A DNA stretch of 58,149 nucleotides from positions 1 through 58,149 of the IMG/VR virus record IMGVR_UViG_3300049597_000678; one strand, written 5' to 3'. The number at the start of each line of letters is the position of its first letter. Position 1 is the stretch's first letter. Origin of the DNA: a virus. The notes under the pieces were generated by a model. That model ran no database searches. It was not told the DNA's origin and saw only the letters and a list, made by a program, of their open reading frames with translations. This document shows positions 1-58,149 of the stretch, piece after piece. The position numbers were made by a program, and so were the translations under genes.

Positions 1-40
1 TATTCATTCTTTTATAAATTATAACCTAAGTTCAGGATAA
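1..40 (+). other. possible 3' end of an upstream gene
   Basis: The first 40 bases can be read as the tail of a rightward gene ending in TAA at 38-40, ten bases before the next start. Another frame stops at 22-24, so the assignment is weak. Confidence 0.25.
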
Positions 41-49
41 GAATATACT

Positions 50-385
50 ATGTTTGACAATGGAATATTAACGACAGGATCTCCATCACTAGATTTAATA
101 TCTGGAAATCTATATGTTAGAGGAATAATGATTAAAATTGTCTATCCTACTAACGATGATAATGGTGAAGAAATTTCTATCGTGGATAAGAATGTTGAAT
201 TATGGATCGAAGATGCCGAAACTTTAGAATATAAAAGATATTATTTATACAATCTATTTACTATGTTTACGAATCCTAAATCAAATGATCCAAAGACTTT
301 AATAAATAAAATAAAAGTAATTAATCCGAATGCTGATTATAAGATTAAATTAATTGGATTAATTACTTATGGAAAAGCCCAATAA
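50..385 (+). CDS. hypothetical protein in virion gene run
   Basis: A 111 aa protein I do not recognise. It is mixed alpha/beta with no membrane segment or signal peptide. It opens a rightward run of closely spaced genes (13 bases to the next) that leads into a baseplate-hub-like protein, so a structural or tail-assembly role is inferred from position only. The leader is AT-rich without a Shine-Dalgarno sequence. Confidence 0.6.
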   Translation: MFDNGILTTGSPSLDLISGNLYVRGIMIKIVYPTNDDNGEEISIVDKNVELWIEDAETLEYKRYYLYNLFTMFTNPKSNDPKTLINKIKVINPNADYKIKLIGLITYGKAQ

Positions 386-397
386 ATTAATAGATAT

Positions 398-826
398 ATG
401 AACACTAATATCCCTACAGAAATTTTTGAAATACACCCAGCATCATCTGCCAGTCCAGAATTGTCATATGGTCCAGTTTGGATTAGCACTGATCGCAGAG
501 AGCAGGATCCTAACAAAACTACCCTCAAGTACTCTCAAATAGGAGGACCTAAGGCATCCGATAAGATCGGAAATGCACATGGACCTATTTTTAGAATAGA
601 GGTATTAAGCGCAACTGCTTCCTATATCAAGGTTTGGGGATTAGACAATGACGATATTAATGCTCCGGTATATCCAATTACTAGATTTACAGCAGCAGGA
701 GCCAGTCCATATCTAGATATATGGCTTAAGAAATTTGAATTCACTAATTCCGCAGGTGATCCGGTTTCTCCTGGAACTTATAAAGTAATTGGTCATAGAA
801 AAAGAAACTATCCTGCAGTATTCTAA
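398..826 (+). CDS. hypothetical protein, probable small virion protein
   Basis: A 142 aa protein rich in Pro, Ser, Thr and aromatic residues and apparently beta-rich. It has no signal peptide. Its stop overlaps the next start in a TAATG junction at 824-828, which indicates translational coupling with the 826 gene. The family is not recognised; a tail or baseplate component is an inference from context. Confidence 0.6.
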   Translation: MNTNIPTEIFEIHPASSASPELSYGPVWISTDRREQDPNKTTLKYSQIGGPKASDKIGNAHGPIFRIEVLSATASYIKVWGLDNDDINAPVYPITRFTAAGASPYLDIWLKKFEFTNSAGDPVSPGTYKVIGHRKRNYPAVF

Positions 827-1296
827 TGAAGAGACTAAATGAACAGAGCAGCACTGTAACTGGGTTCCAAAGTAGGGACTACATGAGAGGCCTGCCGTTC
901 TATGGTCAAAAGGGAGATTTTAATTTCGTTACCGGTCGAAGCCAATTTACCCCAGGAGTATCAATTAAGCAAGTTCCATTAAGCGATATGTCTAGGAGCG
1001 GTGATCCTGGAGTGAGCGAGTTTGATCGAAATGTAAATATCATAAGATACAATTATAAACCAGGAGACAGGGTCAGGGGAATTCTAGTGAATTCTCAAAT
1101 TAAAAATAAAGGAGGAAAAATGGTAGTCGGTAGACTATTAGAAGTAAAGGTAGACCGTAGAAATAACACAATCAAAGCCTTTATAAAAGATCCTAAGACT
1201 CTACAAAAGAAAGAAATCTATATCGATACGATGGAGCGCTTATATGAATCTAATTCATTTAAAGCAATGACGTTCGCTCAGTTTATTGGATCTTAA
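826..1296 (+). CDS. hypothetical protein with leader-like C-terminus
   Basis: A 156 aa basic protein coupled to the preceding gene by a one-base overlap. The N-terminus begins MKRLNEQ and the middle is rich in Lys/Arg and beta-forming residues. The last 18 residues (RLYESNSFKAMTFAQFIGS region) look like the LYE/FxxFI pattern that many later proteins carry at their N-terminus. No domain is recognised. It closes the first small operon; about 40 bases later a late-type promoter serves the next gene. Confidence 0.6.
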   Translation: MKRLNEQSSTVTGFQSRDYMRGLPFYGQKGDFNFVTGRSQFTPGVSIKQVPLSDMSRSGDPGVSEFDRNVNIIRYNYKPGDRVRGILVNSQIKNKGGKMVVGRLLEVKVDRRNNTIKAFIKDPKTLQKKEIYIDTMERLYESNSFKAMTFAQFIGS

Positions 1297-1338
1297 TCTA
1301 GCAAAATATATTAATTGCAAAACCTTTTTATTTTTTTT

Positions 1339-1354
1339 TATATAAAATAAAAAA
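1339..1354 (+). promoter_or_regulatory. late-type promoter
   Basis: TATATAAAATAAAAAAG lies about 10-25 bases upstream of the 1364 start, a variant of the TAAATAATAAAA late motif used throughout the left two thirds of the window. Confidence 0.5.
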
Positions 1355-1363
1355 GATCATCCT

Positions 1364-2401
1364 ATGGAAATAAATGAAATTGACGAATCAGAAGCTCAAC
1401 AATATTTAGATGAGATTGATAAAGCGAGTGGAGTAAACAATTATAAGGAAAAATTACAAACGATTGAGCCCGTTTCTGAAGATAGTACTCAAGTTGAAAC
1501 ACCATTACCAAAGCAGACTTCTCTTGGAAAAGCAAGAGGATTTGAGGAAATTAGCTTAAGTGCAAGCGAAGAATCTCCTTGGAAAATATTAAATCTTGAA
1601 ACTTTACCATCTAATGGAATGTTTTATCCAGCTAGGGTAGAGATATTGATTAGATCTGCTAAAACCAAAGAAATCAGACACTGGTCTACTATGGATGACT
1701 ATGATCCGGTTGATATAGATGAAAAGATAAATTTTATCCTAAATTCGTGCACCCGAATTAAAATCCCAGGAGATCCAGCTCAATTTACATATAACGATAT
1801 TTTACTAATTGATAGATATCACATCCTATTTAGGATATATGAATTGACTTTTCCAAATCAAGAAAATAAATTAATGGCAAATATTAAATGCCAAGATAAT
1901 AAATGTGGATTTGTAAATAAGGTTCAAGTATTGAGTAGAAATTTAAAAGGATTTGAATTACCTGGAGAATACTTTAAATGGTATAATGAAGATGAAAGAT
2001 GTTTTGTTATACCTTCTGAAAAACTACAAGAGACTCTTAAATTCTATATGCCGACAATCGGAGTAAATACCAAAATCAGACAGCGTAGAGAGTTTGAAAT
2101 TAATTCTGGACAGGAGAAAGATCCTTCATTTTATGATATTGCTCCCTATTTAATTGTAAATTGGAAAGCAGCAAATACTCAAAACCTAGGAGAATTTAAA
2201 ATTAGCATGGAAGGCTGGTCAAGCGCTAAATTTAGCGCAATCTATAGATTTGTAAAAGACATGAAGGATACGTCTACAAATAAAGTTCTATGTACATGTG
2301 AAAAATGTAAAGAAAGAACGGAGAGCTCGATTTTTTTGGGAGGAAGCTTCACTGTCAAAGATATTTTCATTATTTCAGCTAGATTTGATGAACTTATTTA
2401 A
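1364..2401 (+). CDS. T4 gp26-like baseplate hub protein (probable)
   Basis: A 345 aa protein. After a charged N-terminal tail (about residues 1-75) comes a segment with LPSNGMFYP, followed by a helical part containing a CQDNKCGF Cys pair and a second pair near the C-terminus (CTCEKC), suggesting a metal-binding or knuckle-like element. The LPSxGxFYP start, length and place in a tail gene run resemble the T4 gp26-type baseplate hub proteins of T4-like phages. The overlapping small downstream frame also recalls tail-assembly chaperone pairs. The match is by eye, so the exact T4 counterpart is uncertain. Confidence 0.5.
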   Translation: MEINEIDESEAQQYLDEIDKASGVNNYKEKLQTIEPVSEDSTQVETPLPKQTSLGKARGFEEISLSASEESPWKILNLETLPSNGMFYPARVEILIRSAKTKEIRHWSTMDDYDPVDIDEKINFILNSCTRIKIPGDPAQFTYNDILLIDRYHILFRIYELTFPNQENKLMANIKCQDNKCGFVNKVQVLSRNLKGFELPGEYFKWYNEDERCFVIPSEKLQETLKFYMPTIGVNTKIRQRREFEINSGQEKDPSFYDIAPYLIVNWKAANTQNLGEFKISMEGWSSAKFSAIYRFVKDMKDTSTNKVLCTCEKCKERTESSIFLGGSFTVKDIFIISARFDELI

Positions 2402-2603
2402 GCTTAATAAAGACTTGGCGGTGAAGCTTAATCAATCCTTAGATACTCTTTATAATTTAGAATATATGGAATATTCTCTCTTAGTTAATATAATTAACGA
2501 GGAGACAGAGGAACAAAATAAAGAAATAGATATGCAGAATCAAATTAATTCACAGGGCGGCAGTTATCAGGTCGGACTGCCTTCTCATTTGAAACCTAAA
2601 TAA
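2388..2603 (+). CDS. small helical protein coupled to hub-like gene
   Basis: The ATG at 2388 lies 14 bases inside the end of the preceding gene and gives a 71 aa acidic, helical protein; a longer reading from 2298 would overlap far more and is less likely. Overlap in a shifted frame next to a hub or chaperone-like gene and before a large structural gene suggests a tail-assembly chaperone, possibly also made as a frameshift fusion. No slippery sequence was identified with confidence. Confidence 0.6.
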   Translation: MNLFKLNKDLAVKLNQSLDTLYNLEYMEYSLLVNIINEETEEQNKEIDMQNQINSQGGSYQVGLPSHLKPK

Positions 2604-2614
2604 ATAATAAAAAG
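2600..2614 (+). promoter_or_regulatory. late promoter
   Basis: AAATAAATAATAAAAAG overlaps the stop of the preceding gene and lies about 15 bases upstream of the 2629 start. Confidence 0.65.
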
Positions 2615-2628
2615 AACTTTTAATTAAG

Positions 2629-5139
2629 ATGAGTACAGAGGCTGAGTTAAAGAAATTATTAGCAGGTGATTTTAACGAGTATGTTCAAAAATATATTGCT
2701 AACTTTGGAACTATTTCAGGATCGGCTAAAAACATAGAAGACCCGGACCCTCAAGCCCGAAAGAACATTAAGTTTCTTTATCCTAAAATCGACGCATCTG
2801 ACTCGGATCCAAACACGGGAGCTAGCTCCCCTGTATTAGATAAGATCTTTCCTAAACCTGCCGACCCAAATATGTTCGCGTTGGCGCATGATAAGTCTCT
2901 TAAAAATTTAAGAGATGGCGTAAAAGGAACTCCAACCACTGCATACGTATACGAACAACCAGGATGGAAGCAGTATTTTGATTCATTGTCAATGGCCAGA
3001 CAGTTTGGATACGAAGCTATATTTCTCTCAATTGGACTATCTAACTATATAATGAGTCTGGATGAGTATAAGCAATATGTAGAAGATCTTAAGTCGAGTC
3101 CCAATTATGGCCAGGCCGTCGTGCAGGAACTTATTGATAATGGATGGTTGACTGCTCCATCTCAGTATGGAGACGGGGCAATAACCCCTAAAGGTAAAGC
3201 AGTTCCTATTGAAACGAGAAAAGAGCAGATTAGAAAAGTAGCTCAGGCCCTGTGGCATTGGCAAAATTCAAAGAAGATCATGGCATTCATTGATAGTTAT
3301 AGATGGTTTCCTTATAAAAAGCCAGATAAATTAAAGAAGAGTGACGATGCGAATAATAAAGATCGAATAGCTGCATATAAAGATGATGTTAATATAATCA
3401 GTTCAACTGATGCGAACGCATACGGTAAAGTAGATGCATCTGGGCAAATTCCCACAGTAGATTCAAAATTTGAAGCTAGATATAGTAGAAAGATATTCAC
3501 CATTCTACAAGACATTCTATATAGCACTGAGCTTGAATTAAAAAAGATTAACCCTGAATATAGCGGAAATCTATTTGAAGAGTTAGTAGAAGGGGATAAA
3601 ATACTTCGAAGAAAAAGAGCACTAGATTCTCTATTAAAGAATGGTGAGCTTGATCCAGATTTATTTGAAAAAAAGGTATGGGAGGCTCAAATTGAAGCAT
3701 CATACCGTAAATTTATTGAACACTCTGAAAAAGGAAGTATAAAGGGATATAAAAAAGATAAAAACGGAGAATTTGAGCGGGACAAAGACACTGGCGCATT
3801 AATACTAATTGACTTTACCCCTGCCCAATATATAGAACAAATTCTATCTGGAAGCAGTGAATCTTTTATTGCTGCTCTTAATAGTATAAAAATATCACCT
3901 AAATATAGAGCATGGAGAACTGACCCTGGGGGTCTACCTGCTGTGCTATTTGTATGGGAACCAGATCCTGAAATTTTAAGAGGAATATTTATTCTTAAAG
4001 CATATGCTGGTGATCCAGATAAAATCAACAGTATTATATATCCAAAGACTCCTCTTGCTGATGTAGATGCACCTAAATCTGAAGGTGGAGTAATTAGAAA
4101 AATATTTGGAGAAAAAGTAGGCTTTAAATCTGGAGAACCAAGCGTGTCTACTTCAGGTGGATTTCTTTTGACTCCAGAACAAAGAAAAGAATTGAAAGAG
4201 GAGAGAAAACAGGCGAGAGTAGAGAAAAGAGAAGAAAGAGAAAATAAAAAAGACGGAGCTAGTGTAGGGTCTGGATCTAATTCAGTTGGTGTATTTGAAG
4301 CCAAGGCAGGATCCCCTGAGCCTGAATCATCTTCTGTAGTAGGTGGAGCTACAAATATTACTAATATTAATAATCAAGAAATAACAGCTAATGATCAAAA
4401 TAAGACTATTAATGAAGGATCTAATGTATTAAATTCAAAGGACAACACAAATGTAATGGTTAAAAATGAGAGCCCAGATTCTTCTGGGTCAGGTGGAAGT
4501 GGATCCTCTCAGGTTAATGTTAATACGGCAAACGAAACTAAATCAGTTGCAAATATTAATAATGCTAGCACTGTCTCAGGTTCAGATAAATCAGTGGATA
4601 TGTCACAAACAAATCCATCTATATCGAATACCCAAAATGAATTATCAAAGTCAATTAATAATTCAAATGTAGGAGGATCTGCAGGTTCAAATCAATCACT
4701 GAATACATCAGTTACGAACTCAAATCCTGTGATTTCAAGTTCATCCATTAATAATCAAAATGAATCTAATATTAATTCCTCAAATATTGCTAATAATATT
4801 AAAAATGAGTCTAAGGGATCAGACGTTAAAGTAGACCGAAGTCAGGTTAATGTATCTAACTTAAAATCCAATAGCGTTAATTCTGAATCATTAACTGCAT
4901 CTTCTCAAAATCCTCCAATGATAAGCAGAGGGGACGCTAATTCTTCAACAGTAAATAATATCACTAGTCAAAATGAAGGAGATCAGACTGCGGGTAATGT
5001 GACTAATAATACAGATAATTCAATGTCAAAGACTCCAATTATTCAAAACAATATCGATATGTCTGAGATGATTAGTCGACTTAAAAGAATTGAGGAGGCC
5101 CTATTGAGTCCACTAGAAGTTAAAATAATAGACGCATAA
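2629..5139 (+). CDS. large structural protein with Asn/Ser-rich tail
   Basis: An 836 aa protein. Residues 1 to about 510 are globular (Trp- and Tyr-rich, with several helices). Residues about 515-545 are a highly charged KEERKQ/EKREERE helix. Residues 550-805 are low-complexity Asn/Ser/Thr/Gly sequence with recurring NxNN, SSxN and NIN patterns. The end is a short predicted coiled coil. Its place after the hub-like gene and its size suggest a tail component such as a hub, tape-measure or fibre-like protein, but no hydrophobic tape segment was seen. The identity is unresolved. Confidence 0.6.
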   Translation: MSTEAELKKLLAGDFNEYVQKYIANFGTISGSAKNIEDPDPQARKNIKFLYPKIDASDSDPNTGASSPVLDKIFPKPADPNMFALAHDKSLKNLRDGVKGTPTTAYVYEQPGWKQYFDSLSMARQFGYEAIFLSIGLSNYIMSLDEYKQYVEDLKSSPNYGQAVVQELIDNGWLTAPSQYGDGAITPKGKAVPIETRKEQIRKVAQALWHWQNSKKIMAFIDSYRWFPYKKPDKLKKSDDANNKDRIAAYKDDVNIISSTDANAYGKVDASGQIPTVDSKFEARYSRKIFTILQDILYSTELELKKINPEYSGNLFEELVEGDKILRRKRALDSLLKNGELDPDLFEKKVWEAQIEASYRKFIEHSEKGSIKGYKKDKNGEFERDKDTGALILIDFTPAQYIEQILSGSSESFIAALNSIKISPKYRAWRTDPGGLPAVLFVWEPDPEILRGIFILKAYAGDPDKINSIIYPKTPLADVDAPKSEGGVIRKIFGEKVGFKSGEPSVSTSGGFLLTPEQRKELKEERKQARVEKREERENKKDGASVGSGSNSVGVFEAKAGSPEPESSSVVGGATNITNINNQEITANDQNKTINEGSNVLNSKDNTNVMVKNESPDSSGSGGSGSSQVNVNTANETKSVANINNASTVSGSDKSVDMSQTNPSISNTQNELSKSINNSNVGGSAGSNQSLNTSVTNSNPVISSSSINNQNESNINSSNIANNIKNESKGSDVKVDRSQVNVSNLKSNSVNSESLTASSQNPPMISRGDANSSTVNNITSQNEGDQTAGNVTNNTDNSMSKTPIIQNNIDMSEMISRLKRIEEALLSPLEVKIIDA

Positions 5140-5140
5140 T

Positions 5141-5389
5141 ATGAATATAAAACCCGAGCTAATTAGCGAGATGATCCGTTTAAGTAATGAATATAATCAC
5201 CTTCATTCTCAAATGATGGAATTAGAAACAGAACTTATAAATTTATCTAATAAGAGAGAAATTTTAAGTTCTAAGTTAAATGATTGTCGATCCCTTGAAA
5301 AAGTATTGATAAATAAGATTGAGAAGGATACCAAGCAAACGGTAACCGCTGATCTTTTAAATAATATATTATTAAATGAAAAATCTTAG
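5141..5389 (+). CDS. small coiled-coil protein
   Basis: An 82 aa protein that is nearly all heptad-like helix (leucines and isoleucines spaced 3/4). It starts one base after the preceding stop, and its last 14 bases overlap the next gene. Tight packing on both sides suggests co-translation. It may be a chaperone or oligomerisation partner of the neighbouring membrane coiled-coil protein. The family is not recognised. Confidence 0.65.
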   Translation: MNIKPELISEMIRLSNEYNHLHSQMMELETELINLSNKREILSSKLNDCRSLEKVLINKIEKDTKQTVTADLLNNILLNEKS

Positions 5390-6167
5390 AGAAAACTTAA
5401 CTTTCATTATTATCCTAGTCCTAGTCGCTGTGATTCTATGGATGAGATGGGAAAATCAATTAGCTCAAAAGAAGCTAATGGAAGAAGTCAATTCAGCGAA
5501 TCGAGAACTGGTAAAATTAGATAAGCTAAAAAAAGAATCAGACGGGCAATATGCAAAACTGGTTAATTATTTTAGTTCTCAACGAGAATTAAATCAACAG
5601 CTAGCTGAAGATAATAAAGATCTTAGTAAATTATTAAAAAAGCAGGATGAAAGACTACTAATGATTAACAAATCTATTATTTCATTAGAAGGAGCAGTAT
5701 CTGAAGGTGGAGTCACAGTTGATCCTAAAGATACTTCAATTATCAATCTTTCCCTAAAATATCCGAGCTCGGAAGAGGCATTTATAAATTGGAATGGTAA
5801 GATATTTTCAAAAACCAAATCTTATCTTGGAGAATGGTCATTCGGTAAATTACCTTTACAAATCATATTAACTGAAACTAGCAGAGGATTATGGAATTCT
5901 AGATTAATTGGACCTAGTTGGTTGAAGGTAGATAGTATGCAAATTAACAGTCTACCACCTGATAAAATAGTTTCCGTTGAATATCAAAAAGTAGGATTCC
6001 TATTAGGAGGAGGATATTTTAAGTCGTTCTCTCAATCTCAAACCGATGCTTTCTCTATTACTGGCGGGGCTTATATTAAAAATCATAATCTATTAGTGAA
6101 TTTAACTAGCATAGGTCAAGTTGGAGTAAGCTATGTATATAGATTTAATGCTAAAAAGAAAAAATAA
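5376..6167 (+). CDS. membrane-anchored coiled-coil protein
   Basis: A 263 aa protein with one N-terminal transmembrane helix (about residues 8-24, LTFIIILVLVAVILWMRW). A long coiled coil follows to about residue 110, then a beta-rich domain ending in a GVSYVYRF strand and a KKKK tail. The layout resembles an inner-membrane spanin-like or cell-envelope protein; the final aromatic strand also recalls outer-membrane beta signals. It overlaps the preceding gene by 14 bases and sits 2 bases before the next. Function is not assigned. Confidence 0.6.
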   Translation: MKNLRENLTFIIILVLVAVILWMRWENQLAQKKLMEEVNSANRELVKLDKLKKESDGQYAKLVNYFSSQRELNQQLAEDNKDLSKLLKKQDERLLMINKSIISLEGAVSEGGVTVDPKDTSIINLSLKYPSSEEAFINWNGKIFSKTKSYLGEWSFGKLPLQIILTETSRGLWNSRLIGPSWLKVDSMQINSLPPDKIVSVEYQKVGFLLGGGYFKSFSQSQTDAFSITGGAYIKNHNLLVNLTSIGQVGVSYVYRFNAKKKK

Positions 6168-6169
6168 AA

Positions 6170-8203
6170 ATGACTCAAAGTAGATTTGTAAATATATCGA
6201 CATATTGTATTGCAGAATATATGTTTGAGCCCTTAAGCTCAACTAATTTTCTAAGCGAAGATTTTATATTATTAGAAAACGAAACTCTAGATATTAATCA
6301 AATTATAAACACCGATGCTGCCTTAAATACTACTAGAAACGTAAAGGATTTATCAGTGGTACCGATAGGAAATAATAAGTTTGCATACTTAGATTCTGAA
6401 AAGATACCTGACTATTTATCATATGATACTAATATTGTTCAAACTAATGTAAATGGATATTCTATTCCATATGATAAGGTAAGATTTCACTTCATATCTG
6501 GATTTACTCCAACTCAATTCGAGGGACTGATCTTAAGTATCCGACACCTTCAAAACAATGCAAAGACTAATGTTTTTGCAAATATAATTTTAACTAGAGA
6601 AACATTTGACGATCTAATAACATTTAATCCTAAGCCTCTATTTTTAGCAAATTCAACATACGATAGGTATGTGGATATTAAAATACCTTCAATTAAAAAT
6701 ATTAATGAAGATTATAAAACGGCTCTTAATCAGGCTAATACGTTTGCAGCTAAAATAACGCCATCGCCTAGTGGAGGATATAGTGGATTTGTTTACAATA
6801 ATCAGATTACTGTAAACCTGTCTGAATGTCGTAGAAGGTCTGTTATAAACACTAATGTCGGAACAACATACGATATATTTGAAGTTAGTGATAGCTTTGA
6901 TGCTTCATTATCTCAAAGTAATGAATTTGACTCAGTGGGAGCATATGTTGGAGAATCTACAAATGGAGATTTTATTGAGTATTATTTAACATACGAAGGA
7001 GGATTTCCAGAGGATCTAATTGCTATTTTAAACCGAAGAAATCCGTCTAATGATTGGATTGTAATTCACCAACTTAGTATTTTTGAGCAATTAGGAAGCT
7101 CATTTGTAAATACAGGCAGACAGGTAATATTCCAAGAGGATAAATTTGATGAACCACTTGTTATTAGACCAGTATTGAGAAATGCAGGCCATGCAGTGAG
7201 TATGGCAATCGATCTAGTATGTAGATTAACTAATAGATTAAATGGGGAGCAGATAATTAGAGAGGCCTCATTTACTCTGCTTTCTCCTAAAAAATACGGA
7301 AGAAATCTAACGGTCATTCCATTAACAGACGAGCCGCAAAGTCAAAAAATATACAACAAAATAATAAAAGCTAATTTTGAAGCTAGTAACTTATTTATTG
7401 AGCCTTCATTTGCCCCTGGATTTGGAGTTACTCCAACTCAAGAAGAGGCCCCTGCTCAAAAATCAGTAGAGTATATTCCAATATTCTTTAGCAATAATAA
7501 CATATCTGCATCTAATTCTAATGGACTTTTACAGACTTCAGATACTGCAGATGAGGTTATATTTGGACCAGGACAATTAAGATTTATTGTTTCTCCATTT
7601 GATAACGCAATCAAAATTAAACTATACAACGTAATCAATGAGGTTGCGATTCCATTAGATTTAAATTTAAATAATTCTAGATTTCAATTAGTCTTTGATT
7701 TAGATACTGGCAAGGTACCAATTTCTAATACAAACAGTGCAACTGAGGAGAACCTATCAACTGGTGAAATAATGTTTAAAATCTCTAAGGCTGATAGCCA
7801 AAAGATTGTAGAATCATCAAATAGATCAGTTTATATAACTTCAATTGCTCAAAACGGAACTGAAAGCTTAATGTATTCTGGAGAATGGAGATTATCATCT
7901 GAGCAGTCTGAAATAGATGACCTTGTGAAGTCTATAAGAGGAGAAGTGACTAAACGAATTAGTGATGCTGAGCGAATTATAGAATTAGAAGAAGAAGTAG
8001 AAGAATTGAGGAAACAGATACTTAACTCCGCCGTAAAAGGAGCTAGAGATGCGATCAGGGGATCGATTAAACTAAAAGCAGTTGCTCCAACTGTAAATAG
8101 AGTATTTACTAAAAATCCAACCGCAATAAAAACAAACGCTGGGAATTTAGATGATTTAGGATCCAATAGAAGAAAATTCGATCCATTCGATAGAAGAAAA
8201 TAA
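6170..8203 (+). CDS. large virion protein (baseplate or wedge-like)
   Basis: A 677 aa protein, mostly beta-rich and acidic, with a C-terminal coiled coil (about residues 580-625, EEEVEELRKQ) and a basic end rich in Arg/Lys (SNRRKFDPFDRRK). No enzyme motif is visible. Size, composition and its place at the end of the tail gene run suggest a baseplate or tail-associated structural protein. I could not match it to a named family. Confidence 0.6.
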   Translation: MTQSRFVNISTYCIAEYMFEPLSSTNFLSEDFILLENETLDINQIINTDAALNTTRNVKDLSVVPIGNNKFAYLDSEKIPDYLSYDTNIVQTNVNGYSIPYDKVRFHFISGFTPTQFEGLILSIRHLQNNAKTNVFANIILTRETFDDLITFNPKPLFLANSTYDRYVDIKIPSIKNINEDYKTALNQANTFAAKITPSPSGGYSGFVYNNQITVNLSECRRRSVINTNVGTTYDIFEVSDSFDASLSQSNEFDSVGAYVGESTNGDFIEYYLTYEGGFPEDLIAILNRRNPSNDWIVIHQLSIFEQLGSSFVNTGRQVIFQEDKFDEPLVIRPVLRNAGHAVSMAIDLVCRLTNRLNGEQIIREASFTLLSPKKYGRNLTVIPLTDEPQSQKIYNKIIKANFEASNLFIEPSFAPGFGVTPTQEEAPAQKSVEYIPIFFSNNNISASNSNGLLQTSDTADEVIFGPGQLRFIVSPFDNAIKIKLYNVINEVAIPLDLNLNNSRFQLVFDLDTGKVPISNTNSATEENLSTGEIMFKISKADSQKIVESSNRSVYITSIAQNGTESLMYSGEWRLSSEQSEIDDLVKSIRGEVTKRISDAERIIELEEEVEELRKQILNSAVKGARDAIRGSIKLKAVAPTVNRVFTKNPTAIKTNAGNLDDLGSNRRKFDPFDRRK

Positions 8204-8225
8204 TTACTTTTTCAATTTAAATGAA

Positions 8226-8244
8226 GATAAATAAATTAAAATAA
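8226..8244 (+). promoter_or_regulatory. late promoter
   Basis: GATAAATAAATTAAAATAA lies 12 bases upstream of the 8256 start. Confidence 0.6.
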
Positions 8245-8255
8245 TTAGCATAGAA

Positions 8256-10274
8256 ATGAAAGATTTCGTAAATAGTGTGTTACACGAATTGCAAACTAAT
8301 CCGGAAGTTAACTCAAATCAATTAATCGGACTTGTTATAGAATCTGCAAATAAATCTATCCAAACCGGAGAAAGATATGAAGTGATATATGAACAGGTAA
8401 AAAGAGGACTAATTGAAGTTAATAAACATGTTAAGAGTAACTCAGTTAAAAATATATTAGATCAATTTAGAAAAATAGATTTTAAACCAGAATCTAAATT
8501 AAAAGAATTTGCTAAAATAGCTAACTTAGGAGGAAAATTAAAAGGGATTAAGGAATCTACCGCGTATTCTCATCCAATGATTGCATATAAAGTAGATGAA
8601 TATTTAAGTCGAATTAATTCTGGAACTCCGGAATTTACTCTATATCCTTCTTTCATTCAAGATTTTAAACAGCATTCTGTTGAATCTTCTGTTGCCAATG
8701 CAGTTAAATCAGTAAGTAAAATAGTAGAATCAAACTTAGCAGATTTTGAGATGCTAAACACGATCCAATTAATGGAATCTTACAATTCATCAGGTATGTA
8801 TGCTAACATTATTCCAGACCTTACTGATATGTTGTTGGAGAATACTTACACATCAGATATTATTAACTTTAAGTATGGGCAAACTGGATTACCTATGATA
8901 ACGGGTCTAGTTAATTCTCTTAAGTTGATAGAGTCTAAATTAGATGATACTTTTAATTTGGGAATTGGCGATTCTACTACTACTGTTAGAAATGCAATTG
9001 CTCCTGCTATTAAAAGTAGTAAGACATCGGTTTTAACTTATATGGACAATAGATTCATTAGAGTTACTGAATCAAACAATTTAGATGGTAGTGAAGTTGA
9101 AGTATTCGTTAAAAAAGGAGGATATAGTATTTCTGAAATTGATCCTAATTGGGTTAAAGAAAATCATTCAGATTTCTATTCTTTTTGCGAATCTTTTGCA
9201 TATTTAGGATTCAAAGAAATGGGTCTATATGAAGGTATTGAAACTTCTTCTATTAGAGGATTTAAATTAGGCCTTGTTCCAAATCAAAATAAAGAATTGG
9301 ATTTATATTTAAATGAATCAAAGGTTCAAAACGTTCATAATATTAATTTAACTGAGGCTCTTGCCCTAGTTGATGATCGAACTAAGAGAGCAGTTAAAAC
9401 AGTATTTGAAAATATCAGATCAGTATTTAATTTTGAATTTATCAAGAATATCAAGAATGACATTACCTTAGCTGAATCTACCGTATTTAATTTAGGTAAA
9501 AACTATTTCTTGTGCCAAAAGCCAAATGTAGCTGAAAGAATTTGGGATCCAGTTGATGAGGCTAAATTATATGAACATTTTGCTACTAACTTTAATTATG
9601 ACATCAGCTCAATATTTAAAACTAAAGTTAATGAATCTTTTAAAAATAAAGAGGCAATTGAATTTAGAAAAAGAGAAATATTAGAAAGCGTTGAAAAATT
9701 AGAAGCAACTGTTAAAAAATTAGACGTTACCATTAATTCTGATGATGTTGACATCTCTGATATTTCTAGATTAGAAGAATTAAAAGAATCTATTGAAGGT
9801 ACTATTGAATCCTTAAAATTAGAATATATTGATACTGATCTATTAAAAAGAAGAGTAAACGAAAAAAAGAAGATAGATCAAGACGGAGACGGAGATAATG
9901 ACTGGGATGACGTTAAGATTGCTAGAATGAAAGCATCAGCAGAGGCTGCTAAGTCTAAAAAAAAAAAGGAAAAAAAGTTAAATGAAGAAGCTGAGGGATT
10001 TGGCCTATCTAGCGAAGGTCAAGTAACTGGCTCAACTCAAGTGTACTATCTATCAGGAACCGAAGTTCCTATGGGAGATAAAGCTAAACTTAAATTATCT
10101 AAAGACGGATCTGGCTCACCTATGATGCACAGCGAAGGCGTTTATGTAGTTGAAATTATAGAAGCACTACCTGAATTTCCATTTGGACCTGGAGAAGCAT
10201 GGATCCACCAGGCAAAGAAGGTAGACGGAGACAACAAATGGTATTTAACGAGCAGCGAAGGAGCTGGAGAATAA
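8256..10274 (+). CDS. large helical late protein with Ca-site-like loop
   Basis: A 672 aa protein, strongly helical, starting MKDFVNSVLHEL, which fits loosely the F-x(4-6)-L-x-E leader seen on other late proteins. Many internal L/V-x-E steps (LYE, LNE, VNE) occur. Around residues 545-555 DQDGDGDNDWDD resembles an EF-hand or dockerin calcium loop. It is followed by a Lys/Ala-rich helix with a KSKKKKEKKLNE stretch and a small C-terminal globular domain (about residues 590-672). A prohead core or internal virion protein would fit. It is transcribed from its own late promoter and ended by a strong terminator. Confidence 0.55.
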   Translation: MKDFVNSVLHELQTNPEVNSNQLIGLVIESANKSIQTGERYEVIYEQVKRGLIEVNKHVKSNSVKNILDQFRKIDFKPESKLKEFAKIANLGGKLKGIKESTAYSHPMIAYKVDEYLSRINSGTPEFTLYPSFIQDFKQHSVESSVANAVKSVSKIVESNLADFEMLNTIQLMESYNSSGMYANIIPDLTDMLLENTYTSDIINFKYGQTGLPMITGLVNSLKLIESKLDDTFNLGIGDSTTTVRNAIAPAIKSSKTSVLTYMDNRFIRVTESNNLDGSEVEVFVKKGGYSISEIDPNWVKENHSDFYSFCESFAYLGFKEMGLYEGIETSSIRGFKLGLVPNQNKELDLYLNESKVQNVHNINLTEALALVDDRTKRAVKTVFENIRSVFNFEFIKNIKNDITLAESTVFNLGKNYFLCQKPNVAERIWDPVDEAKLYEHFATNFNYDISSIFKTKVNESFKNKEAIEFRKREILESVEKLEATVKKLDVTINSDDVDISDISRLEELKESIEGTIESLKLEYIDTDLLKRRVNEKKKIDQDGDGDNDWDDVKIARMKASAEAAKSKKKKEKKLNEEAEGFGLSSEGQVTGSTQVYYLSGTEVPMGDKAKLKLSKDGSGSPMMHSEGVYVVEIIEALPEFPFGPGEAWIHQAKKVDGDNKWYLTSSEGAGE

Positions 10275-10295
10275 TTAACATTCACATACATTACT

Positions 10296-10326
10296 AAAGG
10301 GCAAATATTTTATTTGCCCTTTTTTA
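10296..10326 (+). terminator. intrinsic terminator
   Basis: Hairpin AAAGGGCAAATA / TATTTGCCCTTT followed by a T run, just after the 8256-10274 gene. Confidence 0.85.
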
Positions 10327-10353
10327 TTTTAATTTAAATCTTAGTATATTTAA
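10321..10353 (+). promoter_or_regulatory. early-type promoter of the glucosyltransferase operon
   Basis: TATATTTA at 10345-10352 matches the -7 element of the early cassettes, with T-rich sequence 24 bases upstream. No late motif precedes this operon, which suits a DNA-modification gene needed before late transcription. Confidence 0.4.
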
Positions 10354-10379
10354 TTTAGTATAATAGAATAAAATTAGAT

Positions 10380-10664
10380 ATGTCAGAAAAAGAACAAGAG
10401 GAGAGTCTATGTCAAAGAGCACATCGCATCGTATTTGACCGAACAGAAGAAACAGATCGAATGTATGGCCCTTTCTCAGAAGGAATGGATAGAGCTGCTG
10501 CAATATTCACCGCAAGTACCGGAATTAAAATAGAAGGTAGACACATGTATTTAGCAATGGTTGCCCTTAAATTATCTAGAGAAAGCTATAATCACAAATC
10601 TGATAATTTATTAGACGCAATAGCATATTTACAAGGATTAGAAAATTATGAAAATAAAAAATAA
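10380..10664 (+). CDS. DUF1599/DUF6378-like protein, DNA-modification partner
   Basis: A 94 aa all-helical protein with the pattern R-x(4)-TDRMYGPFSEG and a C-terminal LSRE-x(4)-HKSDNLLDAIAYL segment. This recalls small phage proteins of the DUF6378/DUF1599 (nucleotide-modification-associated, MazG-like helical) type. Acidic and His residues in the last helices could bind metal. Its stop codon abuts the start of the beta-glucosyltransferase gene, so the two form an operon and a role in modified-nucleotide metabolism is inferred. The family match is by memory of the motif. Confidence 0.55.
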   Translation: MSEKEQEESLCQRAHRIVFDRTEETDRMYGPFSEGMDRAAAIFTASTGIKIEGRHMYLAMVALKLSRESYNHKSDNLLDAIAYLQGLENYENKK

Positions 10665-11675
10665 ATGAAGAGAGTAGCTATAACCTCAGTATTTGCCAAT
10701 CTTACCTATAATGATAAAAATCATAGAGGGCTCGAGGCAATGTTTTTTAAAAAAATGATGGAGGAGAATGGGGCCCATGTTGATTGTGTTGGATATAAAA
10801 ACCGTAATGTTCAAGACCTTGACTTTTACATTGATTATAATGATACTGATTTTTCTGAATACGGAGCAGTTATACTTCAATTAAGTACTGCTAATTTTTT
10901 CGGTGGACAGATGGGAGAACATTGCGAAAAGATATGTAATGATCTTGCTAAATATACCGGAAAGATTTATATGCTAGTAAATGATCCTAGAATTCCTCCT
11001 ATGAATTATGCTAAAGTGATTAGCGAAAGATTTAATCTATGCAATGATTCAGTTGAGGCATGGGATAAAATTATCGAAAATGCAACCTATCTTTTTTCAG
11101 GTAAAGATGTATCTAAGTATCTAGGGTGGAATCCTAAGAATTGGAAGCAATTGGATTGGTTTACTTATATATTCAAGCATCGATTCACTCAGGATGATTC
11201 TATTGATCTCTGGGAATCTTCTAATCAAGATTCAGATAAAGAATGGGATCTTGTCTATTATGGAGATAAAAGAGGATCCTTTAGAGAAAATCAAATTAGA
11301 AAATATTTTCCATCTGATACCAATAATTTATTAATTGGATATAAATCAGATAAAGTTCCGGCTACATTCATGAAGAAGCTGCAACACTCCGACCTAATGA
11401 AAGAATTAGACAAAGTAAAAGTATCCCTAATAACTGGCGATGAGGAACATCTTAATAATGTCACTACTTATAGATTTTATGAGACCCTTGCCTCTAATTG
11501 TCTGGCTGCGATTCAAATTGAATATGATCCAGAAAAAAGACTAATTCAAGACCCAGTTTTAAGAGATCTATTATATGTTAAGAATCAAAAAGACATTAAG
11601 AAACTAATTGATGCATGGTCTCCTGAATTAATTAATAGACAAAAAGCAGAACTTAGAAGAATTTTTAATATATAA
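10665..11675 (+). CDS. DNA beta-glucosyltransferase, T4 beta-GT homologue
   Basis: A 336 aa protein that aligns by eye over its length with T4 beta-glucosyltransferase, which moves glucose from UDP-glucose to 5-hydroxymethylcytosine in DNA. Shared blocks are the NFFGG segment (residues 77-81), VNDPRIP with Asp107 in the place of T4 Asp100, the VYYGDKRGSFRE block near 197-208, and TTYRFYETLAS with Arg270 and Glu273 in the place of T4 Arg269 and Glu272. T4 Glu22 probably corresponds to Glu24. The T4 protein is 351 aa. It follows a DUF1599-like gene directly. The acceptor base (hmC or another hydroxymethyl base) cannot be told from this window, which shows no hydroxymethylase. Confidence 0.85.
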   Translation: MKRVAITSVFANLTYNDKNHRGLEAMFFKKMMEENGAHVDCVGYKNRNVQDLDFYIDYNDTDFSEYGAVILQLSTANFFGGQMGEHCEKICNDLAKYTGKIYMLVNDPRIPPMNYAKVISERFNLCNDSVEAWDKIIENATYLFSGKDVSKYLGWNPKNWKQLDWFTYIFKHRFTQDDSIDLWESSNQDSDKEWDLVYYGDKRGSFRENQIRKYFPSDTNNLLIGYKSDKVPATFMKKLQHSDLMKELDKVKVSLITGDEEHLNNVTTYRFYETLASNCLAAIQIEYDPEKRLIQDPVLRDLLYVKNQKDIKKLIDAWSPELINRQKAELRRIFNI

Positions 11676-11748
11676 CAATAATAAATAACTGAGATGAAGA
11701 TAAAAATTAATCCATCTGGTTCTCCGCCACATAGCTTCTTGTTAAGTT

Positions 11749-11943
11749 ATGAAAATGCGAGAGCATCGTTGGCTTTGGAGAGTCAACTGGGTCCATCTTA
11801 ATGGATACCAAGCCCCAACTAGGACGGTTGAGGCTAAAACCAGAAAGGAAGCAATGAAACTTGCTAAAGAATCTTCTAGACTTGCGGATTTTCCGAAGAG
11901 CTGGAGATTCATCCTAACTAAACTATGGAAAGGGGACGAATAG
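11749..11943 (+). CDS. small basic hypothetical protein
   Basis: A 64 aa basic, Trp-rich protein (five Trp) with a helical REA-x-KLAKES segment, possibly nucleic-acid binding. Its stop codon lies within the loop of the terminator hairpin. An alternative 33-codon frame starts at 11694 and overlaps it; I prefer 11749 because it runs to the terminator and has a protein-like composition. Confidence 0.55.
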   Translation: MKMREHRWLWRVNWVHLNGYQAPTRTVEAKTRKEAMKLAKESSRLADFPKSWRFILTKLWKGDE

Positions 11944-11955
11944 TCCCCTTTTTTT
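11931..11955 (+). terminator. intrinsic terminator overlapping a stop codon
   Basis: AGGGGAC / GTCCCCT stem with a seven-T tail; the TAG stop of the preceding gene is in the loop. Confidence 0.85.
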
Positions 11956-11956
11956 A

Positions 11957-11971
11957 GATAAATAATAAAAA
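11957..11971 (+). promoter_or_regulatory. late promoter
   Basis: Exact GATAAATAATAAAAA, 14 bases before the 11986 start and directly after a terminator. It is one of the cleanest copies of the late motif. Confidence 0.8.
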
Positions 11972-11985
11972 TACTGTTTGTTCAA

Positions 11986-13938
11986 ATGCGTCATATACAG
12001 CCTTATGCAAATGATTTTATATTCGAATCAAATAATTTAGATAAATATTTTCCGGGCTTACCTGCTCTATTATATAGAGCGTCCAATGTTGATATAATAT
12101 TAGAAGAGGGTAGAAATTTAAATCATATTGAATCCGTTATTCCAGAAGATATTCTACTTGAAGCTGAATTAAATATGCTTCTTCATGAAGGATCAGCTGC
12201 AGTTACTAATTATCATAAAAATCTAGCGATTGGCAAAAACGTATTAGTTGAAAGCCTGGCTAATTCTATTCCGAAAGAGATAAAAGAAGCCTTTAATAAA
12301 TTACAAAGAGAATTTAAAAAACTAAATAAAAGTCAGGTAAATAAAATATTTGAAGAGGCTGAGGCTAAATTAAATGCATCAGGCATGGATATCCCAACTG
12401 ATTTTAAAGGAAAAGACGCGGCATTAAATGTATCCGGAATGGATATCCCAACTGATGCCGATGATGTTTCATCTGAATTCGAAAAAGATTTCCAAGACGT
12501 CATGAAAGGCATTGAATCAAATCACGACTTTGCTGCTCAAGTTCAACCTGGAGAGAGACCTATATTATCTATTTTAAAAAATTTATGGAATGCATTAACA
12601 GAAGGTGGAAGTGCTATCGGAGTATTCCAATTTATATTAGATATAGTTGGCCTAGTAGGTAGCTTTTTTGAACCTATTGGAATGGTTGCTGATGCAATCA
12701 ACGCTATCATCTATATGGTTAGAGGAAAATGGATGCTTGCTATAATCTGTGTAATTGCTGCAATAATTCCATTAGGTGGAGATATTATTAAAGGATTCTT
12801 TAAAGCAGGAACTAAGGCAGCTAAGCCGGTTATGGACATTGGCACCGTATACTTCTCAGCTGCAGGTAGAGCAACAGTCGGTTCAGCTACAATTTCTAAG
12901 GAAGTAGTTGAACTGGCGGCCAAAGCCTCTCCGGATAGTATTAAGGCTCTTAATTATATCGGAGCAAGTACAGGTCCTGCGGTTACTGGATTTATGAAAT
13001 ACGTAAAAGGTTTCTTTGATAAGTTTTTAGCATCAGTAGTTGGATGGATTCCTTTCATTGGTAAGCCGCTAAGGTCTTTCTTTGAAGGAATTGGAAATAT
13101 AATTGCTCAATTTGCAGGTAAGGCTACTAATTTTGCAAATGATATTCCTCAAATAACAGCACAGGCACAGGCTAAGGTGCTAGATGATTTCTTTGCTGCA
13201 ACTGCAGTTCAAGGTGCGGAAATTACAGCAAAGGGAGATAAATTAGTTGTTAAGAATGCTAACGGAATCGTGGAGCTACCTGGAAATGTATTGAAGCATT
13301 CTGATATGTTGGCTAGCCGATATGGTAATCAACTATCTAACAATATATTAAAGCAGGTAGATAACAACGTTGCCGCTTTTTATACTTCAATGTCAAATGT
13401 TATTGGAAAAACAAGTAGTCAATATGGAAACCTTCAGAGATTTGGTAGAGGGGCAGTTAATACCTTTGTATTTACTAAAAAATTGCCTCTATTCATAGGT
13501 AAACAGGTTTTAAAATGGATTTCAGGAGATCCTACTCAGCAATTTACGGATTCCGAATATGAGGCATGGGGAACTGCTGCCTTAAGTGATATGGCTCGTC
13601 AAAGAAGAGATAGGAACTTGGAAGAAAACCCAGATGCGTTTTATGATGTTCCAGTATTCGATGGATTAGAGGACGATGAATTCACTAGAGTTGGAACTAA
13701 AGTCTTAAATGACTATGCTGAGAAATTTAATCTTCCAAGCATAGGCATGGTTGGTTACTATACTCGTGGAGAAAAGGATAAATTACCAGAGGATGTAGAG
13801 AAATTCTACAATTCATGCTATGCTGATAGAGTAGGAAGTGGAATGTTACAGGATATGGAAAATTTTAGAGACGAAACTGGTATATTTGAATCTAAGCGTT
13901 CAGCTGGGATGAAGTATATTAAACCTTTTATTATTTAA
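11986..13938 (+). CDS. large hydrophobic late protein with pre-toxin-like segment
   Basis: A 650 aa protein. The N-terminus MRHIQPYANDFIFES fits the leader pattern, with a predicted cut after FIFE. Residues 125-160 hold two copies of LN[AV]SGMDIPTD. Residues about 200-290 form a Gly-rich hydrophobic block: ILDIVGLVGSFFEP, then VADAINAIIYMVRGKWMLA, then IPLGGD and FKAGTKAAK. That order resembles the hydrophobic pre-toxin region of polymorphic toxins (DxxGxxPxxG, NxxxYxxxGxxxxA, PxxGD). A second hydrophobic helix lies near 355-365. No C-terminal toxin domain is recognised. A capsid-packaged membrane-inserting protein is inferred. Confidence 0.55.
   Translation: MRHIQPYANDFIFESNNLDKYFPGLPALLYRASNVDIILEEGRNLNHIESVIPEDILLEAELNMLLHEGSAAVTNYHKNLAIGKNVLVESLANSIPKEIKEAFNKLQREFKKLNKSQVNKIFEEAEAKLNASGMDIPTDFKGKDAALNVSGMDIPTDADDVSSEFEKDFQDVMKGIESNHDFAAQVQPGERPILSILKNLWNALTEGGSAIGVFQFILDIVGLVGSFFEPIGMVADAINAIIYMVRGKWMLAIICVIAAIIPLGGDIIKGFFKAGTKAAKPVMDIGTVYFSAAGRATVGSATISKEVVELAAKASPDSIKALNYIGASTGPAVTGFMKYVKGFFDKFLASVVGWIPFIGKPLRSFFEGIGNIIAQFAGKATNFANDIPQITAQAQAKVLDDFFAATAVQGAEITAKGDKLVVKNANGIVELPGNVLKHSDMLASRYGNQLSNNILKQVDNNVAAFYTSMSNVIGKTSSQYGNLQRFGRGAVNTFVFTKKLPLFIGKQVLKWISGDPTQQFTDSEYEAWGTAALSDMARQRRDRNLEENPDAFYDVPVFDGLEDDEFTRVGTKVLNDYAEKFNLPSIGMVGYYTRGEKDKLPEDVEKFYNSCYADRVGSGMLQDMENFRDETGIFESKRSAGMKYIKPFII
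12367..12456 (+). repeat. in-gene direct repeat encoding LNxSGMDIPTD
   Basis: Two copies about 54 bases apart encode LN-A/V-SGMDIPTD, with third-base differences between copies. Confidence 0.75.
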
Positions 13939-14417
13939 CTAATTCGATCTAATATAATTAATTGTTCCCTGTGTATTAATTCATATGCCTTCATGATAGG
14001 AACAAAGCCTGCCCAATCAATTTCATGTAATTGAAGTTGTTCTTTCGGAACTCGATCTTCAATCATACCTAATTGTCGAGGATCTTTAATATTTAGATAG
14101 AAATATATTAATTGATGGCTTAGTCTATTTCCTTTATAAATATCAATTACATCAGGTGAAGGATTTAAATCTGATGCTTCTATGATTATACCTGTTTCTT
14201 CTCTAAGTTCCCTAACTGCGGCATCAATAGGTTCTTCTCCTTCTTCTATTTTTCCCTTAGGAATTCCAAGAGCACTCTTTCTCCAACTAGCTCCAGTTGG
14301 GTGAACTAATAATATCTTACCTTCCCAGGATATCGCAACCCCTGCGGTATTTCTTCTAGCTGGACCAAATGCCATGTCTAGAGAAGATGAGCTATATTCA
14401 TCAAATCCCTTTATCAT
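13935..14417 (-). CDS. Nudix hydrolase with late-protein leader
   Basis: A 160 aa protein with a perfect Nudix box: Gly55, then Glu61, then Arg69-Glu70-Leu71-x-Glu73-Glu74-x-Gly76 (GX5EX7REUXEEXGU). Such enzymes hydrolyse nucleoside diphosphate-X compounds; ILLVHP and GIPKGK are typical of small RppH- or MutT-like members, but the substrate is not known. The extra N-terminus MIKGFDEYSSSS matches that of the first gene of the operon (MIKSFDQYSSQF), so both seem to share a leader, though without a clear Glu cut site. It is the last gene of a leftward late operon, overlapping the bS21 gene by 17 bases and convergent with the 11986 gene. Confidence 0.85.
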   Translation of the reverse strand: MIKGFDEYSSSSLDMAFGPARRNTAGVAISWEGKILLVHPTGASWRKSALGIPKGKIEEGEEPIDAAVRELREETGIIIEASDLNPSPDVIDIYKGNRLSHQLIYFYLNIKDPRQLGMIEDRVPKEQLQLHEIDWAGFVPIMKAYELIHREQLIILDRIS

Positions 14418-14586
14418 ATCTATTCTTGTATTTAGCTCGATTTATTTCTTCTCGTCTCTTAACTGACTTCTTTTTAAATGTTTTTCTCTCCTTAAGCTCT
14501 TTAATTGTGCTTAATTTATCAACCTTTTGTCGATATTCCTTTAGCGCATATTCAATTTTCTTATTACCAATTGGAATAACTATCAT
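14401..14586 (-). CDS. rpsU: ribosomal protein bS21 homologue
   Basis: A 61 aa, very basic protein with the bS21 pattern: IEYALKEYRQKVDKL, then a KELKERKTFKKKSVKRREE core and a basic tail. It is close in length and layout to Bacteroidetes bS21, which binds the 30S platform by the 16S 3' end. In this phylum bS21 helps hide the anti-Shine-Dalgarno. The gene is the middle one of a leftward late operon, overlapping its upstream neighbour by 4 bases and the Nudix gene by 17. A phage copy could replace host bS21 late in infection. Confidence 0.85.
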   Translation of the reverse strand: MIVIPIGNKKIEYALKEYRQKVDKLSTIKELKERKTFKKKSVKRREEINRAKYKNRYDKGI

Positions 14587-15434
14587 AAATATTTTGAATA
14601 ATTTAAAGTATGTTTAGATTTAATTAGAGCAGAATCATAAAACTTTCTTTTGTAATATGATTTAGTGTGCTCCTCATTAATTTTATTTTTAACCCAATTA
14701 GGAAGTCGACTCTTATAGAAATCTCGATAAATAGACTCATATAATAATTTAGATTCATGAGGATTTAAATCTAAATTTCGGTCAATTGATTCTACAAATA
14801 TTTTTCCATTAATAGATTCAATTATATTTACATTATATACGTCTAAATTAAATTTCTTATTTATGGATTCACATATATTTTCTAGATCTTTAGAATATTG
14901 AAATCCGGTTAATTCTACGTCTAATGGAAATTTATTAATCCATTCAACTACACTAATTGGATTACCTTTAAATCCTAAAACTTTAAATCTGGTTCTAGCA
15001 ACTGGATTCTCTCTAAATTTAGAATATATCTTTTCTGCATTCCTTAAAGATCCAATTGATTTATGTTCGTCTTTAAAATTTTTACCTATTGCAGTTATTG
15101 GAAAAGTCAATGATTTTACATTTCTAATGCTATCCACTTCGCTTGGCAAATATCCAAGATCTTTAAATGATTCTAAAACTGATTCCTGATTTGGAAGCAT
15201 TGTAGAATTGTATTTATGAGTTAGGCTCTCATTTATAATTTGAGTGGTCTCATTAAAGGTATCAGTGATAATAATTGGAAAGTCTATTGCAGCCTCCATT
15301 AAATCAAACTTATTCTTTATAACTTTAAAATAGGAATGATTAAAATTTTCACTCGTGGCTATTCCAATCTTATTTAAGAAATTAGAAGGATCCGAAGAGA
15401 ATTGAGACGAATACTGATCGAAGCTCTTAATCAT
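14583..15434 (-). CDS. late hypothetical protein sharing leader with Nudix protein
   Basis: A 283 aa protein of unknown family, the first gene of the leftward operon with bS21 and Nudix. The start MIKSFDQYSSQFSS parallels the Nudix N-terminus. The body is alpha/beta without membrane segments, and the C-terminus is basic. It is read from a late promoter at 15451-15467 that is back to back with one for the 15495 gene. Confidence 0.6.
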   Translation of the reverse strand: MIKSFDQYSSQFSSDPSNFLNKIGIATSENFNHSYFKVIKNKFDLMEAAIDFPIIITDTFNETTQIINESLTHKYNSTMLPNQESVLESFKDLGYLPSEVDSIRNVKSLTFPITAIGKNFKDEHKSIGSLRNAEKIYSKFRENPVARTRFKVLGFKGNPISVVEWINKFPLDVELTGFQYSKDLENICESINKKFNLDVYNVNIIESINGKIFVESIDRNLDLNPHESKLLYESIYRDFYKSRLPNWVKNKINEEHTKSYYKRKFYDSALIKSKHTLNYSKYL

Positions 15435-15450
15435 ATGATTTTTTATAAAG

Positions 15451-15467
15451 TTTTTATTATTTATTCA
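15451..15467 (-). promoter_or_regulatory. late promoter, leftward half of a divergent pair
   Basis: On the minus strand TTGAATAAATAATAAAA lies about 20 bases upstream of the 15434 start codon. Confidence 0.7.
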
Positions 15468-15485
15468 AATAAATAAAATAAAAGC
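15466..15485 (+). promoter_or_regulatory. late promoter, rightward half of a divergent pair
   Basis: CAAATAAATAAAATAAAAGC lies about 10 bases upstream of the 15495 start. Confidence 0.6.
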
Positions 15486-15494
15486 TAGCAAAAG

Positions 15495-16592
15495 ATGAAT
15501 TCATTTAGCACATGGCAACAATTAAACGAAGGCTTATTCAACCCAGCAAATAAAGGAAAAGAGGTCATGCTTACTCCGGACGGAAGAAAGCAAATTGTTA
15601 AATATAAAGTTCAAGGAGATAATAAGTTTTTAATAAAATTAATTAAAAATGCAAGTATTATCGACGAAGGAGGAAATCTAACTAAGACGGGTGCTTCTAA
15701 AATGTTTGAATTTATTAATAATCAATTTGAGATTACTGATGTAATTGGAACATTAAGTGACGCTTGGTTTAAAGATAAAATTTTAATTTACACAGTTAAG
15801 AAGGATACTCAATACTCGGAAGGGGAAGGAGAAAAGGGAAGAGAAAAGGTTCAATTTACCGTAGCAAATAGAGCAGATTTTCCAAAGCTTCCACCTGACG
15901 CTAAGTTTGTAAATTCGGCAATTGCCGAGACCGCGGGATCTGAAGAAAATGCAGCTGTTGTTACTCAAATTGTTACAGATAATAAGGAAACTGTCGTTAA
16001 GGATGATACTAATGAGAATCCAGAGGAAATAAGACAGGAAGAAACTCAAGATGTTGAAGTAGAAGAAACTCAAGATGATGCTCTTATTGGAAAGAAATTT
16101 AGATATTCCATGAGAACTAATGGAAAACTATATCTAATGGAGTTTATGAATAGTGGAGCTCTACAGGCTGATATAATTGGAGAAAGTAATCCGAACGGAG
16201 TAGTTAGTTATGAAAATAATGAATCAGGAGGAACCATCAATTGGACAACTGATATTGATGATACGCAATCAAGCGTATCCTGGCTTAAAAATTGGGGATC
16301 AGGCACTCTATTTACAGATCAAGAAATCACTAATAAAGTTGATAGAGAATTTTTTCTTAAAATATTCACAGATGAAGAATATAGAAATAAGATCATTGCG
16401 GATTATGAAGCAGAGTGGGGAGGTTCAGAAATGACCGTTGAGAATCTAAGAAAGATGCTTTATTACAAGGACAATACTAGGATATTCCCTGAAGCAGGTA
16501 GTGTTGCAAGTAACGAACCTTCAGCAGAAGAAAAGGATTTACCTAGTGGATCCTACGGTGGAGGAGGAACTTATACAGGTCAAATCATTTAA
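15495..16592 (+). CDS. late acidic protein with LNE leader
   Basis: A 365 aa acidic protein. The N-terminus MNSFSTWQQLNE is a short form of the shared leader with a predicted cut after Glu12. A Glu/Asp-rich linker (about residues 170-195, EETQDVEVEETQDD) separates an N-terminal domain from a C-terminal beta-rich domain (about 198-290). The end is Gly/Ser-rich (GSYGGGGTYTG). No enzyme family is recognised; an internal virion protein is inferred from the leader. Confidence 0.6.
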   Translation: MNSFSTWQQLNEGLFNPANKGKEVMLTPDGRKQIVKYKVQGDNKFLIKLIKNASIIDEGGNLTKTGASKMFEFINNQFEITDVIGTLSDAWFKDKILIYTVKKDTQYSEGEGEKGREKVQFTVANRADFPKLPPDAKFVNSAIAETAGSEENAAVVTQIVTDNKETVVKDDTNENPEEIRQEETQDVEVEETQDDALIGKKFRYSMRTNGKLYLMEFMNSGALQADIIGESNPNGVVSYENNESGGTINWTTDIDDTQSSVSWLKNWGSGTLFTDQEITNKVDREFFLKIFTDEEYRNKIIADYEAEWGGSEMTVENLRKMLYYKDNTRIFPEAGSVASNEPSAEEKDLPSGSYGGGGTYTGQII

Positions 16593-16609
16593 AAAATAAA
16601 ATAAACGTT

Positions 16610-18184
16610 ATGTACAACCCGAAATTATACATGAATATTAAAAATTATGGGAATTATATTGCTGAAGCAAGCGCTGTCTTGTCAGAGGAATTGAACCCTA
16701 GATTAAAGCAATATCTAGAGGATGATCCTTTTCTTGAATATTTAGCAACTAAGTTTTCTTCTCTTGAATCTGGAGAAACATATGAATTAACTGATCTTCC
16801 AAAATCAGAGTATGGTCTTCGAGAAGAGGATAATATTTGGGTAAAAGTAGATAAGTCTGATCCTAAAATTCCTAAATTCATGATGTGGATTATGAATGAT
16901 GAGTACCTATACGGTGGAATAGATTTCAACTTAGCTGCAACTATATTATATGAAGCAGGTAACGTAGGAAGTGCTGTTGGATACGTTGGAAATTTAATAG
17001 GCGGTTTATTCGGTAAAGGGGATCCCGGAGATTCTGGAACTGATGAAGATACTGTAGTGGCAGTTTGTGGAGCAATGGCTGCAATTGCAGCTGAAAAATC
17101 AGTTGATCCTAAATTATATTATGATAAGCTAGCAGAGGCATTCAATCAAAAATACGGAAGCTTAACTGATTTTTTAGAAACTGAATTTTCAGGTAGAGCA
17201 GAATCGGCAGCATTAGCTGCATTTAGACAACCAATTGACTCTTCAGTTTCTAGAGGTTTAAATCTTGGAAGTATTTTACTTGATATCGGACTTACTATTG
17301 TTACATTTGGAGGTGGAACCGTAGTAGCAAGTGCTTTAAGAGGAGCTGGAGCTGCCGCTAAATCTACTAGAATAGGAGCCGGGGTTGTAAACGTAGGAAG
17401 TAAACTTCTCAAAGGACCTGCAGCAATTGCAGCTAGATTTGGAGGATGGGTAGGACTAAGTGCTGCGCAAAAAACAACTTATTTAGGATCTGCGGTTAAA
17501 GTTGGAGAAGAAATAAGCTATATAACTCGAACTGGTAAAAATGCAGGAGCTGCAAATGCATGTAAAATAATAGACATAACTGAAAACGGAGTTCAATTAC
17601 AAAACGTGGCTAAAGGAAATACTTTTATGGCAAGTCTAGATGATTTTATATTAGGAGCTCCTGCAGCAACAGGTAATCGTATTTTAGATGCAGCTGGACT
17701 TACAGCTACTGCAGCTGGACTTGCATTAGCTACTAAAAAGACATCAGATATAGTTGGAGCATCTTCAAGTGATGTAAACGCAGACGGCGCAAATTGGGCA
17801 GAAAAGGGAGCTGAGATTATGGGCTGGTATGATACACTAGCCGCTGATCCAAATCAATATATGGCATCTTTAGGAGGATCCGACGCAGCTGGATTGGCTC
17901 AAGCAATATTAGATTTAAAGAAAGGTTCTGGATTATTTGGAAATACTACCGATCAAGAAGAACTAGCAATGGCTCTTATTATATTAAGCTTAACTCCAGA
18001 AGGAGCAAAGCAGGTAAAAGATGAATATGCTAAACTAGACAATGTTCCGGTATATGCAGTAATCGACGACGAATTAGGAGGAGATATGGGTCTCTTTGCT
18101 AAATCTTACTGGTCAGCTTGTACTGGAGAAGGAAACATGACAGGGCCAATTAAAGGAATCCTTACTAAGATTAGAAAAAAATAA
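16610..18184 (+). CDS. hydrophobic late protein with T4-like YIAE leader
   Basis: A 524 aa protein. Residues 13-21 (YGNYIAEA) nearly repeat the T4 internal-protein leader (YQEFIAEA). The rest is rich in Ala and Gly. Hydrophobic stretches occur near 120-140 (VGSAVGYVGNLIGGLFG) and 220-245 (LGSILLDIGLTIVTFGGGTVVASAL), with another Ala-rich helix near 360-375. It lies between two other leader-bearing proteins and resembles the 11986 product in composition. A packaged membrane-active protein is inferred; no family name is assigned. Confidence 0.6.
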   Translation: MYNPKLYMNIKNYGNYIAEASAVLSEELNPRLKQYLEDDPFLEYLATKFSSLESGETYELTDLPKSEYGLREEDNIWVKVDKSDPKIPKFMMWIMNDEYLYGGIDFNLAATILYEAGNVGSAVGYVGNLIGGLFGKGDPGDSGTDEDTVVAVCGAMAAIAAEKSVDPKLYYDKLAEAFNQKYGSLTDFLETEFSGRAESAALAAFRQPIDSSVSRGLNLGSILLDIGLTIVTFGGGTVVASALRGAGAAAKSTRIGAGVVNVGSKLLKGPAAIAARFGGWVGLSAAQKTTYLGSAVKVGEEISYITRTGKNAGAANACKIIDITENGVQLQNVAKGNTFMASLDDFILGAPAATGNRILDAAGLTATAAGLALATKKTSDIVGASSSDVNADGANWAEKGAEIMGWYDTLAADPNQYMASLGGSDAAGLAQAILDLKKGSGLFGNTTDQEELAMALIILSLTPEGAKQVKDEYAKLDNVPVYAVIDDELGGDMGLFAKSYWSACTGEGNMTGPIKGILTKIRKK

Positions 18185-18196
18185 AAATTCTAATTT

Positions 18197-20599
18197 ATGA
18201 ATTTTAATTTATATTTAAATAGATTATATGAAGTGGCACCGGCTTCTCCAGAATCTTATGGAACAAATATTGGAATCACTGATAAATCTGATAGTTCATA
18301 TAGAAACAGTCTTGAACAGCCGAAATCAGGCCCGATTGGAAATTTAGTAAATTCTGCATGGGCAAATCTGAATGTCCCGACTAGAAGCATTCCAGACACC
18401 AGTAATGGTAACATGGGATGTGCTGCCGCTACTTCAATAATCTTTTATAGAGCAACAGGTTTACCTATTATTCCAGGTAAAAAGATAGTATTGGGTACCA
18501 GTACTCTATGGTCTTCCTTTACTAGCCGACCTAATGAATGGCAAAAAATATCTAATTGGCAAACTGATTGGCAGCCTGGAGATATAATCTTGACATCTAA
18601 GGGAAGTAAAGCTGGTCATGTTGGTGTAATAGTCGATGGTGGAAAGATAATATCTAATTCATCAGGAGGATTTAACGGAGATAAGAAAGGACAAATTGAA
18701 CAGAATTATTCAAGCGTCACATCTTGGCAATCAATTGCTAAGAGAAATCCAAAACAAACTGCATGTTTTAGATATATTGGAAAATGGAGAGAATCATGGG
18801 GAGGTCCTATATATGATAAACCTCAGGATCCAAGTAGACCAGGTGAAATGGAAATGAAGCATATTGTTGGTGGAAACTCATTTGTAATGGGACCGGGTCC
18901 AGATCAACATGCAGGGTATGAAGGATGGATGAATCAAAACGCATGGGATATAATGGCCCCTGTTGGAACTCCAATATGCTCTGTGTTTTCTGGTAAAATA
19001 AATAAAGTTACTCTCTTAAGTGATAGCGAAAATACTTTTGGCTGGAGTGTCTTAATTTTATCTGATGATAATAAATATCAAGCATTTTATGCTAACTTTG
19101 GAGAAGTAATGCCTGAGATTAAAGAAGGATCAACTATTAAAGTTGGAGATATAATAGGATATATAGGAAAACCTAAGAGCAATCCTGATTGGAGAACTCA
19201 CTCGCATATATCAATAGGTCCAGATTCTGGATCGAATCTAAAGAATTTTATAGATAATTCTGGAAATATTAAAGGAACTGGAGATGTTCCAGTTAGAACA
19301 ATAATCCCGGTTAAATCAACTCTAAGCGAGCTTGAATTAATAAAAGCTGAGGATTTTGTCGGAGATCGACTAATCTTAAAAATGGGATCTACTGGAGAAA
19401 AGGTAAGGGATCTACAGTACACACTAAAAACCAAGTATGGTTATCCTCTTCCTCAAAGTGGAATAGACGGAGAATTCGGACCCGAAACCAGAGCTGCAAT
19501 TAGAGATTTTCAAAGAAAGAGAGGATTATTAATAGATGGAGAAGTTGGAGAGGAAACCGCATATGCTCTAGCCAATAATACTCCGATTGATTTAGATAGA
19601 AAATCTAGTAAATGGTTAGATCAAACTAAATTTAAAATCTACGACAGTAAACATCGAAAGATTTTAATTGCTAAATTGGAATCAAAGACATATATCAAAA
19701 TTAAAAATAGATATGGAACTGAGATAGGAGACGCTCGACTTGAATCCGGTAGAATTTCAATAAATTATCGAGTTAAAGGAGATAATATAAATCTAGACGG
19801 ATCTGATCCAAAAGACTCTGTTTATAAGGGAATATATAACATATTTAATAGAATATCAGGTGGAATAATATCAGAGATACCTACAAATACTGAAAAAGAA
19901 ATAATTACTCCTGAAACAGAGGAAGAAGACGTAGTTAGCGGAGATTTTAAAATATCGCATAGATATTCTGGAGTAAAAGCTACTAATATCCAGGCTTTAA
20001 TAAATGAAATGAATCGCCAGGGGGTAAAAAATCCATATGCTCAAATTGCAATATTAGCGGTTATTGGCAAAGAATGTGGGTTTGTTCCAAAAAATGAAAT
20101 TATGAGTTATTCAAAGGAAAGACTGCCTGAAGTATGGGGAGTTTTTTCAAAAACTGGAAAACGAGTAGAAAAAGGACAGGGTAAATATAACTGGAATGCT
20201 CTAGCTGCTCAGCATGAACGTCAACCTGAAAAATTAGCAAATTTTGTATATGGAGGTCAATTTCATAATAACAGAAGTGGTGACGGTTGGAAATATCGTG
20301 GTAGAGGATTTAATGGAATAACATTTAAATCTGGATACGAAAAATATTCTAGTATTACTGGAATAGATCTTGTTAGTAATCCCGATAGATTGAATGATAT
20401 TAATGTAGCATCAGAAGTAGCAGTAAAGTTTTTAATAAATGGAGTCAAATCTTTAGGAAAAGACCCTATGCAGTTTACAAATCAACAGGATGCAACGTAT
20501 TATGCAACCAAAGCAAATGCAGGTGGACGCGAAATAAAATATGATGAAACCTATGCAAAGGCTAAAGAAGTAGAGAAAAACTTTTTAATCACAGCATAA
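18197..20599 (+). CDS. four-domain peptidoglycan hydrolase (CHAP, M23-like, PG-binding, GH19)
   Basis: An 800 aa protein. Residues 1-12 (MNFNLYLNRLYE) form the leader. A CHAP amidase/peptidase domain spans about 45-195, with Cys75, His141 and Asn154 as likely catalytic residues. An M23/LytM-like fold spans about 230-345: HSH is kept, but the usual HxxxD is NAWD, so one zinc ligand looks lost. PG-binding-1 spans about 390-460 (GIDGEFGPETRAAIRDFQ). A GH19 lysozyme/chitinase domain spans about 590-795, with Glu in GKECGF and GDGWKYRGRGFNGIT. It cuts wall peptides and glycan. The leader suggests a virion enzyme used at entry rather than only a lysis enzyme. Confidence 0.85.
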   Translation: MNFNLYLNRLYEVAPASPESYGTNIGITDKSDSSYRNSLEQPKSGPIGNLVNSAWANLNVPTRSIPDTSNGNMGCAAATSIIFYRATGLPIIPGKKIVLGTSTLWSSFTSRPNEWQKISNWQTDWQPGDIILTSKGSKAGHVGVIVDGGKIISNSSGGFNGDKKGQIEQNYSSVTSWQSIAKRNPKQTACFRYIGKWRESWGGPIYDKPQDPSRPGEMEMKHIVGGNSFVMGPGPDQHAGYEGWMNQNAWDIMAPVGTPICSVFSGKINKVTLLSDSENTFGWSVLILSDDNKYQAFYANFGEVMPEIKEGSTIKVGDIIGYIGKPKSNPDWRTHSHISIGPDSGSNLKNFIDNSGNIKGTGDVPVRTIIPVKSTLSELELIKAEDFVGDRLILKMGSTGEKVRDLQYTLKTKYGYPLPQSGIDGEFGPETRAAIRDFQRKRGLLIDGEVGEETAYALANNTPIDLDRKSSKWLDQTKFKIYDSKHRKILIAKLESKTYIKIKNRYGTEIGDARLESGRISINYRVKGDNINLDGSDPKDSVYKGIYNIFNRISGGIISEIPTNTEKEIITPETEEEDVVSGDFKISHRYSGVKATNIQALINEMNRQGVKNPYAQIAILAVIGKECGFVPKNEIMSYSKERLPEVWGVFSKTGKRVEKGQGKYNWNALAAQHERQPEKLANFVYGGQFHNNRSGDGWKYRGRGFNGITFKSGYEKYSSITGIDLVSNPDRLNDINVASEVAVKFLINGVKSLGKDPMQFTNQQDATYYATKANAGGREIKYDETYAKAKEVEKNFLITA

Positions 20600-20620
20600 A
20601 ACCTAGTAATTCTACAGTTG

Positions 20621-20637
20621 TATAATAAATAAAAATT
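20621..20637 (+). promoter_or_regulatory. late promoter
   Basis: TATAATAAATAAAAATT lies 9-25 bases upstream of the 20646 start. Confidence 0.6.
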
Positions 20638-20645
20638 ATATTATT

Positions 20646-21227
20646 ATGCAAACAATGGGAAACAATTTAAATCCGGAAACAATTTCAGAAGTAGTTGAGG
20701 AAACAGTAGAAGACACTGTAGAAAATACTCTTGAAGATTTAGTTGAGGAAACAGTAGAAGACACTGTAGAAAATACTCTTGAAGATTTAGTAGAGGAAAA
20801 AACTGAAGAATTAGTAGAAGAAGAGAACCTTTCTCCAGCTGATAAGTTAGCTAAGCTTCAGACTGAAAGAATGGGAAATTTTAACGTCACTCTGTCTTAT
20901 GACGACGCTTCTTATCTTAAAAATCTCTTAGATAAAGTTGAATTTAAAGGACCTCAACAGGCATATTTATTGATTATTTCAAAATTAGAAATGACTCAAA
21001 TCTGTGAAACCATTAAAGGTCTACCGAAAGAGAGCCGACATAGTGTTGAAATCTCTGCTGCCGCAATTGAATCTATAAGCTTCTTCATTAATTCTAAAAC
21101 CGGGAAAGGAATAGATTCTGCCCAAAGATTATTCTCTGCATCTATGCAATTAAGACCTGCTATTTCACATATCAATAGAATTGAAGATGAGATCGATGCT
21201 CTTAAAAAAGAGAACGGTATTTCTTAA
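20646..21227 (+). CDS. acidic protein with tandem repeat N-terminus
   Basis: A 193 aa protein. Residues 17-48 are two identical 16-residue acidic repeats (VEETVEDTVENTLEDL), then a third decayed copy (VEEKTEELVEEE). Residues 60-193 form a helical domain. The repeats likely form an extended acidic helix. An alternative start is Met4. The acidic composition and place beside a gp67-like acidic protein suggest a prohead-core or DNA-mimic role, but this is inference. Confidence 0.6.
   Translation: MQTMGNNLNPETISEVVEETVEDTVENTLEDLVEETVEDTVENTLEDLVEEKTEELVEEENLSPADKLAKLQTERMGNFNVTLSYDDASYLKNLLDKVEFKGPQQAYLLIISKLEMTQICETIKGLPKESRHSVEISAAAIESISFFINSKTGKGIDSAQRLFSASMQLRPAISHINRIEDEIDALKKENGIS
20694..20789 (+). 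repeat. perfect 48-bp tandem duplication
   Basis: Bases 20694-20741 and 20742-20789 are identical, coding for the acidic 16-residue unit. The exact DNA identity, including third positions, points to a recent duplication. Confidence 0.95.
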
Positions 21228-21276
21228 ATAATTGTATTTTGATAATATTTTTTTTGAAATTTTCATTTATCTCATA

Positions 21277-21292
21277 GATAAATAATAAAAAA
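21277..21292 (+). promoter_or_regulatory. late promoter
   Basis: GATAAATAATAAAAAA lies 9 bases upstream of the 21302 start. Confidence 0.75.
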
Positions 21293-21301
21293 CAAATTAA
21301 A

Positions 21302-21655
21302 ATGAAAGTTAAGAATTTTTCAGGATTCATGAGATCTAAGTTAAATGAATCAATGGGCGAGGAATACGATGAAATGGGAATGGGCATGTACGGTGCAAAT
21401 CCTGAAGACGCTGATGAAGCTGACGAAGACGCTGATGCCTCTGACGAAGATGGAGCTGACGAAGAGCCACTTACTTTAGAAGATCTTAAAGCTATGATCG
21501 ACGAACTTACTGAAAGAGTTGAAGCTCTTGAAGGAGGAGGAGACGAAGATGGAGCTGACGAAGATGGAGCTGACGAAGAAGGATCTGACGAAGAAGATCC
21601 TGCTGCTAATGAATCTTGGAGATTTAATAAATCTAGAAGATACAAGAGATATTAA
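21302..21655 (+). CDS. very acidic late protein, prohead-core-like
   Basis: A 117 aa protein. The leader MKVKNFSGFMRSKLNE ends in LNE. Residues about 33-100 are extremely acidic, with repeated DEDGADE units around a short helix (LEDLKAMIDELTERVEALEG). The C-terminus is suddenly basic and aromatic (RFNKSRRYKRY). This charge layout resembles T4 prohead core protein gp67, an acidic protein cut by the prohead protease during maturation. It is a single-gene unit with its own late promoter and terminator, as expected for an abundant product. Confidence 0.6.
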   Translation: MKVKNFSGFMRSKLNESMGEEYDEMGMGMYGANPEDADEADEDADASDEDGADEEPLTLEDLKAMIDELTERVEALEGGGDEDGADEDGADEEGSDEEDPAANESWRFNKSRRYKRY

Positions 21656-21696
21656 TCTTAAGTATTCTAAAATAAATATTATCTAACTAGAAAGGT

Positions 21697-21727
21697 AAAA
21701 GGGCGAATTTATATTTGCCCTTTTTTA
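21697..21727 (+). terminator. intrinsic terminator
   Basis: AAAGGGCGAA / TTTGCCCTTT hairpin with a T run, nearly the same sequence as the terminator at 10296-10326. Confidence 0.85.
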
Positions 21728-21743
21728 TTTAAAATCTAATAAT

Positions 21744-22181
21744 ATGCAATATAATAATTCAAATAGAATGATTCCTCTCTTTGAGAACTATTGTCGTCAA
21801 AATCAGATTGATGGTAAAATGATCACCGCGGACATTGATGGCAAATCGCTTAAATTAAAGGTGGCCTCTACTCCAGATAGTATGATGAAAGGATATTCAA
21901 ATTCAGATGAGCCTAAAGAAGGGGAAGGAATGATCTTTATTTATCCAGAATCTGCTCCTCTCTATTTTTGGATGAAGGGAGTAGATTTTCCTCTTGATAT
22001 TATATTCTTTGATTCTGCAATGAATATGGTTGAATATCTTACAATGGAGCCTTGTGGATCTGCTAGGGAAGAGGATCTACCTAGATATCAATCATCTAAG
22101 CCTGCTAGATTTGCAGTCGAGGTGCCTGCAAACTGGTGTGAATCTAATAAAATAAGCAAGAATTGTAGGCTTAAATTTTAA
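21744..22181 (+). CDS. DUF192 family protein
   Basis: A 145 aa protein with the DUF192 signature: GMIFIYP, FWMKGVDFPLDIIF, then PC and RFAVEVPANW near the end. Function in the family is unknown; many bacterial members are exported, but this one has no signal peptide. The start MQYNNSNRMIPLFENY could be a weak form of the leader (PLFE). No clean late promoter precedes it. It lies between a terminator and the DNA ligase gene. Confidence 0.8.
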   Translation: MQYNNSNRMIPLFENYCRQNQIDGKMITADIDGKSLKLKVASTPDSMMKGYSNSDEPKEGEGMIFIYPESAPLYFWMKGVDFPLDIIFFDSAMNMVEYLTMEPCGSAREEDLPRYQSSKPARFAVEVPANWCESNKISKNCRLKF

Positions 22182-22186
22182 TACCC

Positions 22187-22225
22187 AGGTTTAATATAGC
22201 TAATATATTTTAGTATATTAAACCT
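22187..22225 (+). promoter_or_regulatory. 12-bp perfect inverted repeat before the ligase gene
   Basis: AGGTTTAATATA (22187-22198) is repeated inverted as TATATTAAACCT (22214-22225), ending on the base before the ATG. The 15-base spacer contains TATATTTT at 22204-22211, like an early -7 element. It could be an operator around the promoter or a hairpin that covers the start codon. Confidence 0.6.
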
Positions 22226-23617
22226 ATGAAAATTAAAGAAATATTCGATGAAATAAGATTAGAATCTGGAACTAATCTTAAAATGGAAATTCTTAAAGAG
22301 AATTCTAAAGCAAATCTTTTAAAAGAAGTTCTATATAATACTTATTCAAATAAGATTAAGTATCATATCAAGCAAATACCAGAATATTCTCCTAATTCCG
22401 GAGAGGAATTTATGGATCTATCGTCTGCCTTAATTATATTAAAATCAATCTCAGATCGTAAGGTAACTGGAAATGATGCGATCGAATGCTTAAGAGCAGT
22501 TTTACAATTGCTTCACCCAGACGATGCTCATGTAGTAGAAAGAATCATTGAGAAAGATGCAAAAATTGGGATGGCCCGAACTAATATCAATAAAATATTT
22601 CCAGGTCTTATCGAAACAACTCCATACCAAGGAGCCCAATCCTTTAGCGAAAAACGAGCAAAAGATATATTAGCAGAGGGTCCAGCGTGGAGCCAGATTA
22701 AAATGGATGGAAGGTATTGTAATGCCATTATTCAAGAAGGATCTGTATTTTTAGAGAGTAGATCAGGCGAACCTACTAATATATTAGGAGCAACTATTAT
22801 AGGGGAGCTTTCTAAATGGGATGACTGTGTTCTAAATGGAGAATTAACTATAGATGGAGTCGATCGAAATACTAGCAATGGTATTATAAATTCTATCATA
22901 TCAATGAGCAATAAGATTCAACAAGGTGAAGATATAGATTCTGATATTGAAAACATTAAGGATCGCCATAGCATTTCATATGAAGATGCACTTGACCTAA
23001 TTAGATTTACTATATGGGACCGAATTGAGATCGATGAATATTTTGAAGGAGAATCTAAGGTTCCGTATATGGATAGATTTAGTAAACTCAAAAATCGAAT
23101 AGATATACACGAATGTTCTATGGTTGGATTAGTAGAGACTCAACTTGTTTTAACATATGAAGAAGCTATGAACCACTTTATTTCTGTTTTAGGAAGGGGA
23201 CTGGAGGGAACTATATTAAAATCAATTACTGCCCCTTGGAAAGATGGTAAGCCTAAATGGCAAATTAAAATGAAGCTTGAAATAGATCTCGATATGAAAA
23301 TAATCGGATTTAATTATGGTACACCAGGAACTAAGAACGAGAATGTCATATCATCACTCACGGTGCAATCTTCTTGCGGTAAAGTAGTAACACGTCCAGG
23401 TGGAATAGATGAATCTACGATGACCTGGATCACTCAGAATCAACCAAAATTGATGGGAACCATAGTATCAATGAAATGTTGTGGACTATCTCACGATAAT
23501 GAGGGAAATTACTCCACGCTACACCCGGTTTTTAAATCTTTGCGTGACGATAAGCATGATGCCGATTCTCTAGATAAAATTCTAGAGATTGAAAAAATGG
23601 CAAAATTTCTTTCATAA
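22226..23617 (+). CDS. ATP-dependent DNA ligase, T4 gp30-like
   Basis: A 463 aa protein. Motif I is KMDGRYC, with the adenylated lysine at Lys159, the same number as in T4 ligase. Later motifs include NGELTIDG near 215-222, EGTILKS near 330, and QIKMK as motif V. The C-terminal OB-fold region follows (DLDMKIIGF to SCGKVVTRPGG). It seals nicks with ATP during phage replication and repair. Length is close to T4 (487 aa). The leader hairpin touches the start codon, suggesting control of its expression. Confidence 0.95.
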   Translation: MKIKEIFDEIRLESGTNLKMEILKENSKANLLKEVLYNTYSNKIKYHIKQIPEYSPNSGEEFMDLSSALIILKSISDRKVTGNDAIECLRAVLQLLHPDDAHVVERIIEKDAKIGMARTNINKIFPGLIETTPYQGAQSFSEKRAKDILAEGPAWSQIKMDGRYCNAIIQEGSVFLESRSGEPTNILGATIIGELSKWDDCVLNGELTIDGVDRNTSNGIINSIISMSNKIQQGEDIDSDIENIKDRHSISYEDALDLIRFTIWDRIEIDEYFEGESKVPYMDRFSKLKNRIDIHECSMVGLVETQLVLTYEEAMNHFISVLGRGLEGTILKSITAPWKDGKPKWQIKMKLEIDLDMKIIGFNYGTPGTKNENVISSLTVQSSCGKVVTRPGGIDESTMTWITQNQPKLMGTIVSMKCCGLSHDNEGNYSTLHPVFKSLRDDKHDADSLDKILEIEKMAKFLS

Positions 23618-23641
23618 GAAAACCCGTAAATTATTTAGCTG

Positions 23642-23656
23642 TATAAATAATCGTTT
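23642..23656 (+). promoter_or_regulatory. possible late promoter
   Basis: TATAAATAATCGTTTTAAA upstream of the 23671 start matches the core TATAAATAAT but lacks the A run. Confidence 0.45.
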
Positions 23657-23670
23657 TAAATTATATAAAA

Positions 23671-23874
23671 ATGAGATACTATTTAGGAAAAATTCAATTT
23701 GAGACCATTGACGACAATAATGGCAGAACTAGAAAAACCAAAGAACAATATTTGGTAGAAGCATTTGATATTTCAGATGCCGAAAAAAAGCTAAAAGATA
23801 TGTTTAAAGATAGCATGTCTGATGTTTCAGTAATCAGCGTAGCTGAATCCCCAATCATGGGAATTGTTAGATAA
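23671..23874 (+). CDS. DUF4494-like small protein
   Basis: A 67 aa protein with a strand, then EQYLVEAFDISDAEKKLKDMF and an ISVAESPI strand, resembling the Bacteroidetes DUF4494 family (YLV-A-x(3)-EAE pattern). Function is unknown. It is the first of three closely packed small genes (23671-24574). Confidence 0.55.
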   Translation: MRYYLGKIQFETIDDNNGRTRKTKEQYLVEAFDISDAEKKLKDMFKDSMSDVSVISVAESPIMGIVR

Positions 23875-23876
23875 CT

Positions 23877-24128
23877 ATGGACAGATTGCCGACTAAAGTT
23901 GCTGAGGATATTTACGACGTATTGGTAAAATATGCCGAAGTTGATTCTGATTACTATCACAGAGAATTATTTGTCTATCACTTTGGATTAAAGAGAGGAA
24001 TGAAATCATTCAATCTCCATTGCATGGATGGAAAAAACAGATGGTTTGTGAGAGAGCATGAAGAATATAAATTAGTTGGAAAAGGAGAAAATAAAGTAAA
24101 CTCCATTATAAGAGGAATGTTAAAGTGA
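23877..24128 (+). CDS. hypothetical protein
   Basis: An 83 aa mixed-charge protein two bases after the preceding gene. No family is recognised. The stop TGA overlaps the next ATG by one base, so it is co-translated with both neighbours. Confidence 0.6.
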   Translation: MDRLPTKVAEDIYDVLVKYAEVDSDYYHRELFVYHFGLKRGMKSFNLHCMDGKNRWFVREHEEYKLVGKGENKVNSIIRGMLK

Positions 24129-24574
24129 TGCAGTCTCAATTTAGAGTTCCTTTAGAGAAAGACTCTTTTTTCTATCAGGATTTTTTCATGTTGATGTCTA
24201 ATTCAATGCAGGAGCTTCTAATAGATTATCAAGAATGGCCTGATGAAATTCAATTTATTGGCAAATTAGGGAAAGAATTAAAAGATATTATTGTAGATAA
24301 GGGATGGGATTTCTCAAAATTCAATATTAAATGTTTTAATTCTTCTCCCTTAAATAAAATAGTATTTAAATATTCTAAGCCATTAACTGTATCTGATTTC
24401 AAAACCGAGGATGGATCTATTCCTCACATTAACGCAGATAGTTTAAATCAAAAGATGATTAATGGTATACCTGGCCCTGAAACTATGAATAAAATAATTT
24501 CCAATTCTATTGGCCGAGGATTCAATATTGAAAAAACTGTTCGACCGGAGTTAGAAATACTCTTGATTCGATAG
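24128..24574 (+). CDS. hypothetical protein
   Basis: A 148 aa protein of unknown family. The ATG at 24128 shares a base with the preceding stop (TGATG); a GTG at 24125 would add one residue and is less likely. No membrane or catalytic motif was seen. Confidence 0.6.
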   Translation: MQSQFRVPLEKDSFFYQDFFMLMSNSMQELLIDYQEWPDEIQFIGKLGKELKDIIVDKGWDFSKFNIKCFNSSPLNKIVFKYSKPLTVSDFKTEDGSIPHINADSLNQKMINGIPGPETMNKIISNSIGRGFNIEKTVRPELEILLIR

Positions 24575-24602
24575 TTTAATAAAAAATATCTAATCTTATT
24601 GG

Positions 24603-24617
24603 AATAAATAATAAAAA
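24603..24617 (+). promoter_or_regulatory. late promoter
   Basis: AATAAATAATAAAAAT lies 16 bases upstream of the 24634 start. Confidence 0.7.
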
Positions 24618-24633
24618 TAAATGATTTATTCTA

Positions 24634-25794
24634 ATGAAAAATTTTAGTTACCTTAGAGGATTTGATTCGTTTGCCGGTCGTTATAGATTAAACGAAATGG
24701 CAAGTAATCTAATGTCAATTCCTGAATTTAAGAAAAAGCCCGAATTGATGAGGTTTATTCACACTCTTTCAAGTGAATTAGTTGCCAGAGGATCTGGTAA
24801 AGCTGGTTTAAGAAGAGGTGGTAAATTTAGAACTCAACAGCAGGATTCAAGCAGACCTGGTGGATATTATGGTGGAGACTGGCCGGAGCATCAAGATTTT
24901 AGATTATCCCATGACGTTATGATTAAAGGAGAGAAAACCGGAAAAGATAGAATATATCAGTGGTTGGATAATTTGAATAAGCAAAAAGATACAGATCCTC
25001 ATGCAATCCTAGTTAGTCCAGATTCAGTTGCACCTCAACTTTGGTATTTAACTAAGAAGACAGGAACCCTTAATCCAAAGGAAAGAATGGCAAGATTTGG
25101 AACAGAAGACAGATCTGCTGCCTGGAAAGAGGGTATTTCAGTTAAAGCTGGTTATTTCATGAGAGCTATTACGATTGATGCTGAGACAGGAGAACCTATT
25201 TCAACATGGACAGGTACCTTAGGTCAATTGATGGATCACGTATCTGAATATTCAGTTCTTTATATTTTAGAAGATGAAAGAAGAGCCGTTGAAAAGGCAG
25301 AAAAGAGAAGAAAAGAAGCTGAAATTAGCAAAGATAAATTCTTAGATTATTTTAAAGGAGAATATATAAACGTTCTTAATAAAGCATGGCAGAAAAAATC
25401 AGGAAATAGAGCATCTGAATTTGAACAAATGAAGAGCCAAATGTCTCCTGAGGATTTCGCTGACCCTGTAAAATTACAAGAATTAACGCAAAAGGCAAAT
25501 GAAATAGGCGGCGGCGGATTTAATCCTAGTGATCTTTCAGTTTATTATGATAAGTGGTTAGAATATATGGCCGAAGCAGGCCATTATAAAGCATCAGAAT
25601 ATTTGCACGATAAGAAAGCAGATCTTGCCGATGTTCTTAAGAAACATACTATAATGGGAGCATGTAACAGATTTATGCAATATATCTTAACTGGAAAAGT
25701 AACCGGACCTCACTTAGATGTTCTAAAAGATTTAGGTATCGATACTGAAGGCATTGATTCTGGAGATATTGATCTTTCAGATTTAGATATTTAA
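24634..25794 (+). CDS. late hypothetical protein with LNE leader
   Basis: A 386 aa protein whose N-terminus MKNFSYLRGFDSFAGRYRLNE fits the leader and predicts a cut after Glu21. A basic, Gly-rich part (residues 50-85) precedes a central alpha/beta region, a charged helix near 215-245 (RRAVEKAEKRRKEAE), and an acidic C-terminus (IDSGDIDLSDLDI). No family is recognised. It converges on the MoxR gene across a bidirectional terminator. Confidence 0.6.
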   Translation: MKNFSYLRGFDSFAGRYRLNEMASNLMSIPEFKKKPELMRFIHTLSSELVARGSGKAGLRRGGKFRTQQQDSSRPGGYYGGDWPEHQDFRLSHDVMIKGEKTGKDRIYQWLDNLNKQKDTDPHAILVSPDSVAPQLWYLTKKTGTLNPKERMARFGTEDRSAAWKEGISVKAGYFMRAITIDAETGEPISTWTGTLGQLMDHVSEYSVLYILEDERRAVEKAEKRRKEAEISKDKFLDYFKGEYINVLNKAWQKKSGNRASEFEQMKSQMSPEDFADPVKLQELTQKANEIGGGGFNPSDLSVYYDKWLEYMAEAGHYKASEYLHDKKADLADVLKKHTIMGACNRFMQYILTGKVTGPHLDVLKDLGIDTEGIDSGDIDLSDLDI

Positions 25795-25813
25795 TCTAAA
25801 GTTATATAAAAAG

Positions 25814-25844
25814 AAAAGGAGAATTTTAAAATTCTCCTTTTTTT
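25814..25844. terminator. bidirectional terminator
   Basis: AAAAGGAGAATTTT / AAAATTCTCCTTTT hairpin with A and T runs on both sides, placed between convergent genes. Confidence 0.85.
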
Positions 25845-25864
25845 ATGTCATTTAAAATTTAGAT

Positions 25865-28087
25865 TTAAAGAGATCCAAATGCTCTTAATTGCTCTTGGAA
25901 TGTTTCTGAGAATGGCTTCATAATTAAATTAATTTTTCTAGCTTTATCTTCAGTTGTTCTACCTGCTTTAAAATCTTCTGAGATTTTATATAATTGTCCT
26001 ACACTTTTAGCAAAATTAGGAGCAACCTCAGCTGTATTAGCGACTGCAGTTGCTAATAAACCTACATCTTTAACTTTCTTGGTTTCCCATAATTCCTGAA
26101 TCCATTTACACCAGTATAAAGTTCCTTGTACTTTAAGTGTATCATCTGAATCTTGAATATATGAAGTAATTAAACTCAATATTGCTTGTAATTCAGAAGT
26201 TTCTTTAACCGGAGGTATATCAGAAAGAGGTCTAGGAAGACTCGGATCTTTAAAAATATTTTCTATTTTTTCATATAGAGTACCGTTGTCATCTGTATAT
26301 TTAGCGATAATTTTAACCCAGCTTAAAAACTCTTGAGCTGCTGATCGGCCGATAATTCTACCTAAAGTAGTTCCAATATCATATCTACCATCTTCATCCA
26401 TCAATGCATATTTAAATGCGCCAGATACCTTCATATTAGGTTCAGTCGCATCAGGTACTTGATTTAAGTATTTAGGATCCATTAAGATTTGACTTGAAAT
26501 CTGAGCCCATGCAACTGTCCAGCTTCTAGGGTTTGGATATCCAAAGAAAACTCCTTCTTCTGCGGCTTCAGCTTTAGATTTATCTAAGAAATAAAATGCT
26601 TTAAAATCAGTTTTAATCGGCTCTCCTTTTCTATCGAAGTATTCAACCTTAGCTGGCGTGCCATCTATTGTTCTCAGGTAACTTAAAAATTCTTGAGGTA
26701 TGAAATATTGTTCAGATCCATCAATCATTAGAGGGGCTCCTTGTGATCCCTGTCTCATTATACCATTCTTAGGACTTCTAGCAACTTGCTCAATCCAATT
26801 TTGAATAGTTGGAACTAGGTGGAAATGACCTCCTGTAAATCGGCTACCTACTGCAGCTTCTAATTCAGTAACTGGACCATCTGATCTACGGTTACCTGCT
26901 GCCATTACTCTCCATCCCCATGGCATAGTATATCTTCCACTTGCAGTTTGTCTATCTAACAATAGGGTAAGAGAAGCTCCTAGCATCATAGGATCAGCAC
27001 GGTTAATCTCATCAAAGAATAGGATTCCTTCTTCAGCGTCTGCCTCTCCTGGCAACCATCCTGGAATTGTCTGTTCCTGACTAATTTTACCTCTCATTGA
27101 AGCAGGTAGGATAACTTTATCAGTTCCTGAAAGATCTCCTAAATCTAATTCTTCTCCTGGTTTATCTTGATATATTTTTGCTTTCTCAACTGATCCGGTT
27201 TGAAATAGTAGAGGAACTCCACCTAAATCAGTCGGAGTAAAGTTAGCTAATGTAACCACCATTACCGGAAGACCTTGTTTTAATCCCTTCTGATTAGCAA
27301 TAAGTTGAGCTACTGATCTTACAATAGCAGTTTTACCAATACCTGGAGCTCCCCAGATCATTGGCATATATCTACCGCCGTCGTCATTATAGATTCTAAC
27401 TAGCTGTCTAATTAGTTCATCCGGGGTATATACTTCAACTTCGCTCTTTCCAGAACTAGGTGGAGCAACTGCTCCTGAAGCATCCATAGTTGCTTCAAAT
27501 ATACTTTTAACATATTTAAATTTTCTACTCTCAAATGAAGCCAGTTCAGGTTCTCCTAATAGTTCTTCCATTCCTTGAGAAGATCCACCTTGAGGTAGAT
27601 CCATCATTTCTGGTTTTTCTAATTTGGTGCCTTGTTTAGCATAATCCGATCCTCCAGATACTAATTCTGGGAAAAAGTTTTGAAGTATTTCTTCTTGAAG
27701 AGGATCTGACCATTCCATCCATGCTGGTTTCATTCCTAATTTTATAGCCTTATTTGAGTTTATTCTCCATGCACCTTTACCGATATACCATTCTCCAACT
27801 CTTCTAAGTTCTCCTTTATCGACACCTGCAGATTTTCTAGCTTCCCATGCATCTTGCAAATATTTTAAAGCAGATTCACCTGATGTAACTAGTTGTTTTC
27901 CCTTAGATATTGCCTCTGGACTAGATGACTTTTCCATCAATTCATCTGCATATCTTTGCATCTTTTGTGCAGATTCTTGAGACCCATCATGGTGTAATAG
28001 AAGACCCATATTACTTGAATCAATAGACCTAACTGCCTCGAACATCGGCATCTGGCTATAATCTAAAAAGTTTTTTAAAAATTTCAT
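25865..28087 (-). CDS. MoxR-type AAA+ ATPase with late-protein leader
   Basis: A 740 aa protein. The leader MKFLKNFLDYSQMPMFE is followed by a 200-residue N-terminal region. A second leader-like stretch (SRKFKYVKSIFEA) lies near residue 190. The AAA+ core has Walker A GAPGIGKTA (about 244-252), Walker B ILFFDEINRA (about 352-361) and sensor 1 AAGNRRSDG (about 396). MoxR ATPases usually remodel or activate partners with a VWA domain. Here the two upstream genes of the operon encode a VWA protein and a metallopeptidase. Family members seldom carry such a long N-terminal extension. Confidence 0.8.
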   Translation of the reverse strand: MKFLKNFLDYSQMPMFEAVRSIDSSNMGLLLHHDGSQESAQKMQRYADELMEKSSSPEAISKGKQLVTSGESALKYLQDAWEARKSAGVDKGELRRVGEWYIGKGAWRINSNKAIKLGMKPAWMEWSDPLQEEILQNFFPELVSGGSDYAKQGTKLEKPEMMDLPQGGSSQGMEELLGEPELASFESRKFKYVKSIFEATMDASGAVAPPSSGKSEVEVYTPDELIRQLVRIYNDDGGRYMPMIWGAPGIGKTAIVRSVAQLIANQKGLKQGLPVMVVTLANFTPTDLGGVPLLFQTGSVEKAKIYQDKPGEELDLGDLSGTDKVILPASMRGKISQEQTIPGWLPGEADAEEGILFFDEINRADPMMLGASLTLLLDRQTASGRYTMPWGWRVMAAGNRRSDGPVTELEAAVGSRFTGGHFHLVPTIQNWIEQVARSPKNGIMRQGSQGAPLMIDGSEQYFIPQEFLSYLRTIDGTPAKVEYFDRKGEPIKTDFKAFYFLDKSKAEAAEEGVFFGYPNPRSWTVAWAQISSQILMDPKYLNQVPDATEPNMKVSGAFKYALMDEDGRYDIGTTLGRIIGRSAAQEFLSWVKIIAKYTDDNGTLYEKIENIFKDPSLPRPLSDIPPVKETSELQAILSLITSYIQDSDDTLKVQGTLYWCKWIQELWETKKVKDVGLLATAVANTAEVAPNFAKSVGQLYKISEDFKAGRTTEDKARKINLIMKPFSETFQEQLRAFGSL

Positions 28088-28096
28088 TGTAGTGAT

Positions 28097-28114
28097 TTAT
28101 TTTAATTATTTATC
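28097..28114 (-). promoter_or_regulatory. late-type promoter before MoxR gene
   Basis: Minus-strand GATAAATAATTAAAATAA overlaps the end of the VWA gene, allowing separate transcription of the MoxR gene within the operon. Confidence 0.6.
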
Positions 28115-29627
28115 TATGTTTATTAAACATATTTGTATCTAAGAAGATTCCAATCTTCTCTCCGGGTAGATCCCCAGTTAAGGATTCCCACTGCTGATAT
28201 TGCATACCAGTTGAAGGCTGAATTATTCCCCAGATTAAATTATTGACATCTAGGGCTTCAGTTGCCTTATTCATTGCCTTTGATCCCGGTGCATGATCTT
28301 CTACATATCCATCTGTAAAGATAATGGTAAATTTGTTTTTCCACTTCTTTTCTATAATCTTATCGTATGCAGAAATTACTTCAGTACCTCCGCGCTGCCA
28401 ATTTTTCTGAATATCCTCATTAATTTTAACAAAATCTGTCTTACTTACGCTAGTATATGATCCTGTCCAATATGCAGCGCTATGCCACAATATTACATTT
28501 AATTTTTTAATTTTTGCCTCTTGTAAAGCTGCCTGTAGCTCAGTTAAAATAACCGATAATTCAGAGAATGACATACTGTAACTAGTATCTATTGCAATAT
28601 TGGTTTCAGGTAACGTATCTTTAGGAGGAATTCTGCTTGGGATTCTGGTTCTAAGCATTGGGTTACCTGCGTATCTTTTATCCCAAGGTTTCCATTTACT
28701 TAATTCATTTGAATAAGCAGATAGTCTCTTTTTAAATATTTGACCCCAATCAACTGATGCGATTTCTTCCATTAAGATTCTATCTCTAAAAGATCCGCCG
28801 TCGCCAGAGCCTTTACCTTTCTGTTTTGATCCTTTTGCATTTGTTATCGGATCAGTTGGAACTCCTGTTGCAATTTTTTTATTAATTTCATCAATTTTTC
28901 TAACAGTATCAGGATCGGTCCAAATTCTTTCATTATCTTCTCCGCCGTCTAATTGACCTCCAGGTTCACCACCAGGTTCACCACCAGGATCAGATTCTCC
29001 AATGTTCCAAGTTCCTTCGGGACCTTCTTTAGATTTCAGTGCCTCATCTATCTTTTTAAGAAAATCTTCAGGTAAATCAGCTTCCCCTGATGTTAGACCT
29101 CCCGGCTGTCCTTGACCTCCAGGCTGACCTTGTCCTCCAGGTTGTCCCTGTCCTCCAGGCTGACCTTGACCTCCCGGCTGTCCTTGACCTCCGGGCTGAC
29201 CTTGTCCTCCAGGTTGTCCCTGTCCTCCAGGTTGTCCCTGTCCTCCAGGTTGTCCTTGTCCTCCAGGCTGACCTTGACCTCCGGGCTGACCTTGTCCTCC
29301 AGGTTGTCCCTGTCCTCCAGGTTGTCCCTGTCCTCCAGGTTGTCCTTGTCCTCCAGGCTGACCTTGTCCTTGACCTCCAGGCTGTCCCTGTCCTCCAGGT
29401 TGACCTTGTCCATCTTGACCGTCTTGACCGTCTTGACCTTGTCCGTCTTGACCTTGTCCATCTTGACCGTCTTGACCTTGTCCGTCTTGACCGTCTTGAC
29501 CTTGTCCATCTTGACCGTCTTGACCTTGTCCATCTTGACCGTCTTGACCTTGTCCATCTTGACCCTGCTGATCTTGCTGCTTTTTATCTAATTTAATTAA
29601 GTCTTTGACTTTTACTATTGTACCCAT
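28110..29627 (-). CDS. VWA-domain protein with collagen-like Gln-Pro-Gly repeat
   Basis: A 505 aa protein. Residues 17-180 are low complexity: first G-Q-D/G units, then 17 copies of GQPGGQ, giving Gly at every third place. The VWA-like domain is about residues 335-505, with a MIDAS DTSYSMS (about 345-351), GGTE and TDGY. It resembles the C-terminal VWA-like part of the DUF2201 family, which bacteria often pair with a MoxR ATPase and a metallopeptidase-like N-part. There is no clear leader at the N-terminus (MGTIVKVKDLIKL). It lies 9 bases downstream of the metallopeptidase gene. Confidence 0.75.
   Translation of the reverse strand: MGTIVKVKDLIKLDKKQQDQQGQDGQGQDGQDGQGQDGQDGQGQDGQDGQGQDGQDGQGQDGQGQDGQDGQDGQGQPGGQGQPGGQGQGQPGGQGQPGGQGQPGGQGQPGGQGQPGGQGQPGGQGQPGGQGQPGGQGQPGGQGQPGGQGQPGGQGQPGGQGQPGGQGQPGGQGQPGGLTSGEADLPEDFLKKIDEALKSKEGPEGTWNIGESDPGGEPGGEPGGQLDGGEDNERIWTDPDTVRKIDEINKKIATGVPTDPITNAKGSKQKGKGSGDGGSFRDRILMEEIASVDWGQIFKKRLSAYSNELSKWKPWDKRYAGNPMLRTRIPSRIPPKDTLPETNIAIDTSYSMSFSELSVILTELQAALQEAKIKKLNVILWHSAAYWTGSYTSVSKTDFVKINEDIQKNWQRGGTEVISAYDKIIEKKWKNKFTIIFTDGYVEDHAPGSKAMNKATEALDVNNLIWGIIQPSTGMQYQQWESLTGDLPGEKIGIFLDTNMFNKHR
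29098..29412 (-). repeat. tandem 18-bp repeat, about 17 units
   Basis: About 17 imperfect units of CCTCCAGGTTGTCCCTGT (plus-strand reading) encode the Gly-Gln-Pro repeat. Variants alternate in a pattern that suggests larger duplicated blocks. One unit is interrupted by a six-base insert near 29370. Confidence 0.9.
29412..29572 (-). repeat. Gly-Gln-Asp coding repeat
   Basis: Repeats of CTTGACCGT and CTTGTCCAT type units encode GQDGQ and GQGQD at the N-terminal side of the collagen-like tract. Confidence 0.8.
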
Positions 29628-29636
29628 ATCGAAAAA

Positions 29637-30761
29637 TTAAATATCCATATCTTTTAATAAGTTGTCCCATTCACCGGACCTTGTTGAATTTTCTGTTCCC
29701 TCAACATCTATATCTGCAATTTGAATTATATCTTGGCCCCCAGCCGTTTTTTGCATTGCTTCTTCTTTGGTTATAGGATTTATTTCAACATCCATGTTAT
29801 CAGGATCACTGTCATCTCCAATAACGCTAACCACTTCTCCGTATTCTCCAGGTTTAGATTTTAATTCTACAATATCACCAGGAGAAAGAGGTACGTTTTT
29901 ATTAGGCTGAGGTGTTGATTGAGGCGGCGTCGGATCAGGGGCCTTCTTTCCTGCTCTAGCTGCTTCAATATTTCTTAATAATCTATAGAAAATTCTTTCA
30001 CTAGAACTAGCTCCAAAGAAGTCTTCTTCTCCGGCCGGGGCTTTAAATCCTCCAGCTTCATGATCCACTCCTCCTGGAAACATTTCTACCATGTCCGCCA
30101 ACATAGATTTAATGATTCTATTGATCTCATAATCTTGAGCTAGATTCCATAATCTATGTATTTCATATGGAGTTAAATAAGGTGAAACTACATTCTGTTG
30201 ACGAGTTCTTAAAAAATGCTTTAAACTATTATGCATTATTTCGTGTATAATTACAAAGGTAGCATAATCATTAAACCACTTTTCTCCATTTCTCATTATT
30301 TGCCAAGGGCTACCTTTAGCTGCCACACCCTTCATATGCTTTCTTGCAAATTCAAAAGTGTACATAACAAATCTAGGACAATATCTGATAGAACTACCAT
30401 TCGTGTCCATTGTTCCAATCTTTGGAGTTAGTGAAGATCCCGCTAAAAAGAATGGCACAGGTGGCATGATATCCCAATAGGGCTTAAACCATTCCAATCT
30501 TTCGAAGATTTTTATTCTACATAGAATAATTATATTCTCAGTCTTCTTTAAAACGTCTGCGTCCGACATTGCTTCAACCCTTGCTATAACTTCAGGGTCC
30601 CATCCAAGAGAAGGATGTGCTTGTGATGGATCCAATCTACCTTGAGATCCTCCTACACCTGCTTCTTGTTCTAAACCTTCATTTAAATACCAAAGAGATG
30701 GATTGAGCCTAGATTCATAAATTTGACCAGACCAGTCTCTAAATCCTTTTATAATAGTCAT
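29637..30761 (-). CDS. DUF2201-type zinc metallopeptidase-like protein with leader
   Basis: A 374 aa protein. The leader MTIIKGFRDWSGQIYES fits the common pattern, with a predicted cut after IYE. HEIMH at about 173-177 followed by a WNLAQDYEIN segment about 35 residues later gives a gluzincin-like metal site, as in the putative metallopeptidase part of DUF2201 proteins. The C-terminal third is Pro-rich and has an SH3-like stretch (PGDIVELKSKPGEYGEVV). It is the first gene of the metallopeptidase-VWA-MoxR operon. The substrate is unknown. Confidence 0.75.
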   Translation of the reverse strand: MTIIKGFRDWSGQIYESRLNPSLWYLNEGLEQEAGVGGSQGRLDPSQAHPSLGWDPEVIARVEAMSDADVLKKTENIIILCRIKIFERLEWFKPYWDIMPPVPFFLAGSSLTPKIGTMDTNGSSIRYCPRFVMYTFEFARKHMKGVAAKGSPWQIMRNGEKWFNDYATFVIIHEIMHNSLKHFLRTRQQNVVSPYLTPYEIHRLWNLAQDYEINRIIKSMLADMVEMFPGGVDHEAGGFKAPAGEEDFFGASSSERIFYRLLRNIEAARAGKKAPDPTPPQSTPQPNKNVPLSPGDIVELKSKPGEYGEVVSVIGDDSDPDNMDVEINPITKEEAMQKTAGGQDIIQIADIDVEGTENSTRSGEWDNLLKDMDI

Positions 30762-30773
30762 TAAATCATAGTA

Positions 30774-30788
30774 TTTTTATTATTTATC
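30774..30788 (-). promoter_or_regulatory. late promoter of the MoxR/VWA operon
   Basis: Minus-strand GATAAATAATAAAAA, 12 bases upstream of the 30761 start. Confidence 0.8.
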
Positions 30789-30814
30789 TTAAATAGTACT
30801 TATATTTTAAGTAT

Positions 30815-30829
30815 TATAAATAATAAAAA
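30815..30829 (+). promoter_or_regulatory. late promoter
   Basis: TATAAATAATAAAAAC lies 8 bases upstream of the 30838 start, divergent from the promoter at 30774. Confidence 0.75.
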
Positions 30830-30837
30830 CCGAAATT

Positions 30838-31173
30838 ATGAATTCGAATAGCTTTGAAGGAAAACACTCTAAGCTCTATATAGAGATTCCTGATACTGAA
30901 GAATCTATTGAGAATAGACTTAGAGAATTATCAAAACGGGATCAATATTTAGCAATCATTGGATGGAGGGAATGTTTAAACCAATACACTTCATTTAAAC
31001 CAGAGGGAGCAAAGATATTAGAAAGAATTTGGAAAGAAATCCTATTTGAAAAAGGAATAAGCAAATGGGATGGAATTACCTATCTATATTATCAATTATG
31101 CGATATTGTTGCGATTGAGACTGCTATAAAAAAGATTAAAGAAGAGCCGGATAATAGCCTGGATTTTATTTAG
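30838..31173 (+). CDS. hypothetical late protein
   Basis: A 111 aa acidic helical protein of unknown family with no leader. It has its own late promoter and terminator, and it is divergent from the MoxR operon. Confidence 0.6.
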   Translation: MNSNSFEGKHSKLYIEIPDTEESIENRLRELSKRDQYLAIIGWRECLNQYTSFKPEGAKILERIWKEILFEKGISKWDGITYLYYQLCDIVAIETAIKKIKEEPDNSLDFI

Positions 31174-31199
31174 ATAAGAGCCAAAATATTTATGGAAGG

Positions 31200-31230
31200 A
31201 ACAGGGACCTACTGCAAGAGGTCCCTGTTT
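31200..31230 (+). terminator. intrinsic terminator
   Basis: AACAGGGACCT / AGGTCCCTGTT hairpin with a short T tail. A late promoter follows within 10 bases. Confidence 0.75.
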
Positions 31231-31234
31231 CATT

Positions 31235-31250
31235 TATAAATAATAAGAAA
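31235..31250 (+). promoter_or_regulatory. late promoter
   Basis: TATAAATAATAAGAAA lies 8 bases upstream of the 31259 start. Confidence 0.7.
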
Positions 31251-31258
31251 CAACTGGC

Positions 31259-31567
31259 ATGAAAAAATTAAATTTTAAATTATTTAAAGATATATTGATG
31301 GAAAAAGGATTCTATTCACAAGGAAGAATCTATCTATTTATTTCTATTATTGCATACTATGCTGCACTTGCAATATTGACTTGCACTGGATTGAGCCATA
31401 AGAAAGCAAATATAGACATCAATAATTTTAAAATAATCATCGATGGTCTACAATATGCAATGGTGTTATTTGCAGGTTATGTGTTTGGTGGAAAATTCGT
31501 AGATGTGTTTAAAGAGGCTAAATATTTAAAGGGAAAAGATAATTCAGCTGAAGAATCAAATAACTAG
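31259..31567 (+). CDS. two-helix membrane protein
   Basis: A 102 aa protein with two predicted membrane helices (about 24-44 and 62-80) and a charged C-terminal tail. The start MKKLNFKLFKDILME has the spacing of the leader but leads straight into a membrane helix. A holin or other envelope protein is possible, but no family is recognised. Its end overlaps the end of the convergent 31556-32596 gene by 12 bases. Confidence 0.6.
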   Translation: MKKLNFKLFKDILMEKGFYSQGRIYLFISIIAYYAALAILTCTGLSHKKANIDINNFKIIIDGLQYAMVLFAGYVFGGKFVDVFKEAKYLKGKDNSAEESNN

Positions 31568-32596
31568 TCCAACATAATCTTCTCCTGAACTAATAGATCC
31601 TTTTGATATATCAGATTTACCAACATACCCAACGCTAGGTCTTTCCAATAGTATTATATATCCAGAGACAGCTGGAGTATCAGGCCCTCTTAGTTTATGA
31701 ATTGCAACTGAATCTTTATTCTTATTAAATAAATCACTGTGCTCCTCGGTATTTTTTTCCCAATCTTTTAGAATATACTGTACTCCTGAATAAGATTCCA
31801 TTGAGCTACGTGCATCCGACGTAAGTCCTGATAAAGATTTTTCGTGCATCTTGACATATACAATATCCCCTGCTTTAAAAGTATTTTTATTATTAGAGTT
31901 TGAGGTGTTTGTAAATCCGTTCACTACTACCTTTTTATCAGAATCCGATTTAGAAATAACCGGATAGAACATATTATCATTAAAGAACCATGAAACCTTA
32001 CCTGAAAATTTTGAAGATTTTACAGGTTTAAGTTTAAATTTTTGAAGATTAGAGTCAACTGGGACCCAATCAAAGATCCAAGTTTCCTTTCCGTCTTCAG
32101 AGAGAGGAGAGAGGGACCAATCTCCAGAGCTAAACTTTTTATAAGCTGAAGTCCTATCTACTCCCTCGCCTTTACTTAATCCAATTAAAAAATCCTTAAG
32201 ATCCCCATTATTCATCTTCTGTATATCGATTATATAATCATTTGAAGAATTTAATAGATCCTCCGTTAAAACCTCATTATTATATTTTGTAAATGCATCA
32301 AACGCCGAATTATTTAAATTGAGAATTCCAGATTTTACATCGTCATATATTTTACTTGGAATCTTATTGCCAAATGAGGATGATGCATCGGATGAAGAGC
32401 TAGACTCTCCAGTTGACGCAGGTGCTGTACTCGGTGATGCGGCACCTGAGGAAACTGCTCCGGCACCTGAGGAAGCTGCCCCGGAAAATGCAGAGGTTGA
32501 ACTAGATGAATTAAAGGTACCAAAGTTAGGTGCTCCAATAACTGACTGCTCGTTAACTAATTTCCAGCCTTTATATGACTTAATGTATCGATTCAT
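31556..32596 (-). CDS. late protein with VNE leader and Ser/Ala-rich linker
   Basis: A 346 aa protein. The leader MNRYIKSYKGWKLVNE predicts a cut after Glu16. A Ser/Ala/Gly linker (residues 25-75) follows, then a globular alpha/beta domain. A segment near 240-252 (FKAGDIVYVKMHE) looks like a small beta barrel, similar to modules in the 36120 and 38434 products. Function is unknown; an internal virion protein is inferred. Confidence 0.6.
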   Translation of the reverse strand: MNRYIKSYKGWKLVNEQSVIGAPNFGTFNSSSSTSAFSGAASSGAGAVSSGAASPSTAPASTGESSSSSDASSSFGNKIPSKIYDDVKSGILNLNNSAFDAFTKYNNEVLTEDLLNSSNDYIIDIQKMNNGDLKDFLIGLSKGEGVDRTSAYKKFSSGDWSLSPLSEDGKETWIFDWVPVDSNLQKFKLKPVKSSKFSGKVSWFFNDNMFYPVISKSDSDKKVVVNGFTNTSNSNNKNTFKAGDIVYVKMHEKSLSGLTSDARSSMESYSGVQYILKDWEKNTEEHSDLFNKNKDSVAIHKLRGPDTPAVSGYIILLERPSVGYVGKSDISKGSISSGEDYVGLVI

Positions 32597-32603
32597 TAAA
32601 AAA

Positions 32604-32624
32604 CCTTTTAATTATTTATTCAAA
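32604..32624 (-). promoter_or_regulatory. late promoter
   Basis: Minus-strand TTTGAATAAATAATTAAAAGG, just upstream of the 32596 start. Confidence 0.65.
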
Positions 32625-32664
32625 TATGGTATAGTATTATTCAATTTTAATTAACTTACATTAA

Positions 32665-33573
32665 ATGAGACAGTTTAAAATTTCAGAACGATACACTATT
32701 CGCCACAGCGATAGTTTAAATAGATATCTATCTGAAGTATCACAGTATCCTCTTTTAAATTTAGAAGAAGAATTTAAAGTATCTACTGCAGCAAGATCCG
32801 GAGATCAGGCTGCCCTTGAAAAATTAGTTAGATCAAATCTAAGATTTGTAATCAGTGTTGCCAAAATGTACGGAGGCAGAGATGCAGTCTTATTAGGTGA
32901 TTTGATAAATGAAGGCAACATGGGCCTAGTTGAGGCAGCTCATTTATTTGATCCAACTACTGGTTTTAAATTTATATCATATGCAGTATGGCATGTTAGA
33001 AAGAACATGACTAAATATCTAACTGATAATTCCAGAACTGTAAGAATTCCTCAAAATAAGGTAAGCGCATTAAATAGAATTAAAGATATTGAATCTAGAA
33101 TGGCTACTAAATTAGACCGGGATCCTACTCGAGATGAGGTTGTAGAAGAATATGTAAAGACTTCTCCAGAAATGATGAAGCTTAAGAGCACAGATGGTGC
33201 ATTTGATTCAATTAAAGAGGTAATGGAAATGGGATCCAAATCGGTTCCACTTGAAGGAGACTCTAGTAATCCAGATCAAGACTTTGGTCCAATTGAATAT
33301 CTCAACGGGGACTCAGATGGGGCAGATCACTTGGTGCTTAAAAACGATTCGATTGAAGTTTTAAATACTCTACTCTCTTTTCTTAATAGTCGTGAACGTG
33401 AAGTCATAAGCAAAAGATTTGGAATTGGAGGAGCACACCCTGAGTCTAGAGATTCTCTTGCTGATCAATTTGAAGTCTCTATAGAAACTATTAGAGGTTG
33501 GGAAACTAAGATTATTAGAAAGCTATCTAAGTTGTCTAGGAAGACTGGGATCAATCAAGATATGTTATCTTAA
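32665..33573 (+). CDS. sigma-70 family factor, probable phage late sigma
   Basis: A 302 aa protein built like Bacteroidetes RpoD: N-terminal MRQFKISERYTIRHSDSLNRYLSEV (region 1.2), region 2 (about 55-130, LRFVISVAKMYGG to FKFISYAVWHVRK), region 3 (about 135-225) and region 4 (about 235-290, LNSREREVISKRFGI). In region 4.2 the usual ERVRQIKEKA recognition helix reads ETIRGWETKI, so -35 binding may be lost or changed, which fits late promoters that show only a TATAAATA-type element. No late motif precedes it, as expected for a gene made earlier. Confidence 0.85.
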   Translation: MRQFKISERYTIRHSDSLNRYLSEVSQYPLLNLEEEFKVSTAARSGDQAALEKLVRSNLRFVISVAKMYGGRDAVLLGDLINEGNMGLVEAAHLFDPTTGFKFISYAVWHVRKNMTKYLTDNSRTVRIPQNKVSALNRIKDIESRMATKLDRDPTRDEVVEEYVKTSPEMMKLKSTDGAFDSIKEVMEMGSKSVPLEGDSSNPDQDFGPIEYLNGDSDGADHLVLKNDSIEVLNTLLSFLNSREREVISKRFGIGGAHPESRDSLADQFEVSIETIRGWETKIIRKLSKLSRKTGINQDMLS

Positions 33574-34194
33574 TCCCATTAAGAAAGCAATTTTAACCAT
33601 GCTCTTAATATATTCTGGGTCCTCTTCGGATCGATCGAATATATCCTTGGATCTTTGATCAAATTCTATTTCTTTTAATTTTGCTTTTAAAGAATTTAGA
33701 ACTGAAGATGGAATATTCATTTGTTTTCCCATTTTCTTCATTCTCATAATTTCAAGATATTCTGGAATTTGAAATACTTTGCTATATAAATTTTCAAAGG
33801 CAATATATTCTGAAGACTTATGATGGTGTTTTCGTCCAGTGCCCGGGGTTAAGATTACAACTGGCTTGCCATGAGACAATTCACTCCATAAATATCTTAA
33901 ACCTCGAGTGTCATATTCTTCAAATTCTGGAAGTCCTTCCCAGCCTTCAAATTCATTTGGGGAATAAAAGATGTGATAGTCGTAGTTTTCAACCCCTTTA
34001 GAGATTCGGGTTTCTCCTCGAGCTGCCCAATATCTATCGGCTCCAATAAATTCTCCTGCCTTAAATTTAGCATTTTGAGCAATTATTATACCCATATTAA
34101 AGGACCCCTCTGATCCAAACTCAGTCTCATGATCTATTTTAGATTCATATACCTTTTTCCACCATCGATCATATGAGGCAACACTAGAATTCAT
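33565..34194 (-). CDS. late hypothetical protein with VYES leader
   Basis: A 209 aa protein. MNSSVASYDRWWKKVYES matches the leader pattern with a cut after VYE. The body is alpha/beta with an HHH stretch near residue 120 (GRKHHHKSS), possibly metal or phosphate binding. No family is recognised. Its 3' end overlaps the sigma gene's 3' end by 9 bases. Confidence 0.6.
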   Translation of the reverse strand: MNSSVASYDRWWKKVYESKIDHETEFGSEGSFNMGIIIAQNAKFKAGEFIGADRYWAARGETRISKGVENYDYHIFYSPNEFEGWEGLPEFEEYDTRGLRYLWSELSHGKPVVILTPGTGRKHHHKSSEYIAFENLYSKVFQIPEYLEIMRMKKMGKQMNIPSSVLNSLKAKLKEIEFDQRSKDIFDRSEEDPEYIKSMVKIAFLMGLR

Positions 34195-34205
34195 ACTATA
34201 TTCTT

Positions 34206-34221
34206 TTTTATTATTTATCTT
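34206..34221 (-). promoter_or_regulatory. late promoter
   Basis: Minus-strand GATAAATAATAAAAAA, about 12 bases upstream of the 34194 start. Confidence 0.75.
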
Positions 34222-34236
34222 CTACCGATAGTAAAA

Positions 34237-34803
34237 CTATCTGGTTTTTAAAATCCAAAGATTCCACCATATTACAAGAGCAGAATGTACAATCTCAGAC
34301 GGTGCCATACCTTTCCAGATTGGAATAAGTACTAGTGGAAAGATTATCATAGAAGTACTGATGAGAATCATTTGAATCCAATGAGACCATTTAATGTGCG
34401 CTCGATTTAAATATGCGATTACAAAAATAACCAGTGGATATCCAAGAAAGTAGGAAAATGCAAATAGGTTATGCAAAAATTCCCAATCCATATTGAATGC
34501 ACCAGTTAATATTAGGCATGCTGAAATGATCGAACATAATATTTTAGGTACCGACTTGATTGGCATCCTAGAATAATTCTCCAACCACATCCATTGATTA
34601 ATCCAAGTGCTGATTCCTATTAAGATAAGGGCCCCGTTCCAGAAATAGGAAATACCTTCTATTTTACTCCAGTAACTTAGTTGAATTTCAGTTATTTTAA
34701 ATCCAGTAACGGCCCAACATAAGGCAGTAATTAATATAAAAATTAAAACACTAAATATAGTCTGAAATTTTCTAATTGCGTTTACCACTGCCTCCCGATC
34801 CAT
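34237..34803 (-). CDS. multi-pass membrane protein
   Basis: A 188 aa protein with five or six hydrophobic helices (about 14-34, 50-67, 85-104, 112-130, 140-160 and 167-185) and many Trp. It is not recognised as a known transporter. A late promoter lies upstream. It may change the host inner membrane or serve in lysis or exclusion; the sequence does not decide. Confidence 0.6.
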   Translation of the reverse strand: MDREAVVNAIRKFQTIFSVLIFILITALCWAVTGFKITEIQLSYWSKIEGISYFWNGALILIGISTWINQWMWLENYSRMPIKSVPKILCSIISACLILTGAFNMDWEFLHNLFAFSYFLGYPLVIFVIAYLNRAHIKWSHWIQMILISTSMIIFPLVLIPIWKGMAPSEIVHSALVIWWNLWILKTR

Positions 34804-34810
34804 ATCATTT

Positions 34811-34834
34811 GATTTTTATAAATTTATTTATAGA
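34811..34834 (-). promoter_or_regulatory. late promoter, leftward of a divergent pair
   Basis: Minus-strand CTATAAATAAATTTATAAA, upstream of the 34803 start. Confidence 0.55.
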
Positions 34835-34848
34835 TAAATAATATTAAA
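34833..34848 (+). promoter_or_regulatory. late promoter, rightward of a divergent pair
   Basis: GATAAATAATATTAAA lies 15 bases upstream of the 34863 start. Confidence 0.65.
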
Positions 34849-34862
34849 TATAGATAATTGAA

Positions 34863-35705
34863 ATGAATTCTGGACGTATTTTAAATTTTAATTCTTGGAA
34901 AATTAAAGCCCTCAATGAAAACATCGAAGACGAAGTGGTACAGGATCAGTTAGCACAAGGAGAATTAATGGATCCTGATATGGGACCCAGTAAAGGATGC
35001 GATAATTGGTCCAGTACGGTAACAACTGCAAACACTCCATATCAAACTGGAGTGGTATCATCAGTTTGGAATGGATCCGGAAAACCCAAGATAACTATAG
35101 ATAAAGCTGATAAGGATGGATTTGTCCTAACTTATTCTGGAGCGCCAAGTGGATCGATATTAATTCATGGAAAATGCGGAGGTGGAGATACTATACATCA
35201 GGCTTGCATTGTTTTAGAAAGAGAATTAAATAAGCATTTTAAATGGTTAGCAAAAGATGGAATCTTAGTTAAGCCAGATCATATCGGAATTAAGTTAGAT
35301 GGACCTGTTTCTGAGGGAGCCGGAAAAATGAGATTGACTATGACTATTCCTCTTCTTCCAGCAACTGAGACAGATGCAATTACTAACTTTAAAAGAAGAG
35401 GAGGTTGGGGACATCCTCAATTAGCTGGATTTGGAGAAATGAAAACTGAAGCATCTACTAAGAGTAGCAAAGGATGTGACGGCGTACACACTTATACCTA
35501 TCCATCTCAATACCAATCAGATCAAAGCCAATGGTCAAAAGCAAAACTTACAGAGCATTTTATATTCTGGAGAGATTTAGCTGGCGCTGGATATGTAAAG
35601 AAAGCGACAGATAACTCAATTGCTCCTGAAATTAATAATGATATTGATAATACTAGAGTAGATAGTCAGTATTTAGCACCTAAAATTGACTTGAATAATA
35701 ACTAA
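34863..35705 (+). CDS. late protein with LNE leader
   Basis: A 280 aa protein. MNSGRILNFNSWKIKALNE is the leader, with a cut after Glu19. After an acidic stretch comes a beta-rich domain with three KGCD or KCGG Cys sites, recalling a metal or disulphide site. The C-terminus is polar. No family is recognised. Confidence 0.6.
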   Translation: MNSGRILNFNSWKIKALNENIEDEVVQDQLAQGELMDPDMGPSKGCDNWSSTVTTANTPYQTGVVSSVWNGSGKPKITIDKADKDGFVLTYSGAPSGSILIHGKCGGGDTIHQACIVLERELNKHFKWLAKDGILVKPDHIGIKLDGPVSEGAGKMRLTMTIPLLPATETDAITNFKRRGGWGHPQLAGFGEMKTEASTKSSKGCDGVHTYTYPSQYQSDQSQWSKAKLTEHFIFWRDLAGAGYVKKATDNSIAPEINNDIDNTRVDSQYLAPKIDLNNN

Positions 35706-35738
35706 AAATAATCATACCGACTGAGACTATTAGAAGCC

Positions 35739-35825
35739 ATGATTTGTTTATTAATTATAGGGCCGATGGCAATAGTAATCACGTCTGCGGTATGTGTACT
35801 CGAGCATCTCGGAATCGATGTATAA
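35739..35825 (+). CDS. 28-residue hydrophobic peptide
   Basis: A short frame (ATG 35739, TAA 35823-35825) encodes one membrane-spanning helix (ICLLIIGPMAIVITSAVCVL) and a short tail. It overlaps the next gene's likely start (35818) by 8 bases, a coupling typical of real small genes. It is short, so the call is tentative. Confidence 0.4.
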   Translation: MICLLIIGPMAIVITSAVCVLEHLGIDV

Positions 35826-36030
35826 TGAGCTTATAAATATCTTAAATATAAGCAATAAGAAATTTTCTATATGCGAAGCTCAAGGAGCAAACATTAAAGT
35901 TGAATTAAGCGGTAAATTATCCAGTAAACTTAGACTCCAATTAATTAAGGCAGGGAGAATTCAAAAGGATACTATACAATGGGATCCAATGGAAGGTAAG
36001 ACCAGGTTTAATATAAGAATTTGGATATAA
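35818..36030 (+). CDS. small basic hypothetical protein
   Basis: A 70 aa protein from the ATG at 35818; an upstream in-frame ATG at 35794 would add eight residues. It looks like a small alpha/beta domain of unknown family. It is followed by a terminator. Confidence 0.5.
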   Translation: MYNELINILNISNKKFSICEAQGANIKVELSGKLSSKLRLQLIKAGRIQKDTIQWDPMEGKTRFNIRIWI

Positions 36031-36055
36031 TCAACTTTAATTGCATATAAAAATA

Positions 36056-36083
36056 AAAGTGCATCTTTAGGATGCACTTTATT
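36056..36083 (+). terminator. intrinsic terminator
   Basis: AAAGTGCATC / GATGCACTTT hairpin ending in TATT, between convergent genes. Confidence 0.75.
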
Positions 36084-36119
36084 CGTTCAATTGAACATTT
36101 GCCTAAGGTAGCAGGCAAT

Positions 36120-37775
36120 TTAATTATCATCGTCAGATATAACATCCTTCTGTTTCTCCGAAGATATAAATCTATCTTTGCCAATAGTAATTTTATTTCC
36201 AGATTCAGTCTCGATAGTTATCTTACTTCCTTCTATAGATAAAACAGTTCCCGATTTAACTATTTTATCGCTAATGTTATCCTGATCGTCTCTACCTTTA
36301 TATTTTATTTTATTTCCTTTTGATAGATCTTCAAATGCAATAGTAGAAGATCCTAATCCGGTTATCTTTTTAAATTTACTTGGAATCGCTTTTGCAATGC
36401 TCGATGCATTAAATGTTATTTTATATCGATATATTGGAAGATCACCCTCTGCCTTACTGTTTCCTAAAATTTTATCTACAATAGGAGTATTTTTAACAGG
36501 AGCACCGGAAGGGGTTTTACTAACTATTGAATATGCCATATTTACTCCGGTCGAAGGATTTATCTTTTCTATCTTCCATAATATTTCAATTGCTCCCTTT
36601 TGAATTCTTGATCCAAGTGCAGTATATAGGTCAGTTGCAACCTCATTTCCTCTTCTCCATGCTCTCCATTGATTTCCAAGAGAAGTTTTATCGATTTTAA
36701 AAGTCTCATCAGTTAGCTTAGTATTATTTGGACCGACCGGTTCTCCAGTACCATTTCCAGATGTTGCAATGCCATTCCAGGTTGGATTAGCAATTGAAGT
36801 TAATTGAAGTTTAGTTATTATTTCATTCGGCTGAAGATCGCTAATTATCTGCTTAATTAATTCAGATATATCTGGATGTTCGGGATTTATTACTTCTCCC
36901 TCTTCATCATAGTCAAACGCCATTTCTTTCCAAGGAATTAAAACTCCTTTAGTAGATTCTTTTTCTCCAGGACCCTGTTCTACCCCAGTATTAGATTCTC
37001 CTCCCGGACCTTTAGTACTAAATATGTAGAGTGAACCTGTTTCTTTTTTTCGAGCAGCGTCTTGAATACTAGTACTGATCCAAAATGTATTAACTCCTGC
37101 ATAGCCTATTCGACCACTTAAATCAGAATATTGAGTATATGAACCGTTTACCCAATTCATTAAATTTTCAGTATTTAATCTTCCACATAAAAGATAAGGT
37201 TTAACTAAATTAAGCTCAGTGCCTGTTTTACTATTTATAGCTCCGTCAGTACCTATCTTCGCGTCAACATAAGCTGAGCCGTCTTTGCTAAATAATTTAA
37301 ATGATTTATCGTCATATTCAGATTTTAAATCCAAGGAGTCAATAAGCTTAGGATCCTTTTTTAAGATATCTGCTAAATTTTCAATGCCGACTGAATTTCC
37401 AATACCCGCTAAAATTAATTTAAATATATTGAGCTTATACTCTGCATCATTCTTAGTGTCTTTCAATGCTCCGCCATATAAAAATACTGGAGCCGGTATT
37501 GAATCTATTACTCTAACTCCTTTTTCATACATCGTCTGATTCTCCTCCGCCGTTATATTAAGAGAATCTCCGAAACCTGAAATATCAAATATTTTACCAG
37601 TTTCCTTGTCTACTGGAAGTTCCGCAGGAAGAGTCACTCCGGTTTGAGGAAGAACTGCTTCGTATAATTTAATTAATTTAGACTCTAATATTCTTTGAGA
37701 TTGATTAAAATTTCTACCAGCAGATTCATATACTTTAAACCATTCTCTAAATGGTAAAATTTTTTGATTCTTCAT
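36120..37775 (-). CDS. late protein with VYES leader, paralogue of 38434-40203 product
   Basis: A 551 aa protein. MKNQKILPFREWFKVYES is the leader, followed by AGRNFNQSQRILES, almost the same as in the 589 aa paralogue. Other shared parts are WRAWRRGNE/WLGWKRGEE, IYRYKITF/MYRYKISW and the C-terminal small barrel with KGNKIKYKGRD, ending in the identical SDDDN. The middle diverges. There is no enzyme motif. It is probably an abundant internal virion protein with a structural or delivery role. Confidence 0.65.
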   Translation of the reverse strand: MKNQKILPFREWFKVYESAGRNFNQSQRILESKLIKLYEAVLPQTGVTLPAELPVDKETGKIFDISGFGDSLNITAEENQTMYEKGVRVIDSIPAPVFLYGGALKDTKNDAEYKLNIFKLILAGIGNSVGIENLADILKKDPKLIDSLDLKSEYDDKSFKLFSKDGSAYVDAKIGTDGAINSKTGTELNLVKPYLLCGRLNTENLMNWVNGSYTQYSDLSGRIGYAGVNTFWISTSIQDAARKKETGSLYIFSTKGPGGESNTGVEQGPGEKESTKGVLIPWKEMAFDYDEEGEVINPEHPDISELIKQIISDLQPNEIITKLQLTSIANPTWNGIATSGNGTGEPVGPNNTKLTDETFKIDKTSLGNQWRAWRRGNEVATDLYTALGSRIQKGAIEILWKIEKINPSTGVNMAYSIVSKTPSGAPVKNTPIVDKILGNSKAEGDLPIYRYKITFNASSIAKAIPSKFKKITGLGSSTIAFEDLSKGNKIKYKGRDDQDNISDKIVKSGTVLSIEGSKITIETESGNKITIGKDRFISSEKQKDVISDDDN

Positions 37776-37783
37776 TATAAGTA

Positions 37784-37804
37784 TTTTCTTTATATTATTT
37801 ATCG
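37784..37804 (-). promoter_or_regulatory. late promoter
   Basis: Minus-strand GATAAATAATATAAAGAAAA, just upstream of the 37775 start. Confidence 0.65.
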
Positions 37805-37865
37805 AAAAAAAATTTAAAAATAAAAGTAAATTATAGTATAATAATAAAAAGTTAAACTAATAAAC

Positions 37866-38402
37866 ATGAAAACTTTAATCTTAATCTTTATCGCATTTAG
37901 CTTCTCAGCTCTTGGACAGGATACAATTAGATCTCAAAAATTAGATTCTTTAATTTGGAAAAAAATTAATGAGTACAGAACTTCAATAAATAGGAAACCC
38001 TGTACTACCTTTGAAAGTTCTTATTTAAGAGAATTTAGTAGATCGGTAACTGAAAGAAATTCTTTTATGAAAATAGGTGTACACTCTGATAAACTTCCAG
38101 TGGATAATGGTGGAGAGTGTTTATTTCAAGCAACAATAAAGGGAACATGTTCACCTGACGTAAAAAAGCAAATTAATCTAATATTAGATGGAAATTTAGA
38201 ATATCTTGCAGAACTGGCTGTTCAAAGCTGGGTAGATTCCCCTACACATAGAGTGATTATATCTAATTCAACATGGACAGTTTCAACAATTACTTCTAAA
38301 ATAGTAATAATAGACAGTGGTAAAACTCAATATCTTCGGTTCGATACTACATACATTTGCGAAAAGGAGATTGAATATATAGCAAAAAAAGGGAAGAACT
38401 AA
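37866..38402 (+). CDS. secreted CAP/SCP-domain protein
   Basis: A 178 aa protein. A signal peptide (MKTLILIFIAFSFSALGQ) has a probable cut after ALG or ALGQ. The CAP fold is seen in IWKKINEYRTSINRKP, HSDKL (His about 80), GECLFQ and VQSWVDSPTHRVIISNSTW. CAP proteins act outside the cytoplasm in lipid, wall or protein binding. It uses a signal peptide instead of the leader of its neighbours, and it sits between the two paralogous leader-bearing genes, so it may be a moron-like gain. Confidence 0.75.
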   Translation: MKTLILIFIAFSFSALGQDTIRSQKLDSLIWKKINEYRTSINRKPCTTFESSYLREFSRSVTERNSFMKIGVHSDKLPVDNGGECLFQATIKGTCSPDVKKQINLILDGNLEYLAELAVQSWVDSPTHRVIISNSTWTVSTITSKIVIIDSGKTQYLRFDTTYICEKEIEYIAKKGKN

Positions 38403-38420
38403 GTTCTTCCCTTTTAATTT
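38387..38420. terminator. bidirectional terminator
   Basis: AAAAGGGAAGAACT / AGTTCTTCCCTTTT hairpin overlapping the stop of the CAP gene and serving the convergent 38434 gene. Confidence 0.85.
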
Positions 38421-38433
38421 TAATCTATTTCTT

Positions 38434-40203
38434 TTAATTATCGTCGTCAGATATAGACTTTTCATTTTTACCAGTTTTATGAATTCGTTCTTGAGGTATA
38501 TATAATTCTTTTCCTGAATCACTCATAACATATACCTTCCCAGACTCGACTTTAACCACTTCTTTTTTAGGATATGGCCTTAGCTTTTTATCAATTACCT
38601 TCTCTCCGCCTCTAGAATCCGACGATACCTTATAATAAGAAATCCAATCCCCTTTTGCTAGGTCTCCGTATCCAAGTGTAGATTTACCTAGGGCACCGAA
38701 TGTTAATTTCTGCATCCATCCTTGTTCTTTATCGGTCATTGCTTGATAATTCCAAGAAATTTTATAACGATACATTTTTTTACCACCTGCAGTAATCTTA
38801 GTTTTAGCACCGAAAAATTGAGTCTCTGTTTTTTCTTTTGGAGCAACGCCAGTTCCTAAAACTTCCCAGGACATATTTCTACCATCTCCTAATCCATTTT
38901 TACTTACGTTCCATTTAACTTCTATGTTCTCAGCTAATATGCGTTTATCACCTAGCATCTCAACTAATATTCTTTTAAACTCTTCTCCTCTTTTCCAACC
39001 TAACCAATTGTTTTTTTCTTCTGGAGTTGCAGGTGATGCAACAAGAGATGCTTTATCAGCAGCTGTAATTTTTCCTCCACTTGGATCTCCAGATCCTCCG
39101 GTTGGATTTTCTGCAAGGGGTTTACCTCCCCAATCAGGACTTGCGCTACTGAAGATAGTCATTTTAGTAATTTGCTGACCTTCTTCAATTGCATCTCTAA
39201 TATCGGTAGCTGCCTGTAAAATAGCTGCATAATTTGCATCAACTTTAACTCTCTCTCCTTTATCTGTTACACCATCTGTCCAAGATCCTGCATCAAAACC
39301 GATTCTAATTGAACCCTTTAACGCAGGTTTTCCTTGAGTTTGGGTTACAATCTCTTTACTACCAGCAGCTTCAGTTTCCATTTTCGCTGAAGAATAAAAA
39401 TATAAAATTGAATCTTCTGTAGAAATTCCAGCCTTAGCCTCATTTCCAAGCTGTAATACGTTTTTATCGTCTACGCATTTTGCTAAATCAGAATATTGAG
39501 TACCGTTTCCTGTTCCAAAATTTATAATATTAAACGTATTTACATAGTTACATACTTCTCGCATAGTATTACTGTATACGTTTTTTTCTGAGTTAAGTAC
39601 CTGTCCGTCTTGTTCAATATTATGACTACAGCTAATTTGGTCCGCGTAATTGCTGCCGTATAATTGAAATTCATCAACTTGTTCACACTTAAGTCCAAGT
39701 TGATCAACTCGTTCCTGTGCAGTAGCCGATTTGGTTCCTTCAAGGAATTGTTTACCTAGATCTTTAACTCCATGCCATCTACCTATACCAGCTATAATAA
39801 CTTTAAATACATCCATTAAGGCATCTTGATTTCCAGATTTATTCCAGTTAGCTCCGCTTACCCAGTATGGACCTGCATTAATATATAATCTAGGAACCTT
39901 CTTAAGTCCAATTGTCGTTTGCATGATTTCATTAAATGCTTGAGATGTTTCAGGGTCGATCCAACCCCATGCAGGTGTAACACTACTATCGGATATGTCA
40001 TATATAGCATTACCACGCTGAATGGTTACTAATCCACTTCCGACTCCATCTTGTGCTAAATCTGGATTTTTTTCTTCGAGTATTCTCTGCAATCCTCTAT
40101 AAGATCTGGATTCCAGAATCTGTTGAGATTTTTTAAAATTTCGACCAGCTTGCTCATAAACTTTAAACCAGCTTCCGAAAGGTAAAATTTTTGGATCTTT
40201 CAT
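38434..40203 (-). CDS. late protein with VYE leader, paralogue of 36120-37775 product
   Basis: A 589 aa protein that starts MKDPKILPFGSWFKVYEQ and continues AGRNFKKSQQILES, nearly as its paralogue. It has three internal Cys (near 174, 191 and 213) and the shared C-terminal barrel with KGDWISYYKV, ending SISDDDN. It has its own late promoter. Divergence in the middle with conserved ends suggests that both ends are needed for targeting or assembly. Confidence 0.65.
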   Translation of the reverse strand: MKDPKILPFGSWFKVYEQAGRNFKKSQQILESRSYRGLQRILEEKNPDLAQDGVGSGLVTIQRGNAIYDISDSSVTPAWGWIDPETSQAFNEIMQTTIGLKKVPRLYINAGPYWVSGANWNKSGNQDALMDVFKVIIAGIGRWHGVKDLGKQFLEGTKSATAQERVDQLGLKCEQVDEFQLYGSNYADQISCSHNIEQDGQVLNSEKNVYSNTMREVCNYVNTFNIINFGTGNGTQYSDLAKCVDDKNVLQLGNEAKAGISTEDSILYFYSSAKMETEAAGSKEIVTQTQGKPALKGSIRIGFDAGSWTDGVTDKGERVKVDANYAAILQAATDIRDAIEEGQQITKMTIFSSASPDWGGKPLAENPTGGSGDPSGGKITAADKASLVASPATPEEKNNWLGWKRGEEFKRILVEMLGDKRILAENIEVKWNVSKNGLGDGRNMSWEVLGTGVAPKEKTETQFFGAKTKITAGGKKMYRYKISWNYQAMTDKEQGWMQKLTFGALGKSTLGYGDLAKGDWISYYKVSSDSRGGEKVIDKKLRPYPKKEVVKVESGKVYVMSDSGKELYIPQERIHKTGKNEKSISDDDN

Positions 40204-40213
40204 TTTTAAATCT

Positions 40214-40230
40214 TTTTTTATTATTTATCT
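40214..40230 (-). promoter_or_regulatory. late promoter
   Basis: Minus-strand GATAAATAATAAAAAAAG, upstream of the 40203 start. Confidence 0.8.
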
Positions 40231-40306
40231 GGTCAAAAAAGAAAAATTTTTAAAAATTTTTCTTATTAATTACATTTAGACCAGTTTTGCTCTACTAAAT
40301 TTTATA

Positions 40307-41155
40307 TTAAACCGGTCCGGATCCCCAAAATATTTTATAGATCCACAGATCACTGAGTTCCTTGTGTTTAGGCTCTGGTTTTAGGTGCCTGGCATCAGAT
40401 TCAAAATCTTCAATCCTTGCCCCTCCACCAGGAGAAGTAATCCAGTTGAAGTTAATAAAATTATCTCCATAGGTATCGGTCTCCCATTTTACTAATTTTG
40501 CCAGTTCCTTCAATTTATTTTCCTGTGAGGTCTTTTCTTTTTCAGAAACAGCAGGGTCCTCCTTCTTTTTTTGAACATATAATTCTTTACTCGGTGGAGA
40601 AATAACTACTGCTCTGGCACCGTGATCAGTAGCCATTTGCACAAGGGTCTGAATATTAGTTTTTACATATTCAGCAGTATGATCCCCTCCCCAAATATCA
40701 TTGCTACCTCCTAAGATAGTAATGATATCATAGTAGTTAGCCCCTTTTTGAGACAATCGGGTCCTTAAATTATCAATCATCCAGGTAGTACCTTCCCCTC
40801 CTTTAGCAACTCGATCTACGGTTACTCTAGGTTGAGATTGAGAGATATCAGCATTTAATCTTTGGCCTGCCCACCAGCCATAGAATTTTCCGCCAGTTGT
40901 ACTTGCAGTATTACTGTCCCCTACAAATAGGAGATTTAGGACCTTGTCTTGGGCCCGGGTTTCCAGATTTTCTTTTCTCTCCTCAACATTCCCCTTTGTA
41001 AGCTCAACAAATTTACTAAGTTCAGGTCTCTTTACTTGCCAGCCTCCACTTGGTAATTTACGATAGATTGAACCAGGCAAGGTAGGATAGGTATAGTAAC
41101 CGGATCTTTTATCCTCGAATACCCGGTTCCAGTCTTGATATTTTTTAATCCACAT
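40307..41155 (-). CDS. SGNH/GDSL hydrolase with late-protein leader
   Basis: A 282 aa protein. Leader MWIKKYQDWNRVFE. Block I FVGDSN (Ser81 nucleophile), block III GGSND (Asn152) and block V DARH near the C-terminus form the SGNH set (Ser, Gly, Asn, His with Asp three before His). Family members are esterases or lipases, and some remove acetyl groups from polysaccharide or peptidoglycan. It lies 11 bases downstream of an NlpC/P60 gene, so both may act on the cell surface or wall. Confidence 0.85.
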   Translation of the reverse strand: MWIKKYQDWNRVFEDKRSGYYTYPTLPGSIYRKLPSGGWQVKRPELSKFVELTKGNVEERKENLETRAQDKVLNLLFVGDSNTASTTGGKFYGWWAGQRLNADISQSQPRVTVDRVAKGGEGTTWMIDNLRTRLSQKGANYYDIITILGGSNDIWGGDHTAEYVKTNIQTLVQMATDHGARAVVISPPSKELYVQKKKEDPAVSEKEKTSQENKLKELAKLVKWETDTYGDNFINFNWITSPGGGARIEDFESDARHLKPEPKHKELSDLWIYKIFWGSGPV

Positions 41156-41166
41156 TTAACTTAATT

Positions 41167-41748
41167 TTATTTTTTATTAGGATTGGTCCATCTGCCGTAG
41201 CCTCTGATTGGTCCCCACCAGCCTTTGGCTTTTACACCAGTCACTTCCTGAATTCCCTTGGAACTGGAGGCATGGATCATAGTAAAGTCTCCACCTTCAA
41301 CTGCAGAAACAATTCCTACGTGACCTGCACCATTGAATCCAGGATCTGATTTAAAGAACACCAGGTCCCCTGGTTTAAGATCTGTAAATTCAACCTTTAC
41401 TGCCCTCTTCTCCTGACCCGGAGCATGACCTGGAAATCCACTATATAGAGCCGTATCCAGGGTACCATCGGCCTTATTAAACTGACCAGTTGACTTTAGC
41501 ACCCATTTTACAAAGCCGCTACAGTCAAAGCCCGGTGAACTGTTTCCGCTTACCACAGGATCTGTTGAAGCCTTAGGTCTTTGGCCTCCCCACTTATAGG
41601 GCACCCCAATCTGGGACTTAGCGTATTTTAGTACTAGTGATGCTGTGCTAGCCTCAGGACTGGACTCTGGAGTACTCGGATCCCCTGGGATTCCAAACAG
41701 GTCCTCTGATACCTGACCCCATCGTTGATAGTTTTTAATCCATTTCAT
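41167..41748 (-). CDS. NlpC/P60 endopeptidase with late-protein leader
   Basis: A 193 aa protein. Leader MKWIKNYQRWGQVSE, a Pro/Ser linker (20-37), then an NlpC/P60 domain with Cys76 in FDCSGF, His143 in GHVGIV and His159 in MIHAS as the catalytic set. It cuts peptide stems of peptidoglycan. With no signal peptide but a leader, it is more likely a virion enzyme for entry than an exported host-type enzyme. It forms an operon with the SGNH gene. Confidence 0.88.
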   Translation of the reverse strand: MKWIKNYQRWGQVSEDLFGIPGDPSTPESSPEASTASLVLKYAKSQIGVPYKWGGQRPKASTDPVVSGNSSPGFDCSGFVKWVLKSTGQFNKADGTLDTALYSGFPGHAPGQEKRAVKVEFTDLKPGDLVFFKSDPGFNGAGHVGIVSAVEGGDFTMIHASSSKGIQEVTGVKAKGWWGPIRGYGRWTNPNKK

Positions 41749-41757
41749 TTCTGAACC

Positions 41758-41779
41758 TTTATTTAGTTTATTTATCCGA
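41758..41779 (-). promoter_or_regulatory. late promoter
   Basis: Minus-strand GGATAAATAAACTAAATAAAG, upstream of the 41748 start. Confidence 0.55.
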
Positions 41780-41858
41780 TCCAGTCACTAATAATTAAAA
41801 CCCGGGGTCAGGATCGGGTATAATATTCCGGGTCTCACCCTAAAAAAATAAAAAGAAT

Positions 41859-42290
41859 ATGGAAATAGAATCATTTGTTTTAGGTCTAATTTCGGCTGTC
41901 TTACTGGCAAGTCTAGTGAGTCTGGTCTCAGATTGGCTTAGGATTAGAAAATTAGAAAAATCACACCGGAGCCTAGAGCTCCTAATCAAGGAAGAACTGG
42001 AGAACATCTGGCGCAGGCGGGATGAAGACTGGCGCGAAACCCAAAGATGGCTGGAGGCACACAGTAAAGATGCCACTATGATCGAACGCACCCTTGGCAA
42101 TCAATTGGGCGAACAATGGGCCCGGACGATACATGAACTGCAGCATCGGGACCGGGCCCTGCAGGAGCAGAAAGAACATCTTATGAAAAAGGTAGATGAA
42201 GCCTTTAGCTATACGGATTCCCGGATCGATCGTGCAATTCAACCTCTCACTCGAAAAGAAAGAGAAAAAGAAATTAATGTAGAAAAATAA
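41859..42290 (+). CDS. membrane-anchored coiled-coil protein
   Basis: A 143 aa protein with one N-terminal membrane helix (about 6-24, FVLGLISAVLLASLVSLVS) and a long, charged coiled coil to the end. The layout is that of an inner-membrane spanin or similar, which would fit the nearby holin-like gene, but sequence alone cannot confirm it. The base composition is clearly more GC-rich than the genes to the left. TATAAT at 41819-41824 within a CCGGG-flanked segment may be its promoter. Confidence 0.55.
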   Translation: MEIESFVLGLISAVLLASLVSLVSDWLRIRKLEKSHRSLELLIKEELENIWRRRDEDWRETQRWLEAHSKDATMIERTLGNQLGEQWARTIHELQHRDRALQEQKEHLMKKVDEAFSYTDSRIDRAIQPLTRKEREKEINVEK

Positions 42291-42321
42291 AGGTCCTCTA
42301 GAGGAACCCAGTGAGACCCGG

Positions 42322-42351
42322 AGGGGAGCCATTAAGGTTCCCCTTTTTTTT
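42322..42351 (+). terminator. intrinsic terminator
   Basis: AGGGGAGCC / GGTTCCCCT hairpin followed by eight T. Confidence 0.85.
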
Positions 42352-42369
42352 ATCTTGGGCCAGGGGCCT

Positions 42370-42389
42370 TAATAAATAGAATAAAAATC
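42370..42389 (+). promoter_or_regulatory. late-type promoter
   Basis: TTAATAAATAGAATAAAAATC lies 8 bases upstream of the 42397 start. Confidence 0.55.
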
Positions 42390-42396
42390 AATTGTT

Positions 42397-42774
42397 ATGA
42401 ATAGTAACGTTAAATCTGTCACGGTATATACCACGAGCGATGGTAAAAAGTGGAGAGATGAAAAGAGTGCAGTAGGTTGGGAGAGGCAAATATCTATTGA
42501 AGATAATTCTGATCTAGTAATGGAAGCCGTAGTGGAGGCAATTAAAGAATCAGCAAGTGACCAGCTGCCAGAGTCAACCTTACAGATCCTAGCTGAATTA
42601 ATCGACAAGGCCCCGGCAGATTATACCACTTCGCCTGGGGAAAAGATCGAGGATCTGATGCTGAACTATATCGACCAGATGTTGGAAATCCTGAATGCCA
42701 CTATTCCTAAATCAATCGAGGCAACCAAGGACCCGAGAGCAGACGGTGCAGTGAATGAAGCCAACGGCAAATAA
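42397..42774 (+). CDS. hypothetical protein, paralogue of next gene
   Basis: A 125 aa acidic protein. The N-terminal 35 residues (VYTTSDGKKWRDEKSAVGWERQI) match the next gene's product (YYVTTDGKSWDDSKKAGIWQDEI). The rest is helical and different. The shared T-x-DGK-x-W motif is a small beta hairpin and helix found at the N-terminus of many small phage proteins, with no known role. Confidence 0.65.
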   Translation: MNSNVKSVTVYTTSDGKKWRDEKSAVGWERQISIEDNSDLVMEAVVEAIKESASDQLPESTLQILAELIDKAPADYTTSPGEKIEDLMLNYIDQMLEILNATIPKSIEATKDPRADGAVNEANGK

Positions 42775-42791
42775 AAATAATTGATTATAAG

Positions 42792-43091
42792 ATGGAAATA
42801 GTAAAATCAACCTATTACGTAACAACAGATGGAAAATCATGGGACGACTCTAAAAAGGCAGGGATATGGCAGGACGAGATCGATCTTCAAGAGGCCTATT
42901 TAAAACAGGTCGAGCCTTGGAGAGCAGTAAGAAGATTCCTACCGGTATACGGAGAGGATCTTAAATTAAATGCAACCGAGTGGAAACAAAAGAGGGGCAA
43001 TATTCCTTTTAAAACTATATTTAAAGAAATATTTGTTAATAACTATTCTACTGCAAGGGATATCCTAATTGCATATTCAAAAGAGATCTAA
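42792..43091 (+). CDS. hypothetical protein, paralogue of preceding gene
   Basis: A 99 aa protein with the same DGKxW N-terminal module as the gene 18 bases upstream and a different basic helical C-terminus. It is followed by a terminator. Confidence 0.65.
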   Translation: MEIVKSTYYVTTDGKSWDDSKKAGIWQDEIDLQEAYLKQVEPWRAVRRFLPVYGEDLKLNATEWKQKRGNIPFKTIFKEIFVNNYSTARDILIAYSKEI

Positions 43092-43112
43092 CCTAAAAAT
43101 TAATCTGATACC

Positions 43113-43137
43113 AAAGGGACCCAAGTGGTCCCTTTTT
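43113..43137 (+). terminator. intrinsic terminator
   Basis: AAAGGGACC / GGTCCCTTT hairpin with a T tail for the rightward pair of genes. Confidence 0.85.
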
Positions 43138-43145
43138 AGGGTCCT

Positions 43146-43172
43146 AAAAAAAGGGATCCTACCGGACCCCTT
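43146..43172 (-). terminator. intrinsic terminator of the holin-like gene
   Basis: Read leftward, AAGGGGTCCGGTAGGATCCCTT followed by T7 forms a stem and T tail downstream of the 43193 stop. Confidence 0.7.
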
Positions 43173-43192
43173 CTACTTAATTAAGATAAAGA

Positions 43193-43363
43193 TTATTTCT
43201 TGGCAGCAATAGACCAGATAGCACCTACTAGGGTAATCACACCACCAGAGATCTCGGCCCATACACCCTCATCAATCAAGCCTTTGGTAATTAGGATACC
43301 TCCACCAAAAGTCAAGACGTGACGTAGAATACCCATCCATTGTTCTTTAGAAAGATTTAACAT
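43193..43363 (-). CDS. small holin-like membrane protein
   Basis: A 56 aa protein. QWMGILRHVLTFGGGILITKGL forms one membrane helix and ISGGVITLVGAIWSIAAKK a second, with a short turn between and a basic end. The QWxGIxRHxLTxxGG pattern and length resemble Pam3-gp28-type putative phage holins. It has its own late promoter and terminator, and it lies near a possible spanin (41859) and wall hydrolases. Confidence 0.7.
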   Translation of the reverse strand: MLNLSKEQWMGILRHVLTFGGGILITKGLIDEGVWAEISGGVITLVGAIWSIAAKK

Positions 43364-43370
43364 ATCAATT

Positions 43371-43390
43371 GGATTTTTTATTATTTATAC
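43371..43390 (-). promoter_or_regulatory. late promoter of the holin-like gene
   Basis: Minus-strand TATAAATAATAAAAAATCC, upstream of the 43363 start. Confidence 0.8.
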
Positions 43391-43449
43391 CCCCGGATTC
43401 TTCCTAGGTTTTGGCCCTGCCTGAAAAATTTTTGGGGTGCACTCCTGTA

Positions 43450-44043
43450 CTATCTGAAACGACCCCTATAGAGACGACTCTCGTTTGTTGGAGGTGTCTG
43501 CTGCTCTATCGGAGATTCAGTACCTGGTAATCCTCCTAGGATCTGGGTTCCTTCTAGATTAATTTTAACCGTGAGCTTGCCACCTTCTACGTTACCAACT
43601 AGCTGAAATACTATTTGCTTGGCGTATTGAGTTACAGCTTTTCCTGGACCAGTTATGACTCTAGGAATATTGACCATTAAATTGCTACTATTAAAAGTTA
43701 TAGTACTGCAGTTGAGAGCAGAATCCCATTTTAAATTTGCAGCATCAATATCAGTAGGGTTCTTGATTAATGACCAGTCTTTCACTGCAATTGTAGTTGC
43801 AGCCATGGATCCGCTAACCACCCGAAATCCTCCTGAAATTTTAAGCTGAAGAGTCTCAGCTTCGCCAAAACTAGTTGATTCAAGCCAGGCTGTCATTGAC
43901 TTGGAATCAGCTTGATTAGCTTTTACTAGATCCTGACCCTGCTTGTCCATAAGACTGATTTCAAGATCTTCGGGTTTTACATTAATCACAGACTCGGTCG
44001 CTTCATTTACGAACTGTCTGAAATTTTTAATAAATCTTGCCAT
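43450..44043 (-). CDS. late protein with VNE leader
   Basis: A 197 aa protein. MARFIKNFRQFVNEA is a compact leader, close in form to T4 MKTYQEFIAEA, with a cut after Glu14. The rest is beta-rich (an Ig- or jelly-roll-like impression), with a proline-rich tail ending in SRLYRGRFR. Family unknown; an internal or decorating virion protein is inferred. Confidence 0.65.
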   Translation of the reverse strand: MARFIKNFRQFVNEATESVINVKPEDLEISLMDKQGQDLVKANQADSKSMTAWLESTSFGEAETLQLKISGGFRVVSGSMAATTIAVKDWSLIKNPTDIDAANLKWDSALNCSTITFNSSNLMVNIPRVITGPGKAVTQYAKQIVFQLVGNVEGGKLTVKINLEGTQILGGLPGTESPIEQQTPPTNESRLYRGRFR

Positions 44044-44046
44044 ATC

Positions 44047-44069
44047 GCTTTTTTCTTTTATTTATCCCA
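44047..44069 (-). promoter_or_regulatory. late promoter
   Basis: Minus-strand GGGATAAATAAAAGAAAAAAG, upstream of the 44043 start. Confidence 0.65.
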
Positions 44070-44094
44070 TCCAGTGGTAAATTAAAAAGAAAAA

Positions 44095-44403
44095 ATGATT
44101 AAGTTACAAGATTTCCTAGGGGATCCGGAGCTGGAGAGGAAGTACGGTCCAGAACTAGTTAAGAGAATGCAGGATCCTGCCCAGGCAGAATGGTTAATCC
44201 GGGAATACTTAATGCAGGCAGGGGACTGGATCCAGATAGAAGAGAACCCAGTACCGCATGGGATCCAGATCTCCTATACAGTAACTGAACCTAGCGGTAA
44301 ATGGTACCGACTTCATTTCTTAAAGAGGAGTCAGGCAGGGGACCCTAGGCCGGAAGAACTGGAATGGTTAAAGAGGGAAAGAGGAAGAATAGGTATCCAG
44401 TGA
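44095..44403 (+). CDS. hypothetical protein
   Basis: A 102 aa charged protein, GC-richer than the late genes. MIKLQDFLGDPELE resembles the leader only weakly. No family is recognised. It is the last gene before the 1.1 kb gene-free region. Confidence 0.55.
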   Translation: MIKLQDFLGDPELERKYGPELVKRMQDPAQAEWLIREYLMQAGDWIQIEENPVPHGIQISYTVTEPSGKWYRLHFLKRSQAGDPRPEELEWLKRERGRIGIQ

Positions 44404-44416
44404 TAGCCCGGGAGTA

Positions 44417-44440
44417 GATCCGTACCCGGGAAAATTTTTT
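44417..44440. repeat. 24-bp direct repeat, copy 1
   Basis: GATCCGTACCCGGGAAAATT plus TTTT, identical to copy 2. CCCGGG also occurs just upstream (44408-44413), so a hairpin followed by a T run, a possible terminator for the 44095 gene, can form here. Confidence 0.9.
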
Positions 44441-44483
44441 TCTACCCGAGAAATCACTAGGGCCAGGATTGGGTCCAGGTAAG

Positions 44484-44507
44484 GATCCGTACCCGGGAAA
44501 ATTTTTT
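44484..44507. repeat. 24-bp direct repeat, copy 2
   Basis: Identical to 44417-44440, 67 bases downstream. Confidence 0.9.
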
Positions 44508-44658
44508 GGCCCGTGGGATTTTCATCAGTTTCCCCCGGGCCCTTTAGTTCACAAAAATCAACCTATCTGTCCTAATAGTCATCCTGGTACATATATAGTA
44601 TAGGCCCCGGAGGGCTGTCCTGGTAGGCCCCGGGGTGACTTTTTTCACCCCTAGGCCC

Positions 44659-44724
44659 GGTGGGGCTCCATACCGGCACATATAGGTAAAAATAGGTAAT
44701 AAATCTAGTAGGTGGAGCCCCACC
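44659..44724. repeat. 11-bp inverted repeat with AT-rich loop
   Basis: GGTGGGGCTCC (44659-44669) pairs with GGAGCCCCACC (44714-44724). The 44-base loop has direct ATAGGTAA repeats, like iterons or an unwinding element. Confidence 0.8.
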
Positions 44725-44930
44725 CGATACCGCTCCAGCACTTATGGTCGACTTCTCACTTCAGACAGTGAGGGCTCAATGGCTCCGATACTACTAGCAA
44801 ACAGTGGCTTTACTTCGCAAGGGAGCTTGAAGTCTTAAACCGCTCCTGGAACTTTAAGCCCAGTTTGCCACCTTTGCACGTGGTGGGAAATCTCGCTCCG
44901 CATAGGATTAAAGATTTCTAAATCTGTAAA

Positions 44931-45053
44931 CCTTAGCAAGAAGTGGAAGTTATGGCTCCGCCTGGAGTGTTGACCTGCATACGCTGATATTTAGGATTTC
45001 AATTGGATCCTCGTGGATCTTCTCGCTCCTGCTTTTGCATTCACTTGCTAAGA
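44931..45053. repeat. long-range stem enclosing GCTCC elements
   Basis: CTTAGCAAGAAGTG near 44931 can pair with CACTTGCTAAG near 45043. A smaller GATCC/GGATC hairpin and two GCTCC elements lie inside. Confidence 0.55.
44954..44976. repeat. 23-bp direct repeat, copy 1
   Basis: GCTCCGCCTGGAGTGTTGAC plus CTG; the same 23 bases occur at 45200-45222. Each copy contains GCTCCGCCTGGAG, itself a near palindrome. Confidence 0.85.
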
Positions 45054-45199
45054 CGGGTAGACGGGAAATCTCGCTCCCGGGACTTCAGTTACCGGTTATG
45101 CGGATAGCCGGAGCGGTTCTACTTGAAAGCTATGCAAAAGCAGGCGGCTCAGTGGGAAAACTATAGGTTCTCTATGGACTACTAGAGGACTACTTTTTT

Positions 45200-45222
45200 C
45201 GCTCCGCCTGGAGTGTTGACCT
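45200..45222. repeat. 23-bp direct repeat, copy 2
   Basis: The same sequence as 44954-44976. Confidence 0.85.
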
Positions 45223-45425
45223 GTACAACTGCTGCCTCTTCAAACTTTAATACTATTGCAGACTACTGTTCCCGCTCCCGTGGTCTTTTAGAACTTTAAG
45301 TCCCGGAGCGGATTTAGTAGAGGACTTAAGTAAAGTCATCGGTACTCTTGAGATTTACTGAGGATATAGAGTCCGGAGCGGGAAAGCCCTCTGGAATTCG
45401 GCTCTTAAATATATTCCATCTAATT

Positions 45426-45458
45426 AGTAAATCTAATCTTAATAATTATTATATTTAC
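45426..45458 (+). promoter_or_regulatory. early promoter (weak -33)
   Basis: TATATTTACTATATAAC with the AACTTAAAAC leader precedes the 45488 gene. The -33 TTTTCA is not clear. Confidence 0.55.
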
Positions 45459-45487
45459 TATATAACAATAACTTAAAACTTAAAGAG

Positions 45488-45628
45488 ATGAGAACGGTAT
45501 TAATTGGTATGGCAGGTATAATAATTACTACTTTTGGAATGTGTTCGCAAATACATGTAATAACAGTAATTGGTTTATTATATATTGGAGCCGCCACCTA
45601 CTGGATAGCTAAAAATACAATTAAATGA
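45488..45628 (+). CDS. 46-residue membrane peptide
   Basis: ATG at 45488 follows the early leader directly. Two short hydrophobic helices (about 5-17 and 23-40). It overlaps the next gene by four bases (ATGA at 45625), which supports translation of both. Confidence 0.6.
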   Translation: MRTVLIGMAGIIITTFGMCSQIHVITVIGLLYIGAATYWIAKNTIK

Positions 45629-45918
45629 AAAAGTCTAAATTATTAATTATTATTGCTGGATGGGAGGCCCTAGTTGGGGGCTTCCTAATTAATAAATCTT
45701 TTATCCTAGCTGGGATACTGGTTTTAGGTATTGCCCTTCAACGGGTCCTAAATGCTGTTGAGCCAGAATACAGTTGGGCAAGCGCAGCTAGCGGACTTGG
45801 GATCCGATTTGGAATACTGGTTTGGTTACCATGGAGCGGGTTGGAATCCTACCTTATGCTGCTTGTACTATTGGAGTCCGCCATTTGGATTCCTCCTCTT
45901 TGGAAACTATTAAAATAA
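45625..45918 (+). CDS. multi-helix membrane protein
   Basis: A 97 aa protein with three or four hydrophobic helices and several Trp. It is coupled to the preceding membrane peptide and forms the first early unit, with 45937. Early membrane proteins of phages often modify the envelope or block superinfection, but no family is recognised. Confidence 0.6.
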   Translation: MKKSKLLIIIAGWEALVGGFLINKSFILAGILVLGIALQRVLNAVEPEYSWASAASGLGIRFGILVWLPWSGLESYLMLLVLLESAIWIPPLWKLLK

Positions 45919-45936
45919 GAACCAGTATAAGAAGGT

Positions 45937-46152
45937 ATGGCACTAGATGATAACGCAAAACGAGAATTTATTGAAGGTATGGTGGAAGATTTTAAACTTC
46001 AATTGGAAGGTAATAAGATCGATCCTAAAGTATTAGCAGGTCAGGTCAAGTGGGCCTCCGGTCTCTGTAATCGCATTATAACATTGATTCAAAATGGAGA
46101 AGTTACCTTTAACCTTGACGGAACGGGCACACAAACCAAGAAGGTCAAATAA
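45937..46152 (+). CDS. small acidic helical protein
   Basis: A 71 aa cytoplasmic protein of unknown family, the last gene of the 45488-46152 unit, ended by a terminator. Confidence 0.6.
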   Translation: MALDDNAKREFIEGMVEDFKLQLEGNKIDPKVLAGQVKWASGLCNRIITLIQNGEVTFNLDGTGTQTKKVK

Positions 46153-46176
46153 GTTTCCCCCCAACTGTTTGACCGA

Positions 46177-46203
46177 AAAAAAGCCAGCGAAAGCTGGCTT
46201 TTC
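46177..46203. terminator. bidirectional terminator
   Basis: AAAAGCCAGC / GCTGGCTTTT hairpin between convergent genes. Confidence 0.85.
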
Positions 46204-46223
46204 TATTTTATAGATTTTAAGAT

Positions 46224-46685
46224 TTACATCCCCTTAGATCTCCCGCTCGGGTCGATAAATTTTCGGCCAATTCCAGTAAATCTATTATCTTTTTTAGCTT
46301 CAACTTCAAACGGTCTTGGCTCGTCAGACGTTACATATGTATCGTAGAACGATTCTACATCTTCACCTGTCTGATCATGATACCAATCTAACATACTCAT
46401 GATATCATTTGCTTGTCCTCTAAATGTAACCTCAGGATTACCTCCACCTGGACCATATGGAACAAGACCAATAATTTGCAAATCAAATTGTTCGCAAATT
46501 TCATGTAACATTTGTAGAAAATCATTAGCTGATTCAGAAGGATCATATCCCAAATCGATGCTAACTTGCTTTAATCCACCTCTGGATCTTTCCGCTCCGG
46601 CAGGATCTACCATTGAGCGCATATCCTCACCGCCTTCAAATTCTTCGCTTTCACGAATGAACGTAGAAAATTTCTTTACTCTCAT
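46224..46685 (-). CDS. late leader-bearing paralogue of an early protein
   Basis: A 153 aa protein from the ATG at 46685. An upstream in-frame reading would cross promoter sequence and is rejected. The leader MRVKKFSTFIRESEE is followed by an acidic linker and a domain (about 57-125) that matches the early product of 50141-50479: FLQMLHEICEQFDLQIIG with FFEFLQEVIEEFRVEIIG, and NPEVTFRG with WPEITFRG. The domain is small and alpha/beta, of unknown function. It has a late promoter although it lies within the early region. Confidence 0.75.
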   Translation of the reverse strand: MRVKKFSTFIRESEEFEGGEDMRSMVDPAGAERSRGGLKQVSIDLGYDPSESANDFLQMLHEICEQFDLQIIGLVPYGPGGGNPEVTFRGQANDIMSMLDWYHDQTGEDVESFYDTYVTSDEPRPFEVEAKKDNRFTGIGRKFIDPSGRSKGM

Positions 46686-46720
46686 TTCTTTTTTAATTTT
46701 TATTTTATTTATTTTTCCAT
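46686..46720 (-). promoter_or_regulatory. late promoter
   Basis: Minus-strand AAAAATAAATAAAATAAAAA, upstream of the 46685 start. Confidence 0.6.
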
Positions 46721-46838
46721 GTCCCAAATTTTGCTTATATTTATAGATTGCAGTGACCTGAAAAATGGACACCCAACTGGAATCTAAAATAACACTCATA
46801 ACCGCTCCGCTAAAATTCAGAAAAAAGTTTCCAAATAA

Positions 46839-46871
46839 TTTTTTAGATTCCCAAATTCTTCTTATATTTAC
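46839..46871 (+). promoter_or_regulatory. early promoter
   Basis: TTTTTTAG box, then TATATTTAC at 46863, then TATATAACTTAAAAACAAAA before the 46896 start. Confidence 0.7.
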
Positions 46872-46895
46872 TATATAACTTAAAAACAAAAAGAA

Positions 46896-47039
46896 ATGAA
46901 TTTTGGAGAAAAGATTTTTTTAGGGGTTTTACAAACAATTTCATGGTGTTTAGGAGCCACAGTAATGATTGCGTTAAGTTACGCATTTTATCAAATTGCA
47001 ACGGGTAATATACACGGAACGGCATCATTTGAATTTTAG
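46896..47039 (+). CDS. 47-residue single-helix membrane protein
   Basis: ATG follows the canonical early leader. One membrane helix (about 9-33) and a short polar end. Own promoter and terminator. Unknown function. Confidence 0.65.
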   Translation: MNFGEKIFLGVLQTISWCLGATVMIALSYAFYQIATGNIHGTASFEF

Positions 47040-47070
47040 GTTTTAGTTTATATTTTATTTAAAATTTAGA

Positions 47071-47099
47071 AAGGGGCTCAAAAGGCCCCTTATTTTTTT
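47071..47099 (+). terminator. intrinsic terminator
   Basis: AAGGGGC / GCCCCTT hairpin and T tail. Confidence 0.8.
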
Positions 47100-47147
47100 A
47101 ATCCTATTTTTAATAATAGTTTAGGATATCTAGTTAGGACTCCCACT

Positions 47148-47199
47148 CCCGGAGCGAGACTGTATCCAAAGGATTCACATAGTGAGAGGCCCGGCTCCG
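47148..47199. repeat. GGAGCG inverted element
   Basis: CCCGGAGCG and CGGCTCCG arms 35 bases apart, between a terminator and an early promoter. Confidence 0.65.
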
Positions 47200-47218
47200 A
47201 TAATTATTATTTACGAAA

Positions 47219-47251
47219 GGTACCCAATTGAAAAAAAAGTATTATATTTAT
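47219..47251 (+). promoter_or_regulatory. early promoter
   Basis: TATATTTATATAAGAATTTAAAAC, -7 at 47243; the -33 is a TTG-containing stretch and not TTTTCA. Confidence 0.65.
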
Positions 47252-47274
47252 ATAAGAATTTAAAACATATAAAG

Positions 47275-47463
47275 ATGAAGAAAAGAATTTTAGATGGATT
47301 AGATGCGGGATTATTTATCGGAATGATAGTGTTCGTATTTTCCGGTATCATAATGTATTTTGGTAATCCGATTGGAGATTACTTATTACCTAGAACCGCG
47401 ATTGTAGTTGTGTTGATAAGTATTATCCGGGAAGGGTTAACCCTAAAGTCCAGCCGAACTTAG
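47275..47463 (+). CDS. 62-residue two-helix membrane protein
   Basis: The ATG at 47275 fits the early leader; a longer in-frame reading would run through the promoter. Two helices (about 9-28 and 38-52) and a basic tail. No known family. Confidence 0.65.
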   Translation: MKKRILDGLDAGLFIGMIVFVFSGIIMYFGNPIGDYLLPRTAIVVVLISIIREGLTLKSSRT

Positions 47464-47489
47464 CGGAACTTAACAGATTTTAACAATCA

Positions 47490-47514
47490 GAGCCAGATCT
47501 TAGTCTGGCTTTTT
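47490..47514 (+). terminator. intrinsic terminator
   Basis: GCCAGA / TCTGGC hairpin with a T tail. Confidence 0.8.
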
Positions 47515-47541
47515 AGGTATATTAAAATAAATCAAAATAAA

Positions 47542-47724
47542 ATGAACATGAAAAAAGCGTATTTATTAATGGTTCTTTTAGCATTTGCTGGAATGACCTC
47601 ATGCGGAGAAGCAAAATCTGATTCTGACACAACTGGCGAAGCTACTATTGAAGCAACTGGGGAGTGTACCTCAGCTGCGGACTCTCTAGAAGTGGCTCCA
47701 ACTGAAGAAGCTACCGCAGAATAA
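47542..47724 (+). CDS. small lipoprotein
   Basis: A 60 aa product (or 58 from 47548). Signal with a lipobox ending MTSC, then an acidic Thr/Glu/Ala-rich tail (ATIEATGE). It is likely lipidated and placed on the outer membrane or periplasmic face. Small phage lipoproteins can exclude other phages; that is inference only. Confidence 0.75.
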   Translation: MNMKKAYLLMVLLAFAGMTSCGEAKSDSDTTGEATIEATGECTSAADSLEVAPTEEATAE

Positions 47725-47742
47725 GATTTTTCTGCCTCCCAA

Positions 47743-47770
47743 AAGGGCCCTCAATAGAGGGCTTTTTTTT
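47743..47770 (+). terminator. intrinsic terminator
   Basis: AAGGGCCCTC / GAGGGC stem with eight T. Confidence 0.85.
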
Positions 47771-47806
47771 GGTCTGGGCCCGGGGCGATGGAGGTCCGTA
47801 AGAAAC

Positions 47807-47829
47807 CGCTCCGTAGTAGGCCCGGAGCG
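47807..47829. repeat. GGAGCG hairpin
   Basis: Perfect CGCTCCG / CGGAGCG stem with a nine-base loop. Confidence 0.75.
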
Positions 47830-47907
47830 AGGCAAGCCTCTAGCAAGTGGTTCCAGGCCTTGCTATATTATTATCTAAAAGTTAGTATTATATCTAAAAA
47901 CAAACCT

Positions 47908-48144
47908 ATGAGCAAATTAACCCGCCCCTTGCTATTGGAATTATATACAGATTGGACTAAACGTTGGGGCTTGAGCCGCAATAGCGAAGAGATACGGTTC
48001 GGACAGTGGGTTTGGATCCATTGGAATACTCAGTTAAGGGAACTAAAGGAGCGGTTCAAAGATTCCTCAAGCTTGCTAGATGGATTTTATGCTGAATCCC
48101 CAAAGACCGCATATGACCAGATTTACCGATTATTGGAATACTGA
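47908..48144 (+). CDS. hypothetical early protein
   Basis: A 78 aa, Trp- and Arg-rich helical protein. ATG at 47908 follows a leader TATATCTAAAAACAAACC, a variant early promoter. GGAGCG occurs in the coding strand near 48047. Unknown family. Confidence 0.6.
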   Translation: MSKLTRPLLLELYTDWTKRWGLSRNSEEIRFGQWVWIHWNTQLRELKERFKDSSSLLDGFYAESPKTAYDQIYRLLEY

Positions 48145-48201
48145 GCGATGGGATCTTGATCTTCCGGCTCTTAAAGAATGTTGAAAAAAAGTGATAAAAA
48201 G

Positions 48202-48234
48202 TTTTTCGGATTCCAAAATTCTTATTATATTTAT
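48202..48234 (+). promoter_or_regulatory. early promoter
   Basis: TTTTTC box, TATATTTA at 48226, leader TATAAGAATTTAAAACA. Confidence 0.7.
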
Positions 48235-48256
48235 ATAAGAATTTAAAACAACAGAA

Positions 48257-48463
48257 ATGAAAAAGAAACTTGTAAATGGAATTGACCTTAAGACCTTAAT
48301 AAATCATCATAGACCGTTGCACGATATGCGAGATGATGTTTTATTACCAATGATGTGGACCTCAGTACGAATGATGGAGGACCCTACAGTTCCAACTGCA
48401 TTTAAACATCACGCCGTGGAAATGTATCAGGACGCGGAGCGAGAATTAGCGATACGTAACTAA
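48257..48463 (+). CDS. small His/Met-rich protein
   Basis: A 68 aa protein with several His (NHHRPLH, KHHAVEM), perhaps metal binding. First of three packed genes. Unknown family. Confidence 0.6.
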   Translation: MKKKLVNGIDLKTLINHHRPLHDMRDDVLLPMMWTSVRMMEDPTVPTAFKHHAVEMYQDAERELAIRN

Positions 48464-48475
48464 ATAAATTTAAAT

Positions 48476-48676
48476 ATGAATAATAATGAATTAATTCCTG
48501 ATGAAGGAAGAGTTTGGAAAACCACTAGTGTAGCTATACAGAGCCGATGGTGGACCAAGGAATCAAGCGCATGGGATCGTGGAGGTAGCTTTAATATGGC
48601 ATTATATCTCAGATTCTGTGAAGCACAAATGAGTAAGGACCATGAAGAGCAAGTTGAGAAAACAAATCGAAAGTGA
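48476..48676 (+). CDS. small hypothetical protein
   Basis: A 66 aa Trp-rich protein, 12 bases after the preceding gene. Unknown family. Confidence 0.6.
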   Translation: MNNNELIPDEGRVWKTTSVAIQSRWWTKESSAWDRGGSFNMALYLRFCEAQMSKDHEEQVEKTNRK

Positions 48677-48677
48677 C

Positions 48678-48809
48678 ATGAGGGAAGACCGTAAAGCGGC
48701 TGGCTATTTTGACGGCCGCTTTCGGACCCAAGTGCAACCTAATAAGCGCAAAAAGGAGGAACTGAAGCGGACTCGCGGAGCGAAAAAAGACTGGGAAAAC
48801 GAAACTTAG
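48678..48809 (+). CDS. 43-residue basic protein
   Basis: Starts one base after the preceding stop. Highly basic (KRKKEELKRTRGAKK), likely to bind nucleic acid. A GC hairpin (AAAGCGGC / GCCGCTTT) lies in its 5' half and may attenuate the operon. Confidence 0.5.
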   Translation: MREDRKAAGYFDGRFRTQVQPNKRKKEELKRTRGAKKDWENET

Positions 48810-48832
48810 GGCAGGTCTTGAAGTATATTAGA

Positions 48833-48852
48833 AATAAATAATAAAGAAAAAA
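48833..48852 (+). promoter_or_regulatory. late-type promoter inside early region
   Basis: GAAATAAATAATAAAGAAAA, upstream of the 48863 start. Confidence 0.6.
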
Positions 48853-48862
48853 CACTACTAAA

Positions 48863-49189
48863 ATGGAGACACTAGAACCTATATTTAATCCGGGATTAAT
48901 TGACTTTATTAACTCCGTAGATGGTGACCTGGGACGGGACCCAGATAGCTTAGAGCTTTTTCAATGGATTGTTGAAGACCACTATGATGCGATCATGGAG
49001 GATATGTTAGATTATTTTCAGGACCGACCTGACATGCAAGCTATGCAAGCAGAGACCGCTCTTCTAGAATTAGGAGCGATGTTGAAATACTTTGAAGAGA
49101 AGGAGGAATATGAGAAATGTTCTAAATTGGTAAGTGTCCAAAAGGAAATGAAGACCAGTTTTATAAAGGCTGGCCTTGTAAACCCATGA
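48863..49189 (+). CDS. acidic helical protein
   Basis: A 108 aa, strongly acidic and helical protein with a C-terminal KEEYEKCSKLVSVQKEM helix. Unlike its neighbours it has a late-type promoter. A DNA mimic or small binding protein is possible. Unknown family. Confidence 0.6.
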   Translation: METLEPIFNPGLIDFINSVDGDLGRDPDSLELFQWIVEDHYDAIMEDMLDYFQDRPDMQAMQAETALLELGAMLKYFEEKEEYEKCSKLVSVQKEMKTSFIKAGLVNP

Positions 49190-49212
49190 TTCTCAAGATT
49201 TATAGGATATAA

Positions 49213-49237
49213 AAGACCCGGTTTGCCGGGTTTTTTT
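49213..49237 (+). terminator. intrinsic terminator
   Basis: GACCCGG / CCGGGTT hairpin and seven T. Confidence 0.85.
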
Positions 49238-49275
49238 ATGACCTTTTGCCCGCCATCTTTGACAAGAAGAAGCCG

Positions 49276-49394
49276 CTTCTCGCTCGGGATCCTATTTGAT
49301 CTGGACATCTCTTGGATTCAGTTAATCCGATCTCGCTCCCGAGCCAAGTGAGATCCAGAATCCAGAAGGCTGAGCAAATCCAGCTTCGCTCCGA
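49276..49394. repeat. cluster of CGCTCC elements
   Basis: Three copies (CTCGCTCGGG, CTCGCTCCCGAG, TTCGCTCCG) in the gap before the 49469 gene. Confidence 0.6.
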
Positions 49395-49413
49395 TAATAA
49401 TTATCCCAAACAT

Positions 49414-49446
49414 AGTATCTAATTGAAGAAAAAGTATTATATTTAT
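49414..49446 (+). promoter_or_regulatory. early promoter
   Basis: TATATTTATATAAGAACTTAAAAC, -7 at 49438. Confidence 0.65.
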
Positions 49447-49468
49447 ATAAGAACTTAAAACAATAAAG

Positions 49469-49687
49469 ATGAAAAACAAAAAAGAATGGGATGGCTTTTG
49501 CCATCGATGCTCACAGGCCTCAATAGGCTACACTATGAGCTGGTTTAATCAGGAATTGATATGTCCGGATTGCGATAAGAAGGAACATCAACATCCCAAG
49601 ATTGAAGAAGCTAAAGGAGCGGATTGGGAAGCTTGCAAGCAAGGTAACTTTAACTTTTCAGGAATCGGTAAACCTCACGACCTATGA
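49469..49687 (+). CDS. small zinc-ribbon protein
   Basis: A 72 aa protein with CHRC (residues 11-14) and CPDC (32-35), spaced like a zinc ribbon, then a helical tail. Possible nucleic-acid or protein binding. Its stop overlaps the next start (ATGA). Confidence 0.65.
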   Translation: MKNKKEWDGFCHRCSQASIGYTMSWFNQELICPDCDKKEHQHPKIEEAKGADWEACKQGNFNFSGIGKPHDL

Positions 49688-49956
49688 TACGCCCAAGATC
49701 AGAAATGTCCCCGCAAATCGAGATTGATTTGAACGGACCTCAAGGAAATGCATTTTGCCTATTAGGTATGGTGCCTAACTTGTGTAGAAATTATGGAGTA
49801 GAAGTAGAAGGCCTGGACGGGATGCGGGATCTAGGATTCGTTACCGCAAAAAACAGTGCAGAATACATACAGGACCAGATGAAAAGCGGAGATTATGAGA
49901 ATCTCTTATCTGTATTCGATTCCTACTTCGGGGAATGGGTAATCCTATATAGATAG
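49684..49956 (+). CDS. hypothetical early protein
   Basis: A 90 aa acidic protein coupled to the zinc-ribbon gene by a four-base overlap; Met8 (49705 region) is an alternative start. Mixed alpha/beta. Unknown family. Confidence 0.6.
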   Translation: MIRPRSEMSPQIEIDLNGPQGNAFCLLGMVPNLCRNYGVEVEGLDGMRDLGFVTAKNSAEYIQDQMKSGDYENLLSVFDSYFGEWVILYR

Positions 49957-49983
49957 GATATTAACTCCGTAGTTGATTGATTT

Positions 49984-50015
49984 GGAGGGGAACTTGTTTC
50001 CCCTTTTTCTTTTTC
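49984..50015 (+). terminator. intrinsic terminator
   Basis: AGGGGAA / TTCCCCT hairpin with a T-rich tail; ACTCCGTAGT occurs just upstream. Confidence 0.8.
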
Positions 50016-50021
50016 CCAAGC

Positions 50022-50058
50022 TTGGAGCCGCTTGCTAGAGGCTTGCCTCGCTCCGCAA
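50022..50058. repeat. GGAGCG hairpin element
   Basis: GGAGCCG and CGCTCCG arms around GCTTGCTAGAGGCTTGCC. Confidence 0.65.
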
Positions 50059-50076
50059 AAATGTTTAAAATAAATT

Positions 50077-50119
50077 TTCAAAATTGTATTTTATATTTAA
50101 AAAATGATTATATTTATAT
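50077..50119 (+). promoter_or_regulatory. early promoter (double -7)
   Basis: TTTTCA at 50077 with TATATTTA at 50094 and again at 50111; the second precedes the usual TATAACTTAAAAAC leader. Confidence 0.65.
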
Positions 50120-50140
50120 TATAACTTAAAAACAAATAAT

Positions 50141-50479
50141 ATGAAAAGAGAAATTGAATTAGTATTTAGCTATGATGCTATGGAAGAAACTTCTAATTTT
50201 TTTGAATTTCTTCAAGAAGTTATTGAAGAATTCAGAGTGGAAATAATTGGATTTTGGCCAATGAGCGCATCTGGATGTTGGCCCGAAATAACATTTAGAG
50301 GTGAAGATGATGATCTCTATAGATTATGCTTAAAATATCATGGTGATGATGAAGAAGTAGCTAGAGATTATTATGATGAATATTCAATAGAGAGTTCATC
50401 AAATGAAATTAATATTCTTAAAGATGATCGATGGCCATCAAAGAATAAATGGATTGATAAAGATGGCAACTTCATTTAA
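50141..50479 (+). CDS. early paralogue of the 46224-46685 late protein
   Basis: A 112 aa protein that consists of the domain alone, without a leader: FFEFLQEVIEEFRVEIIG then WPEITFRG and a C-terminal DDRWPSKNKWID. Function unknown. It is read from an early promoter, while its paralogue has the leader and a late promoter. Confidence 0.75.
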   Translation: MKREIELVFSYDAMEETSNFFEFLQEVIEEFRVEIIGFWPMSASGCWPEITFRGEDDDLYRLCLKYHGDDEEVARDYYDEYSIESSSNEINILKDDRWPSKNKWIDKDGNFI

Positions 50480-50501
50480 AAATTAAAATTTAAAATTAAA
50501 G

Positions 50502-50533
50502 AAATGAGCAATGAAAGTTGCTCATTTTTTTTT
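50502..50533 (+). terminator. intrinsic terminator
   Basis: AAATGAGCA / TGCTCATTT hairpin with nine T. Confidence 0.85.
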
Positions 50534-50544
50534 GATGTTTTGCT

Positions 50545-50577
50545 AGAGCCGCTTGCTAGGGGATCTCCTCGCTCCGA
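50545..50577. repeat. GGAGCG hairpin element
   Basis: AGAGCCGCTTGCTAG to CTCGCTCCG; its first half repeats the element at 50022. Confidence 0.6.
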
Positions 50578-50595
50578 GATTAATTTATCCGCATT

Positions 50596-50628
50596 GGTAA
50601 CGGATTCCCAAAAAAGTATTATATTTAT
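50596..50628 (+). promoter_or_regulatory. early promoter
   Basis: TATATTTATATATAACTTAAAAC, -7 at 50620. Confidence 0.65.
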
Positions 50629-50650
50629 ATATAACTTAAAACAAAAGATC

Positions 50651-50806
50651 ATGTACAGTTTAGATTGTAATTATTACGAGAAGCAATTTTCCTCCATTGA
50701 CCAACTCATTGATGATGTGATTCAGAGCGGGATGGATCCGAACTATGAGATTACCTACAATGGCAAAGGCATTGGGGACCGGGCCATTGACCTAATCCAA
50801 TTTTAG
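50651..50806 (+). CDS. 51-residue early protein
   Basis: The ATG at 50651 follows the early leader. Small alpha/beta protein of unknown family (YEITYNGKGIGDRAIDL). A longer in-frame reading from 50504 would cover terminator and promoter and is rejected. Confidence 0.65.
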   Translation: MYSLDCNYYEKQFSSIDQLIDDVIQSGMDPNYEITYNGKGIGDRAIDLIQF

Positions 50807-50827
50807 AAATTAAAAATTTAAGTGAGG

Positions 50828-50852
50828 AAACCGGCTAACTGCCGGTTTTTTA
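50828..50852 (+). terminator. intrinsic terminator
   Basis: AACCGGC / GCCGGTT hairpin and T tail. Confidence 0.85.
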
Positions 50853-50897
50853 GGGTCCGAACTTTCGCAAACCTTGACCTTGGCAGAGAGTGGGCTC

Positions 50898-50960
50898 TCC
50901 CGCTCGGGAGCGAGTTAAGATCCAGAAATCAGTTGGATTCGGGATCGGCATTCGCTCCGA
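50898..50960. repeat. GGAGCG element pair
   Basis: CGCTCGGGAGCG palindrome at 50901-50912 and CGCTCCG at 50953. Confidence 0.65.
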
Positions 50961-50988
50961 AAAATGTTTGCAATTTTTTTACCCAAAA

Positions 50989-51021
50989 TGATACCAATTG
51001 GGAAATATGTATTATATTTAT
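50989..51021 (+). promoter_or_regulatory. early promoter of sigma gene
   Basis: TATATTTATATAAGAATTTAAAC, -7 at 51013; weak -33. Confidence 0.65.
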
Positions 51022-51054
51022 ATAAGAATTTAAACCAATTAAAAAACAAAGATT

Positions 51055-51732
51055 ATGAAAAATGTAGTTTTAAGCAGAACGATTACGAACAAAGATTCTA
51101 ATTGTGTAGACCGTTACTTCCAGGACATCCAGGAATACGTTCCCCTAAGCGCTGATGAGGAAATCATCATAGCACGTAAAGTTAAAGAGGGTGACCCGAG
51201 CGCACTGGAGCGATTAGTGAAGCACAATACTAGATTCGTTATTTCGGTAGCAAAGAAGTATCAGGGACGGGGCACACCCTTAAGTGACCTCATCAGCGAA
51301 GGTAATGTGGGTCTAATTGAAGCAGCAAAAAGATTTGACCCAGAACGAGGACATCGCTTTATCACTTATGCAGTATGGTGGATTAAACAATCTATCTTAG
51401 CATCTATCGATAATGGTATTAAAAACTCTCACACTTCAATTGATGCTACAATTGGTGGCGGAGAGGATGAAGACTGGACAATTGCAAATCAATTGCGTTC
51501 AGATTCTCCCAGCACTGACCACATCGTTGAGCAAGATTCAATTAAAACTCAAGCCAATCGAATGCTATCACAATTAGCAGAACGTGAAAGAGAGATTATC
51601 AAATCACTATTTGGAATTGAGTGTAGAGCAATTGGAATTGATGAAGCTGGTAAGAAGTTTGGATTAACTCAACAGCGAATTGGACAAATCAGAGATAATG
51701 CTTTAAAGACCTTACAATCTAAGGTTAAGTAG
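51055..51732 (+). CDS. second sigma-70 family factor (early or middle)
   Basis: A 225 aa protein. Region 1.2/2 (about 17-120): LSADEEIIIARKVKEGDPSALE, RFVISVAKKYQGRG, LISEGNVGLIEAAKRFD and HRFITYAVWWIKQSIL. Region 3 is mostly absent or shortened. Region 4 (about 170-222) keeps the common GLTQQRIGQIRDNAL helix, so -35 contact is likely, unlike the factor at 32665. Its early promoter fits a role in switching host polymerase to middle or late genes, or in keeping early transcription going. Confidence 0.9.
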   Translation: MKNVVLSRTITNKDSNCVDRYFQDIQEYVPLSADEEIIIARKVKEGDPSALERLVKHNTRFVISVAKKYQGRGTPLSDLISEGNVGLIEAAKRFDPERGHRFITYAVWWIKQSILASIDNGIKNSHTSIDATIGGGEDEDWTIANQLRSDSPSTDHIVEQDSIKTQANRMLSQLAEREREIIKSLFGIECRAIGIDEAGKKFGLTQQRIGQIRDNALKTLQSKVK

Positions 51733-51751
51733 AACCAAGCAACTCCGTAGT

Positions 51752-51778
51752 AAGGCCCTCCTTGTGGGGGCCTTTTTT
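51752..51778 (+). terminator. intrinsic terminator
   Basis: AAGGCCC / GGGCCTT hairpin and T tail; ACTCCGTAGT just upstream. Confidence 0.85.
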
Positions 51779-51789
51779 ATTTGCCAGGT

Positions 51790-51900
51790 CTGGAGCGGTC
51801 CTCACCCGGACCTCATGCAGGTCATGGGGTAGGAGATCCGCTCCGTAGTGGCCGTGCCCGCCGAGGAGCGGCGTCGTCTTGGATGCTCTCGAAGCGGGGT
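51790..51900. repeat. cluster of GGAGCG elements
   Basis: TGGAGCG (51791), CGCTCCGTAGT (51839) and GGAGCG (51865). Bases 51849-51914 form a longer element repeated at 55793-55858. Confidence 0.7.
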
Positions 51901-51914
51901 CGCCCTGGAAAATG
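51849..51914. repeat. 65-bp dispersed element, copy 1
   Basis: GGCCGTGCCCGCC...GCTCTCGAAGCGGGG...GGAAAATG; aligned by eye with copy 2 at 55793-55858 (GGCCATGCCCGCC...GCTCTCGAGGCGGGG...GGAAAATG). Confidence 0.7.
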
Positions 51915-51938
51915 GGCAAAAAAATAATTCTAAGATTT

Positions 51939-51993
51939 TTATATTTAATAAATTATTATTACTATAGAGCTCGAGAAATTCGGGCTCTTTTTT
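51939..51993 (+). other. gene-less promoter-terminator unit
   Basis: TATATTTA-like -7 near 51939 is followed within about 25 bases by AGAGCTCGAG / CGGGCTCT hairpin and six T (51965-51993). No start codon with a usable frame lies between. Either a very short RNA is made or this is a cassette that lost its gene. Confidence 0.45.
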
Positions 51994-52029
51994 GCGCCCA
52001 AGCTTGGAGATGTACCTTCGTGAATCTTC

Positions 52030-52049
52030 CCGCTCTGGAAAAGGAGCGA
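52030..52049. repeat. GGAGCG element
   Basis: CCGCTC and GGAGCG around TGGAAAA. Confidence 0.5.
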
Positions 52050-52065
52050 GAAAAGATCCCTTGGA

Positions 52066-52098
52066 TTTTCAGGTATCTAGAATTATATGTATATTTAC
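52066..52098 (+). promoter_or_regulatory. early promoter, canonical
   Basis: TTTTCA at 52066, 18-base spacer, TATATTTAC at 52090. Confidence 0.85.
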
Positions 52099-52121
52099 TT
52101 ATACTTAATAACTTAAACAAC

Positions 52122-52346
52122 ATGGAAACAACAGTGTTTATTAAAATCTCAGGTCGCAAGGAGCCAGGGTATCCGACAACATCGCATCAGGTAACATTCG
52201 ATGGGGACCTTACCGTATTTGAAAACCTAGTAGATGGGATTATAGATCAATTAGGTTATCGTAAAGCAGATGTATACATCGATAATCCTGAGGAATTTAA
52301 CGAGGACGAGCAGGAGACCCTAGAAACTATGGGATTCATATTATGA
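52122..52346 (+). CDS. hypothetical early protein
   Basis: A 74 aa acidic alpha/beta protein from the ATG after the early leader. It overlaps the next gene by four bases (ATGA). A longer in-frame reading from 51879 would cover repeats and promoter and is rejected. Unknown family. Confidence 0.65.
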   Translation: METTVFIKISGRKEPGYPTTSHQVTFDGDLTVFENLVDGIIDQLGYRKADVYIDNPEEFNEDEQETLETMGFIL

Positions 52347-52573
52347 ATTGGCTACCGGTATCTGATCGACATCAACAGGGACAAACCTCAATTGGAAATG
52401 TCTGGATACGATTTACCCGGTCAGGAGCGATAGATGCATGGTACACCTGCTTTGGAGAGACACGGAAATGGTGCGCACAGGAAGGGGATACTGTGGAATT
52501 AGTAAGAGAGTTAATAGAAGAAGAATATCAACGGGTTCTGTTCTCCCGTCAGTTAGCTGAGAAAAACAGATAA
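52343..52573 (+). CDS. hypothetical early protein
   Basis: A 76 aa Trp- and Arg-rich protein coupled to the preceding gene. GGAGCG occurs in frame near 52423. Unknown family. Confidence 0.6.
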   Translation: MNWLPVSDRHQQGQTSIGNVWIRFTRSGAIDAWYTCFGETRKWCAQEGDTVELVRELIEEEYQRVLFSRQLAEKNR

Positions 52574-52594
52574 TCTTTGTTTTAAGTTCTGATC

Positions 52595-52626
52595 AAGCCG
52601 ATTACTCCGTAGTCGGCTTTTTCTTT
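52595..52626 (+). terminator. terminator with CTCCGTAG loop
   Basis: AAGCCGA / TCGGCTT stem with TTACTCCGTAG loop, then a T-rich tail. Confidence 0.85.
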
Positions 52627-52636
52627 GCCCAGTTCC

Positions 52637-52669
52637 CGGAGCCACTTAACAGGAGCTCGCTTCGCTCCG
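52637..52669. repeat. GGAGC/CGCTCCG element
   Basis: CGGAGC at 52637 and CGCTCCG at 52663 between terminator and promoter. Confidence 0.65.
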
Positions 52670-52697
52670 AGAAAAGCTCAATAATAAATCAGCAGGA

Positions 52698-52730
52698 TTT
52701 TTAGTTGTGGTAAATTTTGATTATATTTAC
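52698..52730 (+). promoter_or_regulatory. early promoter
   Basis: TTTTTA box at 52698, 18-base spacer, TATATTTAC at 52722. Confidence 0.75.
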
Positions 52731-52752
52731 CTATAACTTAAAAGTAGAAATC

Positions 52753-52986
52753 ATGAATGTATTTGAATTTGTATTAAGCGGCAATGAAATGACAATTGCA
52801 GTAGTAGTAGGAGCAGCCAGCCGAGAGCGAGCCCTTGTTCTTCTAAAGGAGAACTATGAAAACTTTGAAGAAGAATATGATTACGATAATGAAGATGCGA
52901 TAACATCATATCGAGATTCAATTATCAGTAACACTACATGTACTGCTGAATTTGTACGTGAAATCTTTTCAACCGAAGAACTATGA
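52753..52986 (+). CDS. acidic early protein
   Basis: A 77 aa acidic protein from the ATG after the leader: beta strands, then an ERALVLLKENYENFEEEYDYD helix. It overlaps the next, ART-like gene by four bases, so the two are made together; it may be a partner or inhibitor. Unknown family. Confidence 0.6.
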   Translation: MNVFEFVLSGNEMTIAVVVGAASRERALVLLKENYENFEEEYDYDNEDAITSYRDSIISNTTCTAEFVREIFSTEEL

Positions 52987-53303
52987 GAGCCTATCATGCA
53001 ACCCAGGCTAGTAATATACCTAGCATCCTAGAGGAAGGATTAAAATCTATGTGGGAAGGAGTATATCTAACTGATTCAGAAGAGAGCGCATGCCGATGGA
53101 TGGGATTCAGATTGGCTGCAGTAGGGGAACCAGTAATGGCCGTGATAGAGGTCGAGGTTAATGAATACGATACAGTTGAAGGTATGGACCATTCCCCTCT
53201 AATGGAACAGATATTCGGAGTGGGAAAGAGTATCCTACATCCAAAGAGTATAAAACCTGAAAAAATTATAAACGTTAATTACTATCGATTAAATCAAAAG
53301 TAA
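52983..53303 (+). CDS. possible ADP-ribosyltransferase-fold protein
   Basis: A 106 aa protein: YHATQASNIPSILEEGL, then GVYLTDSEESA, then VMAVIEVEV and a C-terminal GKSILHPKSIKPEKIINV. The order H-x-T...I-x-x-x-GL...GVYLT-D recalls small ART/KptA-like folds in which His and Tyr bind NAD. T4 phages modify host polymerase with early ADP-ribosyltransferases. A clear catalytic Glu is not certain. The call is by pattern only. Confidence 0.5.
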   Translation: MRAYHATQASNIPSILEEGLKSMWEGVYLTDSEESACRWMGFRLAAVGEPVMAVIEVEVNEYDTVEGMDHSPLMEQIFGVGKSILHPKSIKPEKIINVNYYRLNQK

Positions 53304-53324
53304 AGGTAATCTAATCTTCTCTAG

Positions 53325-53353
53325 AAGCCGGCCCAATAAAGGTCGGCTTTTTT
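53325..53353 (+). terminator. intrinsic terminator
   Basis: AAGCCGGCC / GGTCGGCTT hairpin and T tail. Confidence 0.85.
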
Positions 53354-53386
53354 AGGGTCCCAACTAAGAGGACCTCCGCTTCGGCA

Positions 53387-53408
53387 GGGAGCGGGCATTC
53401 CCGCTCCC
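53387..53408. repeat. GGAGCG hairpin, perfect 9-bp stem
   Basis: GGGAGCGGG-CATT-CCCGCTCCC; a further CGCTCCG lies at 53454. Confidence 0.85.
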
Positions 53409-53488
53409 GAGCGGATCTGGATACTTGACCACCGGGATTCCGGTATCCAAGCTCGCTCCGAAAAGATTGATAAATTTTTTCAAAATAA

Positions 53489-53521
53489 TTTTCAAGATTG
53501 AGGTATTCTTTGTATATTTAC
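53489..53521 (+). promoter_or_regulatory. early promoter, canonical
   Basis: TTTTCA at 53489, 18-base spacer, TATATTTAC at 53513. Confidence 0.85.
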
Positions 53522-53545
53522 TATATAACTTAAAACAAAAGAGAA

Positions 53546-53794
53546 ATGGTATTACAACCAATTAACCCGTCAGAATTGAGAGCGCGATTAAATCGTGGAA
53601 CTGTTCAGTTTGCGTACAAGAAATTAGATGGCACTCTACGCACTGCCATTGGAACCACTTCACTGGAGAATGTGCCAGTTGACCATCAACCTAAAGGTGG
53701 AGAGAGTAGCCCTAAAGTTGTGGTTTACTTTGACCTTCAAAAAGGTGAATGGAGAAGTGTAAGTATTAATCGTGAAATCTTTATTGCAGAATAA
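53546..53794 (+). CDS. DUF2693-like protein
   Basis: An 82 aa protein: LRARLNRGTVQFAYKKLDGTLRTA, GTTSLENVP, then VVYFDLQKGEWRS. It matches the pattern of DUF2693, a small WYL-like beta domain common in Bacteroidetes and their phages; ligand or partner unknown. First of a two-gene unit. Confidence 0.75.
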   Translation: MVLQPINPSELRARLNRGTVQFAYKKLDGTLRTAIGTTSLENVPVDHQPKGGESSPKVVVYFDLQKGEWRSVSINREIFIAE

Positions 53795-53795
53795 G

Positions 53796-54026
53796 ATGGG
53801 AACGAAAGAATTAAACATGGTGGAAGGGCCGGATGGCCTAACCACCGTATCCGGAAAATGCGTATTTACAGGGGAAGAGTATTCCTGTCAAGTACCAACA
53901 GATGGAATTAAGATGTGGCTCAACGGGGAGCGGATTCAGCGTGCTCTACCGGGCGTGAGCCTAGACGATAGGGAATTCCTAATAAGTGGAATTAGTCCTA
54001 ACGGCTGGAAAAAGACCTTTGGTTAG
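53796..54026 (+). CDS. hypothetical early protein
   Basis: A 76 aa beta-rich protein starting one base after the preceding stop. CVFTGEEYSCQVP may be a small hairpin. GGAGCGGATT is in the coding strand near 53925. Unknown family. Confidence 0.6.
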   Translation: MGTKELNMVEGPDGLTTVSGKCVFTGEEYSCQVPTDGIKMWLNGERIQRALPGVSLDDREFLISGISPNGWKKTFG

Positions 54027-54048
54027 GTTGTTTTAAGTTAGATAAGAT

Positions 54049-54082
54049 AAGGGTCGACTCCGTAGTCGGCCCTTTCTTTTTT
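54049..54082 (+). terminator. terminator with ACTCCGTAGT loop
   Basis: GGGTCGACT-CCGT-AGTCGGCCC stem-loop and T-rich tail. Confidence 0.85.
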
Positions 54083-54090
54083 CCCTAGCC

Positions 54091-54123
54091 CGGAGCGGAT
54101 TACCAAGGGCCGGCCTCGCTCTG
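54091..54123. repeat. GGAGCG hairpin
   Basis: CGGAGCG and CGCTCTG arms, 19 bases apart. Confidence 0.7.
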
Positions 54124-54152
54124 AGAAATGTGCAAAAATATATCTCATAGGA

Positions 54153-54185
54153 TTTTCAAGTTAATGATAGAATGCCTATATTTAC
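54153..54185 (+). promoter_or_regulatory. early promoter, canonical
   Basis: TTTTCA at 54153, 18-base spacer, TATATTTAC at 54177. Confidence 0.85.
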
Positions 54186-54209
54186 TTATAACTTAAAACT
54201 TAAAACAAA

Positions 54210-54464
54210 ATGAAAAAAGAAAAATTAATTGAGAAACTAAATGAGTTTGAAAACGGATTCGAGCGGGATCCAGAAGTAATTGAACTTGTTTATAAGATAA
54301 AAGAGAAGTTTGATTCTCATTTTAATAAAACATTCTCGAGCAAAGAGATTGAATCTGATGAGTTTGATGAGATGAGCGAAGAGTATTATTATGCCCTGAA
54401 AGAGAATGATCCTGATGATGCATCGATTTTTCAGGTAATGTGGTTTGAAAATTGGTTAAAATAA
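54210..54464 (+). CDS. acidic helical early protein
   Basis: An 84 aa, Glu-rich helical protein. Unknown family. Five bases before the next gene's start. Confidence 0.6.
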   Translation: MKKEKLIEKLNEFENGFERDPEVIELVYKIKEKFDSHFNKTFSSKEIESDEFDEMSEEYYYALKENDPDDASIFQVMWFENWLK

Positions 54465-54469
54465 TAACT

Positions 54470-54679
54470 ATGGAAGCAAACTCAAAACAAGAATGGTGGG
54501 ATCTAGTAAGAGCGGATCTCGCTAAGTGGAATAGAGAGAACCACCCAGAAGATCGCATGGGTATTCAAGACTGGATCGGCGAAGTTGGACCTAAGATTCA
54601 TGGATGGATCGCGTTCAGAGACGAGTATGGAGATTGGGATGCCTCATTGAGCGGATTCCCAGACGATGAAGATTATTAA
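54470..54679 (+). CDS. hypothetical early protein
   Basis: A 69 aa acidic, Trp-rich protein from the ATG at 54470; an in-frame ATG at 54452 overlaps the preceding gene and is less likely. Unknown family. No clear terminator or GGAGCG hairpin follows, unlike other units. Confidence 0.6.
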   Translation: MEANSKQEWWDLVRADLAKWNRENHPEDRMGIQDWIGEVGPKIHGWIAFRDEYGDWDASLSGFPDDEDY

Positions 54680-54729
54680 AGATTGTGGCACGTGTCTCTT
54701 GTAAAACTTTCAAAAAAGTTTCCAAAAAA

Positions 54730-54762
54730 TTTTCAAGTATCAAAAATTCTTTGTATATTTAC
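54730..54762 (+). promoter_or_regulatory. early promoter, canonical
   Basis: TTTTCA at 54730, 18-base spacer, TATATTTAC at 54754. Confidence 0.85.
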
Positions 54763-54786
54763 TTATAACTTAAAAACAAAAAAGAA

Positions 54787-55185
54787 ATGAAAGCAGGTAA
54801 GTATTATGTTGGTGACCTATGTTATGTACTAGGTGATCGTTGGGACGAAGTTTGTGATCTTATTATTAAGGATCATGTATGCTTAGATGGTGTGTTTGAA
54901 TTAAAGGACGGAACCCAGTTTGCAATATATGGAACAGCTTATGGAGATGGATTCTATAGTGACCAATATGCAAATGGATATCCAGTGGATTCAGGTTCAA
55001 TCGGCTGTGTGTTAGTGGACTCCATAACTTCAGGTGAATTAGATGAATCCTTAGGAAATGTTATAGATTTCGATGATGATTTTACTACAAGTTCAGATAG
55101 TGGAATAATCTATATCGGAGAAATTGAAATAGATACTGAAGGGAGCGAAGGAATAGATGATGAATCAATCAATGATATTTGGTAA
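54787..55185 (+). CDS. conserved phage-type GKYYVGDLCYV protein
   Basis: A 132 aa acidic protein with GKYYVGDLCYVLGDRWDEVCD, then FAIYGTAYGDG and VDSGSIGCVLVD. This pattern is familiar from small proteins of unknown function in many phages and bacteria. The C-terminal third is very acidic. Confidence 0.7.
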   Translation: MKAGKYYVGDLCYVLGDRWDEVCDLIIKDHVCLDGVFELKDGTQFAIYGTAYGDGFYSDQYANGYPVDSGSIGCVLVDSITSGELDESLGNVIDFDDDFTTSSDSGIIYIGEIEIDTEGSEGIDDESINDIW

Positions 55186-55209
55186 GAAGTTGTTTTAAGT
55201 TAGGTAAAG

Positions 55210-55241
55210 AAAGGTCAACTCCGTAGTTGGCCTTTTCTTTT
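55210..55241 (+). terminator. terminator with ACTCCGTAGT loop
   Basis: AGGTCAACT-CCGT-AGTTGGCCT stem-loop and T-rich tail. Confidence 0.85.
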
Positions 55242-55251
55242 GCGGTATCCC

Positions 55252-55284
55252 CGGAGCGGGTAGCATCCCTCCCGCCTCGCTCCG
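55252..55284. repeat. GGAGCG hairpin
   Basis: CGGAGCGGG / CCCGCCTCGCTCCG arms between terminator and promoter. Confidence 0.75.
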
Positions 55285-55313
55285 AGAAACGTACAAAAAT
55301 ATATTATCTAAAA

Positions 55314-55346
55314 TTTTCAGGATTAAGGAATTCTTCTTATATTTAC
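55314..55346 (+). promoter_or_regulatory. early promoter, canonical
   Basis: TTTTCA at 55314, 18-base spacer, TATATTTAC at 55338. Confidence 0.85.
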
Positions 55347-55369
55347 TTATAACTTAAAAACAAAAAGAA

Positions 55370-55735
55370 ATGAAAAATGTAACAGTATTAGCAATTGGAG
55401 TAGTTCAACCTGAAAACGGAAAAACTTGTTATGATTGGAATATGTATGATTCTGTGCCAGGAGTGATCTCCTTGACCTCAAGTGGATTCTTAATGTATCA
55501 TGCTAATGAAGATGATTTTACACCGGGCGATCAATTACAATTAATCGCTAATGATTCAAATAGAAAATTAAAAACGGCAACAATCGTTGAATCATGTAGC
55601 GCAAACCGAGAGGATGTCCTAGCAATGTTATTACGTAATCAATATGATTATTATCCAGCTAGAGCATTTAAGAAAAAGAGATTCTCTCGTAAATTGAGTA
55701 CATCATATTCAGTAAAAGGAATTTATATTAGTTAG
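55370..55735 (+). CDS. hypothetical early protein
   Basis: A 121 aa protein, beta-rich in the first 80 residues with a basic C-terminal part (FKKKRFSRKL). Single-gene unit. Unknown family. Confidence 0.6.
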   Translation: MKNVTVLAIGVVQPENGKTCYDWNMYDSVPGVISLTSSGFLMYHANEDDFTPGDQLQLIANDSNRKLKTATIVESCSANREDVLAMLLRNQYDYYPARAFKKKRFSRKLSTSYSVKGIYIS

Positions 55736-55761
55736 TTGTTTGTTTTGTTTAAGTTCTGATT

Positions 55762-55790
55762 AAGCCGGCACCAGCCGGCTTTTTCTTTTT
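55762..55790 (+). terminator. intrinsic terminator
   Basis: AAGCCGGC / GCCGGCTT hairpin and T-rich tail. Confidence 0.85.
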
Positions 55791-55792
55791 AG

Positions 55793-55858
55793 GTGGCCAT
55801 GCCCGCCCGGAGCCAGCTCTCCTCGGGCGCTCTCGAGGCGGGGCCGCTCCGGAAAATG
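55793..55858. repeat. 65-bp dispersed element, copy 2
   Basis: Copy of 51849-51914 containing CGGAGC and CGCTCCGG arms (55807-55852). Confidence 0.7.
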
Positions 55859-55880
55859 TACAAAAATATATTCTCTAAAA

Positions 55881-55913
55881 TTTTCAAGATTAAAGTATTT
55901 TGCCTATATTTAC
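55881..55913 (+). promoter_or_regulatory. early promoter, canonical
   Basis: TTTTCA at 55881, 18-base spacer, TATATTTAC at 55905. Confidence 0.85.
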
Positions 55914-55935
55914 TTATAACTTAAAACAAAACAAT

Positions 55936-56190
55936 ATGATTGATGTAATTTATGTGGCAGTTCTAGACTTTAATCTATGCAGCGTTAGCCTTTATGAGAT
56001 TGAAAAGCAAGAAGCATTGGATATTGCAGATGACCTAGATATTGAGTTTGAGATTGACACCTTAGATGAGATAGTATGTGAATATATGCATTCAAACCGC
56101 GGTCACCGAGCAAGCGAATGTCAGTATATGTTTTCAACTGAACCAATTCCTCTCCATATCCCATATCAAATAGAATTAACTGAAGAATAA
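55936..56190 (+). CDS. acidic early protein
   Basis: An 84 aa acidic alpha/beta protein from the ATG after the leader. Its layout (strand, EALDIADDL helix, acidic end) loosely recalls the 52753 product. Unknown family. Confidence 0.6.
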   Translation: MIDVIYVAVLDFNLCSVSLYEIEKQEALDIADDLDIEFEIDTLDEIVCEYMHSNRGHRASECQYMFSTEPIPLHIPYQIELTEE

Positions 56191-56212
56191 GTTTATTGAT
56201 TATTACCGCAGG

Positions 56213-56235
56213 GGCCAGGAGACTGGCCTTTTTTA
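56213..56235 (+). terminator. intrinsic terminator
   Basis: GGCCAG / CTGGCC hairpin and T tail. Confidence 0.85.
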
Positions 56236-56246
56236 GGCATTCCTCT

Positions 56247-56279
56247 CGGAGCGGGTAGCCAGAAGAGAAACCCGCTCCG
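56247..56279. repeat. GGAGCG hairpin, perfect 10-bp stem
   Basis: CGGAGCGGGT and ACCCGCTCCG, 13-base loop. One of the clearest copies of the element. Confidence 0.9.
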
Positions 56280-56307
56280 AATAATTGACAAAAAAATTTA
56301 AAATAAA

Positions 56308-56340
56308 TTTTCAGGATTAAAGTATTTTGCCTATATTTAC
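56308..56340 (+). promoter_or_regulatory. early promoter, canonical
   Basis: TTTTCA at 56308, 18-base spacer, TATATTTAC at 56332. Confidence 0.85.
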
Positions 56341-56363
56341 TATATAACTTAAAACAAAACAAG

Positions 56364-56723
56364 ATGAATATTGATGTTAACTTAATCTTACCTGAAGGTA
56401 AGGATTATCAGAGAGCCAAGGAGATGGACTTCTATAAACATGGCATGAGGAACTGGTTCTATGGGAACGGTGCGCCAATTCAAAGCCTAGCAGAGAAGCA
56501 AGCTAAACTTATTAAAGACCCTGTTAAATTAGTGCGCAGAGCCAAGGCAGTTGCAGCAGTGTGGGGCACTAGAGATTATCATGGGTATGCAAGTGGAGTA
56601 CCGAAGGAGGAAAACGTTTGGAATCCCTTTGAGAATGCCCTACGTGCAATGGGATTTACTCATGAACAGATCAATTCAATTAGCTCGCATAGAGAATCAG
56701 ATGAAGTATTAAGAAGAGCTTAA
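56364..56723 (+). CDS. hypothetical early protein
   Basis: A 119 aa basic, helical protein, with GNGAPIQSLAEKQAKLIKDP and a WGTRDYHGY stretch. Unknown family. Three bases before the next gene. Confidence 0.6.
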   Translation: MNIDVNLILPEGKDYQRAKEMDFYKHGMRNWFYGNGAPIQSLAEKQAKLIKDPVKLVRRAKAVAAVWGTRDYHGYASGVPKEENVWNPFENALRAMGFTHEQINSISSHRESDEVLRRA

Positions 56724-56726
56724 GAC

Positions 56727-57203
56727 ATGGAACTTATTCTAAAAATCAAGGACAATCTGCATATCATAGGGAATCGGATCTATAGCTACGAAACTGAGGT
56801 TGCCTCTATTGGCAAACACATTATCACTGCATACTCCACATACAGCAGAACTACAGGTAAACATGTAAACTTTATTTCACACCTATTAAACCTGCCAATC
56901 GTACACTCTACTCGTAAAAAGGCCGCCTATTCTAAATTGCAATATGGAGCCAGATGTAAGTATGATGGCAGCTTATCAAGCAAGGCTAGCATCTCCGTAG
57001 TCAATGAACTCAAGTCTGGAGCGAATCTCATGACTGCTTGTGCAAGATGCTGGAACAGTATGGGTAATCGAGACAGGTCAACAGTAAGAGATTATTATGG
57101 ATACACTGGCAAGGGAGCGGAGTTCGACGACCTGATTGTAATAGCCGGGCTCGGGATTATCATTACAGATGAAGCAATTGATTTATCAAAAATATCAATT
57201 TAA
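56727..57203 (+). CDS. hypothetical early protein
   Basis: A 158 aa basic protein with a central Tyr/Lys-rich part and a hydrophobic C-terminal strand (LIVIAGLGIIITDEAI). Unknown family. No terminator or GGAGCG hairpin separates it from the next promoter. Confidence 0.6.
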   Translation: MELILKIKDNLHIIGNRIYSYETEVASIGKHIITAYSTYSRTTGKHVNFISHLLNLPIVHSTRKKAAYSKLQYGARCKYDGSLSSKASISVVNELKSGANLMTACARCWNSMGNRDRSTVRDYYGYTGKGAEFDDLIVIAGLGIIITDEAIDLSKISI

Positions 57204-57204
57204 A

Positions 57205-57237
57205 TTTTCAGGTCCCAAAGATTCTCTGTATATTTAC
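57205..57237 (+). promoter_or_regulatory. early promoter, canonical
   Basis: TTTTCA at 57205, overlapping the end of the preceding gene's region, 18-base spacer, TATATTTAC at 57229. Confidence 0.85.
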
Positions 57238-57259
57238 TATATAACTTAAAATAAAAGTA

Positions 57260-58149
57260 ATGAAAGCAAAGCAAATAACTCTTAGTGCATCCTATATCAA
57301 ATCACTCAGTGTGGAGAATAAGATAAATTTCTTATCGAATGATATTTGCCCTGATGAAATTATTGAACTCTTATCAAATGATCGTAGCCATAGAGTAAGA
57401 GCCGCAATTGCTGCACACACTAATTGTCCAATTGAACTATTAATTAAGTACTCGAATGATGCGCACCCAGGGGTATTATGCGGTATTGCGAGTAATCCAA
57501 AAATTCCATATGATATCTTAGTTAAATTGTCAGATTCTGAGACAGATATAGTGGTAGTTGGCGTTGGTGAAAACCCTTCAATTGATTCTAAATTAAAGAA
57601 TAAAATTCTAGAGCGATTGGCATTTGAATTTAATTGCTACTATAACGCGGTAGAGAGCCTAATCGCAAGTCCGGAAATAAAATCTTCTCTTATTAATAAA
57701 TTATCTAAACACTCTAATTGGAATGTAAGGAGAGCGGTTGCAAGGAAGCCTTATCTCTCTAATGATGTAGTGAATCGCTTAGCCGGTGACAACGACTGTG
57801 ATGTACAAGATGCGATTCTGGAAAATGAATCATTAGAGATTACATCGAAAATGTTAAACATTCTTGTTAAGACGGGAAGTTGGCAGAATCGTCAAATCAT
57901 TGCATCACGTATGGATTGTCCCCTAGATGTATTAATCTATATTGCAGAAACAGACGATGATACTGATGTATTGAATTCTATGTTGAAGAATAGCAAGTGT
58001 CCGCTTGAAGTACTGGTGATTGTTGTTAACCGAGCCGATAGAGGAGAATCGTTAGGTACAGCAAGTGCAGCAGCACGAAGAAAGTTAACCCAAGCTATAA
58101 AATCAGGAGGACTTTTGGTTAAGGAACAAATTGAAGGAATGAAGACAAT
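57260..58149 (+). CDS. leucine-rich-variant/HEAT-like repeat protein, 3' truncated by window end
   Basis: ATG at 57260 after the early leader; open to the last base (296 codons, no stop). It is made of about 24-residue units such as DRSHRVRAAIAAHTNCPIEL and NWNVRRAVARKPYLSNDVV, with the pattern V-R-x-A-[IV]-A-x(3)-x-[CP]-x-x-[LV]-[LI]. This is typical of LRV/HEAT-type repeat solenoids, which bind proteins or nucleic acid. Target unknown. Confidence 0.8.
   Translation, partial: MKAKQITLSASYIKSLSVENKINFLSNDICPDEIIELLSNDRSHRVRAAIAAHTNCPIELLIKYSNDAHPGVLCGIASNPKIPYDILVKLSDSETDIVVVGVGENPSIDSKLKNKILERLAFEFNCYYNAVESLIASPEIKSSLINKLSKHSNWNVRRAVARKPYLSNDVVNRLAGDNDCDVQDAILENESLEITSKMLNILVKTGSWQNRQIIASRMDCPLDVLIYIAETDDDTDVLNSMLKNSKCPLEVLVIVVNRADRGESLGTASAAARRKLTQAIKSGGLLVKEQIEGMKT

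Follow-up and report, generated by a model that had tools for sequence, protein, structure and literature searches.

A common leader on proteins of unrelated body

The locus studied here raises the question of why proteins with quite different bodies begin with the same short stretch of residues. In a 58,149-nt viral sequence (the window, meaning the whole stretch that was analysed), which shows 99.5% identity to parts of a 136.7-kb twin record (gA), a preliminary description had recognised about twenty unrelated late proteins with an N-terminal leader resembling that of T4. The leader was defined here in a flexible form, [FYW]xx[FYW]x(0-5)[ILVM]xE near the N-terminus, and in a strict form with a spacer of 0 or 2. 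All 16 main genes match the flexible form from the starts given in that description, with the Glu at residue 12-21; the aromatic pair [FYW]xx[FYW] occupies the T4 targeting positions (T4 residues 4 and 7) in 16/16 and is followed by [ILVM]xE in 16/16, so that the claimed leader is real. Over 107 flexible-form matches the P3 residue is L in 43, I in 41, V in 21 and M in 2, and the residue after the Glu is mostly S, A or Q, that is, small or polar.

Each leader is given below up to its Glu, with the next residue after a slash. On the plus strand, MNSFSTWQQLNE/G (15495..15530) opens a conserved 365-aa protein (gene 15495-16592) preceded by the late-promoter-like AATAAATA at 15468-15475; directly 3' of it lies gene 16610-18184 (524 aa; MYNPKLYMNIKNYGNYIAE/A, 16610..16666), followed directly by gene 18197-20599 (MNFNLYLNRLYE/V, 18197..18232), whose 800-aa product combines peptidase M23, peptidoglycan-binding and endolysin-type domains. 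Neither of these two has a late motif of its own. The same strand carries MKVKNFSGFMRSKLNE/S (21302..21349) on an acidic 117-aa protein (gene 21302-21655; late motif 21277-21284), MKNFSYLRGFDSFAGRYRLNE/M (24634..24696) on a 386-aa protein (24634-25794; motif 24603-24610) and MNSGRILNFNSWKIKALNE/N (34863..34919) on a 280-aa protein (34863-35705; motif 34833-34840). On the minus strand, MKFLKNFLDYSQMPMFE/A (28037..28087) belongs to a 740-aa AAA+ ATPase (25865-28087; motif 28107-28114), MTIIKGFRDWSGQIYE/S (30714..30761) to a 374-aa DUF2201_N protein (29637-30761; motif 30781-30788), MNRYIKSYKGWKLVNE/Q (32549..32596) to a 346-aa protein (31556-32596; motif 32613-32620) and MNSSVASYDRWWKKVYE/S (34144..34194) to a 209-aa protein (33565-34194; motif 34212-34219). 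Two homologues follow, one of 551 aa with MKNQKILPFREWFKVYE/S (37725..37775; gene 36120-37775; motif 37796-37803) and one of 589 aa with MKDPKILPFGSWFKVYE/Q (40153..40203; gene 38434-40203; motif 40222-40229). A GDSL lipase of 282 aa with MWIKKYQDWNRVFE/D (41114..41155; gene 40307-41155) lacks its own motif and lies directly 3' of a 193-aa NlpC/P60 protein with MKWIKNYQRWGQVSE/D (41704..41748; gene 41167-41748; motif 41769-41776). The last two leaders are MARFIKNFRQFVNE/A (44002..44043) on a 197-aa protein (43450-44043; motif 44059-44066) and MRVKKFSTFIRE/S (46650..46685) on a 153-aa protein (46224-46685; motif 46706-46713), the latter obtained from the start at 46685 chosen in the preliminary description, which is better than that of the longest open reading frame. 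Enzyme-type domains are present in 5/16 main genes, and the proposed mixture of enzymes (the multidomain peptidoglycan hydrolase, NlpC/P60, GDSL lipase, AAA+ ATPase and DUF2201_N proteins) is borne out. None of ten gB and gC proteins (nine regex matches and one leader-like by eye) passed the Pfam cut-off, structure models of 15495 (pLDDT 61) and 38434 (pLDDT 42) were poor, and the best fold-search hit with the 15495 model had E 0.035.

The figure of about twenty bearers holds for the 16 main genes, but mostly fails for the six described as weaker forms. No motif was found in 8256 or, by eye, in its orthologues, and only a partial one in 11986 and 21744; 31259 does match, and a late motif is present, but its product is short and contains a hydrophobic stretch, and the match may be due to chance. 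These four were either rejected as leader bearers or kept as doubtful. The remaining two keep the aromatic pair (F..Y) and lack the [ILVM]xE end, that is, they have the targeting half only: a NUDIX protein (13935..14417, minus strand) starting MIKGFDEY, whose orthologues in the relatives gB and gC bear the complete leader, and a 283-aa protein (14583..15434, minus strand) starting MIKSFDQY. Among the homologues listed for the latter, 8/10 have a similar N-terminus, by eye also without the [ILVM]xE end, and the other two are called shorter. From its sequence, the 14583 protein is predicted to be packaged but uncut.

Enrichment at N-termini and association with late-promoter-like motifs

The motif occurs at about 8-22 times the internal-window expectation in gA and gB. 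In gA 13/177 proteins have the strict form, versus 1.02 by the internal-window rate (P 5e-11) and, over 200 N-terminal shuffles, a mean of 1.38 and a maximum of 5; in gB 20/160 have it versus 0.90 (P 7e-21; 0.84 in shuffled N-termini). The P values of these comparisons are too small, because many of the counted proteins are mutually related. The flexible form reaches 22/177 versus 2.89 in gA. Since both expressions were composed after the gA and gB leaders had been seen, the cleaner tests are N-termini that were uninspected when the strict form was fixed: 19/211 versus 2.4 expected in gC, 9/168 versus 1.9 in gD, 17/171 versus 2.3 in gE and 6/103 versus 0.9 in gF. Cousin contigs gave 85/1078 versus 9.9 when 48 scaffold-type proteins were excluded, and 90/1306 versus 48.4 when these were included. 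No leader was detected in Flavobacterium phage MaF61 (strict form 1/195 versus 1.09), and four giant-phage stretches gave 2/104 versus 3.4, a control raised by scaffold repeats. All gene counts use starts as called; in gA_114159 and gD_55288 the leader is visible from an alternative start, gE_86260 probably has a shorter start than called, and inspection of the sequence upstream of gF_25510 revealed no leader.

In gA the flexible form is carried by 16/46 genes of the cargo region (including 31259, with 46224 not counted because of its called start) versus 0/57 early-like genes (Fisher P 4e-7), which answers the question of its frequency in early genes raised by the preliminary description. An ATAAATA motif, which resembles the T4 late-promoter consensus, stands 23-31 nt upstream of 13/16 main genes, and the three without it (16610, 18197 and 40307) are those located directly 3' of another leader gene. 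This motif is enriched before leader genes in gA, gB, gC and gE, and not significantly so in gD (1/8) or gF (4/10). Putative late expression of the leader genes is suggested by this promoter-like sequence.

Conservation and spread among relatives

The presence of the leader is concordant in 65/87 orthologue pairs with at least one bearer, drawn from 719 reciprocal-best pairs (P 9e-69, the pairs not being independent; 9/65 concordant pairs stem from two families judged by eye to be non-cargo). Either gD_55288 or gE_86260 is a member of 4 of the 22 discordant pairs. Key positions stay while their neighbours drift, as in FITFINE/YTSYLNE/FHSYLKE, where the bodies are 31-41% identical. W7 and E12 are invariant among five aligned orthologues of 15495, as are W12 and E17 among three aligned homologues including 38434, and the leader of 21302 is conserved in gB and gC. 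Flexible-form proteins number 22 in gA, 22 in gB and 26 in gC, with 2-4 each expected by chance, and the bearers in the six genomes gA-gF amount to 106 proteins in 63 body families, some of them matching by chance. Of the 12 leader genes in the 24.6-46.7 kb interval, 10 had no relative (E 1e-8) among the close-group loci that were searched.

A prohead protease joined to scaffold repeats in related genomes

The gp21-type protease that the preliminary description suggested looking for elsewhere in the genome was located in the relatives gC-gF, but not in the twin or in gB. Protease, portal and capsid queries from six phages gave no significant hit in gA, which is evidently incomplete, or in gB; gA homologues mainly span the right half of gC, and the protease and capsid of gC sit in its left half. 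Fifteen MaF61 protein queries retrieved no head-shell proteins in the loci searched, where they matched sheath, terminase, chaperonin and two others. Pfam S77 gave no match in 19 records fetched by a baseplate-region gene, a negative that carries no information: no control genome matched, and the two longest records, gA and gB, were without head genes in later searches. The gC protease matches Pfam S77 (PF03420) at E 1.4e-10 (41.4 bits, curated cut-off 27) and the T4 gp21 structure 5jbl at E 1.7e-4. Six more distant proteases, combined in a profile, also match 5jbl (E 7.7e-5); H76, S88, H89 and S131 are invariant in these six, and the gC protein aligns with them. The distant protease of MaF61 has no S77 match at E 1. 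A Gp23-type major capsid protein accompanies the protease in 12/15 close-group records retrieved through a different gene, as well as in 5/5 further records previously known as carriers. Leaders co-occur with a gp21-type protease and a T4-type capsid in gC-gF, and the distant relative MaF61 has a Gp23-type capsid and protease with the leader absent.

In gC-gF the protease forms one protein with a scaffold made up of about 11 tandem repeats of 14 residues, [YF]xxY[LIV]xE, with spacing identical to that of the leader motif. Internal short-form motifs fall inside this protein in 8/17 cases in gC, 9/13 in gD, 8/19 in gE and 7/12 in gF. Long-form leaders are also similar to the N-terminal residues of the major capsid protein in a cousin (FGKWAPIIE). 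The derivation of leaders from scaffold repeats was considered and dropped. A repeat profile enriches N-termini weakly (5-9 versus 1.0-2.1 expected in gA-gF; 4 versus 1.9 in MaF61). At the free positions leaders are no nearer to the repeats than other internal matches in the cousins (P 0.91); in the close group they are nearer (P 7e-5), yet score under background. Leaders prefer N-E followed by S or A and repeats A-E followed by N or K, and descent is not established because these free positions differ.

Comparison with head-packaged proteins of T4 and other phages

T4 IPI, IPII, IPIII and Alt likewise carry a 10-20 residue N-terminal leader on unrelated bodies (PMC9026906, PMC3012670, PMC12373910), with an aromatic pair and then hydrophobic-x-Glu: MKTYQEFIAEA in IPII/IPIII, MKTFKEF...ITEA in IPI, which shares the long spacer, and FGSFLTE before AEI in gp23. 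Mutation of the T4 signal assigned residues 4 and 7 to head targeting and 8 and 10 to processing (PMC9026906), and the key positions of the present leaders are those governing the two steps. T-even internal proteins were likewise discovered through their leader; T4 possesses three in addition to Alt, and the number reported for T-evens is at least ten (PMC12373910). The records gA-gC have 22-26 matching proteins, 2-4 of them expected by chance, and several are large enzymes. A further difference is that T4 gp21 and gp22 are separate genes, whereas protease and scaffold are fused in gC-gF.

Other phages offer partial parallels. In the isolate Sphingomonas phage PAU (JQ362498) one leader is also found on many proteins of the head-gene region: 15/292 called proteins fit an MKT..L[YF]E-type pattern, with some variants in addition, and among the bearers are gp152 (annotated as scaffolding) and gp154 (internal capsid protein), but this leader is almost uniform and has no aromatic pair (strict form, 0 matches). 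SPN3US and phiKZ inner-head proteins have N-terminal propeptides cut by the prohead protease after x-x-E, as proposed here, but these are described in PMC5694885 as mostly long, several above 100 residues, and ending in AxE or SxE, whereas the cuts predicted here fall at residues 12-21 after [ILVM]xE. In phage P1 the N-terminal 30 residues of DarB, a 250-kDa anti-restriction protein, send a reporter into the capsid, which makes large cargo feasible; unlike here, BLAST revealed no consensus among Dar N-termini (PMC9024508).

Proposed function and alternative explanations

The leaders are best read as T4-type capsid-targeting propeptides that would be docked, cut by a gp21-type protease and followed by ejection of the cargo with the DNA (probability roughly 0.84). 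The aromatic pair (i, i+3) would dock the protein onto the scaffold core inside the assembling prohead, [ILVM]-x-E, 0-5 residues further on, would be the cleavage site at which the protease strips the leader during head maturation, and the freed proteins would remain in the head beside the DNA until ejected into the host. Delivery together with DNA is suggested by analogy with T4. A T4-type sequence cut after Glu, as first proposed, is well supported by the key positions, the enrichment, orthologue conservation, the late-promoter-like motifs, the absence from early-like genes and, in relatives, the T4-type capsid and the protease-scaffold fusion.

It is improbable that the leader is an uncut docking tag for some other part of the virion, the tail tube for example. 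Docking of this kind is the proposed role of payload signals in contractile injection systems, the twin gA encodes a contractile tail sheath, and docking alone can be under selection, because 13935 in this phage and 14583 with 8/10 of its listed homologues keep the aromatic pair without [ILVM]xE. Such a role is at odds with the Glu invariant in both alignments (E12, E17), with the small or polar residue that mostly follows it over 107 matches and with the concentration of the same pattern in a protease-fused head scaffold; T4 itself has a targeted-but-uncut variant, D10 (PMC9026906). Alternatively, the proteins could belong to the prohead core or scaffold and be expelled after cutting, rather than being delivered as effectors; T4 core proteins such as gp22 and gp67 are fragmented by gp21 and serve head assembly (PMC9026906). 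A few, such as 21302, small and acidic like gp67 by eye, may be of this kind, but for the set as a whole there is little chance of it, given enzyme-type domains in 5/16 and, unlike structural core proteins, the lack of relatives, in the close-group loci searched, for 10/12 leader genes of the 24.6-46.7 kb interval.

An amphipathic membrane anchor or export signal is very unlikely: cell-wall enzymes are among the cargo and the leaders have aromatic and basic residues, but a signal-peptide-like hydrophobic core occurs in 0/107 (Kyte-Doolittle), their mean net charge is +0.36, and the conserved Glu would be left unexplained. Transmembrane-like stretches are not in excess in leader proteins (2/22 versus 16/155 others in gA, about equal), and the preliminary description's membrane-active proteins are not upheld. 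Accidental matches in short K-, N- and F-rich N-termini, to which internal rates would assign about 16 of the 107 (for instance families resembling, by eye, topoisomerase and recombinase genes), are a negligible explanation of the whole, already contradicted by the shuffles of gA and gB, by the 57 early-like genes and by the orthologues.

Implications for the phage clade

With the leaders read as capsid-targeting propeptides, the T4 type of leader would have expanded in this clade over many cargo families, roughly 50 across the six genomes. A wider interpretation, tentative and at somewhat less than even odds, is that an uncultured clade of T4-like phages made T4 capsid targeting a general effector-loading system. 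The protease-fused scaffold would bear about 11 tandem docking repeats and every cargo one detachable copy of their pattern; some cargos, the 14583 family, would be docked and never cut. Many cargo genes would be single cassettes with their own late promoter, which would allow fast turnover of the repertoire while the tag stays, and each genome would encode about 20-30 injected proteins, readable from sequence and mostly without assigned function. If true, this would provide a readable address tag for the proteins injected by an uncultured phage group, most of them without a recognised domain, from which candidates for anti-defence and take-over functions could be shortlisted. Recognition of the tag would also be linked to the scaffold repeat, making T4-type docking of cargo on the prohead core testable.

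Distribution of the leader

The preliminary description had claimed that many late proteins of the window share an N-terminal leader resembling the T4 capsid-targeting sequence, and this holds for its main examples, as all 16 genes match aromatic-x-x-aromatic followed, after 0-5 residues, by [ILVM]-x-E. When the spacer is restricted to 0 or 2 residues (the strict form), 13/177 proteins match in gA, the 136.7-kb twin record of the window, against 1.02 expected from internal windows of proteins and a mean of 1.38 in its shuffled N-termini. The relatives gave 20/160 (0.90 expected) in gB, 19/211 (2.4) in gC, 9/168 (1.9) in gD, 17/171 (2.3) in gE and 6/103 (0.9) in gF, and no excess was found in the distant Flavobacterium phage MaF61 (1/195 vs 1.09). 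Close-group loci L004-L024 contributed 19/413 matches against 2.8, part of them from one repeated family that is not cargo-like. The first count in cousin contigs was 90/1306 against 48.4, a control raised because scaffold repeats fill it; without 48 scaffold-type proteins and duplicates, it became 85/1078 against 9.9. Four stretches of giant phages showed 2/104 matches against 3.4 expected, their control being likewise inflated by scaffold repeats. The flexible form (spacer 0-5) was found in 22/177 proteins of gA, 22/160 of gB, 26/211 of gC, 8/168 of gD, 19/171 of gE and 10/103 of gF, as well as in 15/159 of gH (2.7 expected) and 18/162 of gI (2.6), with 3/195 in MaF61 (3.96).

In six genomes, the 106 leader proteins of more than 60 residues can be grouped by their bodies into 63 families; since about 16 of 107 flexible-form matches are attributable to chance by internal rates, roughly 50 of these would be cargo families, that is, proteins proposed to be packaged in the head. 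Among 719 reciprocal-best pairs the leader is present in both members of 65, in only one of 22 and in neither of 632; nine of the 65 come from two families judged by eye to be non-cargo.

Genomic position and late-promoter-like motif

In gA, the flexible form occurs in 0/57 genes of the early-like region vs 16/46 of the cargo region; elsewhere it marks 0/18 genes from terminase to baseplate, 1/18 tail genes, and 2/27 and 3/10 in two further regions. ATAAATA, which resembles the T4 late-promoter consensus, lies 23-31 nt upstream of 13 of the 16 main genes, and each of the other three is directly downstream of another leader gene. It precedes leader genes vs other genes in 14/22 vs 30/155 cases in gA, 14/22 vs 25/138 in gB, 16/26 vs 33/185 in gC and 13/19 vs 29/152 in gE; enrichment was non-significant in gD (1/8 vs 22/160) and gF (4/10 vs 15/93). 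A distinct promoter-like block, TATATTTA..TATAACTTAAAA, is repeated within 50624-55935 of the window (at 50624, 52726, 54181, 54758, 55342 and 55909), just upstream of small early-like genes. A sigma-70 type factor is encoded at 32665-33573 and a second one, identified by eye, at 51055-51732; they may be responsible for the late and early types of promoter.

Leader anatomy and the protease

In T4 IPIII, targeting depends on residues 4 and 7 and processing on residues 8 and 10; with Asp at position 10 the protein is still packaged but no longer cut (PMC9026906). IPII and IPIII of T4 begin with MKTYQEFIAEA, IPI with MKTFKEF...ITEA, and gp23 carries FGSFLTE followed by AEI. The leaders of the window clade share both parts with those of T4 and have a variable spacer, which is 0 in 47 and 2 in 29 of 107 matches; the Glu is directly followed by S in 30, by A in 17 and by Q in 15. 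Two genes described as weak forms, 13935 and 14583, retain the first, aromatic part alone.

The window, a virus record of 58,149 bases, matches gA over 1-36325 and 39961-58149 at 99.5% identity. Both are evidently incomplete, because searches of gA turned up neither a capsid nor a portal nor a protease gene. The gp21-type protease proposed to cut the leader is present in the relatives gC-gF. In 15 close-group records fetched via a recombination gene, a Gp23-type major capsid protein was found in 12 and the protease profile in 12, and both occur in five other records chosen for carrying them. In gC, gD, gE and gF the protease forms the front portion of a 649-661 residue protein (in gC at 55509-57485, L251:15509-17485); the gC protein matches Pfam S77 over cut-off and T4 gp21 (5jbl) with E 1.7e-4. 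In all four genomes the protein carries in its middle about 11 tandem units of 14 residues, with 8-10 of these matching [YF]xx[YH][LIV]xE, and this protease-scaffold protein contains 8/17 of the internal short-form motifs of gC, 9/13 of gD, 8/19 of gE and 7/12 of gF. Leaders differ from scaffold repeats at the free positions, which counts against the simplest link between the two. A repeat region similar to that of gC is seen in the giant phages LR745206, LR756502 and LR756504.

gH, which carries the protease, comes from the same sample as gB (131 kb) and, of the records compared, has the tetranucleotide composition closest to that of gB; gB and gH may therefore belong to a single genome of about 240 kb. 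In gB, a recombinase-like gene at 9913-12590 (L033) is apparently split, with intein-like junction residues, by eye, on the downstream piece. gC measures 176 kb. MaF61 is the nearest annotated isolate of the phage collection by sheath (34% identity) and by the 6170-8203 protein, with about 29% identity in the terminase.

Breadth of the proposed cargo, and precedents

Five main genes encode recognised domains: 18197 (M23, peptidoglycan-binding and endolysin-type parts), 25865 (AAA+), 29637 (DUF2201_N), 40307 (GDSL lipase) and 41167 (NlpC/P60); the remaining 11 have no Pfam match over cut-off. For the 12 leader genes 24634 through 46224, the close-group loci searched yielded relatives at E 1e-8 only for 36120 and 38434, and 24634 has a weaker relative in gC. 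Between 25865 and 29637 lies a protein with long GQDGQ repeats (28110-29627); it lacks a leader, and its VWA-like match is no more than weak and falls below cut-off (E 0.07). The gene at 10665-11675 matches phrog_7922, a family of phage beta-glucosyltransferases (E 2.4e-17), a similarity that may point to modified DNA.

Identification of T-even internal proteins via their leader is already known (PMC12373910). By their titles, the papers found on the 'capsid targeting sequence' concern T4, P1, P22, SPN3US and T4-based tools; one more, on counter-defence evolution by title, is also in T4 per its abstract. In phage PAU (JQ362498; e.g. 110719-113735), 15 proteins carry almost identical leaders of the type MKT..L[YF]E, besides some variants, and 12 of the 15 lie at 100-121 kb around the head genes. 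No description of a leader expansion of this kind was recognised among the listed entries of the related literature searched, and 'N-terminal', 'packaged' and 'injected' are absent from the main text of PMC12619734, which deals with jumbo phages whose predicted hosts are Bacteroidota. The leader trick is therefore known, and it is its scale and the breadth of its cargo that appear new within the literature searched.
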